NCBI GenBank assembly: GCA_963682175.1
Contig: OY821772.1
Location: 11,524,743 to 11,588,742 of the forward strand
Reading direction: 5' to 3'
From: Triglochin maritima
Lineage: Eukaryota; Streptophyta; Magnoliopsida; Alismatales; Juncaginaceae
DNA: 64,000 nt
The notes below the pieces were generated by a model. The model was given only the letters and a program-made list of their open reading frames with translations. It was not told the DNA's origin and searched no databases. How positions within the stretch are numbered: the first letter of the stretch is position 1; each line of letters starts with the position of its first letter. Positions 1-64,000 of this stretch are shown in pieces. The position numbers and the translations under genes are program-made.

Positions 1-37
1 GAGAGAAAAGGAGAGGAGTAAGGGAAAATAGAAGAGG

Positions 38-705
38 TTGGAAGCTCACAATGCTACTTGGGACGATACATCATCATCATCTTCATCCCAATCAACCGCA
101 CCTTCATCCACAAAAGAATATGCACATATGTGCTACATGGCGATTCAAGATGAAGGAAGTGAGGTATCCTCTAACTCATACTCCTCTAGAACACATTCAT
201 GCTCATCTAAGTCATATGCTAGTGAAAGTTGATGTTCTAAAGAAGAGACATATTCACATGATGAACTTCAAAATGCATTTTATGACTTAGTCAAACAATA
301 TGAGATCATTTGTGATAAAAATAAGAATGCTAGAAAGCTAATCAAGGATCTCCAAAGCCAAATTGAAACATGCATGAATGAGAAAAATGAGTTGCTTGCT
401 AGACTTGAAAATAATGCATCAACTCTTGATAGTTTAAAAGCAACACCCATTGTTAGTGAACAACTAGATCTTCAAGCTTGCAATGTGCAATTAAGAAAAA
501 TCTAGAGAAATTCACTAATGGAACTAAGATGCTTGACATGCTTTTAGTAGTCAAAGACAATCACTAGATAAACTTGGTTTAGGATACAATGCAAAATTGA
601 AAAGCCATGTATCTCATACTACACTAAATGGCAAGCATGTGTTCATTATGAAGGGAATGTGTTCTAAAAGTTTTACTTTTAAATGTGAATTATTATGAAT
701 TGAAT
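38..705 (+). pseudogene. Broken gag of a Sirevirus-type Ty1-copia element
   Basis: The reading frame opens with a serine-rich segment followed by a CYMA-containing motif like that of Sirevirus and related copia Gag proteins, where it lies before the zinc-knuckle region. An in-frame TGA at 230-232 ends it, but the same frame continues with a heptad-like coiled-coil stretch (DELQNAFYDLVKQYE onward) up to a TAG near 495. A shifted frame then gives GLGYNAKLKSH at about 575-620. No zinc knuckle survives because another sequence interrupts the gene at about 690. Gag normally forms the virus-like particle of the element. Several stops and a frameshift make it a relic. Assignment to the Sirevirus group also rests on the polypurine cluster further downstream. 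Confidence 0.6.
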
Positions 706-2560
706 GAGAAATCATTTTGTTCCTTGTTTATGTTATTCGTCTTTTAGAAGTGTTAAGGAAGAGGCTCTTGGTCCTTAACCGTAGAGCTCTAAAAGATATT
801 GGTTTACATAAAGCAAAAGAGATTCTCAATCATGGTAATTAACATGAGATATTAATTACCGAGTTAAGATTGTCGTGTTGGTCATAGATCATTGTATCTC
901 TACAAGTGAGTGACAACACGGGTATACAAAAGAGGAAAATAGTACTTTTGTATACCGAATTGACCTAACAAGTAAAATATTATAGGAATGTGTTTCTGTG
1001 TCATTAATATTTTACTGTGTCCTTGGTCCTTTTATATGAGACTTATATCCGATCGCTTAAGGAGTTCTTAATTAGACTAGTGTCTTGAGCTATCAATGAG
1101 TGTAGTGTAAAGGCATTAGTTGGTTAAGTATAACTTTCGTTGGAGAAGATAGTTAGTCAAAAAATTATCATTGCCCCTCTTAATTGAGTGATGATATTAG
1201 TGAGCCCCTTGATAAAGCAAAGTTATAATGTGCACAATGTGATTTGAGTTAAGTCACATATTTATAACTAGCTTAAAGAGATCAAGAAATGAATACTAAT
1301 ACAAAGATGACACAATACTACTTTGTGTGTATTCTTAATATCATGAGGCAAGGGACGGACATAAGTGGTGCACTCCATCACTAAATGGATCGGGTTTTGG
1401 TTCGAGTGGAATTAAGACATCTAACTAATTGGGAGCTATAATGTGTAGCTAGATACCGCTTATAGCTTGTGATATTAAGCTCTTAATATCACTGCCAACT
1501 TAGTTTAGATCCTCGCATAGGTCACACCACAAAACTGAGAAACAAGAAATGGGGATTTTGAGTTCATAAGATGTGTCGGGTTTCATGTAGAAAATATGAC
1601 ACATGGGGTGAACAAGCAAAATCAAAATTATGTTGTGATTAATAACATAATTAGAATCTAAATTAAATTCATATGTGATGTAAATATTATGGGGTGTAAT
1701 GATTGATCATTACATAGGATAATATGTTACATAAGTTGCGAATTTACTACTAATCCCGAAATGTCAAATTTTGTAGGGGTTAAACCGAAATTTGACAAGT
1801 CTGCAGAACAGTGCTCCAACGGTCGACCGGTTAGCAGTAAACGGTCGACCGATCGAGCACGGTCGACCGGATGTGTCTCGACCGATAACAGGGAATTTTC
1901 ATCTTTTCGAACGGTCGACCGAATGTAATCGGTCGGTCGACCGAACATAGCGATGGAATAATTCCTGTTACGAACAGTCGACCGAGTTATTGAACGGTCG
2001 ACCGAAACATGGTTCGAGCGGTCGACCGAACCTCCAAACGGTCGACCGGTCCAGACGGTTTTCAGCAGAATTAATTTAAGAATTAATTAGATCATGCATG
2101 GAATTGGTCCATAATTGATTTAATTCGTGGCTAATATTATTTATTATTAAATAATGGATGGTTAGATGGAATTTTGCATGAAATCATGGGCAAGGGGTTG
2201 CACATGAATAGGTAATTTGGAGAGAGCTTATAAATACAAGTTTATCTCATTACCTCCTCAACTAATTCATTATTTTCTTATGCAAAATTCTCTCTCCATA
2301 ATTCCCCATGAAAATCCCTTAATTCTTAAGTTTAGTTTTAGTTCTTAAGAGATCATCTTCTCAAGAGAATTAAAGAGGGGTTAGTAATTAGATTCTAAAC
2401 CCTATCGGAGATTGAGAGACTAGCTTCCCTCTCTCCGATCTTGTTTAGAGTTTGGTGAATACTCGGAGGCATCCGGCGCAGCGAGGAGCATCCTCAACGT
2501 CTCCGAATCTTCAAGAAGTTTTAGAGAACTTCTAGGTATGAATTTCGGAGCCCATATTTA
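690..2560 (+). mobile_element. LTR-retrotransposon fragment inserted in the copia gag
   Basis: This non-coding stretch separates the gag segment ending near 690 from the gag tail at 2711. It has no long frame, but it holds a promoter-like region with a TATA box (TATAAATA, 2229-2236), a CT-rich leader after it, and a CGGTCGACCG palindrome array at 1820-2048. These are the traits of an LTR plus adjacent untranslated region. Exact ends and a target-site duplication could not be found, so the limits are approximate. The flanking text resembles the region between RNase H and the 3' LTR of copia elements, but no family is claimed. Confidence 0.45.
1820..2048. repeat. CGGTCGACCG palindrome array, LTR copy A
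   Basis: Eight perfect CGGTCGACCG boxes and at least two near-matches lie in 229 bp. Box starts include 1820/1842 and 1912/1934 (22 bp apart) and 1975/1995 and 2019/2039 (20 bp apart). The TATA box follows about 180 bp downstream. The sequence between boxes does not resemble that of the other arrays in this window. Confidence 0.85.
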
Positions 2561-2710
2561 TTTTAATAAAGTTTTGAAACTAGATATTGAAACAAATTGA
2601 TGCATGCATGAAATAAATCATAGAAAATTGTAAATTGATCCTTATTGTGCATAAAAATTTTCAAACAAATATGTACGATTAAACATGAAATCCTTCACAT
2701 TAATCATAGT

Positions 2711-2818
2711 TCTTCAAGTGAGTGGGCTCCTAAAAACAAAATAGTTTGGATTCCCAAAGCTAATATTCAAGCACCCAAAGTTGTTTGGGTACCTAAATCT
2801 ACACTTGTAGGTGCTTGA
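2711..2818 (+). pseudogene. Copia gag-tail fragment
   Basis: A short frame contains two IWVPK-like repeats (KIVWIPK and KVVWVPK), a signature of the linker after the zinc knuckle in Sirevirus and related copia polyproteins. It ends at a TGA (2816-2818). No protease, integrase or reverse transcriptase follows. The downstream sequence goes straight into polypurine tracts and the 3' LTR, so this copy lacks pol. Confidence 0.55.
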
Positions 2819-3066
2819 GGAGGAAATTGGTGGTGATCTGGCAAGCTTAAGAGTCAAATTCAAAGCCAGTTGCATCACAAAATGAGATTGGAACCAATTC
2901 AAAGCTTCAAGTGGGTATAAATTTCTTATCCTCTAATTTTTTCAATCAATTGGTTCTAGTCTAGGTCTTTATATGCTTAATTGACATATCTGATATTCAT
3001 TCATTGTAAATCTTTAAATTTGAATCACATCCAATGTTTTAGAGTCACATTTTCTAAATGGATGTC

Positions 3067-3445
3067 AAAGAGGGGGAAATGAATACATCACATGCTATAT
3101 TGTAATATTTGCTTGATGATTAATATGGGAGAATTAAGAATTGAACTTAATCGAAAAATCATATTCATATTGATAGGGGGAGCTTATTGAATATTATTTT
3201 CTTAGTGTGATGAAGTGCAAAATTTAGGGGGAGAACCTTCATTACAAGACATTCACAATTCTATGATTAACTCTTATAATTTTTGATGGCTGTCAAACGG
3301 GGAGAGATAATTAAGGGGTTAACTTTAAATTTGATATAAAAATTGAACAAAAACTATGCACATCCATTGGGGGAGCATTCTTATGCATAGTAATCAGAAA
3401 TTTCAAGTATTAAGATATAGGTTCCCATCATAAAAAAAGGGAGAT
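3067..3445 (+). other. Cluster of polypurine tracts before the 3' LTR
   Basis: Six G-rich purine runs lie in under 400 bp: about 3067-3080, 3172-3183, 3226-3235, 3299-3306, 3369-3375 and 3432-3444. Several share the core AGGGGGAG. The last one directly abuts the LTR. Multiplied polypurine tracts upstream of the 3' LTR are a known hallmark of Sireviruses. They prime plus-strand DNA synthesis during reverse transcription. Confidence 0.65.
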
Positions 3446-4820
3446 TCTTGGCTTTTTTGTCTTAATCTATGTTTTTATGATTTAATCAACCTAATCTTAA
3501 TTGTGATCATGTAGAGTAGCACACATGTTGCATTGAATATATATTATTCAGTGCTAACCTCTACAGGTGATCAAGACTCAAGGAAGAAATGAAATCAAGT
3601 CAAGACATGTAATCAAGTTTATTTGAAGACATGTAATTTGTATTTTTTTGAGTCTTAGGAACTTTGTGTAATTGAGCATGCTTGAGCTAAAAAGTACTCA
3701 AACACACACTAGGTTCCCTATAAAAGTCACACACAAATTTTCATAAAATTTGGACTTCAATAGATAACCCAAACTTAGACCGGAAAACACAAAACCAAAA
3801 CCTAAACAGTCTGCCCATATTTGGTCGACCGAAACACACCGTTCGATCGACCGAGTGATCATATATCCTGTTAGCGTTTGACTGCCCTTTTCGATCGACC
3901 GTCCCGACCTTTTCGGTCGGCAGAGTATCAACAAATTTCCGACCGTTTGTTTTGTCGTATATACCCAACGCTCGTATTTGTATTATCTCCAAATACTCCA
4001 AATACATTTTGTGTATCGGTCGATTGAGGACCTTGTTCGGTCGACCAAACCTAAGAAGACTTGACAAACCCAAACTGCATGTTAGTTTTCAGTCAACCGA
4101 GGAACTTGTTTGGGTCGACTGAATATGATCTTGTTTGTCAACCCCAAAGTGCCTGGTGTGAATCGGTCGACCGAACCTATCTCGGTGTTCGACCGATCAC
4201 TTAAATGTACCTAGATTATAGCCTTTGGCGGTCAACCGTTCTTTTACCGGTCGACCAAACCGAGTTCTAAATTGTCAAACGGTCGACCGAACAACCCGAT
4301 CCGGTCGACCGAACTTACTCAGAATTGGGTCCTGTTAGTTTCTATTTTGTGTATCTTACACAATCTTTACCCAATTCATCCCCAACGGCTATAATACCTT
4401 AGCAGCTTATAAATAGGTGTTCATTTGACACAATTAGACATCTCTTACACTTCCATTTGTCAAATACACATAAGAGAAACTCCCAAGTCTCACATTCCCC
4501 AAATCCAACTCTTTAAGCTTAAACATCCACATCTTAGCATCAATTCCACATCCTAAGCTAAATGTGATCAAGTTAGAGAGTGTGTTCCACTCAAGATCTC
4601 AGTTGTAAAGAAGCAAGGACTTCGGTGAAAGCCCGAAGTGTTCCTCTCGGATTGTGAGAGAAGAAAGTCAAGCTCACGAGGGTGTTCGTGGTGCTTGTTT
4701 TGTAGAAGTCTTAATCTCAGCCCGGAACGAGGTTGATAGTGAAGATGCGAGCAGAGCTCGAGGGAGATCGAGTGGAGCTTGCAAGAGAGGAAGTAGGCGG
4801 GAGGCCGAACCTCTATAAAT
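3446..4820 (+). mobile_element. Sirevirus-type 3' LTR, truncated (copy B)
   Basis: The LTR begins TCTTGG (a mutated TGTTGG) immediately after a polypurine tract. It aligns by eye with the copies at 6696-8254 and 13847-15393 over most of its length, including the first 100 bp and a TATA box at 4408-4415. It contains a decayed palindrome array at about 3822-4311, with three perfect boxes and many single-mismatch boxes, including 4280/4302 (22 bp apart). Homology stops near 4820, short of the normal end, where gypsy-derived sequence begins. Confidence 0.75.
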
Positions 4821-4878
4821 CCAACCCTGATTCAGACCAGTACCTGCTAGTGTCTGCACCCTGTGCTCTAGCATTCTT

Positions 4879-5480
4879 CTATGCACACTCACGTACGTAG
4901 TGCCCCATCTGGCCACAATCCAGACAAGCTCCAGACTTCCTGTAATAGTCCTCTACTCGTCAGTCACATAGATGCCCAGGCAGTATCTCTCCAAAGAATT
5001 GACGTTTTTGACATATGCATCCAAGCTCAACTCACGCTGCTCAAGTGCGAGGAACTCCTCGTGCTTACTATCTATCTCATACTAGGGGAAAACATTTGGT
5101 TGAACTCGACCAAAGACTTTTCCCAAGTGACATTTGTCTTGTATTTGAACACGACCCCAGAAGTCGCTTTCTACCAAGTCACTGCGTGCTCCTGGAAAAC
5201 GTAGGTCGCTAGATCCACCTTCCTCTCTGGGGGACAATCGATGACCCTAACGATTCGTAGGATCTTGTAGACCCACTCCTCTGCTAGATCGGGATTCACC
5301 CTACAGGTTCTGCCTCATAAATCGCTCGTGAAACAAAGCAACTCCGTCCACTCGAGGCTGCTGCACATGCCCCTCCATCAGAGCGCCAAGACGCCCCCAC
5401 AACCTCGAAGAACAATCTGCGATCCTCCTCCCAATCAACAGTTGTCCCATAGGAAGCATGGTCTTCGCCTCGGTGCCATA
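4879..5480 (-). pseudogene. Ty3-gypsy gag relic (Tekay/Del-like)
   Basis: Read on the minus strand, segments match a plant retrotransposon Gag domain. The N-terminal part includes FHERFMRQNL, then come EEWVYKILR and LATYVFQEHAVTW, then SLDAYVKNVNSLERYC. A CCHC zinc knuckle (CLDCGQMGHYVREC) precedes a TAG at 4879-4881. A stop inside the core domain, another stop and a frameshift separate these pieces, so the gene is dead. It lies in the correct order downstream (minus strand) of the primer-binding site and LTR at 5617-5632. The gypsy assignment is firm; the Tekay lineage is inferred from gag wording and the LTR termini. Confidence 0.7.
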
Positions 5481-5616
5481 AGTCTGCCAAAAATGAAATA
5501 ACATCCTATTACTAACAAAATTGCAAGTTTGAGAGGGAAGAAAAATTACCGACAGGTTTTGGGCCTGATGCCCCACTCGAGAGTCTTCAGATTTTGTACA
5601 CTTTTGGGATCAATCT

Positions 5617-5628
5617 GCTCTGATACCA
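5617..5628 (-). other. Primer-binding site for initiator tRNA-Met
   Basis: On the minus strand this reads TGGTATCAGAGC, the usual plant retrotransposon site complementary to the 3' end of initiator methionine tRNA. It lies three bases from the LTR terminus that ends GGGGGCGTTACA (minus strand) at 5632. This fixes the orientation of the gypsy element. Confidence 0.8.
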
Positions 5629-5631
5629 AGT

Positions 5632-6690
5632 TGTAACGCCCCCGATCTCGTGGGTACGCACGGTGGGGAAACAAAGTGAACTATCATGATCAGAGTCATC
5701 CACGACGACCGAAGAAGTTACAATAAAAGATGACACATACTAGACTTACTAAATAAAAACAAACATGGATAAACAAAAATGAGAAATAAACTGAAAAGGG
5801 AAATTATCCATATATGGAAAGTAATATAAAATACAATACATCGAGTTCAATATGGAATTACATCATAAAAAATGCAGAAGCAAAAAGATACTGGACAAAT
5901 CTGGTCGACGTATCTCTCGTGTACAGAACCCTCCAAAATTCCTCTAGTCTAACCGTTGTCGGAAAACCAAAGTACATGTGGCAAAAACAACAACGAGTAT
6001 GCATGAGTTTTCAATTAAGAAAAACCTTGTATGACTCGGGTCCAAAAATAGGATAAAAGGTTATGCATGAAACCTATCTACCACACATGCAAGGCAAAAG
6101 GGCCACAACTCTACATAGTTGTTCTAGACGATAACTATACATAGCTGTGACACTCAGGTTCCACCCGATGTGGTTTCTCTACATAGGAAACCAACCACCA
6201 TCCATTCTGCTCCAATCCACAAACAGGTCACCTGAATGTGTGACCCATAGCTCGGCACACAACGATCTTCAAGATTGACACCCCAACCCGCGACAAGTGA
6301 CCTACATGATTCCATCGCGAGGTTGGGAATGCCAATCCTGTAGAAAATGACAGCATGACTTTCAAGGTCTTATCTTATGCCTGATATCTCTACATAGAGG
6401 TGTTTCAATTAGGCACGTCGGCCCCTCAACATCAGTTCCCAAATTTATTTTGTTAACCATTATGCAAATGCAAGCTGTCTATAGGGTTGCATCCAATTTG
6501 TAGCAAGAAGCTAGACTCATGCCATTGCAATGAGCAAAAGGACTACCCCAAGACAATTAAGCACAATATAACAGAAGCTAACACTTGTGCAACAAGCAAA
6601 CAACAACAAAAACACAATCAGTTGACTATATCAAATCGACACAATTAAGCACAACACTAAGCATTACTATCTACGGGTCAAGAAACAATA
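5632..6690 (-). mobile_element. Gypsy 5' LTR, segment 1
   Basis: The sequence starts TGTAACGCCCCCGA on the plus strand, a typical terminus of plant gypsy LTRs read in reverse, next to the primer-binding site. No frame of note was found. It contains several diverged copies of a CTCTACATAG-like word between 6110 and 6400. The LTR is interrupted at 6691-8259 by a solo LTR and appears to resume beyond it. Its far end could not be identified. Confidence 0.55.
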
Positions 6691-6695
6691 GTCAT
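6691..6695. repeat. Left target-site duplication GTCAT
   Basis: GTCAT lies directly before TGTTGG and is repeated exactly at 8255-8259, directly after the terminal TACA of the solo LTR. Confidence 0.85.
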
Positions 6696-8254
6696 TGTTG
6701 GCTTTTTGGCCTTAATCTATGTTTTGATGATTTAATTAACCTAATCTTAATTATGATGATGTATAGTAACACACATATTGCATTGCATATATATTGTATT
6801 GTGCTAACCTCTACAGGTGATTAAGACTCAAGAAAGAAGGAAATGAAGTCAAGACATGTAATTAAAGCTAAATCGAAGACATGTAATCTTGATTTATTTT
6901 GAGTCTTAAGAACTTGTGTAAATTGAGCATACAAGAGTTAAAAAAAACCAATCACTTACACACTAGGTTCCCTGTAGGAGTCACACACAAAATCTCATAT
7001 CATTTGGACTCCATTAGATCACCCAAACCTTAGTCGGAAATCACTTAAAACCTAAATCCAGAATTCCTGTGTGAAACCGGTCGACCGAACCAGTTCTCAG
7101 TTCGACCGGTTTATAATAGACTCTCCACAGTGATTTTACCGAACTCTACCGGTCGACCGGTTCTACCTTTTCGGTCGACCGATCCCGGATTTTAATATGA
7201 CCGTTTTTCTTGTCGTATTCCTATAACGGTCGTATTCGTATAAAACAAAACTTAACCCCAAAATACATTCGGTAACCGGTCGAACGAAGACCTTGTTTCG
7301 GTCGACCGGTTGAACATATTTTCAGAAACCAAATTCCCTGCTATCGGTCGACACATTTCTCGTTCGACCGATTGACCTTTGTCTCAACCGAATCCCCTTC
7401 TCGGTCGACCGCCCCATACTTTGGTTCGACCGATTCACTTAAGTAGAGTTAAGTTCTAGCTCGTTTGTCCGACCGAATATTCTTTTGTTCGACCGTTCTC
7501 TTTGAAATCAAGTTAACGGTCGACCGGTTTACTAGTTTCGGTCGACCGGTTCTGGACAGATTTGCAGCCCGATTTTCTGCTTTGTGTATCTTGCACAAAA
7601 CCCAATCAAATCTTGTCCAAACGGCTAGAAATCTTTAGGAGCTTATAAATAGAGGTTCACACTTAGTTTTTCACAAGATTTCACAACTCCAAAGTGTCAA
7701 ACTTATAGTGAGATTTTCCACAACCTCAAAGCTCCAAATTAGCCATCCAAAGCCTAATTTCCACATCCTTCATCAATCATCATACTAGCAATTGTTGTGC
7801 TCAATTAGAGAGTGAGTTCCACTCAAGTTACCATTGTTGTAAAGTGAGCAAGGGTCTTGGTGAAAGCCCAAGACAAAGAAGCAAGGATTTCGGTGAAAGC
7901 CCGAAGTGATTCTCTCGGTTTGTGAGAGGTGGTTCCAAGCTCGGCGAGGGTTGTTCGCGAGCTTGAAGACTTGTAAAAGGCGTTGCTCCCGGCCTGGAAC
8001 GGGGAGGCATAGTGAAGACGCAAGAGGGGCTCAAACGGAGATTCGAGAGGTGCTTGTAAGAGAGGACGTAGGCGCGGCCGAACCTCTATAAAACCGACGT
8101 GTCTTCTTTGTGGTTTGCATTACCTTCTACTTGTGTTTGATTTAGTTTTAATTTTTGCTGCATTTCTTTGATCGATCAACCAAGTAGTAAATTAGGGTTT
8201 AAGTGGGATTAGCTTAATAGTGATTAGTGGACCCATAACCCACACAATCCTACA
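6696..8254 (+). mobile_element. Solo LTR, Sirevirus-type family (copy C)
   Basis: This 1,559-bp unit runs from TGTTGG to CCTACA, is flanked by identical 5-bp GTCAT repeats and has no internal coding region, so it is a solo LTR left by recombination between the two LTRs of a full element. It is the only complete copy of this LTR family here and defines the family's ends. A TATA box (TATAAATA) is at 7644-7651. A palindrome array occupies 7078-7548, its last box ending 96 bp before the TATA box. The region after the TATA box contains short GGTGAAAGCCC-type repeats. It is inserted in the gypsy LTR. Confidence 0.9.
7078..7548. repeat. CGGTCGACCG palindrome array, copy C
   Basis: About seven pairs of perfect or one-mismatch boxes occur. 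Box starts are 7078/7099, 7150/7172, 7277/7299, 7345/7361, 7402/7423, 7466/7486 and 7517/7539. Six of the seven within-pair distances are 20-22 bp (one is 16). Pair-to-pair steps range from 51 to 72 bp, with one gap of 127 bp. Confidence 0.85.
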
Positions 8255-8259
8255 GTCAT
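8255..8259. repeat. Right target-site duplication GTCAT
   Basis: Exact match to 6691-6695. It marks the right edge of the solo LTR. Confidence 0.85.
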
Positions 8260-8947
8260 AGTATCGTATACTTGACCTATATACATTTATCTAAATCATC
8301 ACACTCATGATAGCAGAAACAACAGCTATGAGGCTATGAAATACAAGTGTCATAGCAACCATAGAGTCTGAGAACTAATCATGAACCATTCACATGAATC
8401 CAACAACTAATAACGAATGAATACATGACATATTGACAGAAAATTAACCAAGAGGATCACATAAATTCCTGCAACTAATAATACATGACTATATGACATA
8501 GTGACAGCAATTAATCATGAAGATCATGTAAAATCCAACAGCTAATAACACATGAATATATGATATATCAGTAGCAAACTAATTAGGAAGATCACGTAAA
8601 AATCCAGCAGCTAATAACAATGAATATATGATATATCGCCATCATGAAGATTACGTAAAATCCAACAGCTAATAACACATGAATAATGATATATTAGCAA
8701 CCACTAATCATGAAGATCACCAAAATTCAGTTGCTAACTAATACATGCACATGCGACATCTTAATAGCAACTAATCATGAAGACCATGTAAATCCCACAA
8801 CTAAATATACATAGACATGTGGCATCTTAACAACAAACTAATCATGAGATTAATCACGAAATTAAGCAGCTAAAATATACATAAACATATGGTATCTTTA
8901 CAGCAAACTAATCATGAAATGAATCACGAAATCCAGCTACTAAAATA
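8260..8947 (-). repeat. Gypsy LTR segment 2 with a 63-68-bp tandem repeat
   Basis: From about 8513 a diverged unit recurs, each copy beginning CATGAAG or similar and carrying an AATCC(A)GCAGCTAA word. Successive copies start near 8513, 8579, 8642, 8709, 8777, 8845 and 8913, so the period is 63-68 bp. The array continues beyond the hAT insertion at 9974. No coding potential was seen. It is interpreted as part of the interrupted gypsy LTR or its leader, which is an inference from continuity only. Confidence 0.55.
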
Positions 8948-8955
8948 TATGTAAC
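8948..8955. repeat. hAT target-site duplication TATGTAAC, left
   Basis: Identical to 9966-9973. Confidence 0.85.
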
Positions 8956-9965
8956 CAGGGGCAGACCCAGGTGTGGGCAAGTGTAGGCAAGTGCCCACCC
9001 TCAGATTTTTATGTTAATAAACTTATGTATTTGTTTTCTTTAAGTGTGCACACCCTTGTGCTAGACCTGGAAATCGTGTAGCGTTTTTTTTCCATGTATT
9101 GTACAGATTACGTAGACACGAACACGACCCGACAAGTTTTTGTGTCATCCAAAGCAAACCCAAACACAACCCGAATCAGTACGTTCAAACACGATCACGA
9201 CTCGATAAACACGGAAAAAACAATTTTATTTTTTTAAATTTCCACAATGGACTCAAAAACAACTTTCCACAGAACTTTCTCCAGTTGAGGGCAGAAGCCA
9301 ACTGATTGGTATGAAACTTGGGACTCAAAAACAAAATATATGTATATTTTTAAACGTCCAACATATAATTTAATGAAGTTTGGCTTATTGGTTAGGTGTG
9401 GGTTTATAAGTTTGTTACTAGTTTTGGTGCACGTTCGAATCACCTGGGCACACTTTTCCATTTTTCAAATTTCTAAAAAAATGATGGGCACAATTGTGTT
9501 CGAACTTGGGTCTGTATGCCTCCCCCAACCAATGCACTAGCAAAACCTTTCTGCATATGTTTAAAGTTTAATTTACTTACTATTATTCGTGTACTTCTCG
9601 GGTACACGGATTGGATACACGAAAACGACACGAAACTAATTTCGTGTACCCACGACACGAAACACGAAAACAGTAAACCTAAACACGGATTTTCCATGTC
9701 GTGTTATCGTGTCTTGTCATGCCTACCTTGTACACACCCTTGGTTTATATGTACTAGACATGGTTTTAGAAGAAGAGTACGTCCCATATAATTTCGTGTA
9801 CGTTTTGGATACACACAAAACTACCCCAAATATAACTATACATAAATGATAACTATTTTTAGAAAAACATTTTCGCTCACCAAGCCACAAGGAGAAGGGT
9901 GCTCTTAGAGACTGTTTACAGTTATAAGGTGCCCACCCTTTAATTCTGTCCTGGGTCCACCCCTG
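8956..9965. mobile_element. Non-autonomous hAT transposon
   Basis: The 1,010-bp unit has imperfect terminal inverted repeats. The left end is CAGGGGCAGACCCAG and the right end reads CAGGGGTGGACCCAG in reverse complement. It is flanked by perfect 8-bp repeats TATGTAAC at 8948-8955 and 9966-9973. The CAGGG termini and 8-bp duplication are diagnostic of the hAT superfamily. No transposase remnant is recognisable, so it would have depended on an enzyme made elsewhere. The middle (about 9065-9730), rich in ACGACACGAAA-type words, may be a further nested element. Confidence 0.9.
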
Positions 9966-9973
9966 TATGTAAC
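9966..9973. repeat. hAT target-site duplication TATGTAAC, right
   Basis: Identical to 8948-8955. Confidence 0.85.
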
Positions 9974-10800
9974 CATGTGGCATCTTAACAACAATTAGTC
10001 CTGAAATTAATCACAAAATCCAGCAAATACAATATACATAAACGTTTGGTATCTTAACAACAAATTAATCCTGAAAATAATCACAAAATCCAATATGAAA
10101 ATTATATCCACAACATACAAGCAACCACAAATCCAGCAACAACCAAGGTGCAACACACCACACCAAGAAAATCATGCATGCAATGCACCTGACGTGCTCC
10201 TCGACGACCCAGCCACAACCTCCCTGGTTTCTCTCCTCAAATCACCTGGAAAGCATGTGCTTAAAGTCATGATGAAGGGGAGGACATCCCAGCCAACCAC
10301 ATCAACCCAGGGTTCATGCAACACCATCCGACTAGGCTAAGTTTACCACCATGTGTGTGCCTTAGATGTGTGACCGGAGAGCCCCTTTGGTGCTGGATGA
10401 ACCTCCATCCAACACCCCCACTTGCTATCCTCTTTCTGGGCCAGAAGTATACCTGAAAATCAAAGGAAGAAGCCCTGGAGGTCGCTGGAAAAACTTTTTG
10501 TAGCCTGCCTTTCTCACGTGCGCCTCTCTTCCTTGTGCGTCTCTTGCTTCACCGGAGATGCCTGCCTCGCCAGAGTCACCTTGCATTTTCTGGAAGAGAG
10601 GAGAATGATGGCTGGTGGAGTGCAAAAGAAGTTAGGAGGAAGGAAGGGACGACCGAGGGTTTTTGCATGCCAAAGGCCCTTCCACTTCCACCCTTGAGTG
10701 TGCATCAATTGGCCATGAAATACCCCCAAGTCTCCTCACACCCTTTGTCTCCCACGCCACATGGCACCTCCTCATCTTCCACGCGACATGGCACGACACA
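9974..10800 (-). mobile_element. Gypsy LTR segment 3
   Basis: The first about 120 bp continue the 63-68-bp tandem repeat interrupted by the hAT. The rest is unique, moderately GC-rich sequence with no convincing gene; the short frames on both strands match nothing I recognise. It ends at TGCAA (10801-10805), where a second solo LTR is inserted. Confidence 0.4.
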
Positions 10801-10805
10801 TGCAA
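10801..10805. repeat. Target-site duplication TGCAA, left
   Basis: Exact match to 12550-12554. Confidence 0.8.
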
Positions 10806-11193
10806 TGTAACGCCCCGAAACAACGGAAAATTTAAAACTTTAAACAGATTAAGAATTAACACAGGGGTCGTCACCAAACCACGAGTTCATATATATATAA
10901 TATGAAAAGCTGTACAATACAAGAGTCAAGGATGATTACAACCCAACACAAAAGATATACAACACATGTACAAGGGAAGATCATCCACCTCGAAGAACCA
11001 AAAAGTGACAGGATCTGGTCTGGGTGCTCCTGTCCGTAGTCACCACCTCCTACTGACGCGTACGACCTGACATAAAACATGAATATGCCTGAGTTTCCCG
11101 TGGGAAACCCCGTATGCCAAACCCCTAAAATATGAACATAATATGCGTAATGAAACATGAAATGAAAATGCAGTAAAAGCACATCAATCCCCT

Positions 11194-11430
11194 GTGCACA
11201 CAAGGCACCGCCGGAACATCATCGGCCACGGGTCTCAAGGGTCCTCTCACCCCAACCCCTCAATCACACGTGCACACAAGGCACCGCCGGAACATCATCG
11301 GCCACGGGTCTCAAGGGTCCTCTCACCCCAACCCCACAATCACACATGCACACAAGGCACCCGCTCCTCAGAGCCACAACAACAACGTGTACACACGGCA
11401 CCCGCTCCTCAGAGCCACAACACGACCCTC
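11194..11430. repeat. Minisatellite in gypsy LTR copy D
   Basis: Units starting with GTGCACACAAGGCACC (or a close variant) begin at 11194, 11270, 11346 and 11387, giving spacings of 76, 76 and 41 bp. The first two 76-bp units are nearly identical. The long open frames here come from the repeat and its high GC content. The reverse-complement equivalent is at about 28005-28230. Confidence 0.8.
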
Positions 11431-11545
11431 CTCTCAGGCCGGCAATGTCTGTACCGTCGCCCCAAAAAAGGCCGGAGACCCGTTGCCCTCGAGGCGGATC
11501 CAACAACACACGGCACAAGCATCCATATGCAAAACAGTGCCCAAA

Positions 11546-12061
11546 CGGTCGAACGGAAGAACCCAAACGGTCGACCGAACACCACAACTATTCCTTAGAA
11601 AAACCGAATTAACGTCCAACCGGTCGAACGACTCTCAAAACACGGTCGACCGAAATCCAACAGGGAAAATCCTCTCTCTCTCAAAAAGCACCAACGGTCG
11701 AACGACCCTCAGATCACGGTCGACCGAAAACAACCAGGGAAATTCCCCAACAAAACCGCACTACACGGTCGACCGAAACCACACTCCCGGTCGACCGGCA
11801 AATAAGTTAACTTAAACGTCGGTCGGACGAAGTCAACGAGCGGTCGATCGTTTAGATGGTCAACGCCCCCAACCGACCTACAACAGTGCTTTCGGTCGAC
11901 CGGCAAAGGGGACCCGTTCGACCGAAAACACACAGAACATTTTTCCCTTGGTAAAACGTACCACCGGTCGACCACTCGAAGAGTATTGTTCGACCGGTGC
12001 AAGGGTTTTCCGCCCAAAATACTCTACAACCGGTCGACCGAACCAACCCGCCGGTCGACCG
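11546..12061. repeat. CGGTCGACCG palindrome array, copy D
   Basis: Eight pairs were located. Box starts are 11546/11568, 11621/11643, 11695/11717, 11766/11788, 11820/11841, 11893/11915, 11965/11987 and 12031/12052. Within-pair distances are 22 or 21 bp without exception. Pair-to-pair steps are 75, 74, 71, 54, 73, 72 and 66 bp. Eight boxes are perfect; most others differ at one base. Confidence 0.9.
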
Positions 12062-12340
12062 ATTATAGTGCAGAATGCTGCTGCACGGGTCCGACGAGCC
12101 CTCCGGCCTACCGTCGATCACCCCAACACCCACCAAAGCATAAGTGAGCATCAAAGCAAAGCTTGACATACCTTAAGGCTTGAAGAAGCCTTTGAAGAAT
12201 CCCGGCATGCGCCTCCTCGCAAACTTTTCTCCTCCGGTGAGAACCCAACCGTAATCACCTCGACTCCGGCAACTCCAGATCTCCTCCGAGCTTCGCCGGC
12301 CTCACCTCCGCGTCTTCCTCAGCTGGACGAGAGGGATCGA

Positions 12341-12364
12341 GAGAAAGAGAGAGAGAGAGAGAGA
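12341..12364. repeat. GA microsatellite
   Basis: A run of GA dinucleotides with one interruption lies in gypsy LTR copy D. The CT equivalent is present at about 26535-26596 in copy F. Confidence 0.8.
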
Positions 12365-12549
12365 CACGCGTGAGAGAGTGAGAAATGAGTGAGGAGAGAG
12401 GGAGAAAACCAAAATTAATAAACCTCTCCTCCTTCAATCTCCACCATCCACCACATCCCTTCCCTTCAATCTTAGCCCTCCATCTCCACCTCTTCTAATC
12501 CACCACCTAAACACAATAAACCCAAATAATCAAGGGTTAGGATGTAACA

Positions 12550-12554
12550 TGCAA
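12550..12554. repeat. Target-site duplication TGCAA, right
   Basis: Exact match to 10801-10805. Confidence 0.8.
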
Positions 12555-12691
12555 CTCCTTTGCCACTTCACTAGTCCCTTGCTCAACCATCTATCGTCCT
12601 TGCATCGTCGGTTGTCTCACTCGCACGATCGCCCGCGCCTACATCGGGTCCAAAGATGAAATTCTATCTAATCAGCATACATGAATATAAC

Positions 12692-13095
12692 TGATGATAA
12701 TGCAAGATCAATATATAAATATTCAAAAGAACAAGGTCTTACAAGAAAAAACTATGATACTTGTATTGCATAACTATTGTTGTTACAACAACACAACTCA
12801 CTACAAGACTCTCACTCACACTCTACTACAAATGGATTACACTACACACTCACACTACTACACAAGACTCCTTATTTGTGTTGTGGGAAATGACTCCCGT
12901 ATTTATAGTGTGAATGGAATCTTGTGGAAGAGTTGAAGTTTTTGGACTTTGAAACTTATAGGAAGCTCCTAGTGTTGGATAAGAAAGAAACATCTAGAGT
13001 ATGAATTCTCTAGAAACTGGGCTTAATGGGCTGGACTACTAATTAGCATAAGTAATATAACTTCTTGGGCTTGGGTTGGTGTTGGATCTTTTACA
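12692..13095 (-). mobile_element. 3' LTR of a minus-strand Ty1-copia element
   Basis: On the minus strand the unit begins TGTAAAAGATCC directly after the end of the RNase H relic. It contains a TATA-like CTATAAATAC (minus strand, near 12901-12910) and ends near TGATGATAATGC on the plus strand. The downstream limit is approximate and no target-site duplication is visible because only one end of the element survives. The roughly 130 bp between 12555 and 12691 hold nothing identifiable. Confidence 0.6.
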
Positions 13096-13846
13096 CTCGC
13101 CATCAACACCAACCCTTGTTCTTACCTTCCGAAGTCGTTGATGAAGTTCTTCAAACTTTACTTGGTTTAGTCATTTAATGAAGATATTTGTCACTTGCTC
13201 CTTCGTACTAATAGACTTCATAAGAACTTCGTCTTGTAGAACCTTCTCCCTTAGAAAATGGTAATGAACCTCCACATGTTTTGCCCTTGCATGAAAGACT
13301 AGATTTTATGCCAGATGTATGGTAGATTCATTATCGCAATGCAGCAACACTGGATAATCTACTAGCTGATGAAGATCTTCTAATAATTGTTTCAACCACG
13401 TACTCTCTTGGGCGACCATCGCTCTAGCCATATACTTTGCTTCTGTAGTTTACAGTGAGATAGTAGGTTGTCTCTTCCTACACCAAGAGATTGATGTAGA
13501 ACCAAGACTAAATACATATCTGATGGTCAAACTTCGTGTGTCGTGGTCCCCTACATAGTCAGCATCGTATACCTGACTAGCTTTTGATCTTCTATATTTT
13601 TGTATAAATGACCAAGATCAATAGTACCTTTCACGTACTTCAGTATTTTTCTTACTGCTTCTAAGTGAGGTTTTTTCAGTGCATGCATGTATCAACTTAC
13701 AACTCCAACGACGAAAGATATATCAGGTCGAGTCATGGTTTAGTCGATAAAACTACCTACTAATTATCGATACATCATTGCATCCACCAAATCATTGCCT
13801 TTACATGCACACAATTTGGCCATTTCCTCAGTTGGGGGGTAGATAT
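13096..13846 (-). pseudogene. Ty1-copia reverse transcriptase/RNase H C-terminus
   Basis: On the minus strand the fragments [31 protein letters not shown] followed by AQESTWLKQLLEDL, CDNESTIHLAKN and RAKHVEVHYHFLRE occur in order. These are standard copia motifs of the connection domain and RNase H. Internal stops and small frameshifts break the frame. Only the C-terminal part is present because the Sirevirus-type LTR at 13847 cuts it; the upstream part of pol is missing. Confidence 0.75.
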
Positions 13847-15393
13847 TGTTGGTTTTTTTTGCCTTAATCTATGTTTTGATGATTTAATCAACCTAATCTT
13901 AATTGTGATCATGTAGAGTAGCACACATGTTGCATTGCATATATATTATTCTGTGTTAACCTCTACAGGTGATCATGATTCAAGGAAGAAAGGAAATCAA
14001 GTCAAGACATGTAATTTATATTTCTTTGAGTCTTAGGAACTTTGTGTAATTGATCATACTTGAGATAAAAACTACTCAAACACACACTAGGTTCCCTATA
14101 GAAGTCACACACGAAATTTCACACAATTTGGACTTCAATAGATCACCCAAACTTAGACCGGAAAACACAAAACCAAAACCTAAACAGTCTGCCCACATTC
14201 GGTCGACCGAAACAGACTGTTCGGTCGACCGAGTGATCATATATCCTGTTAGTGTTTAACTGCCCGAGTTCAGTCGACCGAGTATCAACAAATTTTCGAC
14301 CGTTTGTTTTGTCGTATATACCCAACGGTCGTATTCGTATTATCTCCAAATACCCCCACATACATTTTATGTATCGGTCGACCGAGGACCTTGTTCGGTC
14401 GACCGAACCTAAGAAGACTTGACAATCCCGAACTGTATGTTAGTTTTCGACCGAGTATCAACTATTTCCGACCGTTTGTTTTGTCGTATTATACCCAACG
14501 GTCGTATTTGTATTATCTCCATATACCTTAAATACATTTAGTGTATCGGTCGACCGAGGACCTTGTTCGGTCGACTGAACTTAGAAGACTCAACAAACCA
14601 GAAGTGTCGTCGGTTTTCGGTCAACGTATTCCTTGTTTTGGTCGACCGAATATGATCTTGTTTGTCAACCCCAAAGTGCCTGGTGTGAATCGGTCGACCG
14701 AACCTATCTCGGTGTTCAACCGATCACTTAAGTGTACCTGAGTCAATAGCCTTTGGCTATTGACCGTTCCTTAACCGCTCGACCGAACCTTAATCTAAAT
14801 TGCCAAACGGTCGACCGAACAACCAGATCGAGTCGACCGAACTTACTCAGAATTGTGTCCTATCAGTTTCTGTTTTGTGTATCTTACACAATCTTTACCC
14901 AATTCATCCCCAACAGCTATAACTCTTTTGGAGCTTATAAATAGAGTTGTAAAACACATTTTAACACAACTCTCCCACTACTATTTGTCCCTTACAATAG
15001 AGAGAAAGCTCTAAACAGTCGAAACATCAAACCTTCCACACTTTAGTCTTAAATCCTATTCTCACTCAAATGTGCTCAAGATTAGAGAGTGTTGTTCCAC
15101 TCATTGATTGTCAAAGAAGCAAGGGTCTTGGTGAAAGCCTAAGACAAGAGTATAGACTTCGGTGAGAGCCCGAAGTATCCCTCTCAGATTGTGAGAGGAG
15201 GAGCCAAGCTCGGCGAGGGTTGTTCACGAGTTTGAAGATTGTAAAGGTGTTCTCCCCTTGCCCGGAACGGGGAGTGGTTAGTGAAGTCGTGAGCGGAGCT
15301 CAGTGATCCGAGCGGAGCTTACAAGAGAGGACTAGGACCCGGATGGGGTGCCAAACCTCTATAAAAATCTCCCGACTCCTTGTGGTTTGCATT
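13847..15393 (+). mobile_element. Sirevirus-type LTR, right-truncated (copy E)
   Basis: It begins TGTTGG inside the copia relic and matches copies B and C along its length, including a TATA box at 14936-14943 and the post-TATA GGTGAAAGCC repeats. Homology with copy C ends at a TTTGCATT word near 15393, about 130 bp before the family's true end, where LINE-associated sequence starts. The right-hand flank is lost, so no target-site duplication can be checked. Confidence 0.8.
14200..14839. repeat. CGGTCGACCG palindrome array, copy E
   Basis: Pairs of perfect or near-perfect boxes start at 14200/14222, 14375/14396, 14547/14568, 14618/14639, 14691/14713, about 14755/14776, and 14808/14830. All pairs are 21-22 bp apart. 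The steps 14547-14618-14691 are 71 and 73 bp. The last box ends 97 bp before the TATA box, essentially the same as in copies B and C. Confidence 0.85.
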
Positions 15394-15690
15394 TGTCATG
15401 TGGAAAGGAGGGGAGACAAGAGAAACCAACCAGCTGTAGCAAGCCACATGGAAAGGACGTTGTCCATTTGGCTCCACTAGTCCTAGCTGGAGCGGAGGTC
15501 ACCATTCAGGCTACGCCATGTGGAAAGGAGGGAAGCAAAGAGCACAAGGCCAACTACAGCCTGCCACATGGAGAGGAGGATGATCCCTTGGCCCCACTAG
15601 TCCACATGGAGCAGGCCACACCAGGTGGAATGAAAGGGAGAGAAGAGAAATGGACCAGCTGCAGCGAGCCACTTTGAAAGGAGGCACATA
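15394..15690 (+). repeat. Diverged coding-type tandem repeat before the LINE
   Basis: About two and a half copies of a roughly 130-bp unit recur, each with a CCACATGGAAAGGAGG-like word and a CCACTAGTC word. One plus-strand frame is open across it and gives a repeated peptide pattern (CGKEG, then PHGE or PHGK, then LAPLV). I do not recognise the peptide. It could be a LINE 5' leader, a remnant of its first open frame, or captured sequence. Confidence 0.4.
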
Positions 15691-15959
15691 TAAATGGGAA
15701 CCAGCAAGAGCCGTGCAAAGAAATTGAGGAAGGATCCTTGCTGAGTAATAGTTGGGTCTTCCCAAAGAGGGTGGTGCGTGAACCTGGACAGGCCAGCTTG
15801 GGTGCAAGACTAATCCGAAGTGAACATGGCTTGAGACCGGGGCGTTTCGAGATTCTAGCGGGTCGAGTGGATGTTGCAAGCAATGTGAAGAGATGGTTGT
15901 GGAGGGACGAGATGAGGATTCCCCACAACCTTTGATGATAAACATCCCACAACCGGAGA

Positions 15960-18900
15960 TAATCAAGCGGAGTTCATTGAGATTGGAGCAACAAAGATCA
16001 AACCAAGGATGCAAGGGGACTCGCTCCCCTCTTCCAAAACCATGATTATCCTTGCGTGGAATGTGCATGGTGCAAATCTCCCCGGCCATGCACACATGAT
16101 ACGGGGACGGATAAGAGAGGCCAAAGCTGACATCGTATGCCTCGTGGAACATAAGGTAAAGGTAAAGGTAAAGAAGCTTGATCGGTTCCGAAAAGAAATT
16201 TGGGCACACAATTGGGCAGCAAATAGCATGATAGTGGATTCGGGTCGCATCCTTGTGATGTGGAATGAGAAGCAAGTCGATCTTCGAGTTACCTATGAAA
16301 CACCACAACTTTTACATCTGGAAGGGCTTGACCGAGGAAGTGGGAAGCTAGTGGCTATCACGGTTGTCTATGGAGAAAATGATCACATGGAGCGGTGTTG
16401 ATTGTGGGCTGACCTTGAACAACTCGTACCAACTGCTTCTACCCCATGGTTTCTTTGTGGAGACTTCAATTGTATTTGACGCTGCAATAAGAAGAGAGGC
16501 GGTTTGGGTTTTAATTGAACGGCTATGTAGGAGTTTAATAATTGCATTGATAGGTAGCAAGTGGTCGAAGTGCCATCCGATGGGAGTGAGTTTACTTGGC
16601 CTAACTCATCGCAGGGCGAGGCAAGTATAGAAACCCAAATAGATAGGATGCTCATGTCCCTCACATGGCTGGACACTTTCCCGGAATCCTTCTATGTGGT
16701 TGGGGACAAGGACCTTAGCGACCATGACACACTCACGTTGAGAACAACACAAGCCAACACGCGCAAGAAGAGGATGTTCAGATTTGCAAATTTTTGGAGC
16801 GAGCACGAGGAGTTCTCAGAAGTAGTTCGCAATGCTTGGGCCACCTTTGTTGCTGGGAAGCCCACATTCCGGGTGGTGGCAAAGTTGCACGAGGTTAAAT
16901 TGGCACTGAAACAATGGAGTGAGGAGAAGTTTGGGCACGTAGAAAATAAAGTATCTAAGGCTCAACACCGACTAACGCAAGTAAGACTAGATCGACAAGC
17001 TGACCAGGGGGACATTTCCCTCTTAAATATGGAACAAAGCTGTAAGGAGGAGCTGCAACTAGTCTTGGCAAGAGAAGAATCACTTGTGAGGCAAAAATCA
17101 AGGATACGGTGATTATGGGAGGGTGACCGAAATTCTAGATTTATCCATGCTTCCCTTTGAGTGAGGAGGGTCACCAACAATGTGAGACTTGTGAGTGCAA
17201 ATGGGGAGCTAGTGAGGAGCAGAGTGACATTCGTGAGGCATTTCGACGCCATTTTTCTAACTTGTTTGCTAATGATTTTCAGGTTACACCGTTACCACTC
17301 TCTACTCATACTCCTCAAATCAGCCCTGATGAGGCCAGGAGCCTTGTTGCTGCACTTGATATGAAGGAACTTGAGGTGGTAGGGATCCACTCAAATGTGG
17401 ACAAGTCACCCTGGCCTAATGGTTTTAATGCAAAGTTCTTTAAGGCATCTTGGGGGTGGTAAAGATGGATATGTTCAAGGCGGTTGATGATTTTATGAGA
17501 GATGAAAAGCTCCTAGCCCAAGAAAATTACATGTCCATCACCTTAATCCCGAAGAAGACTACACCGTCCACGGTCGATGACTACCGGCCGATCTCCCTTT
17601 GTAATATGTTGTATCGCTACATTTCCAAGGTTCTGGCAAATCGATTGAAGGTCGTCCTACCCTAGCTGATTGGAGAGGAGCAAAGTGCTTTCATTCGTGG
17701 AAGACGAATTGGTGACAACATCTTGCTGGCCCACGAGATATGCCACAACATGCATGTTGATCGCGGCCCAGCAAGGATGTGTTTGAAACTTGATTTGAGG
17801 AAGGCATATGATTCGGTATCATGAGAATTCCTTATCATGGTTCTTAAGTGGTTTGGTTTCCTAGACCATTGGCAAAAATTGATTATGGCTTGTGTACGAG
17901 CCTCTTTTGTTGTCACACTGAATGGAGAGAACTCGCAACCGTTCAAGGCATCAAATGGCTCAAGACAAGGTGATCTCATCGCTCTTTACCTCTTTGTCCT
18001 TTGTATGGAAGTACTTAACATTATGATAAAGGAGGCTGTCGAAAATGGGAGGATAGAACAAATCAAGTGTGGTAGCATTTCAGTGTCACATCTGTTGTTT
18101 GCGGATGACGTCATCGTGTTTGCGATGGCCACCAAGAGGAATGGAAAGGAAATAAAAACAATACTTACCACATTCTCAGAATGCTCGGGGCTTCACCTAA
18201 ATACCACCAAAACCAAGTATTCTTAGGAAGAAGCACGACTCTTGGTAGGTGGATATGTGACCACCTTGGGATGGCAATGGTGGGTTTTCCGATAACATAC
18301 CTTGGGCTCCCATTGTTTACCTCTCGCCTTGGGAAGAACCACTGTGCTGGGCTGGTGGCAAAGCTAAGATCAAAGCTTAGCTCTTGGAAGCGGAACCTTC
18401 TGTCCATAGCTGGAAGGGTGGAGCTGGTCCAAAGCGTCTTAGTGTCTATAGTATTTACTGGACCTTCGCTTTTCTTCTACCAAGAGCAGTGTTGAAGGAG
18501 ATGGAAAGTATTATGATCCAATTCACACGGGGAGGGCCTAAGAAGTGGGCGGTGATCGCGTGGAAGGATATTTGCATGCGCAAGAGTGAGGAAGGCTTGG
18601 GATTGAGGCGGCTACGAGACTGGAATAATGTTGGACTGGTGAGGCTATTTTGGTTGATTGTGTCAGATAATGAGTCTCTATGGGTCAGATACATGCTTAG
18701 GAAGTACCTCAGTAATCACACAATTTGACTAGCACGCCCACCAGCGATGTGCTCGTGGGCATGGAGGGGCATACTTAGCGTACGGGACATTGCTCGTGAA
18801 CACATTTGGTTCCAAGTGGGAGACGGTAGCAATGTACGTTTCTTTCTTGATCCATGGTGTGGCCAACCATTCTTATGTGAGGAATGGGGTGACCGGTTGC

Positions 18901-19810
18901 ACTATGATATTGGCATGCCAAAGGACACTCTCTTGGCACATTTCATTCAAAATGGTACGTGGAACCTCCCTCATCCATGAGGATGTTGGAAGTTTGGCCA
19001 AAGATAATGGAGACTATGATACATGGAGGGTTGGATCACCCTATTAGGATGGCTGCCAGGACGGAGTCTTTCTCATTGAAAGAGGCATGAACATGGGTTG
19101 CACCTAGGACGACACTTGTGGGATGGAGTAAGCTCATATGGTTCAAAAACCACGTACCAAAACTAGCCATTACAGCATGGCGTGCTATGTGGGGACGGCT
19201 GATGACAAAGAAGTTGATGCAAGCACGGGGTGCAGCTCATGACATGGATTGTGTACTTTGTAATGAGGCTGAGGAGGATATGGGAACCTCTTTTGGTCAT
19301 GCTCATTTACGAGGGAGGTCTGGACAGAAATCCTCAAGGCACTAAAGTTGGGCGTTGGTATTAGGAATACCTTTGATGAGGAAGCAAAACGCATGTTGCA
19401 GGTGAAGGGTGGAAGAGTGCACATAACAGCAATGAAGCTAGCCTTTAGTGCAGTCATCTATGAGTGTTGGAGCAGAATAGAAAGGTGTTTGACCACGAGA
19501 TCAGGCGACCTTTGGACATCGTTAGATTGGTAAAAGATATGATTTGGGTTGTGGGCTCAAGGACAAAAGATAGTGTGGAAGACCCGACGACGATGCGAGA
19601 GCTCAAAGAAGTATGGAGTTAGATACGTGAACTAGCTTATCTAGGGGTTTGTTTTGTAATGGGTCGGTGACTCATGACGTTTGTAGGATAGGCATGTAGA
19701 TTACATGTCCCGCGGGTGTCCCTCGTAAAAATTTTGTAGGTTGTAAATCATAACTTTCTTTAATGAAATTTTGAGGCTAAGCCTTCCTTTTGCTTTGCAA
19801 AAAAAAAAAA
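15960..19810 (+). pseudogene. L1-type LINE, ORF2 relic with poly(A) tail
   Basis: The domains occur in the usual plant L1 order. First is an apurinic-type endonuclease (LAWNVHGA at about 16051, CLVEHKV, GDFNCI near 16460, SDHD near 16720). Next is the reverse transcriptase (DDYRPISLCN near 17578, RQGDLI, and the catalytic FADDVIVFA near 18100). Last is a C-terminal zf-RVT domain (19140-19290, CVLCNEAEED). At least six stops or frameshifts interrupt it, for example at about 16400, 17110, 17664, 17821 and 18225. A 12-base A run at 19799-19810 marks the 3' end. No target-site duplication was found, which fits an old or rearranged copy. Confidence 0.85.
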
Positions 19811-20742
19811 GTTAAATTTTAGAAAAAAATTGTCTTGCTTTTAGAGGTTGGGGAAGGGTAAAATGGGAAAGAATAATTAATTCAAGGCTAGACTTAAGAT
19901 TAGTAAATAAGACTTGAGATAATGTATGACCTAAAAATAAGTTGAAAAGTCAACCCCTTTATGATTGAAGTAGAGCCACTTTTGTGACCTTGAATTAACT
20001 TTCCCTACAAATTATGATAATTTCTTATTTATATCATTATTAATTTCTTAGCTTGTAATCATACCTTTCCAATTATAATAATTCAACTATATAAAGTATT
20101 ACTAAGAGCATTCTTGTCATTTAATATCAAGAATCAAGGATATAAATTTATTCTACCCAAACAATTTTCTTCTCTTAGGAATCTTGATTCCTAAATTTTC
20201 ACTTGCAATCTGGATTCCTACAAGAATCTTATCCAGGAATCAATTTGACAAAGAAACCCTAAGTTAACTTAATCAAAATAAAACTTGAGCAGAAACTCCA
20301 TCAAATTATTGTATGGCCTTAAGGTTTAATAATTCTCTGATGTTTTATTAGATATTGATGCTTTATGCGTTAGTTCACTTGAACAAATACAAGTTACTCT
20401 AGTCCTTAACGTTGCAGAAATCATGTCTAAGCAGTACCGCTAAAAAAATGTCCAAATACATTGAAAGTGCTCTTATTTGTTAAGAAAGAAAAGGTATATA
20501 TTTAACAACTAATTTGGCTACTTGATTATGTAAAACGCGTGGAAGTTGGAATCTTTTTTGTAGAATCCACAATAGTAACAAATCTCGGTCTCCAAGTTGG
20601 GTAAAACATGTTGTCTTGTGAAACACATTCTTATCCTTTTGGAACTAATTAGAGTTTCTATTAAAAATAGCAACAAGTTTGCGCCTATAAAATAAAACTC
20701 TGGCTACTTATTTCTTCGACAGTGAATCTCACAAAGAAGAAA
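19811..20742 (+). promoter_or_regulatory. Upstream region of subtilase gene 1
   Basis: AT-rich sequence without coding potential lies between the LINE tail and the first exon. A TATA box (TATAAAATAA) at 20686-20695 sits about 50 bp before the ATG at 20743, a typical plant core-promoter distance. No other regulatory element can be called with confidence. Confidence 0.55.
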
Positions 20743-23700
20743 ATGTCTCTCCTCCTTTTTGTCGCTTTTTCTCTCCTCCAAACCCCTATTGATGCAAGCA
20801 AAAAGGCAAGTCCACGTGCTTCCTTTGCATATATATAACACTTTTGTTTAGTTAATAAGTACAATTTGATCATAATTTGGTTGTAAAATATCAGGTATTG
20901 AACTTCATGTGACATTGCCAATGTTTAAAATTGGATTCAAAATTTTAAATAAGCATTATATACATTTATGTTGGTTTTGTCTAAATATGTTTTTTACTGT
21001 TCTTTTGCAGCCATACATAGTATATTTAGGTGCTCATTCTCATGGACCTTATGCCACATCAGCCGATTACAAACAAGTAGAGGATTATCACAATGAACTC
21101 TTGGGTTCCATCCTCGGAGGGTATTTTTTTCTCTCTTTTATTCGTATATAGTTGATACATATTTTTGTTGTTAGAAACTTTGGTACATAAAATATTGTTA
21201 CCACAGGAAAGAGAAAGCAAAAGAAGCTATAGTTCACTCCTACACAAAAAATATAAATGGATTTGCTGCAATGCTTGACCAAGAAGCAGCAGATGAGATT
21301 TCGAGTAATACAAACCTCTTCATTTTTTCCCCTCCCAGAGTACTTCCTTAATTTGTTGGTTACACAAATATATGCTCATTCTACATGTACGTGTCACGTG
21401 TATAACAATTTGCAGAACATCCCGAAGTGATTTCAGTTTTCCAGAACAAATACAAGAATCTACACACGACCCGGTCATGGGATTTCCTTGGTTTGGAGAC
21501 ACAGGGAAGGATTCCACTCTCTTCACTTTGGCCAAAGACTTCTTATGGTGAAGATGTTATCATAGCTACTCTAGATTCAGGTAGTGCATAATCAAGATAC
21601 TTAGATGGAATTAATCGAGAGCAAAAACACATGTTTAGATGGAACTAATTGAGGGCATCATTGATGTTTGAGTATTGGGATGATTTTCATGCAGGTGTAT
21701 GGCCTGAGTCAAAGAGCTTCAGTGATGAAGGGATGGGGCCAGTCCCTAAAAGGTGGAAGGGATTTTGCCAAAATAACACCAAAGAGGGTGTTCCGTGCAA
21801 TAAGTATATATTTTTCCCAAAGACGTTTTTTAGCATTCTTCTTTTGCTTGTCGCGTAACATTTTTATGTTGCATTAAGATATACTTCAATAGTCATATTT
21901 ACATTATTATTATATTTCAGTTTAGTGAACTCCATATTTTTGTGAAGCTTACTTATTTGCACCCATAAAGAGAAATCAATTTATAACAGAAGCTATATCC
22001 TAATAAAAGAAGACAATGCGAGCATTCATGATGAACTTGAGGTCAATTATCAAAAAAGGGCATATAAGCAAACTCGTTTCAAAGACTGTGAAGTCTGCAA
22101 ATTGAAAAAGTAAAATCAAGACGTGAAAACAAGGTAATTTAGGATGAGGTAAAAAAACCCGTTTACATAAATATTTCGATTTGAGAAGATATTAGTACAA
22201 GATGTCATAAAAAATTTCATTGCCAGCCTTACAACAACATGATTACTACATAAAGTTTTCTTCCAATTTTTTTTTTTAAATTTGTAATTACTTGCACAGT
22301 TGCACATATGTTCTTACTTAACGAAATATTGTACAAAACATAGGACTTCTTAAATATTACCTCCATTTGCACTAATCATCGTTAATCTCTACCGCAATTA
22401 AATTAGGAAACTCATAGGATCAACATTCTTCAACAAAGGCCAACAAACGCTGGGGGTCCCCTTAGGTCCCAACTACTACACTCCCCGGGACTTCACCGGG
22501 CACGGGACCCACACCCTTTCCACCGCCGCCGGCCGCTTTGTCCCTAACGCCAACGTCTTTGGTCACGCCAACGGCACCGCCAAAGGTGGGTCTCCAGGCG
22601 CCAGGGTGGCGGCCTACAGAGTCTGCTTTACCCCAGTCAACATTTTCGCCGGTGAGTGCTACGACGTCGACATTCTTGCCGGCTTCGAGGCCGCAATCCA
22701 CGACGGCGTGGACGTAATCTCTTTGTCGCTTGGAGGGAGCGGTCCCATCGAGTACTTCGAAGATGCCATCTCGATCGGATCCTTCCATGCTGTTCAGAAT
22801 GGAATTGTGGTGGTGGCGTCGGCCGGGAATGACGGGCCCGATGAGGAGACTGTTAGTAACATTGCACCGTGGATTCTGACGGTCGGAGCGGGCACAGTCG
22901 ATAGGGATTTCGTTGCTTTATTCACCGCCGGTGATGGCCGGATCCTTGAGGTTAAATTGCACTCAAATTATACAATATATAGTTCATTTTTCCCCCACAC
23001 TAGCTTGGAACTATTTAATAGATAATGTCATTAAACTTGTAACTAGTCTCTACGTGGCACGTGCTAATAAAAATTACAAAAGAATTAGGAGTTTTACATA
23101 TTTAAACAGCATATAGGTTGTGATGAGCCATGGCAACCAGGTTAATAATATGGCCGGGAGAATTTTTCACTTGAAAATGATTAACGAGAGTATCGAACAT
23201 GATATCCAAACTAAAAGCGTGTTTACATAACTTTGTCATTAATGCAAATGGTCTGAGTTTTGTTTAAAATATTGCTGTGTTGCAATTTATTAAATACTTT
23301 CCAAAGAAGCAAACATATATAACCAATACGCATTGAAATTGAATTTTGTAACGTCTTAGATATCATTCTATATATTTTACTTAAACTTCCGATTACACCT
23401 AATTGTATTGAAACTTTGTGTTTGTTTCTCGATGAATTGTGAAAATCATGAATTGGAGCTTATAAAGTTAATCTCCTATGATTTTGATTTCATGTACGTC
23501 TAATTCGAGGATAAACGAACAAATTTCGCGTGGATCGGAATCGAAAGCATAAAATACTACGACATAAGAAGAGTATGGATTTGGATTTATACATAGAACA
23601 TTAATGTAATTGACCTTTTTTATTTTGCCACAAATTATTCCCAGGGAAGAAGTGCGTCCGACAAGAAACTGGAAGCCAACAAGATGTACCCAGTAATCAA

Positions 23701-25839
23701 ATCCGATGACACTGGTGCACCCGGTGTCTCTACAAACGACTCGTAATAACCAACGAATCACTAAGCCAAATTTCCACTAACACAATTACCAAATTGTTTT
23801 AGTCTACTTAACCAACGTTGGTCATTCGTCTCTGATGCAGAAAACTATGTCTCCCCAATTCTCTTGATCCGAAGAAGGCAGTTGGAAAGATTGTGGTCTG
23901 CGCCCGTGGATTTAATGAGAGGATGGAAAAGGCAGAGGAGGTTCGCCGTGCGGGTGGCGTCGGAATGGTGATCGTTAACGTCAACGACGACCAGCCGATG
24001 TCCAAATTGCTCTTTGTCGATACCTATCATATTCCGGCTGTCCACATTAGCTATGAAGATGGGGAAAGCTTATTTTCTTACATGAACTCCACAAGGTAAC
24101 CATAATTTTTAATAATGATGACAATAACAAAGTATTCAATGGAACTTTAAATTATGCTCTTTTATCACACATTTTGAACCCATATTTTGATATAAATATA
24201 TTTTTCAATTGGAATCAAGGAATTCTTTTGAGATCACAATGAGCATGAGTTTAACTGCTTGAACTTTAAGCATGACCAACCATAGGGTATAAATGAAAAA
24301 TAATTTTGAGATGTTGATCCAAATATGATTTTATGAGATATCAGAAAGTAAAAATGACATTTTGGGTTTTTATTAATAGCAACTTCAACCTAATAATTAT
24401 GAAAACTAATTCCACGTTTACATGGTACATGCATGGAATACTAGTGTAACCATATTTTTTTAATAAAATATGGATATCGTCTTTACATATTCATTTTGTT
24501 TAATAGCCAAGGTAGATATCCAATTAGTTGAACTTAACACTGAAATTAAGAGCAAAGAGCGTGTGACATCCCAAGGTTTAGTTCTAATTGTATGATTTTC
24601 TCATATATACTTCAAAGAAACTATGATCTTTGGCACAGAAAGCAACTTAATTATATACCAATGAACTACCCTATCTCAAGAATAAGGACAAGCACTGATA
24701 TAACACTTTCTATGCAATTGATCTCTATATGTGTACCTCTAATGAGTCCCTTAATTTGCAAAATGTAGGTCTCCCGTGGGCACCATTTCACCTGCGAAAA
24801 CCTACTATGGGAGGAAACAAAACCCTAAAACTGCAATGTTCAGTTCGAGAGGACCAAACCCAGTTACTCCACAAATTCTCAAGGTACGTAAAGAAACACA
24901 AGACACACCTACCAAGCTCAAATTACTTTGGAAAAAAAATCAAATCAAAACCATCTCATCTTGTATATATAATCGCAGCCGGATGTGATCGCGCCTGGTG
25001 TGGACATTCTTGCCTCCATAAGCCAAGCTGCTCATGTTGATGAAATCACTCCTTTGGAGAAGAGTCGACCACCATTCTATTTGTTGAGTGGGACTTCAAT
25101 GGCTTGCCCTCATGTGTCTGGTATTGTGGGTCTTATTAAGTCTCTTCACCCCAAATGGAGCCCTGCAATGATCCGATCTGCCATCATGACCACGGGTTCG
25201 TTGCTATTCTTCTCTAAGAGAATCAAATTTCTTTGGAAACTAATTTTAACTTTTCTAATGAATGAGTCAATTTCATTTGTTTCTTCCAATGTTTCAGCTA
25301 CTACTCTGGACAACATAGGTGAGCCCATAAAGGATCAGTACATGGAAACGGTGGACCCTTTTAGCTACGGCTCGGGCCACGTCCGACCGAACCTAGCAGC
25401 CGACCCGGGCTTGGTCTATGACCTCAAAAACAAGGACTACATTCGCTTCCTTTGCTCATTAGGATACAATTCCACTAAAATGCAAAGCCTCTTGGCTAGA
25501 TCGTACTCATGTCACTCTAACTCCAAGGCCATTGAAAGCATGAATTATCCTTCAATCACAGTCCCGAATCTCAATGGCACAATAACTGTGATGCGCGTAG
25601 TGACGAACGTTGGTAAACCGAGCACCTACAATGTCAAAGTTGAGTCTCCGGAGGGACTTAGAATCTCGGTCCGGCCAACGACGTTGGTTTTCAAGAAGTA
25701 TGGTCAGAAAAGGAAGTTCAGGGTCACGATTAATGCTACGAGCAGTAGCATTGGGAAAGAGTACAAGTTTGGGACTCTGGTTTGGTCAGATGGCCAACAT
25801 AACGTGAGGAGTCCAATTGTAGTGCGACAATTTTATTGA
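20743..25839 (+). CDS. Subtilisin-like protease, SBT5.3/AIR3-like (gene 1)
   Basis: A secreted plant serine protease of family S8. Eleven exons join in frame to 771 codons: 20743-20805, 21011-21120, 21207-21304, 21416-21580, 21695-21803, 22407-22950, 23645-23742, 23841-24095, 24769-24883, 24979-25195, 25298-25839. Residues 1-19 form a hydrophobic signal peptide. An inhibitor-I9 prodomain follows (from [12 protein letters not shown]). The catalytic residues are Asp144 (TLDSG), His214 (GHGTH), Asn323 (SAGNDGP) and Ser559 (SGTSMACPH). A PA-type insert lies between His and Ser, and an Fn3-like C-terminal domain starts near 670. Length is normal for the family. Intron 1 has a GC donor (AAG|GCAAGT) instead of GT. 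A poly(A) signal AATAAA is at 25859-25864. Such enzymes process proteins in the cell wall; the substrate is unknown. The nearest-subfamily call is from memory of family wording. Confidence 0.9.
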
Positions 25840-26422
25840 TTTGTACATGATAAATAGGAATAAAATTGTAACACATGCCAGTATGTAGTAATGATTTTTT
25901 TTATAAATAAATTCGTTGTTAGCATGATCTCGAGTGTACTGAGGTTGACATCTGGTGCAAGGGAGTAATCGGGTCGGATTGAGGATGGGTTACGGGCGGA
26001 CTCAAACCGCATCCTCAAAACCAATCTCGAATGCTCCCCACGATCCACATTTTGGCCGGTTGTCGTATTGTAGTCTTCTAAAATTACCCTAATATTAATT
26101 TTCAATGCTAATCATTATAAATAAAACCGAAACAATATTATTCTCCCGTTAGTTGTTTAGCATTATTTTGTTAGTGTTAAGAAAAAATAAAATATTAGTA
26201 GGATGATTTATTTTGAATAAGTCATAAATCCACATACATATATCTATAATATTATAAATATTTGTTTAGTATTAGTTTGCCTGTTAGGGTCAACCCACTA
26301 AGAAGACGAATTGATTGATTCACAAGTTCAAAAATCTAAATGCAAACCAACATTAATTATCCTGCAAAGATGGACTCTATATCTTGCAAGGTTACCTTTC
26401 CTATTTTAAGTAAGATCCTAAG
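25840..26422. other. Subtilase gene 1 downstream region
   Basis: Holds the likely 3' UTR and a poly(A) signal at 25859-25864, then AT-rich sequence with no gene or recognisable repeat, up to the gypsy LTR at about 26423. Confidence 0.5.
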
Positions 26423-26835
26423 TTATACATCCTAACCCTTTGCTTATGGGTTTAATTGTGATTAGGTGGTGGATTAGAGGAGATTGAGATGGACGGCTGA
26501 GATTGGTTTGGTTTGGGTATAAAAGGTTGGATTTCTCTCTCTCTCTCACTCTTTTCCTTTCTCTACCGAGCATTTCTCTCTCTCTCTCTCTCAATCCTTT
26601 CTCTTCCAACCTTAGGGTCGTGGTGGAGTGGACGAACGGCTAGGCGAGGTGAAGCCCCGTTGAGTGCCGGAGTAGAGGTGATCGCGAGCGGGGAGTGCGT
26701 CGGAGGAGTAGAGAAGGCGCTCGTGGAAGCAACCTTCATGGGTTCTTCGAAGGCTTCTTCAAGCCTTAAAGGTATGTCAAGCTTTAGTTTAATCCTCATT
26801 TTAGCCTTTGAGAGGATTGGAGTGGCCGACGGTGG

Positions 26836-27770
26836 GCCGAAAGACTCGTCGAGAACCTTGCAGTAGCTTTTCTGCTCTGGAACGGTCGACCGACGGGTTG
26901 GTGCGGTCAACCGGACGTAGTGTGATTCGAGCAAAATCCCTTGCACCGGTCGAACGATACTCTAGGAGTGGTCGACCGGTAGTACATTTTACCAAGGGAA
27001 AAAGGCTCTGGGTGTTTTCGGTCGAACGGCTCCCCTTTGCCGGTCGACCGAAATCACTGTTGTAAGTCGGTTGGGAGCGTTGACCATCTAAACGGTCGAC
27101 CGCTCGTTGACATCGTCCGACCGGAACTTAAGTTAACTTATTGGTCGGTCGACCCGAAGAGTTGTTTCGGTCGACCGTGTAGTGCAGATTGTTTGTGAGT
27201 TTTACTGGTGGAAATCGGTCGACCGTGATTTTTAGGTCGTTCGACCGTTGGTGCTTTTTGAGCAAGAGAGGATTTTCACTGTTGGATTCCGGTCAAACGG
27301 TAGACCGAAAGGCTCGTCGAGAACCTTGCAGCAGTTTTTCTGCTCTCGAACAGTCGACCGACGGGTTGGTGCGGTCGACCGAACGTAGTGTGATTCGAGC
27401 AAAATTCCTTGCACCGGTCGAACGATACTCTAGGAGTGGTCGACCGGTGGTACATTTTACCAAGGGAAAAAGGCTCTCGGTGTTTTCGGTCGAATGGGTC
27501 CCCTTTGCCGGTCGACCGAAAGCACTGTTGTAAGTCGGTTGGAGGCGTTGATCATCTAAACGGTCGACCGCTCATTGACTTCGTCCGACCGGAACTTAAG
27601 TTAACTTATTGGTCGGTCGACCCGAAGAGTTGTTTCGGTCGACCGTGTAGTGCAGATTGTTGGTGAGTTTTACTGGTGGAAATTGGTCGACCGTGATTTT
27701 TGGGTCGTTCAACCGTTGGTGTTTTTTGAGCAAGAGAGGATTTTCACTGTTGGATTTCGGTCGAACGGGG
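26836..27770. repeat. 468-bp tandem duplication inside gypsy LTR copy F
   Basis: The word CTCGTCGAGAACCTTGCAG occurs near 26844 and again 468 bp later, and the following text stays parallel through both copies at about 93-95% identity by eye. Copy D has only one such unit. The duplicated block carries the palindrome pairs. Confidence 0.8.
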
Positions 27771-27790
27771 CCCCTTTGCCGTTCGACCGG
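26883..27790. repeat. CGGTCGACCG palindrome array, copy F
   Basis: In the first duplicate, box starts are 26883/26904, 26947/26969, 27019/27041, 27094/27115, 27146/27168 and 27216/27238. Within-pair distances are 21-22 bp and steps are 64, 72, 75, 52 and 70 bp. The second duplicate repeats the pattern about 468 bp later. The order of steps mirrors copy D, as expected for the same family in reverse. Confidence 0.85.
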
Positions 27791-28004
27791 TTGGACGTTA
27801 TTTCGGTTTTATTGCGGAATAGTAGTGGTGTTCGGTCGACCATTTGGGGTCTTCTGTTCGACCGTTTGGGCACTCTTTTGCATATGGATGCTTGTGCCAT
27901 GTGTGGTTGGATCTGCCTCGAGGGCAACGGGTCTCCGGCCTTTTTTGGGGCGACGGTATAGACATTGTCGGCCTGAGAGGAAGATCGTGGTTGTGGCTAT
28001 ACGG

Positions 28005-28230
28005 AACGGTGCCTTGTGTGCACGTTGTTGTGGCCGATGATTTTCCGGCGGTGCCTTTTGTGCACGTGTGATTATGGGGTTGGGGTGAGAGGACCCTTGA
28101 GACCTGTGGCCGATTATTTTCTGGCGGTGCCTTGTGTGCACGTGTTGTGACCGAGACTCAGACCGGCGGTGCCTTGTGTACACATGTGTTGTTGTTGCCG
28201 ATGTTTTCCGACAGTGCCTTGTGTGCACGG
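28005..28230. repeat. Minisatellite in gypsy LTR copy F
   Basis: About five copies of a TGCCTTGTGTGCACG-type word alternate with CCGATGATTTTCCGGCGG-like spacers. It is the reverse-complement equivalent of 11194-11430, but the unit order and lengths differ, so the array has changed between family members. Confidence 0.7.
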
Positions 28231-28405
28231 GAGTTAGATATGCTTTTACTGCATTTTTCATTTCATGTTTCATATACGCATGTTATGTTCATATTTAGGG
28301 GTTTGGCATATGAGGTTTCCCTAGGGAAACACAGGCATTGTTTGTTTACATGTCAGGTCGTGCACGTCAGTAGGACGTGGTGACTGCGGGCAGGAGCAAC
28401 AACGG

Positions 28406-29045
28406 TGGATTCTGAACACGAGGCGGTCAATGATGAAGAACTCGTCGTGAGGATCGGGAAGGTGGAGGTGGATCTTGTTAGGAGAGGCCTCGCCGCTTTA
28501 ATTCGGCCGTCGTCGCACCAGCAACGCCAACAGGGATCCTTCCAGCCCTGCCCGAGTAGGTTTTCTGTCATGTCCTCCACCTGATCTCAACGGACGTGGA
28601 TTCCTCATCGAAAGGTTTGAATCGGTCCATATCGCTAATCGGACGGTTGAGATTGCTCATTACAGGTTCGTCGGTAAAGTCATGCCTAAGCTACTCCAAA
28701 TTGAACGGGATCTCGATGTTGTTGGTGATTTGGTGGTTCCTACTTTGTGTCAGAATTTATAGGGGAGAGCGGAGATTGACCATCTCTAGTTGTTTGTACA
28801 TACCCAAGATTTATAGATTAATTGATTGTTGCTAGAGGGTGGTGATGAGGGTTAGGAGGGAGGGGAGGTCGGTGGGGGTGGGAATGCGTGGAGGGGAGAA
28901 TGGTGAGGAAGAGGAAGAAGAAAGGGAGGAGACATGTTGGTTGGGTTGGTTTTATGTTTTTAACTTTTAATTTTTTTATTATTAAAGATGTTTGTATTTT
29001 ACGAGGCTTAATTTGCAAATTGTCTAATGACGTTGGACGGAAACG
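28406..29045. other. Unassigned sequence between two LTRs
   Basis: GC-rich to about 28790, then G-rich and AT-rich. One plus-strand frame stays open from about 28405 to 28580 and another from 28596 to 28835, but I recognise neither product and no splice pattern links them. It may be a fragment of a host gene or of a transposon interior. Confidence 0.3.
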
Positions 29046-29050
29046 GTAAC

Positions 29051-30592
29051 TGATTGATCATTTTAATAACCACAAGTGTATGACGTTGGTGAAGACGTGA
29101 CAAATACGGGTCAAACCTAAAGGAGTTGTGAGTGTTGTTGTGACTATCATACTCAAGTGGGAAAGAAGACGATAATGAGGTGATTATGCTAACTACACTA
29201 AACGATGAATTAATCAACAATTAAACTAAATCCCAATGTAGTGGAGGTGTGTAGGTATGTGTGTGTGAGTGGTTCTTGATTACATGAGGCACAACTGTGT
29301 AAAGTAGGTGAAATCAACTAGAAACTAGTATGGAGTTTAATTAACATCAACTACATTTACATGAATACATGACTAATATAGTTAGACATAATGTTAAGAT
29401 GCACTTTGAGTTCTCAAGAATGAACTAAGTACCTAGTGTGGATATTAGGACATCAATCAATCATCCATACAACTCAATACATTCATGCATTCTCTACTAA
29501 CCAAACATTCATACATAATAAGTTATTTACCATAACAAGATAATCATTTACAAGCAACAAGATAAACTCTAGATCTAATATGATATAAGAACCTAGTGTG
29601 ACCATTATCTCATCTAATACAAGTTTTAGCAAGTTACATACATAAATCTACATTAAGCATATGAAATGACACAAATAAGAAGAACTTATCACCAACACAT
29701 CACATAATCTACATCACCTCCACACCAAATGAGGTGGATCTACTCTCTACTCATCAAGTTAACAATTATACTAAGAAAGAAAGATATTCCAACTAATTAT
29801 ACTAAGATTAAGAAAACAAAACTAAGCTAAACATGCAAGCATTCAAAAGAGACAACATTAAGAGAAAACAAGGAAAATTTATTTTATTGATGACTCACGT
29901 TACAAGTAGCATTCCTTCCACTTGAGTTTTGCTCCAAATGTTTACTCCAATTAGAGACAATGAACACCAAACAATGAGTAATTACAAAGGAAGAAGATGA
30001 GTTCTATTTATAGACGTCGTAAAAGGCAATTCGGGACAATCCACCGGTGTGAGACTAATGCAACATACCTAAAATTGACATAAACAACATAACCCATAAC
30101 CACGCGAAACTCGACCAGCTTCCTAAAATGAACAACCAATTGGCAGTCACAATCGGTCTGATGCGACTCATTTTCGGATGTCTTCTTAAGTGCTTCAATT
30201 ATTCACGTGGGTGCACCTTGGTCGGTTATTTGAGTCTAGGTTGAATCTAATTGTCATCTCAAGTGCTTTAATTATTCATGTGGGTGCACCTTCGTCAGTT
30301 ATTTGAGTCTAGGCCTGATTCTTATTGCCAAAATACTCATCATGATAGTCTGGAGCTTCTCAGTTTGCTATTTGGTCATTCTGACATATGTCCAGGTTTT
30401 TTCCTCTTGCATATAGGTCCATAAGTCTCACAGTCACATATCAATATTTTTTCTTGCGTTTTAGTCTTTTTGTGTTTTTTTCTTCTTAAACATGTTTATT
30501 CCTGAAACTCAAACATAAAACTCGTTACATAGCATTGCTTATGCTTAAAATAGAGGATATATCTCAATATATGCATGACATGATACTAATCA
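29051..30592 (-). mobile_element. Solo LTR of a TGATT...AATCA family, copy 1
   Basis: The 1,542-bp unit begins TGATTGATCA and ends ATACTAATCA, and is flanked by GTAAC (29046-29050) and GTAAT (30593-30597), a 5-bp duplication with one mismatch. On the minus strand a TATA box (CTATAAATAG) lies near 30008-30017. The plus-strand start carries a CACAAGTGTATGACG word followed by a CGGGTCAAA segment, shared in diverged form with the units at 51060 and 52806. It has no coding region. Gypsy affiliation is suspected from the conserved 3'-end wording but not proven. Confidence 0.65.
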
Positions 30593-30597
30593 GTAAT

Positions 30598-32350
30598 GGA
30601 GTGAGCCCCACTAATGGTAAATGTGCATATGAACAAATATGTTCGATTTACAGGTGTACATCCGACAATAGCAAAAATCTGAGTACATATCACCAATTAG
30701 ACAACGTATGAGGTGCACCTTAGCAAATATCCACTTACATGAACAATATTAGTGGTATAGTATTTGATTTATTATGATATTGACCTTATTATCACTCGCT
30801 AGTGCCTATATATGGAATTGTTTATGATTTTGTGTTATCACTGGTAGTCATTTAAATAATAAAAAACCTTAAATCCATGCAATCTCAATAAGCATCGTCG
30901 GATCGTGTTATTCATCCTTTTTTTACTATCTTCTATTAATATGTAGATACTAGCCGAATTCTGTCATGTGCATATAAGTGAAGCTCTTTCGAGACGTACT
31001 GCATTGTAGGTTATTTTTGGTTTTAAATTTGCAGCATTACTTGCTTATGGCTCTCTGTAAATACTTGAGTCATGGACTACAAATTACGATTGTAGTTGAT
31101 ATTATCATTTTTAGTTGCAATTATGTCTGCATTAATATGTACGTAGATTTTGTTTTTCTTATTATAATTTTCCGATTGTACAACTGGTGAGTTTATAATT
31201 ATAGTGTCATTTATTGATTGATATTTCTTGGTTTTAGGCTGGCATATAAGGAAAATGAAATAATCGTTGCAAAAGTTGGGTATCTTTTGGAATCCAGCAA
31301 ATATGAGAACAAACAATTGCATATGAATGGGTAGTATTGCATTTTATGGTTTTATGATAATTAGTAATTATATCTTTTGTGCTTTGTGTGTGTATTACAT
31401 GAGTCTCATACAAAGTTACAATTAATGCAGCATTTTTTCCTATAAAAGTACTACAAGCATGTGATTACAACTTTTAACTCGTGCAACTAAAAAATGCTTT
31501 AATAGTACACCATATTATTTTTGTGACGAAATACTAGTTTTAATAAAATTTGATGTACCACGTTATATATGATATAAAATTTCAATGATTTTCTGACGTG
31601 TCCCATTTGTAAGTATTATGAATATTCATTTCTACAAGTGTCGTACGTTCATCGGTTGAGCACATGTGATTTATTTTTATTACAAATACATAAATGATAT
31701 TATGTTGAATTTTGTTATGAAATTGAGTTATACTTTCGTGAAGTAATTATTTAAAAACAAATCGTAATGTTGTTGCAAACTAAGTACTTCGGTCCAGAAG
31801 CCGAAGATTTTAATATTGATGCGATACTATTATTTAAAGATCGAAAGATCGAACATTTATTTTAATCTCTGAAGGGTTCACATGACCATCAAAATGATGT
31901 TCAAATGTGTAAGGAACATGGACTTGACTTTAAATGTATGGTCCATTACATTGATTCCCAATTCCAACTTTGTGACCAAAAGATTATAGAGAGTCGAGAT
32001 GTAATGGGAAAATGTTCTATTAACCTTACAAGTTAATAACTTGATACTCTAGTACGAAGTCAAAAATCACAAGTTTTTGCATTGATATATCTACTTGTGA
32101 TTGAAAATAATGAGCATTAGTTATTTCCAAATCACAATATCTTCCCTTGTATTTTTGTTCGTGTGCCCGAACCACACGCTACAAAGTATTATTAAAGAAA
32201 AGAGCACGAACAGTGGAATAAGAAATTGTGCAAATATGAAGTAAGATATTTAAATGACTCTATCTAAAGTCAACTAATTAAAACAAGCCAGGATGTGCTT
32301 CATTAAACATAATTTTCCTGATTATATTATGTCTTATAAAATTTACACAT
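30598..32350. other. AT-rich intergenic region
   Basis: Mostly low-complexity AT-rich sequence. One exon-like segment at about 31238-31330 is bounded by a good acceptor (TTTTAG) and donor (GG|GTAGTA) and reads LAYKENEIIVAKVGYLLESS. Another possible exon ends near 31080. I do not recognise the product, and no start or further exons were found. Confidence 0.3.
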
Positions 32351-32625
32351 CACTAGTGCAGGATGGTGAATAGTTGTCGCCAAATAGACGTCGGTTATTA
32401 ATAAAGCCGACGTCTATAGAGTCCTCTAGACGTCGGTTATTTGAATAACCTTTTACTCGACGTCTATTAGGCGACGTCTATTTCCCAAAACGTATAGACA
32501 TCGACCCATAGATGTTGGTCATAACGTTCAACTGACGTCTATGCCCCATGCATATAGACATCGGGGTATAGACGTCGGTCGTAAGCTATGACCGACATCT
32601 ATGGGACTAAAGAGCAACTGTTTCA
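32351..32625. mobile_element. CACTA (En/Spm) transposon terminus
   Basis: The end begins CACTAGTGCAGG, matching the CACTA superfamily terminal consensus, and is followed by about eleven direct and inverted copies of a subterminal word with core ATAGACGTCGG (or CCGACGTCTAT). Such subterminal repeats bind the element's own regulatory protein in En/Spm. The opposite terminus was not found, so this may be one end of a truncated or disrupted element. Confidence 0.75.
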
Positions 32626-33429
32626 TTTTATCCTTTATTCAACAAAATTTCCCCCGACAAAACCCTAACCCCTTGTCACCAATCCCCGACCAAACTGCAA
32701 CGACCTCCTCCGGCACTGCAGCGTCTCTTTCGTTGCGCGCTTGACAACCGCGACCTCCTCCAGGACGTCAACAGTCATGACCTCCTACGTGACGTCGACA
32801 ACCGTGATTTCCTCCGCCACCACTTCAGGTGACCTTCTCACTTTTATTCCTTCCCTTCTCCGCATCTTCTTAGCGGGTCCGGTCGCCGGTTGGGGTGTTG
32901 TTTCGTGGTCGGGGTTCCGTTAGGGTTTTGAACGAGTACTAGTACATTTCAGTTGGTTTACATTTAAAAATACATTTCAGTTGGTTTTAATTTGTATTTT
33001 AGAGTAAATTTGGTTTTCAATTGGTTTGAGAATAATAAGGTTCCCATTATTTGAATTCCAAGGCTTTGATCCCCAACACAAAAATGAAAGGCATATTTTG
33101 TTTGTTTATTTTCAGATTTGGTGTTATATATAATAAATAAATTTACATTATTTAGCTTCCAAGCTTGTAGGCACTTTTGTTTTATAAAGACACCGTTGTT
33201 CTTAGTTATTATATCTATTGATGAACATGTTGAGTAAATATAAAACTAGCTTAGTGATGTTAATCCAAAGGAATATATGAGATGGCACATAAATCTATTG
33301 ATCTTATTAATCATTTGTGTTTATGTATGAGATGCCACATAAATCAGAAGTACGCATATGTTTCCCGCTACGTTTTGTTTCTGAACTATCCTCCACCGTG
33401 ACGTCGGCTTGACGACCATGTGGATTGTT
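32626..33429. other. Likely CACTA interior or flank, no gene identified
   Basis: The first about 300 bp are CT-rich and resemble an untranslated leader, with a short frame (32741-32923) of low-complexity serine/threonine. The rest is AT-rich. No transposase motif is visible. Confidence 0.35.
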
Positions 33430-34161
33430 CAGGAAAGATGTTTGAAGGACGGAATCTCATTTTGGATACCTGTTGAGAAGGAGTCATGCATGAAAGAATT
33501 GAAACTTACCATTATGAGTTCACTCGTAAATGACACGACCTTCTCTGATTACGTCCTCATCATTCATTCTGCTCCTTTTTCGTTGTAGTATTTTGTCGTG
33601 ACAACCGACCCACTTAAAGATCGATGCTCCCAATCTTCTCCAACGTCCTTTAAGAGAAGCTTTGTTCCGCCATGTCAGTTTTTCATTGGTGGAGCATGCG
33701 TTATCATAAGGTTTTTTCATGTTGTTCCAGAGATTGTTACTTTTCTGGTTAGTGTTGACAATCACAGTTTACGTTCATGTATGAGGGGATGAGGACCTCG
33801 TCTTCTTGCGTTGACCATTTCTTACTCTTTTGGGTCGTTGGTTGTGTGTCGGGTTGTGATGGTGGTGAACTAAATTGTTGTGATAAATTGGCAGGACAAT
33901 TGTGCTGGGTGGTCCGCCCCTTTATTTACATGGCTGAAACCACTTTCGGATTGAAGGTAGTTCGAATACATGTTGTAATTGTAGGGTTGTTGTGGTGGAG
34001 GATATTGCGGGTTATGGTAAGGTTGGTTTTGGGGATATTGTGGGTATCCATAGAGAGTGATTGAATGTTGGTGGTTGATGTTGGGGATAAGGATTGGGAA
34101 ACAAACTACGTGGGTTACGTGGTGGTGATTGTGGTTCATTGTTATGGTTAGGAGAATCCAT
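33430..34161 (-). pseudogene. SANT/Myb-like gene relic of PIF/Harbinger ORF1 type
   Basis: On the minus strand an ATG at 34161 opens a proline/asparagine-rich N-terminus (MDSPNHNNEPQSPP). A shifted frame continues with a YPQYPQNQPYHNPQYPPP low-complexity stretch. A Myb-like segment follows (WSTQEDEVLIPSYMNV near 33835-33785), then NLWNNMKKPYDNA, then LKGRWRRLGASIFKWVGC (to about 33600) and FQFFHAWLLL. This order matches plant proteins often annotated as glutathione S-transferase T3-like, related to the DNA-binding ORF1 of PIF/Harbinger elements. At least three frame breaks make it a relic. No DDE transposase was found nearby. Confidence 0.5.
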
Positions 34162-35430
34162 TGCGAAACAATGAAGTTTAGATGATCGATGTACTCCTTG
34201 TACCCCAACCATTCCTCTATACTATTCTGAAGTCTCTTTTGTCTTAACCCGACAACTCCTTTCTCGTGACTCAACGACTACTTTTTCCCCTCATTGAGAA
34301 GTGAATAATGGAAAGATTGTAGCAGTAAAGATCGTACTATTGTAGAGGAGAGAGAAGTTAATGTAGAGGAGAAAATGGGGGTTATGATCTTTAAAACATG
34401 ATCACCGTTGAGGATGACCGTATATCCGACGGCAAACATACCAACCAAACGAGAGAAACGGTGTGTGGAAACGTGTGTTGTAGTGGATGATGTGGAAACC
34501 AGTGATTGGCTACAACAAGTTAGTGGCGATGAAGACACTGGTTATAAATAGTCGCGAGTCATTTGCAAGAAAATATATGAGTTGTATGCAATAGAGGTGT
34601 AGGGTCATTTGCAGGTTAAGTCGTAGGTTGTTTGTAATAGAGGAATGAGAGAGAGGTGGAGGTGTTGTAACACCTAAGTATAGTTGTGTTGGTGTAAAAA
34701 CACCATGTAAGGAGTTTGTGTAGTATTGATATAGTAATACAAATGTAGTTATGTAGTATATATGATGTTGTAGACTTTGTGTATTTGGTGTTACAACACC
34801 AAGTAGAGAGAATTAGTAGTAAGGTGTTGAGAGTATGAGTTTTGTAATTTTTTATCAAGGCTATGGAGAATATTGTACTTTGGTCAAGTATTTTGTATTT
34901 TGTATTCCTACTTCAATTAATAATATTTTACCTCCACCAATATTATTCCCGTAAATCCACAACTTTCCGTTGCGACTTCAATACAAATTGTTCACAATAA
35001 TAGTAGAGTTGAAAATTGAAATTCAATCATTGATTCACTTGATTCATATTTCACCTAATCTATAACATAAAAAATTTAGAATAGCTGATTTAGATTAGAA
35101 ATCTAAATTTAATATGAGGCTATATTTTGACTTGTTTCGTTAACATATATAGGTTGTGAATAGAAATACTACACTTGGAAAATTAAAAGTCAGTTATATT
35201 GTGTTGATTACCTCACAACAAGAAATCTTTTTTCACGTTTCTCTAAATTTGGTAAAAACATGACAATATTCATTTCTGCAAACATAATATATCATGATAA
35301 CATAATTAAGTGTCATATCTAATGCAAAACCTAGTTTCTTGATCGAGAAGATCTAAACGTTAAACTACTTGAACTGAAGTAACAACAATACGATGTTACA
35401 TATTTTTATTCTTAGAATAAAACACACATC
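34162..35430. other. Upstream part of the SANT-like relic and gene 2 downstream region
   Basis: From 34162 to about 34560 the minus strand looks like a promoter and leader (TATTTATA near 34543-34550). From 34620 to 34830 there are small imperfect repeats of a GTGTTGTAACACC-like word. The rest to 35430 is AT-rich and includes the 3' flank of subtilase gene 2, with a reverse poly(A) signal near 35404-35410. No gene is seen. Confidence 0.35.
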
Positions 35431-38400
35431 CTAAACTACGGACTGCACTACAATAGGACTCCTTACATGATGTTTTCCATCAGACCACACCAAAGCACCA
35501 AATTGATAGTCCTTCCCCACATTATCTATTGCCTTAACGGTTACCTTGAACTTCCTTCTTTCACCAGATCTCTTGAATCTCATTTTCGACGGTCGAACCG
35601 ACACTGCGAACCCCTTTGGTGCCTCGACCTGAACTTTGTAGACGCTTGGTATACCAACATTCGTCAAAATACGAGACACTGTGGCTCGTTTTCTGAAATG
35701 TAAGATTGTGATGGAAGGGTTGTTCATGTTCATTATTTTCTTAGGGTTGTGGTGACACAAGTGCGGCCGGACTGAGAACGTCTTCATTTCTGTAGCATTG
35801 TAGCCTAGTGCGCACAAGAAGTGCTTGTAGTGTTTGTTTCTGAGATCGTAGACCAAGCCAGGGTTTGTTGCTAGGTTCGGTCGAATGTGGCCTGCACCAT
35901 AGCTAAAAGGGTCTGTAGCTTGGAAAAGTTCATCCTTAATGAGTCCCCCTTCGTTGTCCCGATCGGTAGCTGAAACAAGTAAAAGATCATGAACTTCTTT
36001 AGCTTAAATGCCCCCACAATGATATCGGTTTTTTCAAATGATTAGATCAATGCTCACGCTCACATATAAGGTACTTGTGGAACAATATGTTTTGTTGAAA
36101 TATTATAGTCATGTTATAAAATACTTGTGTTACTATAGTCTATAAATTGTATGTAATCTTAAGATGAAGAGGTACAAAATATAGTTATACTGCACTCTAT
36201 GATATCGTTGTGTAGCCTCCTATCTTGTCGTACAGAACCATTAATCCATAGGATATTGTGCTAGAAACTTCTATTGTCGACCAATATTATTGTGGCCCTC
36301 TACCATACTTGTGTACAACTGTGACTCCAGCAACTAATTTGACTAAAAATTAATTCGAGTTTAGTTACCAACCAGTAGTCATGATAGCTGACCGAATCAT
36401 CCCGGGGGTCCAATGAGGGTGAAGAGATTTGAGAAGCCCGACTACACCAGCCACATGAGGGCATGCCATTGATGTTCCACTCATCAAATTGAACGCCGGA
36501 AGGCCAACATCGGGGTCAGCAAGGTTCGGTGCTTGGCTGACCGAAGCGAGAATTTCCACTCCGGGTGCCGTAACGTCCGGCTACGTACAAATACCCAAAC
36601 AACAAAGTTGTACATAAAAATATCCGAATATATACTAGGGATGGAATTTGATGTGTTTCTTAATTATCGTTCAATTTCTTTTGGGTTATATCGTGAAATT
36701 TTAACTAGGGATGGAATTTGATGGAATCAACCTAATGGAGGTAAATCCATGATGTAATTGTGATTGGTTGTTACCTTGAGTATTTGGGTTGTGAGGAGGT
36801 TTGGTCCTCTAGAAGTGAAGAGTGCACTTCGAGGATTTGGCTTGGTCCCATACACGGTTTTGGCGGGTGATATTGAGCCTAAGGGTGATCTGTAAATGTC
36901 AATGCATCCATAATTAATTCTCACGTTTAATACAACATTTTTCAATATATTTTTAAATCTTCCATCATTCCACAGCTACAAATAATGGAGTACTGAATGT
37001 TGCAACCTTAAACGAGTCGATCTACAAATTTATGTAAGCGTAGATATGGTTGTTACAAAGAGATAGTAGGAGTTAATTAATTACAAGAATATCGATTAGG
37101 AGAGTTTGTTGTGAGTCAACACAAGGATTATATACCTGGACGAGTTCAAATAAGAATACAAAATTTTCCCCTCCGAGAAACCAATGTGGATGGTTGGGAA
37201 ATGATTTGGGTCAGCGAACAGCTCCTCTCCTTCGGATGTGGTGTCGACGTTTACGAGTACCATTCCGGCCCCGCCGGCACGATGAACCTCTCGCGCCTTG
37301 TCCACCCGAGCCACTAGTCCTCGCGCGCAAACCACGATCTTTCCTTTCACTTTCTCCGAATCTAGAGAACCTAAGACGCATAAATGGCTGCATTTGAAGC
37401 ACAGAAATAAATTAGGTAGGCCTTCACTAACAAAATGCACAACACTTGTTCTTTTTCTTCATATTATAGGTTAAAGAGAAGAAAAAAGAGAGAAATCACA
37501 ATCATCTAATTTGATTTATTTTATGTTTTTCCTCAAGATGACTAGAAAATGAAGAAAGTTGTGGTGCCAACAAGAAATCAAATTAGAAAATGTGTTAGTG
37601 ACTAGTGAGTCATATTAGAAATGGAAAGTACATCCAACATTATCGGCTGCTTACGAGTAGTTCTTGCTCACGCCAGTAGCGCCAACGTCCTCTGATTTAA
37701 TCATGTGATACATCTGATTGGCTTCTAGTTTTCCGTGGGCCAAACTTCTTCCCTGCATCCAATTAAGCAATAATAATCTCATTCTAATAGCATATTATAG
37801 TTGAAGATTACACGTTAAATTAATTATATATTGTTAAACCAAAATTACATAAAACCTTGAAACAGTTATATCGAAAATTTCAAGTTCCAACTCTTTTGTA
37901 TCCTTCACATATTTGGACAAAAAAATTCACCATTTTCAAGTCTAGTGAAATTAAATTGCTTAAAAAAAAGAAATTATTGTAACAATATATGTTTAAGCTA
38001 GTGGTGAATCCAAAACTAACCTCTAGAGTTTTTCCATTTCCAATGGTGAGCTGAGAGACAAAATCCCTATCAGTTGTACTCGCTCCGACCGTCAAAATCC
38101 ACGGCGCAACGTTGCTGACCGTCCCAGGTTCCGGTCCACTGTTACCGGCCGAGCACACCACTGGAATCCCCCTTCGAACGGCGTGGAAAGACCCAATGCC
38201 AATTGAGTCCTCAAAGTAGTCCTTCAAGGGTCCACCTACAGAGAGAGAAATAACGTCGACACCATCATGAATTGCAGCCTCGAAGGCAGACAGAAGGTCG
38301 ATGTCGTAGCACCCGCCGTCATCTTTGGTAATTGGTGGCCAGCAAACCTTGTAGGACGCTACCCGGGAGCCGGGTGAGCCGCCTTTGGCGGTGCCGTTGG

Positions 38401-40965
38401 CTTGGTAGAAGAAGTTGGCATTTGGGACGAAGAAGCCTCCGGCGGTGGAGAGAGTGTGGGTCCCGTGGCCCTCCACGTCGCGAGGTGTGTAGAAAGTGGA
38501 GTTCACCTTGGGCTCCTCTAATCTTGGACCTTGGTTGAAGTATCTTGCACCTATTAGCTTCCTAAATTTCCACGAGAAAGACACACACATATATATATAA
38601 TTAAATAGTCGAGTTGAGAATTTTCAAATATTGAAACTTCACGCATTTAATTACATTGGTTAGTTCATACATAACAATATCAATTTTACCTATAGTATTA
38701 GTGTATTACTGACAACAAAGGTTGATATTTCATGTATTCTTTCCAATTTTGTACTCGAACAATGGAAATCCATTTTTCTCAACTATAGACTTCACTTCAC
38801 TTCTTTTCTTCTCTCTTCACTTCTTATTGTTCTTTTATTTTCTTTCCACCTTTTGTCTTTAAATTAAAAGACCATAACCTCAAGTTGTTAATAGAATATA
38901 CGGAAAGGTACGAACTATTCAATGTACTTAATCGAGCGCAAGAGTTGTGGATGTTAAATTGGTGAAAGAATCAACCCGTATATGCATATAAGCTTATTTA
39001 CAGTAGTTCGTATCCCAAAAAAAAAAGTAATTAGAAGAAGGTAGGTAAGCTTTTCCCCCCTAAAAAGGCACTCTATCATATATATATATATATATATATT
39101 AATCAGGATTCTGGAGTATGACTAATAGGAAGTATTTTTGTTAACATTATCAACAAGGATATAGAAATATAAGAAATAGTTCACCACAACATATGGAGGG
39201 AGTAAGTACGCACTTGTTGCAACGAACACCTTCGTCTGTGTTGTTTTGACAATAGCCCTTCCATCTTCTTGGAACTGGTCCCATTTTGTCGTCGTTAAAG
39301 CTTTGTGATTCGGGCCATACACCTGCAAACATACGAATAATTTTTTAAAGGCAAAATAAACTATTTTTTTTGTGAATAAACAATACGTTAATGTACAACA
39401 CTACGTTAGAAGTTTTACAAACTGTGGTTAGTTCAATTTATAGATCTTTCATCCTGGATCAACCAGAACCTTGGACAAAGCCCCAACATGGTAGCATCTT
39501 TAATTACAAATTGAGATTTAATTAAGCAGTGTTAAACTTTTCCTGTAAAAATATCCCCACTACTTGAGGCAGCACATCTTTGAATACCACATGTTTTTTA
39601 TTTTTTTTCATTTTTATTTGTATTTTACAACGAGAACAAAAGTTTACGTTACTTCCAAATATTTCTTTTTCGCGTGTAAAGTAAAATCTAAAGTATATCT
39701 CATCAGCATCACTAAAACATTCCAAATGTAGCTATATGTCAAATCAATATGTTACCAAGTGCTCGCACTTATTCCTTTATTTATTTTGTTAGGGGATAAG
39801 TTTAACCCAATTACGGCCCTTAATTACTATCCATTTATATCTACAATTTTGGGAGCTAAAATCATTTTGGATCTAAATAATTAATCCACACACAATGTCA
39901 AATTATTCTAAATTTTTATATGACTTCAGTTTAATAATCTGTTCAAAATATGGTAAATAAACAAATATAACAACCTGTATCAAAATTCGCAATAATGATA
40001 TCTCGACCGAAAGAACTTTCCGGCCAAATGGAATTATGTGGAATCCTTCCTCTACTCTCCATTCCAAGAAAATCCCATGAATGGGTCGTGTGCAATTTCT
40101 TCTTTGTGTTGGGAAAAACGGATATTACTCCAGGGTACTCTGTAAAATCAAACACGTACATCAAAATTATATATTGAGAGAGACAATTAATTAAATTCGA
40201 ACATGAATAAATATGATTATGTTTTACTTGAGAGTTCATCTGCTTCTTTCTCGTTGAGAATTGCAGCAAATGCATTAATGTTTTTTGTGTAGGAGTGAAC
40301 TATAGCGTCTTTTGCCTTTTCGGGGCTACACGTAAACAATAATTCAAATATGATCTGAAAATTCTTTTAGTATGAAACAAATCACAAAAATAAGAAAAAT
40401 CGTTACCCTCCAAGTATGGATCCTAAGAGTTCGGTGTGAGAATTCTTTGCTAGTTCGTAGTCGGCTGATGTTGGAGAAGGTCCATAAGAGTGGTCACCCA
40501 AATAAACTATGTATGACTGCATGTCAATTACCAAATGATCAAAGTAGCACACATATATAAGCCCAGATATAGATTAGCTTTTTTCCTCTTGAACGATCCA
40601 ACCAGGATTCTCTTTGCAGATCATTAATATTTTGTATAAAAAAAACGTTGTTATAGGGCACATGGATTATTATTAAAAGGATTTTAGACTATACATATGG
40701 CTTGATTACCAAAAAAGACTGTGTTTAACATTTGCATTTTTGTAGATGCAACCATTCATCTTTAAGTTAATCAAATGGTTTGACCATTTACTGCTTTTAA
40801 CGGATAACTTTAGAGCACATCAAATTTATTAAAAACCAAAACAAGAAACTTGGAAACTTTTTTTGCAATAAAAAATTAAAATAACGACACAAGACTTACC
40901 ACCTTGCGTGCATCAATCGGGGTTTGGAAGAGGGAAAAAACAACAAAGAGGAGAAAGACTGCCAT
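35431..40965 (-). CDS. Subtilisin-like protease, SBT5.3/AIR3-like (gene 2)
   Basis: A second secreted S8 protease, on the minus strand. Exons in transcription order are 40965-40900, 40516-40407, 40325-40228, 40139-39975, 39322-39214, 38561-38021, 37752-37655, 37387-37136, 36889-36775, 36580-36373 and 35969-35431. They join in frame to 766 codons. Residues 1-19 form a signal peptide. The I9 prodomain begins SYIVYLGDHSYG. Catalytic residues are Asp145 (in FDTG instead of the more usual LDSG), His215 (GHGTH), the Asn of SAGNSGP, and Ser555 (SGTSMACPH). An Fn3-like domain ends the protein. Exon lengths match gene 1 exactly or by multiples of three, so the two are duplicates. All introns use GT-AG; exon 1 is ended at GTG|GTAAGT. 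A microsatellite (AT)n at about 39077-39100 lies in intron 5. Confidence 0.9.
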
Positions 40966-41740
40966 TGCGAGTGAAGACAAGAGGAAGCCCGAAGCTTATA
41001 TTTATAACAAAAATGACTAACTATTTTAAGTACAAAAATCAATCAGTTCCAAACAATACAAGATTACTAATGACGATGAAGTGTCCCTTTTACCTTTCCT
41101 TTTACTTAAATTAGTCATTAGAGGTTCTCGAGATTCCCCAAGATTCTGTTCTTTTGGCGCTTTTGACGATCGGATCAAGAAAGAGATCGATCAATGTCAA
41201 GATGTTCTAAATATCTTCACTCCTACAGGTTTTCTTTACTATTTTAAAAAGGAATTGTACTACACTAACCATTACAGTTTGTTCAAATTAAAAAAAAAAA
41301 AAAGTAGTTTGTTTCCTAGAAAAAATGTTTTGCGCGCAATTTGCCGCAAATATTCTTCTATTTGCGTTGATGTTAGGGGTTTTAAACGGGTAATTGTGCT
41401 TGTATTTCAATCATGCACGAATCATTTCCCTAGTATGGCTTGCTAACTATCCTGGGGTACGTTTGACTTTCACACCCTTTTTTTGTGTGAAAACACTCGT
41501 CAAGTAAGTCTTTCATGCTTCCATGAGGCAAACCCTCTCATGCGTCATAACCCGAGACCAAGATGTAATTTCATCACGAAAATAGTGATAACAACGTTTG
41601 ATGGAAATCACACGTATTACTGTGAATTACGAAAAATGCTTATTGTCCTGGATAGTTTTGCAAATGAAATTTGGTGTTCTTCATAGATTTACTAGCTTAT
41701 GCTTCAGTCCGAATTGACAAAATTATTGATGGCAAATGTT
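40966..41740 (-). promoter_or_regulatory. Promoter of subtilase gene 2 and adjoining intergenic sequence
   Basis: On the minus strand a TATA box (TTATAAATATAA, 40996-41007) lies about 31-42 bp before the ATG. Beyond about 41080 the sequence has one open frame (41081-41446) that I do not recognise; it contains long lysine and phenylalanine runs and is probably chance. No other feature is seen up to the Tork element. Confidence 0.5.
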
Positions 41741-41745
41741 ATAAG
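41741..41745. repeat. Target-site duplication ATAAG, left
   Basis: Exact match to 47737-47741 on the far side of the Tork element. Confidence 0.9.
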
Positions 41746-42708
41746 TGTTGGAATTTGGTTTATAATTGTTAATACAGGAAAACAGGGAGAAACAGTCGAC
41801 CGGAACTTAAGTCACGGTCGACCGATTTACTCCAGGAGCCTGGAGGCTCGGAACATATCGAGGAACGGTCGACCGGTTCGGGGAAGTCGGTCGACCGAAA
41901 ACGGCCAGTAGATTTGGAGCTCGGATCTTTTTAAGATCCGGTCGACCGGTGCTGGGCACGCGGTCGACCGAAAAGTGACAGTATATACGAGACGAAATTC
42001 AGCACAACAATCGGTCGATCGGTGTTGGACACGCGGTCGACCGAATTCGTCCAGTAGCTTCAGGCGCTATCCAGCAGTGCAAAACGGTCGACCGGTGTTG
42101 GACACGCGGTCGACCGAAATTGTCCAGGAGCTTCGAGCGTTGTTCAGCAGCGCGGAACGGTCGACCGGCTATGGGCGAGCGGTCGACCGAACGATGACAG
42201 TTACGCGAACTAACCGAAGTTCGGTCGACCGAAGGGAAATTCCGGTCGACCATTTTCAGACAGTTATGCACGATCTGAATTATTCTTTGTACGATTTTAG
42301 CCCATTATAAATAGGATTTTCGCCCTAATCTTGTAATACAACATACAATCTTTATTTCCTTGAGAGAGATTAGGCTAGAGAGAGATCTAGAGTGCTTTGG
42401 GAGACGCATTGCTTCCAAATTGTGTAATCTCGGAGACTTCTCTTGTTGGAGAAGAACTTCAAGGAAAGGAAATCCGCAGGAGACCCCCCAAGGACGTAGC
42501 CATCTTGCCGAACCTTGTAAAATCGCGTGTGTTGTGGTTTGCTTCAGGTGTGTTGATTGATTGCTTGTTATTTCCATCTTAATTGTGTTTACTTGTTGCA
42601 TTGAGTTTGGGAGAGGGTCAGAAGTTATAGTTTCCGCATTCAATATTCGATTTTCGTGGTGCGTGTAATCCGTGTCGAGTTAGTGCATCGTAGATCCCCC
42701 TCCGAACA
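41746..42708 (+). mobile_element. Tork 5' LTR
   Basis: Runs TGTTGG to CCGAACA. The promoter has a TATA box at 42306-42313, only 54 bp after the last palindrome box. The downstream leader holds a GAGAGAGATTAGGCTAGAG segment typical of the transcribed R/U5 part. Confidence 0.95.
41793..42252. repeat. 73-bp periodic paired palindrome array (Tork 5' LTR)
   Basis: Seven pairs of CGGTCGACCG boxes start at 41793/41815, 41866/41888, 41939/41961, 42012/42034, 42085/42107, 42158/42180 and 42222/42243. The first six pairs are spaced exactly 22 bp and the last 21 bp. The first six pairs repeat at exactly 73 bp (five steps); the last step is 64 bp. Eleven of the fourteen boxes are perfect. Spacers are related but diverged, so this is a tandem repeat whose boxes and spacing are better kept than the rest. 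Confidence 0.95.
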
Positions 42709-42710
42709 GC

Positions 42711-42722
42711 TGGTATCAGAGC
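42711..42722 (+). other. Primer-binding site (initiator tRNA-Met)
   Basis: TGGTATCAGAGC, two bases after the LTR end, complementary to the 3' end of initiator methionine tRNA. Confidence 0.9.
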
Positions 42723-42738
42723 TTTGGTTGCACTTTCG

Positions 42739-45700
42739 ATGGCGGAAGAAGCGCAGAATTTTCGGGTGGAGAAATTCACCGGAAAAGGGAACTTCTCAAC
42801 ATGGCAACGGAGGGTTCGTGCGTTGATGTCTCAGACGGACGGGCTATTGCTGACGTTGGATGGGATTGAGAAGAAGCTGTCGAAGATGACCGACGAAAAG
42901 TGGGAGAGTCTGAATCTCCGGGCTATAGGAATCATTGAGTTGTGCCTCTCGGATGATTTGCTTTTCGAGGAATCGGCGAAGACCGCAGCAGAATATTGGA
43001 AACTTCTGGAGGAGAGGTTCATGAAGAAGAACCTTAGCAACAAGTTGAATCTGAAGCGTCAGCTGTACATGCTTCGGATGAAGGAGAACACACCGTTCAT
43101 TGAGCATCTCTCGGTGTTCAATAAGTTGATAGCTGATTTGACTCAGCTTGAGGACAAGATGGAGGATGTAGACAAGGCAATGTTGTTGTTGACGTCACTG
43201 CCGGACTCGTATGAGAATTTGGTGAATACGATCATATATGGCAAGGATTCGTTGGTGTTGGAGGACGTCAAGGGCACGCTGATCTCCTACGATGCAAGGA
43301 GGAATTCTGGTAGTAGCTCTTTCGAGAAGGGTGAAGGATTGATCGCAGCATCGGAAAGGGGCAGGACGGGTAACAAAGGAAGAAGCAACGGAAGTGGCCG
43401 GTCCAAATCAAAGGGGAGATCCTTTGAATGTTTTTTCTGCAAGAAGGTTGGTCATATGAAGCGTGATTGTAGGGCCTTCAAGAAGTCGCTGCAGAAAGGG
43501 AAAGACGGGTACAATTCCGCCAGTGTGGTGAAGGAGAAGAACGAAGTCAACGTTCTAACAGTTTGCGCTGCAGGTATTGACAAATCATCATCTGGATGGA
43601 TTTTGGATACAGGAGCATCATTTCACATGTGCCCGGACAAGGAGTGGTTCACATCCTATGAGCCACTGAAAGGAGGGATCGTTGTTATGGGCAACGATGC
43701 GCCGTGCACTACCGTCGGTATTGGTTCTGTACAGTTCAAGATGTTCGATGGGTGCATTCGAACGCTGACGGGTGTGCGTCACGTACCGGAGTTGAAGAAG
43801 AATCTGATTTCTCTAGGAGAGCTTGATACTCTCGGGTGGAGATGGTCCGGCGGGGACGGAAAGATTAAGGTCACTCATGGGGCGATGACAGTGATAAAGG
43901 GAACCAAGGTGGGCAACTTGTATTGGATGCTCGGGAATGCAGTAGCAGGAAAGGGTGCAGCAAATGTTGCACAAGACGAAGACAACATTGCACTTTGGCA
44001 TATGAGACTTGGTCATATGTCGGAAAAGGGTTTGTGTGAGCTACACAAACAGGGAATGCTGAAGGGTGTTAAGAGCTGCAAATTGGATTTTTGCAAGTAT
44101 TGTGTCTTCGGAAAACAGCACAGGATTCGATTCAAGACGGCTATCCACAAGACGAAGGAAATTCTGGAGTATGTGCACTCAGACGTCTGGGGACCGGCTC
44201 AGGTTCGGTCAAAAGGTGGAGCCGAATATTTCATCACATTCATAGACGACTTCTCAAGGAAGGTATGGGTTTATTTTCTGAAAAATAAATTTGAAGTCTT
44301 TGATAAGTTTAAAGCATGGAAGGCCCAAGTAGAGAAAAGTACAGGAAAATTTGTTAAGTACTTACGGACAGATAATGGAGATGAGTACACCTCAAGGGAG
44401 TTTGCAAGTTTCTGTGAGAAAGAAGGCATCACGAGGCATTTCACTACACCGCGGAGTCCGGAACAAAACAGCGTAGCTAAAAGGATGAACAGGACACTAT
44501 GTGAACGGGCAAGGAGCATGAGGCTTCATGCAAATCTGTCGAAGGATTTTTGGGCGGAAGCAGTAGATCTTGCAAGCTACTTGGTAAATATCTCACCGTC
44601 ATCAGCACTTGAATTAAAGACGCCTCAGGAAGTATGGACGGGTGAGCTATTTGACTACTCGAGGCTTAGGATATTTGGATGCAAAGTCTATGCGTTGGTC
44701 GATGAGACACAACGGTCGAAGCTGGATTCGAAATCAAAGGAGTGTATATTCCTTGGTTACGATAGGGCAGTGAAAGGATATAAGCTTTGGGATCCGGTGA
44801 GCAAGAAGGTACTCCTACGGAGTAATGTGGTCTTTGATGAGACAAGTTTGCTCAAGGGCCTTGAGGAGAAAGAGCAGCAAGAGGTTCCCATGCAGGATGA
44901 CGAAATTGAAGTTGGGGTCACGACTTCAAGGGAAGAATCGAATCAAGAAGTTCAGCAGGAAACAATTGACTCACAAGTAGAGGAGGAAGCTGAGCAAGAG
45001 AGTATTGCTCAAGGAAGACAGAGGAGGATCACAAAGGCACCGGTGAGGTATGGTCACGATGATGCTAGTATTGCGTTTGCACTTGTTACCGAATGTGGGG
45101 ACCCTTGCACATTCGAAGAAGCTATTGAGCAGGAGGACAGGAACAAGTGGATGGTGGCCATGACCGAAGAGATGGAGTCTCTTCATAAGAATCAAACTTG
45201 GGAGTTAACGGAGCTTCCCAAGGGAAAGCGCGCAATTGGGTGCAAGTAGATCTTCAGGAAGAAGGAATGGTCATCTCCTATGGAGGAGATAAAGTATAAA
45301 GCAAGGTTTGTGGCAAATGGATATGCTCAGAAGGAAGGGGTCGATTACAACGAGATCTTCTCACTCGTTGTAAAGCATACCTCTATTAGAGTGTTGTTAG
45401 CTATGGTAGCTATGGACAACATGGAGTTAGAGCAGATGGACGTGAAGACAGCTTTTCTTCACGGGCACATAGAGGAAGAGATCTATATGAGGCAGCCGGA
45501 TGGGTTCATCGCACGAGGCAAGGAAGGACAAGTATGCAAGCTGAAGAAGTCCCTCTATGGACTCAAGCAATCACCGAGGCAGTGGTACAAAAGGTTCGAT
45601 TTATTTATGATTAATAATGGTTTTGTACGTTGCAATTATGATAGTTGTGTATACTTGCGGAGTCTTGGAGACGGTACACACGTGTTCTTGCTTTTGTATG

Positions 45701-46668
45701 TGGATGACATGTTGATCGCGGCTAAGGAGATGAAGCATATAGATGATCTCAAACTGAAGCTTCACGGGGAGTTTGAGATGAAAGACCTCGGAAGTGCAAA
45801 GAAGATTCTCGGTATGGAGATCTCTAGGGATACCGAGAAAGGTGAAATTCTGCTCACTCAAAGGAGTTATATCCGGAAGATACTCGAGAGGTACAATCTC
45901 GAGAATGCCAAGCAGGTGGCCACACCTATTAGTGCTCACTTCAAGCTCTCGTTGAAGTGCAGCCCCTCTACTGAAAAAGAAAGGAGAAATATGGAGAGAG
46001 TTCCATATGCTAGTGCAGTCGGATCCGTTATGTATGCTATGATCTGCACTAGGCCAGACATTTCACACGCAGTCAGCCTCGTGAGTCGTTATATGGCTAA
46101 CCTAGGAAAAGAGCATTGGGAAGCGTTGAAGTGGCTGTTGAGGTACCTGAAGGGAACCATGGATGTTAGCTTGAAGTTCACCAAAGATGGAGCACAAAGG
46201 CAGGTGGAGGGATACGTTGATTCAGATTATGCTGGAGATTTGGATAAGCGGAGGTCCACAACAGGGTACGTGTTCACTTTGGGTGGAGGTCCAGTGAGTT
46301 GGAGATCGGTTCTCCAACATACTACCGCGTTGTCTACGACGGAAGCGGAGTACATGGCTGTTGTCGATGCCGGGAAAGAAGCTATATGGTTGAAGGGTTT
46401 GGTTAGCTCTTTGGGGATGGAACAAGAAGTGACCAAATTGCATTACGATAGTCAAAGTGCAATTTATCTAGCCAAGGATCAGACGTTTCATTCAAGGACC
46501 AAACATATTGAAGTAAGGTACCACAGGATCCGGGAGTGGATCGAAGAAGGGGAGGTTGTTCTCCAGAAAATCGACACGAGTGAGAATCCTGCAGATATGA
46601 TGACTAAGGTCGTCAATCGGGAGAAGTTCGAGTTATGCTCGAAGCTTCTCAATGTCCTCAGAGAGTGA
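42739..46668 (+). pseudogene. Tork gag-pol polyprotein with one in-frame stop
   Basis: Translation is taken from the ATG at 42739. The domains in order are: Gag with a CCHC knuckle (CFFCKKVGHMKRDC, residues about 231-245); aspartic protease (LDTGAS, about 287); integrase with an HHCC finger (HMRLGH to CKYC, about 420-455) and DDE core (HSDVWGP about 480, TDNGDEY about 543); reverse transcriptase (YVDDML about 987); RNase H (VDSDYAGD, STTEAEYM). A TAG at 45247-45249 replaces the tryptophan codon expected after AIGCK in reverse transcriptase. The glutamate expected in the integrase VAERMN motif is lysine (VAKRMN, near 44480). Both lesions should block autonomous transposition. The rest is open to the TGA at 46666-46668. 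Confidence 0.92.
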
Positions 46669-46758
46669 GAAGGATAAGCGCTCCGGGGGGTAGCGCTAAA
46701 GGTGCTTCTAGGAAGCACAAAGGATGCGGAGGCAAAGAAGGCTAAGGTAACAATTCTA

Positions 46759-46773
46759 AACCAAGGTGGAGAT
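46759..46773 (+). other. Polypurine tract of the Tork element
   Basis: AACCAAGGTGGAGAT directly precedes the right LTR and is the plus-strand primer site. Confidence 0.75.
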
Positions 46774-47736
46774 TGTTGGAATTTGGTTTATAATTGTTAA
46801 TACATGAAAACAGGGAGAAACGGTCGACCAGAACTTAAGTCACGGTCGACCGATTTACTCCAGGAGCCTGGAGGCTCGGAACAGATCGAGGAACGGTCGA
46901 CCGGTTCGGGGAAGTCGGTCGACCAAAAACGGCCAGTAGATTTGGAGCTCGGATCTTTTTAAGATCCGGTCGACCGGTGTTGGGCACGCGGTCGACCGAA
47001 AAGTGACAGTAGATACGAGACGAAATTCAGCACAACAATCGGTCGACCGGTGTTGGACACGCGGTCGACCGAATTCGTCCAGTAGCTTCAGGTGCTATCC
47101 AGCAGTGCAGAACGGTCGACCGGTGTTGGACACGCGGTCGACCGAAATTGTCCAGGAGCTTCGAGCGTTGTTCAGCAGCGCGGAACGGTCGACCGGCTAT
47201 GGGCGAGCGGTCAACCGAACGATGGCAGTTACGCGAACTAACCGAAGTTCGGTCGACCGATGGGAAATTCCGGTCGACCGTTTTCAGACAGTTATGCACG
47301 ATCTGAATTATTCTTTGTACGATTTTAGCCCATTATAAATAGGATTTTCGCCCTAATCTTGTAATACAACATACAATCTTTATTTCCTTGAGAGAGATTA
47401 GGCTAGAGAGAGATCTAGAGTGCTTTGGGAGACGCATTGCTTCCAAATTGTGTAATCTCGGAGACTTCTCTTGTTGGAGAAGAGCTTCAAGGAAAGGAAA
47501 TCCGCAGGAGACCCCCTAAGGACGTAGGCATCTTGCCGAACCTTGTAAAATTGCGTGTGTCGTGGTTTGCTTCAGGTGTGTTGATTGATTGCTTGTTATT
47601 TCCATCTTAATTGTGTTTACTTGTTGCATTGAGTTTGGGAGAGGGTCAGAAGTTATAGTTTCCGCATTCAATATTCGATTTTCGTGGTGTGTGTAATCCG
47701 TGTCGAGTTAGTGCATCGTAGATCCCCCTCCCAACA
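46774..47736 (+). mobile_element. Tork 3' LTR with palindrome array
   Basis: Same length and layout as the 5' LTR, offset 5,028 bp. The array spans about 46821-47280 and the TATA box is at 47334-47341. Several of the roughly 21 differences from the 5' LTR fall inside palindrome boxes, mostly C/T or G/A changes at CpG positions, as expected from decay of methylated cytosine. Confidence 0.95.
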
Positions 47737-47741
47737 ATAAG
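47737..47741. repeat. Target-site duplication ATAAG, right
   Basis: Exact match to 41741-41745. Confidence 0.9.
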
Positions 47742-48233
47742 TCGTAGCCAACATAATTTCTATATTAAGATTGTATTGCTAGGTTTATTCAATGCTTGTA
47801 TTTTTTGAATTTTGTGAGTGTATCCTCTTAAAAACCTTAAGAGACTAAACTTATTCTCTATGGTGACAAGGGAGTTTGATGTCTTATTGTATGTGCTAAC
47901 TACAACAATGATTCTTGCGAAAGTAAGTTAGCAATTTCATCTTAATTTGTCGTTTGTGTTTTTATTCTATTTTTCTTTGTTTCACTCGTGACTAGCAAAA
48001 TCTATGTGTGTGGGTATTTGATTAGTAACATATCATGTATTATATTGATACTATAATTATTTTATTTTATCCCAATATCAATGCTACTCGAGCGTGTTTG
48101 AATGTATTTCCGAGAATAATAGGTAGATGGAACTAGATGCAAAAATGACCTACTTGTAATTAGCAAGGACAATTATACAGTATATTTGGGCCCTCAGTTG
48201 TAAGAGTCTGGACTTATATGCAATCCTGGATTT
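47742..48233. other. Unassigned spacer between two copia elements
   Basis: AT-rich, no frame or repeat recognised. It is probably the original insertion site of both neighbours. Confidence 0.4.
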
Positions 48234-48844
48234 TGAAGGAGGTGTCCTTTAATCAATGTGGCAATGAATAAATAGTTAAAAGGATAATTAATCCGATTGT
48301 ATTAGGTGTCGTAATGTTTAGCTAGAAACCAATTACGATCTACATGCCAATTGTTGTGTGCGTTACTAATATAATCGGGTCCTATAAGGATTACACACAT
48401 TTGAATCTATGGGCTAAGCAAATAAATGGCTAAGGGCCTATTAAGCTTACTTACCTAATGAGATTAGGGTTAGCTTAAGAGAGATCTATAAATATATGGG
48501 AATTATGATTTTATAACCAAGAGAAAAAGGAAGCAAACTATTTCTCTCCAAAACCCAAGTCGTCCCCTCCCTTCCACCACCAAAGAAGAAGTTTTTTCTT
48601 CCATCCATCTTGTTCTAGCTAACGTTCGGTGGTAGTTTAGTCTGTGGTTTGTGTGTCCCGAGTAGAGGAATCACGTTTGGGATTCTCCGTCGTCTGTTCT
48701 TCGGAAAGGAGAGGCATACATCAAAGGTATAAATGTTATACGTATCTTTTTCTCATTATTATCATATGCATGGATTTTGGGTGTTCGATGATTTAGAAAT
48801 TGTTTCTATATTATTTTTCCACTACGTATCGATGAAACGCAACA
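48234..48844 (+). mobile_element. 5' LTR of the old copia element
   Basis: 611 bp; TATA box TATAAATA at 48487-48494. A weak primer-site match (TGGTAGCAAAG, from 48846) follows. It has no CGGTCGACCG box, so the array is not a universal trait of LTRs here. Confidence 0.85.
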
Positions 48845-48982
48845 ATGGTAGCAAAGTTACGATCGTTTTAATTGCTAAGCGTGTTGTTTTAACTTCTGAA
48901 AATCACGTTTTGTTTTGATGCATGTTACGATCTCCCCTCTGGTGGAGCTAAAGGCGCGCTGCTTATGCTTAGTTGGATGACA

Positions 48983-49228
48983 GGACTGAAATTTTCAGAA
49001 ATTGTTTTGATGGACTGAAATTTTCAAAAATCGTTTCCTTTTGTTTTGATGCATGTTACGTGATGGACTGAAATTTTCAGAAATTTTTTTGATGGACTGA
49101 AATTTTCATAAATTGTTTTCTTTCGTTTTGATGCATTTTACGTGATGGACTAAAATTTTCAGAAATTGTTTTGATGGACTGAAATTTTCAGAAATTATTT
49201 CCTTTTGTTTTGATGCATGTTACGTAAA
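48983..49228. repeat. Three 82-bp tandem repeats in the copia leader
   Basis: Units start near 48983, 49065 and 49147. Each contains two copies of a half-unit with the palindrome CTGAAATTTTCAG (some with one change), followed by a TTTTGATGCATGTTACGTGA word. The repeats lie in the untranslated leader between the 5' LTR and gag. The rest of the leader to 50784 is AT-rich with no gene. Confidence 0.8.
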
Positions 49229-50784
49229 CATATAAATGAGTTTATTGGATTAATTAAAATATTATTTTAAATCAAAGATCTAGAACCATAAGATGTGTTT
49301 GTAGATTGATTATGATTAAATTTTGCATGATTTTGTCACTCAAAATAACTAAGCCCTAATGTCGTCCCATATATTCAATTTATGATATGATAATATTGAT
49401 TAACATGTTGGTAAATTGATGTTATAAAATTGATGTAATCTGAAATTTTATATGACATTAAATTATATTTTATAATTTCAGATTATATATGACGTTAAAT
49501 TTGAACAAAATTGTTTAAATGTTCATTCATATTTTGGACAATTGTTGCATTATATACATGCATGATTTTAGGGCTTAATATATGTATTGGTTCATATATA
49601 AATTTGAGTGGGAGTTGTGAACATAATATTTTTTTCCTTTCCCAATTGAGCTTGAAACGTTACATGCATATGATTTTTTGGACTAGCCATAAATAAGGCA
49701 ACCTTGTTAATATGATTAATGGTCATATCCATGAGTGAATTAGTTGCTTAAAACGTTTAAGAGGTTGTTTGACTAATTTTAAATGACTGATTTTATTAGC
49801 TAAATAAGTTTTATTAATTTGATTAAAAAAATTAGCATTCGCTTAGTTGTAAATATGTGATATTATGCGTGGATGATATTATGCATGGATGAATAATATT
49901 ATGTGTGATATGTGATATTATTATGAAGGCAAGGTGTATGTTTATAATATGTGATGTTATGAATGTATGATTTTGTGAGATGACTAGTATGGCCAAGAAT
50001 ACGATCTGCGTATCGTTGCACATTGTTTTGTAAATCTTTGTTTTATTATTTTATTTATTTTATACGATCTGCGTATCGTGGTGTATTTTTTATTGTAATA
50101 GTAATTAGGAATATATATTTTAGTCTTGTGAGCTTGATTGAAAATTCAAGGATAGAGATCCAGCGTTCAAGACTGTGTTCCAATGAAGATTAGTCTTTTA
50201 GGAGTAGGGTCATACTAGGAGCACGATTTATTTTGCATGCTTTGTGTATGTTTATGTATGTTAAATGTTTATGTTATGAGTTCACATTATAAACAAACAG
50301 AATAAACATAAGTCTCTAAAGAAAATTTAGTTTACTTGCCTTTCCAAAATTGACACCTACGAATCCCTCGATAATTGATGATGGGTTATGCCAAAGCAAG
50401 GTGTCACCTTTTCTCTTGGGATAGTACGGGTAAATTCAAAGAAGGGGTTTACATGTTTAATTTGGTTGATCTCAACAAAATCATCAAAAGAGTTTTGGAT
50501 TTTGAGGCAAAAGGGTGGGAATTTAACATAAGATGTTACCTACCAACCAAGAGTTATAAAAGTTATAACTAGTAAAGGAGTTTACATACCGTGATCACCT
50601 AGTCTTAAGGAATGGCCAAATTCCGCTTAATATTATGTGAAATGGGGTCTTGGAATCACTAGTTCAATAAGGGATAAAATTCAATTGAATGGTGTGTTTT
50701 AGCTTAACTATTTTAATTGGTTTAATGTTTTTAGCTATTTATGAGAAACGTAATAAACTTGCAATTCTTTTCTTTCAAATGTAA

Positions 50785-51059
50785 ATGGCTGGAAATAATA
50801 TTACCGTTTTCAATCTCCGTTCTATCCTTGAGAAGGACAAGCTGAACGGAAATAATTTACTTGATTGGGAAAGGAATCTGAGAATTGTTCTCAGATCGGA
50901 AAACAAAGCGGATGTCCTAAAAACTCCTATCCCAAAATTGACTTCCACCTCAACTGATGAGGAGCGAGCTGCTGAGAGTAGTATTTACAGTAAGTCTATC
51001 ACTATCACCTGCCTGATGTTTGCAACTATGGACACTAACCTCCAAAAGGGGTTTGTGGA
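50785..51059 (+). pseudogene. Copia gag, N-terminal fragment
   Basis: Begins with an ATG and reads MAGNNITVFNLRSILEKDK, then LNGNNLLDWERNLRIVLRSE, matching the N-terminus of a large copia Gag group. The frame is cut at the GTGGA target site by the solo LTR at 51060 and resumes at 52238. Confidence 0.8.
51055..51059. repeat. Target-site duplication GTGGA, left
   Basis: Repeated exactly at 52238-52242. Removing the insert plus one copy rejoins the Gag sequence sensibly, which independently supports the boundaries. Confidence 0.85.
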
Positions 51060-52237
51060 TGATGAGAATTAAATTTATACCGCAAGTGCACGACGTCAAT
51101 GAAGATGTGGCAAGTACGGGTCGAACACAAGGAGGGAGAGATATTGTTATTTTTGTGATTTTCGATTAAGGAAAGAAAGAGAGAGAGAAATAAAGTTGGT
51201 TTGAGATTTTTGGTTTTTAATTATCTAAAGCAAGAACAACAAAAATTAAAAAGAAAATAAAGCAAATATGGATGATAGTCCAGCGGGTGGAGGTTTAGAT
51301 ATCGGGTTTTGATTAAAGAATTCTGAAACTTATAATAAATCACATTAGTTATAAAGCATTACATAATAAATGACTCAACATAAACTCAAGTAATCAAAAT
51401 ATACTAACACGAAATTAAAATAATAACGTAATTCTTCTTCTCATCACCCTAAATCTGTCACCCCCACCCTTTGGAGAGAGTTAGAAACTCATGGATGGAG
51501 GGAATGAGAAGGGGTCCTAGAGAAACTAAAAAAGAAAACTAAAAACACAAAATAAAATAACAGAATTTTATTCCTAAAAAGAAGAGGAGGAGAGGAGCTC
51601 CTTTCAATACATGATTCGGCCTTATTTATAGCCTCAACCGGGGATCCTAATACATAAAAGGAACGTACACGCGTCAATACAACATTGGTAAAAATTTGAA
51701 CGCACGGATCGACTTTTGTGCGGCGGAATCGCCGCATTTTGTACATGAGGTGCGGCGGAATCGCCACCTTTTTGGCTCGGAATCGATCCGGATTTTTCCT
51801 GTGTGTTTATGGTATGTTTTAGCTGTCCTTTGCGCGTCTGAATTAATTATTGCATATCTTTGGAGATCCGAGTTAATTTCTTCATATATTTGGAGATCCA
51901 AATTGATTTTTCTTTAGAACTTCTCCAAAATAATCTTTTGGTACTCGAAATTTGCAGTCGGGTCCTCGACTTTTGCAATTAAGTCCCTGACCTTTTTGTA
52001 ATTAGGTCTTTGAATGCTTTTATGCTTGGATGGACTTCAATTTGAATCCCGATAATCTTGAACTTGGTCTTTATGATAGAAATGAGTCTCTTGCACGCGT
52101 TTATGCTCGGGATATGGGTAATTTGCATTCAGGTCCTTGTATTCTGTAAATAAGACTAAACACATACCTTAGTAGCATTTATTGACATAAAATTAATCTA
52201 AATGAAAGACATATGATGCAATGTATGCAATGCATCA
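51060..52237 (-). mobile_element. Solo LTR of the TGATT...AATCA family, copy 2
   Basis: The 1,178-bp unit begins TGATGAGAATT and ends GCATCA between perfect GTGGA repeats. On the minus strand a TATA box (GGCTATAAATAAGG) lies near 51624-51637. The plus-strand start shares the CGCAAGTGCACGA word and following text with copies 1 and 3. No coding sequence. Confidence 0.8.
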
Positions 52238-52805
52238 GTGGACATGGATGCATATACTATCATCCAACAGCTAAGGAACATGTTCCAGATGCAATCTGAG
52301 ATGGAGAGGTATGAGACCTCAAAGGCTATTCTCGAGGGGGGCAAACCTGTTCGGCCCTATGTTTTCAAGATGATCGGTCTTTTTGAGAACATGGCCCGAC
52401 TTGGGTTTCCCTATGGTCAAGAGTTGGCCACAAACATTTTTTCTCTACTCGCTCCATGGTAGGTTTAACCAATTTAGGTTGAACTTCAACATGCAAGGTT
52501 TGGATAAGACTTTGGAAGAATTGCATGGCATGTTGAAAACTACTGAGCAAAACATTGGGACCTTAGAATCTAAAAAGGATTTTTTGATGATTCAAAAGGG
52601 GAAGGGGTTTAAGAAGTTGGGTGGTGGAAAGAAGAAGCAAAGGTCTACAGGAAAAGGCAAGAAAGTTGCCAATCTCAAGCCCAAAGGTGCTGATTCTAAC
52701 ACTAAGTGTTTCTACTGCAATGGCACTGGCCATTGGAAGAGAAACTGCCCGAAGTACTTGGAGGACAAGAAGAATGACGCATTAGCTTCTTCTTCGGGTA
52801 AAACA
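52238..52805 (+). pseudogene. Copia gag, C-terminal fragment with zinc knuckle
   Basis: Continues the Gag interrupted at 51059. Motifs in order: MFQMQSEMERYETSKAI, a frameshift near 52400-52460, then ELHGMLKTTEQNIG and a CCHC knuckle CFYCNGTGHWKRNC near 52708-52750. It is cut again at 52806 by a second solo LTR. Confidence 0.8.
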
Positions 52806-54358
52806 TGATTGAATCAGTTAAAATACTGCAAGTGCACGACCGCGTTGGAGCAGTGGTAAATACAGGTCGGTCCACAGGGAGCGTGTGTGAGTCAGATTCA
52901 TGATACTCGAGTGGGGGAGAAGAAAAGAGAGATATGATCGAAACAAGACTACAATGCAAAAGAAATCAGAAAATAAGCAATAAAACTAAACCCCTTGGGG
53001 GTAGAGAAAGAATGTGAATACAAAAATGTGTGTTCTGTGTGTGTTCAAATGTGCTCATCAAAACATGTCATACATGAAATCCATAAAACTCAATTCCAAC
53101 TTTGCCTCCACATGAAATAAGATAAAACCTTATCATTAAAACATAAAAGACAATAACTGAAATGAAGTTAATATGTTCACCTGCAAAATGACTCAAATCC
53201 AACTATGTCTCCGCATGAAATAAGATTTATCACAATCATTAAAACATACAAGACATTAATTTAAATAAAGCCAACATGAGCACATGCATGCGCATGTCTT
53301 GTTCTCTTCTTCCACTCCATCCTTATCCTAACATCATCATTCCCCGTAAAATAGACTCACTAATCTAAGCATGTGCTAAGCTTCATTCAAGAGCATTAGT
53401 ACATCAAAGATAAGAATGAAATCTCATTAGATGGTTATGGGAATCATGTAAGACTCAAATGATTAATATTAACACACACACACTAATCCATCATATGATC
53501 AAATCACCTTCTTCTCCACCCCCCATGGGGATTGACTACACTCTACTCATCTCCACACTAAAGAAAACATAAAAATAACATGAACTCATAACGGAAATGA
53601 CTAAAAACAAGATTAAACAAAGCACAACATCAAAGAAATTGCATCAAAGGAAAGACAAGTATTTAAAGAACAAAATTCACACTTGATTGAAATGAAAATA
53701 TTACAAAGTATGCTTCTTCTCCTCCAACTACACTAAGCAGAAGCAAAATAAAAACTAAAACTACTGGAGAAGCAAGAAGAAAAGTGAGAGGAGCAATTAC
53801 AATGGTATATATAGATTAATACATGCTTAGGATTAATCTGGGAATAATCGGATGGCTCTAAATCACATCTGATAGTCCAGGAATGCTCTGACCCAACAAC
53901 CCGAACCGCAACCAAAATTGGAGACCATTTGGACCATTTAGATCCGCCAGTGGCAGATCAAATGGATCTGATCGGGCTGAAATTTTGTGTCCCGCTTTAT
54001 TACTTCATTTGGCACGTGGGGTGAAGTCTTGGTCTGCTGGCTCAAATCACTTTGAGTTTAGTTGGCGAAATACTGATCTGATTCAAGTCATGTGTCACCA
54101 TTTTTGCACTTCACAATCAGGTCCCTCCGGGTTTGCACTTGGGTCCTTCCTGATTTGCGATCCAGTCCTTGTGCATTACAAATATGTCCAGAACCTTCCA
54201 ATCAGTCCATACTTGTTACATTTAGGTCATTTTTGCTCCCTTCCTCTTCTTTATTACCTAATTCCTGAAACATTACCAACAACAACTTGAGTAGCACAAT
54301 ATTGTGATAAAATAAAGGATATATATCATGAATATGACGCATGATATGCTACTAATCA
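52806..54358 (-). mobile_element. Solo LTR of the TGATT...AATCA family, copy 3
   Basis: The 1,553-bp unit begins TGATTGAATC and ends TACTAATCA. The flanks (AAACA and TACCC) show no clear duplication. It shares the CTGCAAGTGCACGA start and overall organisation with copy 1, and a minus-strand TATA-like CTATATATACC lies near 53802-53812. The interior is AT-rich and non-coding. Confidence 0.65.
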
Positions 54359-54364
54359 TACCCT

Positions 54365-57300
54365 TGTTATTGATGTTAATTTAGCAAAATCTTTTTCATG
54401 GGTATTTGATACCGGATGTGGATCCCACATTGTTTCCAATGTGCAGGGACTAAGAAGAATTAGGAACTTGACAAAGGGGAAGTTGACCTACGAGTTGGAA
54501 ATGGAGCAAGAGTTGTTGCACTAGCTGTAGGATCTTATGATTTATATTTGCACTCAGGCTTAGTTCTAGAACTTAATAATTGTTATGTTGTTTCCACTAT
54601 TGGTAGAAACATTGTTTCATCTTCAGTATTATTGAAGGTTATTCATTCATAATAAAGAATCAATGTTGTTCTATATATAAAGATGACATGATTTATGTCA
54701 GTGCTAGATTAATTAATGAGCTCTATTTACTTGAATTAGATTGTCATATCTTTAACATAATGACCAAAAGGAAAAAATCGAATGAATCGAATGCCACTTA
54801 CCTTTGGCATTGTCGTCTTGGTCACATCAATGTGAAGAACATGCAGAAGCTCCAAAAGAATGGACTTCTAACATCATTTGATCTAGAATCATACGATACA
54901 TGTGAATCTTATTTGATGGGAAAGATGACGAAAGCACCTTTTACTGGAAATGGTGAGAGAGCAAGTGAACTATTGGGACTCATATATTCAGTTGTGTGTG
55001 GTCCAATGAGTTCTATGGCTAGAGGTAGTTTCAAATACTTCATCACATTTACTGATGATGTAAGTAGATACGATTATGTATACTTAATGAGACGTAAATC
55101 AGAATCATTTGAAAAGTTCAAACAGTTTCAGAATGACGTAGAAAACCAACTTGGCAAGAAAATCAAGTCATTACGATCGAATCGTGGTGGCGAGTATTTG
55201 AGTCAAGAATTCAATGATCGTCTTAGGAGTTGTGTAATAGTTTCACAACTAACTCCACCAGGAACACCACAATGGAATGGTGTGTCCGAAAGGAGAAATC
55301 GAACATTGTTAGACATGATTCGAACTATGATGAGTTTTGTCAGTCTTCCAGTATCCTTCTGGGGATATGCTCTTAAAACAACTACTTTTACACTAAATAG
55401 AACTCCGCAAAAGTTGTGGACAAGACTCCATATGAGATATGGACTTGAAAAGTTCCAAAGTTGTCTTTTCTGAAAGTCTGGGGATGTGAAGCTTATGTAA
55501 AGTGTTTACTCTCTCATAACCTTGCACCTAAGGCAGACAAATGTTTCTTTGTGGGTTATCCCAAAGAAACTAAGGGCTATTACTTCTATAACCAATCAGA
55601 GAACAAAGTGATTGTTGCTCGTGATGGTGTCTTTTTGGAAAATGAATTTCTTTCCGAAGAGACAGTGTGGGAGTAATGTAGTTCTCGAAGAAATTCAAGA
55701 AGAGCAACAAATGGATGTGGTTCAACCTACGTCAGAGGCAGCGGCATCTGTGCGTGACACCCCAATTGAGGTGGGAGTACCTGTGCCGGAGATAGAGGTA
55801 CATTACTCTAAAACCCTAGCAAGGGTAACAGATAATGTCTCTGAAGTCGTCCATTGACCACACAACTCTATTTCTGTCCTACTCGAATCAAATTCGTGTG
55901 AAGATTCACAAATCATTGTGAACACTTCTCATGTTGCTCCAGTCCTACGTAGATTTGATAGGTCACGATCTCGGCCCAAGAGGTATGTTGATTTCCTTTT
56001 GACCGAGAGTTACGAGATCCTACTTTTGGAAAGTTAGAAGCCTAACAGCTACAAAGAAGCTATGACGGGTCCAGATTCCGAAAAACGGCTTAGAGCCATG
56101 AAATCTGAAATGGAATCCGTTTGAAAATCAAGTTTGGAACTTGGTTGATTTGCCATATAGGGTAACACCTATAGGATGCAAATGAATTTTCAAATTGAAA
56201 ACAAACAAGGATGGAAACATGAGCATTTTCAAAGCTAGGCTGGTAGCAAAAGGTTACCGACAGGTTCATGGTATAGACTGTGATGAATACCTTTTCTCCA
56301 GTCGCCATGCTTAAATCCATTTGGATACTCTTAGCAATTGCCCCTCGTTATGACTATGAGATTTGGTAGATGGATGTCAAAATTGCCTTCTTAAATGAAT
56401 TTTTGGAAGAGGATGTGTACATGACACAACCGGAGGGTTTTGTGGACTCCAAGAATGTTGGGAAAGTATGTAAGCTTCAGAAGTCCACTTATGGACTGAA
56501 ACAAGCATCTCGGAGCTAGAATCTTTATTTCAATGAGGCCATCAAAAAGTTTGGTTTCCTCAGAAATGAAAAAGAATCCTGTGTCTACAAGAAGTTTAGT
56601 GGAAGCTATGTTGTTTTATTGGTCTTGTATGTAGATGACATACTGCTCGTAGGAAACGACATTCCAATGATTAAATCCATAAAGATTTTGCTTGGAAATG
56701 TTTCTCAATGAAAGACTTAGGAGAGGCAGAGTACATCTTGGGCATCAAGATCTATAGAGATAGATTTAAAAGGATGATTGGATTAACTCAATAAACTTAT
56801 ATTGATAAGGTACTTGAAAGATTCAACATGAACGACTCTAAGAGGGGATTTATACCCATGTTACATGGCACAACACTAAGCAAAACTCAGTGTCCATCTA
56901 GGCCTAATGAGCGGAAACGTATGAGTATGATCCCTTATGCCTTGGCAATCGGATCTATCATGTATACCATGATTTGTACTCGCCCAGATGTTGCATATGC
57001 TTTGAGCATGTGCAGAAGATTCCAATCAAATCCAGGTGAGGCACACTGGACTGCAGCTAAGAACATCCTTTAGTACTTACGAAGGACTAAGGATAGTTTC
57101 TTATTGTTTGGAGGAGAAGTGAGCTTATTATTGAAGACTATGTTGATGCGAGCTTCCAAACTGATAGAGATGATTTCCGATCTCAGTCTCGTTACATCTT
57201 TTGTCTAAATGGAGGAGCAGTGAGCTGGAAAAGTTCAAAGCAAAGCCTTGTCGCTGATTCTACAACTGAAGCATGATTACATTGCAGCCTCGGAAGCTGC

Positions 57301-57610
57301 AAAGGAAGGGGTCTTGATCAAAAAGTTCATTACTGAACTTGGTGTAATTCCTAGCATTAATAGAGGAGTGGACCTTTATTGTGATAATAATGGTGTCATT
57401 GCTCAAGCTAAGGAACCTAAATCACACCAAAAATCCAAACATATTCTCAGGAAATTTCATGTTATATGAGATATCACTGAAAGGAAATATGTGAAGATTT
57501 GTAAAGTTCATACGGACGACAATGTGGTTGATCTGTTGACTAAACCATTGCCTCAACCCAAGCATGAGAGTCATATTAGGGCCATAGGAATCAAACACAT
57601 TGTAGAATGA
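54365..57610 (+). pseudogene. Old copia pol: protease, integrase, RT and RNase H relic
   Basis: The protease motif FDTGCGSH lies near 54400. Integrase at 54688-55676 has WHCRLGH, but its first catalytic aspartate is lost (SVVCGPM where DVCGPM is expected) and the second reads RSNRGGEY (Asn for Asp). WNGVSERRNRTL is intact. Reverse transcriptase pieces follow: KARLVAKGYRQ near 56230, VDDILLVGN near 56632. The connection and RNase H regions include ICTRPDVAYALSMC near 56975, YIAASEAAKEGV near 57280 and YCDNNG near 57375. Many stops and frameshifts occur. Confidence 0.85.
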
Positions 57611-58423
57611 CTTTGATTATGTAATATCTAGTATTATGAAGTAGTTCATGAATATTGGTATCGTTTACATTTGTCAAATGAAAATAAAATTTCTGTATTT
57701 ATTTTAATTATGGTTTAGAATTAAATAATTGTCCAAAATAAATTATAAATTCAAATCGGTTTGTCAAATACGTGATTTGATAAATGAAACCCTATAATGT
57801 GAGCTTGAATATATTTTATTATTGTCCCTGGTCTAGGTCATTGAATTGGGCGACAACGAATTATAAAGACTAATTTATATATTGATTGATAGCGTCGTTT
57901 CATGGGCTATAGAGACATTCGATGTCTAATCAATTACATGGATATATGTTGGAGCACATATATTGGACTAACCCGCTATGAGAATCGTTAAGAGATTTGG
58001 AATGTCATAAGATTTCTCGTTGACTATTTATTTAGATTCCTCAAACATGAGTGCATCACTTTCCTTGTATGAGAATTGGTATATTATTGACTTTGTCAAA
58101 CGTCCTGCAGTAAAAGGAGGCTATAAAGGTAGAGGTCAGAATTTACATGAATCGTATGGAGAATTGTGAATGTCTAAGATTGGATTTGTCCTCCTACTTA
58201 GTAGGAAGGTTATTTTTTGGCCTCTTGAAGAGTGAAAACTGAAATGCATGGTCGTGCTCAAATGGATTAAGAGTTAATCATTTGTTTCAGAAGTATGAAC
58301 TCAGATTTCAAGAAATTATCTGAAGAGAATGGGATGACATTCTATCTTACCTGATCTTCGGATTAAGACTATAAAAGACAAATGAATTTAGTATTGCATA
58401 CTTGTTAAGGACAAGTGGGAGAT
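57611..58423 (+). other. Copia 3' untranslated region and polypurine tract
   Basis: Non-coding 3' leader sequence. The GTGGGAGAT word directly before the right LTR (about 58415-58423) is the polypurine tract. Confidence 0.6.
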
Positions 58424-59018
58424 TGAAGGAGGTGTCCTTTAATCAAGGTGGCAATGAATAAATAATTAAAAGGACAATTAATCTGATTATATTAGGGGTT
58501 GTAACGTTTAGCTAGAAACCAATTAGGATCTATGTGCCAATTGTTGTACGCATTACTAATATAATTGGGTCCTATAAGGGTTACACCCATTTGAATCTAT
58601 GGGCTAAGCAAATAGATGGCTAAGTGCCCATTAAACTCACTTACCTAATGAGATTAGGGTTAGCTTAAGAGAGGCCTATAAATATATGGGAATTATGGTT
58701 TTAGAAACAAGAGAAAAAGGAAGCAAACTATTTCTCTCCAAAACCCTAGTCGTCCCCTCCCTTCAACCACCAAGGAAGAAGTTTGTTCTTCCATCCATCT
58801 CGTTCTAGCTAACGTTCGATGGTAGCTTAGTCTGTAGTTCGTGTTTCCCGAGTTGAGGAATCACGTTTGTGTTCTTCGGAAAGGAGAGGCACGCATCAAA
58901 GGTATAAATGTTATATGTATGTTTTTCTCATAATTATCATATGCATGGATTTTAGGCGTTCGATGATTTAGAAATCGTTTCTATATTGCTTTCCGCTGCG
59001 TATCGATAAAACCCAACA
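58424..59018 (+). mobile_element. 3' LTR of the old copia element
   Basis: 595 bp, aligned with 48234-48844 throughout, with small indels near the 3' end. Ends ACCCAACA. Confidence 0.85.
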
Positions 59019-59187
59019 TATTTATCTTCACGATCGAGCCACATTGCACCCTACCGCCTACTGGTCAAACCTGATGTGGGAAATTACCAATTTTAGTCAC
59101 CATTCAAAATTAGAGTGGATCCGATTGTTAATAGCGGTTTCGTAGAGGCTATTATCAGCTCAGATTGCTTAAATCCACCCTTAACAC

Positions 59188-59550
59188 CACTACAGAAATC
59201 GGAATATACGTCGGATGTACGGGGGTATATACGTCGGATATAAGCACTCCCAGATCCGACATCTATGTGTGCGTCGTCTATACATAGACGTCGGACGTGA
59301 GAAATCCGACGTCTATTCTTTAAGAATAGACGTCGGCTGTATGTATCAACCGACGTATATACTTAACGAATAGATGTCGGCCTTTAACTACGACCGACGT
59401 CTATTTTTTAGATATAGACGTCGGTGAAATAACGAACGACGTCTATTCTTAAAGAATAGACGTCGAAGCATACATAAAGCCGACGTCTATTCCTTTCTTC
59501 AAAGGAATACACGTCGGCTAATACAAACATCTGACTTCTATTCTTAAACC
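59188..59550. repeat. CACTA subterminal repeat array
   Basis: About twenty direct and inverted copies of a word with core ATAGACGTCGG/CCGACGTCTAT lie within 360 bp, many as facing pairs around short AT-rich loops such as TTCTTTAAGAA. By analogy with En/Spm these would be binding sites for the element's TNPA-like protein. Sequence from 59551 to 59788 is AT-rich with ACACAAACATACAAGCATAC-type low-complexity text. Confidence 0.85.
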
Positions 59551-59788
59551 AGGACAACAACAAAAAAGTAGCATCCTGCAAACTTGTATTTAGTCATCGT
59601 ATTCGTGTACATACAACTTGCACCAAATTCGTTCACAGATGCTCACACTTTCATCCACATGTACATACAAGCACAAACACACAAGCATACATGCACAAAC
59701 ACAAACATACAAGCATACGCAATCATTCAACACACTTGCAATTAATTCATAAACAATTGGCATTCATTCTAAAATTGAGGCGATTATA

Positions 59789-62700
59789 TTAAGGCATAAA
59801 TTGTAGGTTTGTAATACAAGTGCACTTGTTAACTAAATTACAAAAAATACTAGTGACAGAAGAACCTCTTAGTTCATCAACATGTTTCTGATAAAATAGC
59901 GAGCCTATCAGTCGTGGGGTTTCATCGAGTTCCTGTTGCGAGAAGGGATCACTACTTTTTGGGAAGACCTATCAAAAAAATACAAGTAAAATTTTTAATA
60001 ACTAAATATTGAAACTACAACTATACAATTGAATAACGATCTACATTACCTCGGATATGCATACGTCTTGAATTGCCAATTCGAGGATTTCCTCCATATA
60101 TCTCATCACGTAATAACCACATTCCGTATTTCCAACCTGCTTCCGGTACTACAAACATAGAAATTCGCTAAATATATGTTCCTAACTTAATTAACAAAAA
60201 ATGGGAGAGAACGTACTCTCATTCCATGCCATGTTATTCCTGCTTTTGTGGTTGTTCTCCTGCTACCTAAAGTTCTGTAAACCTTAATTGCCCTGAGTAG
60301 CACAAGTTAAACTTTTATTCAATAATACTAATAAAAATCCATGAATTACAAATACGATGACTAAAACGAACATACAAATTTAGAAGTTTCTTTATTGGGT
60401 CCCTTGGTTTATTCGACCCTAATGGATCAAACCAATATGCTAAATTAGTCTTTGGGCATACAACGACGGACATCCAATGAGCCCTGTTATATATATAATT
60501 AGAAGCTTATTACAAAATAAAATTTCACTTTGAATTACAAAGTTTACCTCTCATGATAAGGGAGCAGATAATATCTTTTGCGTTCTTCTTTCAAGAGAGT
60601 CCCAAGCTGACCCGATTTATCGTCATTCCTGTGCATATATGTAGATAGACTGATAAATCCAAATACTTGATCGTCGGGAAAGACTGACCTACTGGCGTCA
60701 TAAAGATGTCTACAAGTATAAAAATTATAATTTATTACAGTTTTGATAAAATTATTCAATACTTTTCATTGTATACAAAAGAACACCTACTTCACTTGCA
60801 CGTCGATAATCATGATACACAACGAATCCATCGCCATGAACTGCATGATATCCTCTTTGGTGACGTACAAAGCCGGAGGCAACCCTTTATCCCCCTCCCC
60901 CTCCAAGTCCCAGGTACTTAACGATTGTGCCTCCCTACCTACCATACATTGATACAACATTTTGCACCTACTTGGAAGCGAATTAATGTTGATCGGAGAT
61001 TGGTTGTTTGACCCTTTGCTCCGGGGGCTTGACACCTTACAAAGATGTATAGAACCGTTAAAATACAATTGTTAACAAATTTGAAGTTTAAAGTCTTTCA
61101 AAGTTAAACTATACCTCATGTTTGTCGTTTATCTCTACTAAATAACTAGGCCACCGCACGAACCCACCGATAGCATCGCCAAGAGTAACAATCTCTTCTT
61201 CCAGAAATGGCACAAACACACTAGCATCTAAGCAACTCTCAACTGCAACCTTCACTTCTCCATCTCCTACCTCTGTGAAGTGGTGTCTGGAGATGTTATA
61301 ATCTTTCTCGTGTCCCACCAATCTTCGATAAGGGTCTTCTACAAATAAAGCACATCTGGATCCATCCACGAACTTTCCAAACGAGGGACCGCCGACGAGG
61401 GCCAATTCTAGAGAATGAGACATGAAATCATATTGTCGATCGGGTGGAACACTGGCGGCACTGGAGGAGTAGTCTCCGGGGAAGAACCGGTCCTACGACG
61501 GGTAGGAGAAGTAGGCAAATCACGATCCAATCTCTCCAAAACAAGTTTCAACATATTCTTCAAATCTGTGATCTCTTTCTGGCATTTGGTATGACCGGTC
61601 GACGAAGTAGACCGTTGAGTCTTTCCATAATATTGTTGAAGTCCTACTCTACTCCCTACTCCGCACACGACCGGGGTGTTCGTCGTTTCCCATGGCCTCG
61701 CGTAGAATATCATTCCGACCATCGGAAGCAAATTCTCCTTGATATTCTCTCAACTTGAGAGAGTCCTAACTTTAAAAAAATATTTACCAACAATTGAAAA
61801 ATATAAAATTAATGAATCTGAATTAATAACATATATAAGTGATGCAACTTACTATCTTCGAGCCGATCGCTTGCGACTCGTCTGTGACGTACTCTCCTCT
61901 GGAACTCTCGCTCTCTTCCAAATATCACAACGAGCTACGGGAGAAGGAGGAGATAAGTTACTTGCTTGCTCCTCACTCATACTGGAGTCAATTGCCTCTT
62001 GTTTCTTCAGAGCACTTTTTTCAGCCATCATTTGTGCTTCTAACTTTTGGTACCCCGCTCGACATACGATGTGTATACTTGTTAGAAGATCTAATCTTTT
62101 GGTTTTTAGCTCGGATGGCCTAAAATCAAATTTATTAGATTGTCACTTAAAACAATAACTAAAAAGTTTGTTTTGAAACTCAGTTATTATATTCTAAATT
62201 AAACTCAGTTACCTCAAACTCCGGGCTATCTCTGGATTTTCTGAATTGATCCCATTGATTCGGAGTGATAAAGTTATAGACATCGCATGGATTTCTATCT
62301 TGGTAGTCTCTGAATATGTACTTGTTTGTTAAATTTGTTTTGAAATACCTCCAACGAACTGACATGTATGTCATCCACTTTTATATATATCAAAATATTA
62401 AATCAGTGGATTGGAACTCAAAATATTCCTACAATGAACTGACATGTATGTTAAATCAGTGGATTGGAACTCAAAATATTCCTACAACACGTTAACTTTA
62501 TATATATCAAAAGTTTGACTAAAACTACAGAAATCTATAATGGAATCATTACCTGCACGTTATCCCATATTGTGTCCTTCAACTTCTCATCTACATCGGC
62601 CCAACTCAATAAACAAATGTCAACTTTGGCCCTCGCTAAGCTACCCAAATAACGTTTCCAATTATCAGACACATGCATATCGGCTCAAGACGGTCATCAA

Positions 62701-62827
62701 ATTGGATTGGAACTCTACCGTCTTTATTTCTTCTCCCCACGAATTCTTTCATGAGACAAGGACCCCGTGAACTGTATGTCTTCGAGCCTTCAGACTCTGA
62801 GGGAGTGGGTTTCTTTTTCGGAGCCAT
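59789..62827 (-). pseudogene. CACTA accessory gene with Ulp1/C48 protease domain
   Basis: The minus-strand ATG at 62827 opens MAPKKKPTPSESEG and RGPCLMKEFVGRR, the usual start of the plant Ptta/En/Spm accessory protein. A frameshift near 62680 precedes LGSLARAKVDICLLSWADV. Later pieces are YFKTNLTNKYIF (62213-62366), HPGRVRS near 61665, GDAIGGFVRWPSYL near 61150, and SRCKMLYQCM near 60950. The C-terminal C48 peptidase exons are well kept: 60376-60483 (His in AHWMSVVVCPKTN, Asp in YWFDPLG), 60217-60292, 60050-60148 (Gln and Cys in QVGNTECGYYVMRYM) and 59789-59968. Splice sites for these are canonical. Ulp1-like domains cleave SUMO-like modifiers; the role in CACTA elements is not settled. One frameshift and a stop near 61660 argue for a relic. 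Confidence 0.75.
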
Positions 62828-62879
62828 GATACTATAAAAGATAAACTCAAGGCATTCAAAAATAAAAGGTCAAGACATT

Positions 62880-63533
62880 AAATGGATATTACAATGTGTT
62901 ACAACAGAAAATTTGCACATTTACTGCTTTTTTCCTTAATGGATTTTCAATCCATATACCTTCACCGTGGTCATCTCTAAACATACAAATCTCAACATTT
63001 CTTTCTTCGTCTACTGAGTTCAACTCAGATACTTGCTTAGAGAAAGGTGGTGTCTCTTCATACTCGATCAGACTATCATCTGATACAATTTTTTCTTCCC
63101 TTCCAGAATTACTACCCATTTCGCATCACATGGATCAGCCACATAGAAGACTTGTTTCGCTTGGGAAGCAAGAATAAAAGGTTCTCCTTTATACCCTTTT
63201 TTTTTGAAAAATCAATTAAAGTGAACCCACAGTCATCCACTCGAACTCCACTTTTATTATCAGCCCACTTGCATCTAAATACAGGTACTTTGAATTTAAC
63301 AAAGTCTAGCTCCTATATGTCTTCAATTACACCGTAATAGGATATGTCTCAGAAACATCACGCTTGTAAGCCAGATTTTTGAACCATGAGATGAAATTTT
63401 TATTGTGACTATTAATTACTTATTGATCACTCCACAAAGGATTTCTTTCCTTTAGAAACTTCATGTGTTCATTTAGGTAAGGTTGAACTTCATTGGAATT
63501 GCACAACCCATAAAAACATGTTGTCATTTTATC
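62880..63533 (-). pseudogene. TNP2-type CACTA transposase, C-terminal relic
   Basis: On the minus strand, fragments CNEVQPYLNEHMKFLKERNP (near 63500-63440), NFISWFKNLAYKRDVS and LASQAKQVFYVADPCDAKW (near 63175-63115) match the C-terminal part of plant TNP2 transposases in order. Stops and frameshifts occur, for example near 63425 and 63330. The remaining C-terminus is partly readable to about 62889. Confidence 0.75.
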
Positions 63534-63844
63534 AGAAAAATGCTAGTGACAGGAGAACCTCTTAGTTCATCAACATGTTTCTGATAAAATAGCGAGTCCA
63601 TCACTCGCGAGTTTCATTGAGCTCCTATTGCGAGAAGGGATCACTACTTTTTGGGAAGACCTATCAAAAAATACAAGTAATTTTTTTAATAACTAAATAT
63701 TGAAACTACAACTATACAATTGAATAACGATCTACATTACCTCGGATAGACATACGTCTTGAGTTTCCAATTCGAGGATTTCCTCCATGTATCTCATCAC
63801 GTAGTAACCACATTCCGTATTTCCAACCTACTTCTGGTACTACA
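63534..63844 (-). repeat. Duplicated Ulp1 exons used as filler inside TNP2
   Basis: This 311-bp block is about 93-94% identical by eye to 59843-60154, which holds the last two exons and the intervening intron of the Ulp1-like gene. In this copy one codon of the cysteine exon is a stop (the codon after YQK). It separates the N- and C-terminal TNP2 parts, which should have several hundred codons between them, so it replaces deleted sequence. Confidence 0.85.
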
Positions 63845-64000
63845 GAGTCCAAGTCGTACATTCCTGGATTCTTCACCAAACACAGGAAAGTTGAAATCTA
63901 TTTTTTCCACTGAGGTGAATCTGCAGGGTGACGTTACAAATGATCATTTGGTTTCTCATGATCAGCATGCCATGTCATGTTCTTTGAATCCTCCTTACCC
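63845..64000 (-). pseudogene. TNP2-type CACTA transposase, N-terminal-side fragment
   Basis: The minus strand reads DSKNMTWHADHEKPND, then RHPADSPQWKK, then FLCLVKNPGMYDLDS after a shift. These match the well-known TNP2 block in which a KKMTWHA motif is followed by a RHPADSP motif and a RNLRLGL motif. The gene continues beyond the window edge. Confidence 0.75.

Follow-up and report, generated by a model that had tools for sequence, protein, structure and literature searches.

A single 10-bp palindrome, CGGTCGACCG, is arrayed in the LTRs of four unrelated groups within the 64-kb window (the whole stretch of DNA analysed here), where it occurs as pairs 21-22 bp apart that often repeat each 73-75 bp and whose inner half-sites are preferentially substituted at one position of the dyad. 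We favour, with moderate confidence, the reading that these are helically phased operator arrays for a dimeric DNA-binding factor of the host, acquired by several LTR lineages.

The palindrome is present in 64 exact copies, compared with a mean of 0.00 in 100 dinucleotide shuffles and a mononucleotide expectation of 0.014, in keeping with the 55-65 perfect copies estimated by eye in a first-pass annotation of the window. Allowing one mismatch, 104 copies are found (0.35 expected; 3 in the largest shuffle), and these counts rule out a chance origin of the boxes. CGGTCGACCG is by far the commonest 10-bp palindrome of the window, the runners-up being two AT repeats with nine copies each. All 104 boxes lie in eight LTR-associated clusters (A, B, C, D, E, F, T1 and T2) and none elsewhere in the 64 kb, which disposes, for this window, of the possibility raised at first pass that the box is equally common outside LTRs. 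The LTRs listed there as box-free (at 48234, 29051, 51060 and 52806) indeed contain no box within one mismatch; among them only the pair 48233/58423 was detected as a repeat.

The earlier statement that all copies are inside LTRs stands with a firmness that varies between clusters. It is firm for T1 and T2, which lie in an LTR pair flanked by a target-site duplication (TSD), ATAAG. The 5' LTR (41746..42708, + strand, TATA at 42306) contains array T1 (41793..42252; here and below no strand is assigned to arrays) and the 3' LTR (46774..47736, +, TATA at 47334) array T2 (46821..47280), each with 11 exact and three one-mismatch boxes in a 22/51 bp alternation. Between them, gag-pol (42694..46668, +) forms two open frames with one in-frame stop between, and copia gag, integrase and RVT_2 domains place the element, T, in Ty1/copia. 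The Sirevirus hallmarks tested in T (a long linker with several polypurine tracts, a CA/ATTGG junction and large size) were not found: T is 5991 bp long, its junction reads CA/GCTGG, and no GGGGGA occurs between the end of pol (46665) and the start of the 3' LTR (46774). By structure, T is a classic, complete copia element, putatively of the Tork lineage named at first pass. Protein comparison gave best matches of ~65% for the T polyprotein, among the homologues listed, and of 46-48% identity for a subtilase exon.

LTR placement is good for A and D, each supported by the best of several candidate duplications. Solo LTR A (649..2697, +, TGAAGG..CCTTCA, TSD CATTA, TATA at 2229) lies inside a Sirevirus-like gag relic recognised by eye; its borders derive from the best of seven candidate TSD pairs, and the empty site restores an open frame. 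Its array (1820..2048) has eight exact boxes and one with one mismatch. For B (3438..4825, +, TATA at 4408; borders approximate, 3' part tentative), placement is based on polypurine tracts directly upstream: four of the seven GGGGGA of the window fall within 2700-3445, with a further tract at the LTR border, and B thus looks like a Sirevirus 3' LTR. Its array (3822..4311) has just three exact boxes (4164, 4280 and 4302) and six with one mismatch, including that at 3822, a correction to the first-pass account. C (6691..8121, +, TATA at 7644; array 7078..7548 with seven exact and two one-mismatch boxes) and E (13839..15393, +, TATA at 14936; array 14200..14839 with seven exact and four one-mismatch boxes), both with approximate borders, are placed by homology to B. 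Upstream of them, G4A/GGGAGA patterns revealed no polypurine tracts, E showing by eye a single G-rich run at its border; grouped with B through LTR similarity, they may be solo or truncated LTRs.

D (10806..12549, - strand, sense inferred; TSD TGCAA, the better of two candidate pairs) contains an array (11546..12113) of eight exact boxes, six with one mismatch and more with two. F (26423..28398, +, TATA at 26518; borders approximate), an inverse relative of D, is truncated and lacks a convincing duplication, and its placement is based on homology to D; its array (26830..27864) has nine exact and 15 one-mismatch boxes. The array limits given here for F, D and E count boxes with two mismatches; those for F and D are wider than at first pass. 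No Pfam domain exceeded the cutoff in the subset of ORFs examined within and near D and F. Their LTR end, however, resembles that of a neighbouring box-free LTR, G (D-G similarity weak, E 0.63). G is accompanied by a primer-binding site and four decayed pieces of gag, two of which gave a zinc knuckle (E 1.8e-4) and a weak Retrotrans_gag match (E 0.018). D and F are thus probably gypsy LTRs, an assignment based on this likeness and weaker than the first-pass gypsy call.

When the boxes are masked, the clusters form four unrelated groups, namely A, B/C/E, D/F and the two LTRs of T, bearing out the earlier view of several unrelated families. Masked BLAST gave no cross-group match within LTRs at E 0.01, the one 33-bp match between C and T falling outside both LTRs. 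The alternative that all box-bearing LTRs are one family after all is ruled out by this comparison.

Intervals of 21-22 bp make up 6/13 consecutive intervals in B and 7/13 in T1 (0/20000 random placements in either case), 8/16 in D (p 0), 5/12 in C (p 0.00015) and 2/8 in A (p 0.078), the comparison with random placement covering these five of the eight arrays. As such pairs often recur every 73-75 bp, the spacings favour whole turns of DNA. With two mismatches allowed and overlapping boxes merged, multiples of ~10.5 bp were favoured by the intervals of all eight clusters (mean cosine 0.55-0.78), and the preference persisted for intervals outside 20-24 bp when A, B, C, D and T1 were pooled (cosine 0.54, 0/20000). 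Two features of the intervals count against an operator reading: (i) the long intervals are weakly phased in single clusters (p 0.12 for A, 0.035 for B, 0.09 for C, 0.010 for D and 0.008 for T1); (ii) the spacing in A is looser (18, 20, 24 and 41). The first-pass annotation mentioned neither pair spacing and helical phasing nor the inner half-site bias.

This bias is located at the dyad-equivalent position 3/8, where, in 30 representative pairs (four of the five A pairs and all those listed for B, C, D and T1, with E, F and T2 left out as homologues), the inner half-site was substituted 13 times and the outer twice (p 0.0017). Ten of the 13 inner substitutions are the identical G-to-T change, which is not CpG decay. 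Counting against the operator reading, it is B, C and D that supply the bias, T1 adding a single case and A no case at all, and over all positions together inner mismatches number 22 and outer ones 11 (p 0.06).

In A, B, C, E, T1 and T2 the array ends 54-181 bp upstream of a TATA, and these arrays share the layout of Sirevirus RM boxes, that is, a CGG-CCG core, at least eight copies (one-mismatch boxes included) and a position in the LTR upstream of TATA. No clear TATA was found in the LTR of D. In F the TATA lies ~310 bp before the array, so that the array would be transcribed there, which counts against the operator reading.

The arrangement suggests a model in which the arrays act as cis-regulatory operators, each palindrome binding one dimer of a sequence-specific protein that we infer to be host-encoded. 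At 21-22 bp, or two helical turns, a pair of dimers would lie along one side of the helix and could bind cooperatively, and the recurrence of pairs after about seven turns could bring together a large assembly close to the promoter of the LTR. The array would have been gained or exchanged by the Sirevirus-type B/C/E, the classic copia T, the probable gypsy D/F and A, its spacing being retained because the element benefits from the bound factor, most likely through transcriptional activation or by keeping a CpG-rich LTR accessible. LBD/LOB proteins were considered as this factor, but a literature search provided no support for them. VANDAL DNA transposons offer a parallel in which one short motif is arrayed for one binding protein, VANC; as opposed to VANDAL, which encodes this binder, T yielded only copia gag-pol domains. 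A soybean RAC paper containing GGTCGACC was set aside, since that sequence was a primer.

How the array came to be shared is a question of origin, and here exchange of modules, which is compatible with operator function, is possible though doubtful: the array would have been born in one LTR lineage (perhaps Sirevirus) and copied by recombination or gene conversion, its spacers diverging afterwards. In the 22 pairs of arrays A, B, C, D and T1 that have 22-bp spacing, flanks resembled each other across groups more closely than in shuffles (0.313 vs 0.266, 0/300), but the 12-bp spacers did not do so significantly (0.251 vs 0.239, p 0.08). Sharing across three groups is seen for five 8-mers and 18 7-mers, against expectations of 0.38 and 6.6, but k-mers shared by at least two groups fall short of the shuffled number at lengths 6 and 7 and come close to it at length 8. 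Likewise, all six copies of ACTTAAGT in the window follow a box of an array by 2-4 bp (one each in C, E, T1 and T2, two in F), but A, B and D have none, and masked BLAST joins no LTRs of different groups. The first-pass observation that flanks differ between families is mostly right, yet they share slightly more than chance, and this leaves room for module exchange beside convergence. Within groups, D keeps its spacing although similarity among its 12-bp spacers does not exceed that of shuffles (0.283 vs 0.303), its flanks being weakly alike (0.356 vs 0.313, p 0.018); spacers are more alike than shuffles in B (0.358 vs 0.258, p 0.01) and in T (identity 0.49 vs 0.28).

That the boxes are instead a host silencing target, recognised by a repressor or by sRNA and persisting through array duplication rather than through benefit to the element, appears unlikely. 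Palindromes in maize Sirevirus LTRs are described as sRNA mapping hotspots in the part of PMC5311732 concerned, and CpG transitions, as expected of methylated DNA, account for five of the six box differences between the two LTRs of T and are found in 20 of the 40 one-mismatch boxes. A harmful target should, however, be lost, yet unrelated lineages have up to ~30 boxes, and the spacing in D is kept while spacers diverge.

It is very improbable that the boxes of a pair base-pair in the transcript, the spacing being that of a hairpin loop. Among the four pairs folded, out of 59 with 20-24 bp spacing (homologues included), two from T fold well (z -5.5 and -5.2) but two from D poorly (z -1.0 and -1.6); inner substitutions in the 59 pairs usually hit a single partner, which would break the stem, the arrays of A, B, C, E and T lie upstream of TATA, and the helical phase between pairs is left unexplained. 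Least credible of all is neutral, minisatellite-like growth as the source of the periodicity: plain tandem duplications exist in T (73-bp unit, from which its regular 22/51 pattern partly derives), F (468 bp) and E (172 bp), but as sole cause such growth is insufficient, because four unrelated LTR groups share the box, and it does not account for D units with unrelated spacers.

The box itself is not new: in Table 3 of Bousios et al. 2010 (PMC2829016), the motif repeated in a Vitis Sirevirus is exactly CGGTCGACCG. Akin to the arrays described here, the Sirevirus RM boxes of that paper are multicopy palindromes with a CGG-CCG core, in CpG islands of the upper LTR upstream of TATA; in the relevant passages, the motif is termed Sirevirus-specific and absent from classic elements, whereas here it is also found in the classic copia T, the probable gypsy D/F and LTR A. 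These passages contain no pair spacing or helical phase, the sole match to 'helical' being a reference title. Maize Sirevirus LTRs (Bousios et al. 2016, via the passage in PMC5311732) likewise have a palindrome-rich regulatory region, but motif and host differ. CpG islands are a trait shared with Del gypsy LTRs, where, according to the parts of PMC4029996 concerned, they vary in length, are argued to relate to host silencing and are missing from eudicot Del groups; that text has no match for 'palindrom'. In openly licensed papers we found no report of a box common to different LTR lineages.

Beyond the window, a genome collection search returned 102 stretches. Of 107 loci screened for layout, 16 had 21-bp runs (L004, L017, L031, L048, L051, L067 and L079 were inspected box by box), and L061 alone had a pair-to-pair distance of 68-78 bp. 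This locus, which has a separate origin, combines 21-bp pairs with pair-to-pair distances of 74 and 94 bp, and is likely a plant contig inside a bacterial MAG. By eye it shows an LTR-like end and 25 gag-like residues, with no Pfam match; a plasmid search with part of it gave no match, and its one degenerate box is mutated in the outer half, counting against the inner bias. In viral contigs, exact box pairs with spacers of 11-12, 16-17 and 6-7 were found in three, zero and two stretches, no excess worth claiming. A wider pattern gave 103 viral stretches, some with dense or 25-bp-periodic boxes (L177, L180, L181 and L192); none was recognised as plant-like in a screen by G+C and box density only.

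Palindromic LTR boxes have so far been treated as a Sirevirus trait without a known binding protein. If the operator reading is true, the sharing of one box and one rule of spacing by unrelated LTRs would implicate a single host factor on which several retrotransposon lineages depend. More tentatively, one conserved flowering-plant factor, binding as paired dimers to phased CGGTCGACCG, might be a common target of copia and gypsy LTRs in monocots and eudicots, on which unrelated parasites would have converged. The spacing rule provides a concrete probe for the factor, a 32-bp box pair, and a grammar for searches of plant genomes, and through it the question of LTR regulation would become directly testable.

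The 10-bp palindrome CGGTCGACCG (the box) occurs 64 times exactly in the window (0.00 in shuffles), bearing out an estimate of about 55–65 perfect copies in the first-pass annotation, and 104 times with up to one mismatch (0.35 in shuffles); within the 64 kb all 104 fall into eight clusters (A–F, T1 and T2). CpG observed/expected is 1.47–1.84 in the box arrays versus 0.81 in the window, and because linkers alone (boxes excluded) reach only 0.67–1.16, these CpG islands are made by the boxes.

T1 and T2 are the LTRs (97.8% identical) of a complete copia element, T (41746–47736; TSD ATAAG), with copia gag, integrase and RVT_2 domains and a pol interrupted by one in-frame stop. A is a solo LTR (649–2697; TSD CATTA, the best among seven candidates) whose restored empty site is spanned by an open Sirevirus-like gag frame, read by eye. 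Clustered GGGGGA tracts precede LTR B, clustered polypurine tracts of this type upstream of an LTR being a Sirevirus hallmark; C and E are LTR relatives of B, with no GGGGGA tracts upstream. D is a solo LTR (10806–12549; TSD TGCAA) and F a truncated relative in inverse orientation; the orientation of the D/F LTRs is one that we infer. With the boxes masked, BLAST within the window linked B/C/E, D/F and T1/T2 and found no match inside LTRs between groups, in support of the initial view that the box-bearing LTRs belong to several unrelated families. Tork and Tekay serve as presumptive lineage labels. The box-free LTR G (5632–6690) adjoins a decayed gypsy-like gag and is weakly similar to box-bearing D; the two are possibly a natural comparison.

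Other repeats directly follow LTR copies: a tandem array of a different palindrome (59302–59492; unit ∼44 bp with CCGACGTCTATTCTTAAAGAATAGACGTCGG) after the box-free copy at 58423–59018, and an 82-bp tandem repeat (48983–49225; 91% matches) with GGACTGAAATTTTC after the copy at 48233–48844. The window also holds two subtilase-like gene copies, diverged and inverted relative to each other (21006–25839 and 35431–40521), an exon of one having best protein matches, among those listed, of 46–48% identity, and open frames resembling a LINE endonuclease region by eye (15916–17109), where the one piece searched (16558–17109) had no Pfam match.

Boxes typically lie 21–22 bp apart and pairs recur every ∼73–75 bp, with intervals of 22,51,22,51 and so on in T1 and T2, and of 22,53,22,52,22,49,22,32,21,52 and so on in D. 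Tested in A, B, C, D and T1 against boxes placed randomly at least 10 bp apart, the 21–22 bp excess gave p values of 0.078 (A), 0 of 20000 (B), 0.00015 (C), 0 (D) and 0 (T1). The mean cosine at 10.5 bp across the eight clusters was 0.55–0.78, high partly because 21–22 bp is itself two turns. For intervals outside 20–24 bp, p for 10.5-bp phase was 0.12 (A), 0.035 (B), 0.09 (C), 0.010 (D) and 0.008 (T1, where tandem duplication accounts for the five 51-bp intervals). Pooling these clusters gave 0 of 20000.

Substitutions were unevenly distributed between half-sites facing the partner box (inner) and facing away (outer). Among 59 pairs, a count that takes in homologues, position 8 of left boxes was changed 12 times and position 3 of right boxes 14 times, and the outer dyad-equivalent positions once each. 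When 30 pairs drawn from A, B, C, D and T1 were counted, position 3/8 changes were 13 inner versus 2 outer (p 0.0017), the 13 comprising 10 identical G-to-T and 3 G-to-A, and changes at all box positions together were 22 versus 11 (p 0.06). The 40 one-mismatch boxes comprise 20 CpG transitions, 12 with a position 3/8 transversion and 8 others. Between the T LTRs, 6 of 21 differences lie inside boxes; each is a transition, with five hitting CpG positions and the sixth inner position 8.

In Bousios 2010 (PMC2829016), the same CGGTCGACCG is the motif of a Vitis Sirevirus and such LTR motifs are termed Sirevirus-specific, whereas the window also has the box in copia element T. As a motif, the box has thus been published before. 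A genome-collection scan returned 102 stretches. One, L061 (JAFAOU010000159.1, labelled Acidobacteriota MAG, isolate CP_BM_ER_20), has a G+C of 0.44, no open frame >124 residues, and box pairs at 21 bp with pair-to-pair distances of 74 and 94 bp; where it aligns best with the window (E <0.05), the matches are confined to box arrays. By eye, one end of it resembles an LTR end and a peptide resembles gag (no Pfam match). This stretch (1–3156), filed under a bacterial MAG, resembles LTR DNA of a plant, with box pairs laid out as in the window, and is probably contamination; we infer a plant origin. The isolate code would fit external roots of Barbacenia macrantha, which is among the plants sampled in PMC9938248. 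Separately, L004, L017, L048 and L067 (contigs of one Odoribacteraceae MAG) and L051 carry bacterial 21-bp tandem repeats built on CGGTCGACCG, read through in L051 by an open frame as a 7-residue repeat; on a further bacterial contig (L090, 5703–5775), three palindromes resembling the box, at intervals of 42 and 21 bp near the end of long open frames, are possibly a bacterial operator.

Module exchange of the array between LTR lineages stays alive as an explanation because 15+15 bp flanks are slightly alike between groups (0.313 vs 0.266, 0 of 300), five 8-mers are common to three groups (0.38 expected) and ACTTAAGT has six copies in the window, each 2–4 bp after a box (C, E, F (two), T1 and T2), although it is absent from A, B and D, k-mers of length 6–8 common to at least two groups show no excess, and the 12-bp spacers show no clear similarity (0.251 vs 0.239, p 0.08). 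The claim that flanks differ in each family is mostly right. A reading of the boxes as a silencing target is a further, less probable alternative; hairpins between pair partners are disfavoured on the basis of RNA folding of 4 of the 59 pairs.

We consider it fairly probable that the arrays are a phased operator for a putative host dimeric DNA-binding protein. Being palindromic, the box may be bound by a dimer, and with a spacing of two turns neighbouring dimers would lie on one DNA face; the relaxed inner half-site suggests that dimers may cooperate within a pair, and D, which keeps its spacing while its spacers diverge, suggests that selection may act on array geometry. In A, B, C, E, T1 and T2 a TATA motif lies 54–181 bp downstream of the last box; D had no clear one, and in F the one detected lies ∼310 bp ahead of the first box, a position that allows roles other than activation. 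The nearness of the arrays to TATA in the copia groups suggests that their effect may be activation.
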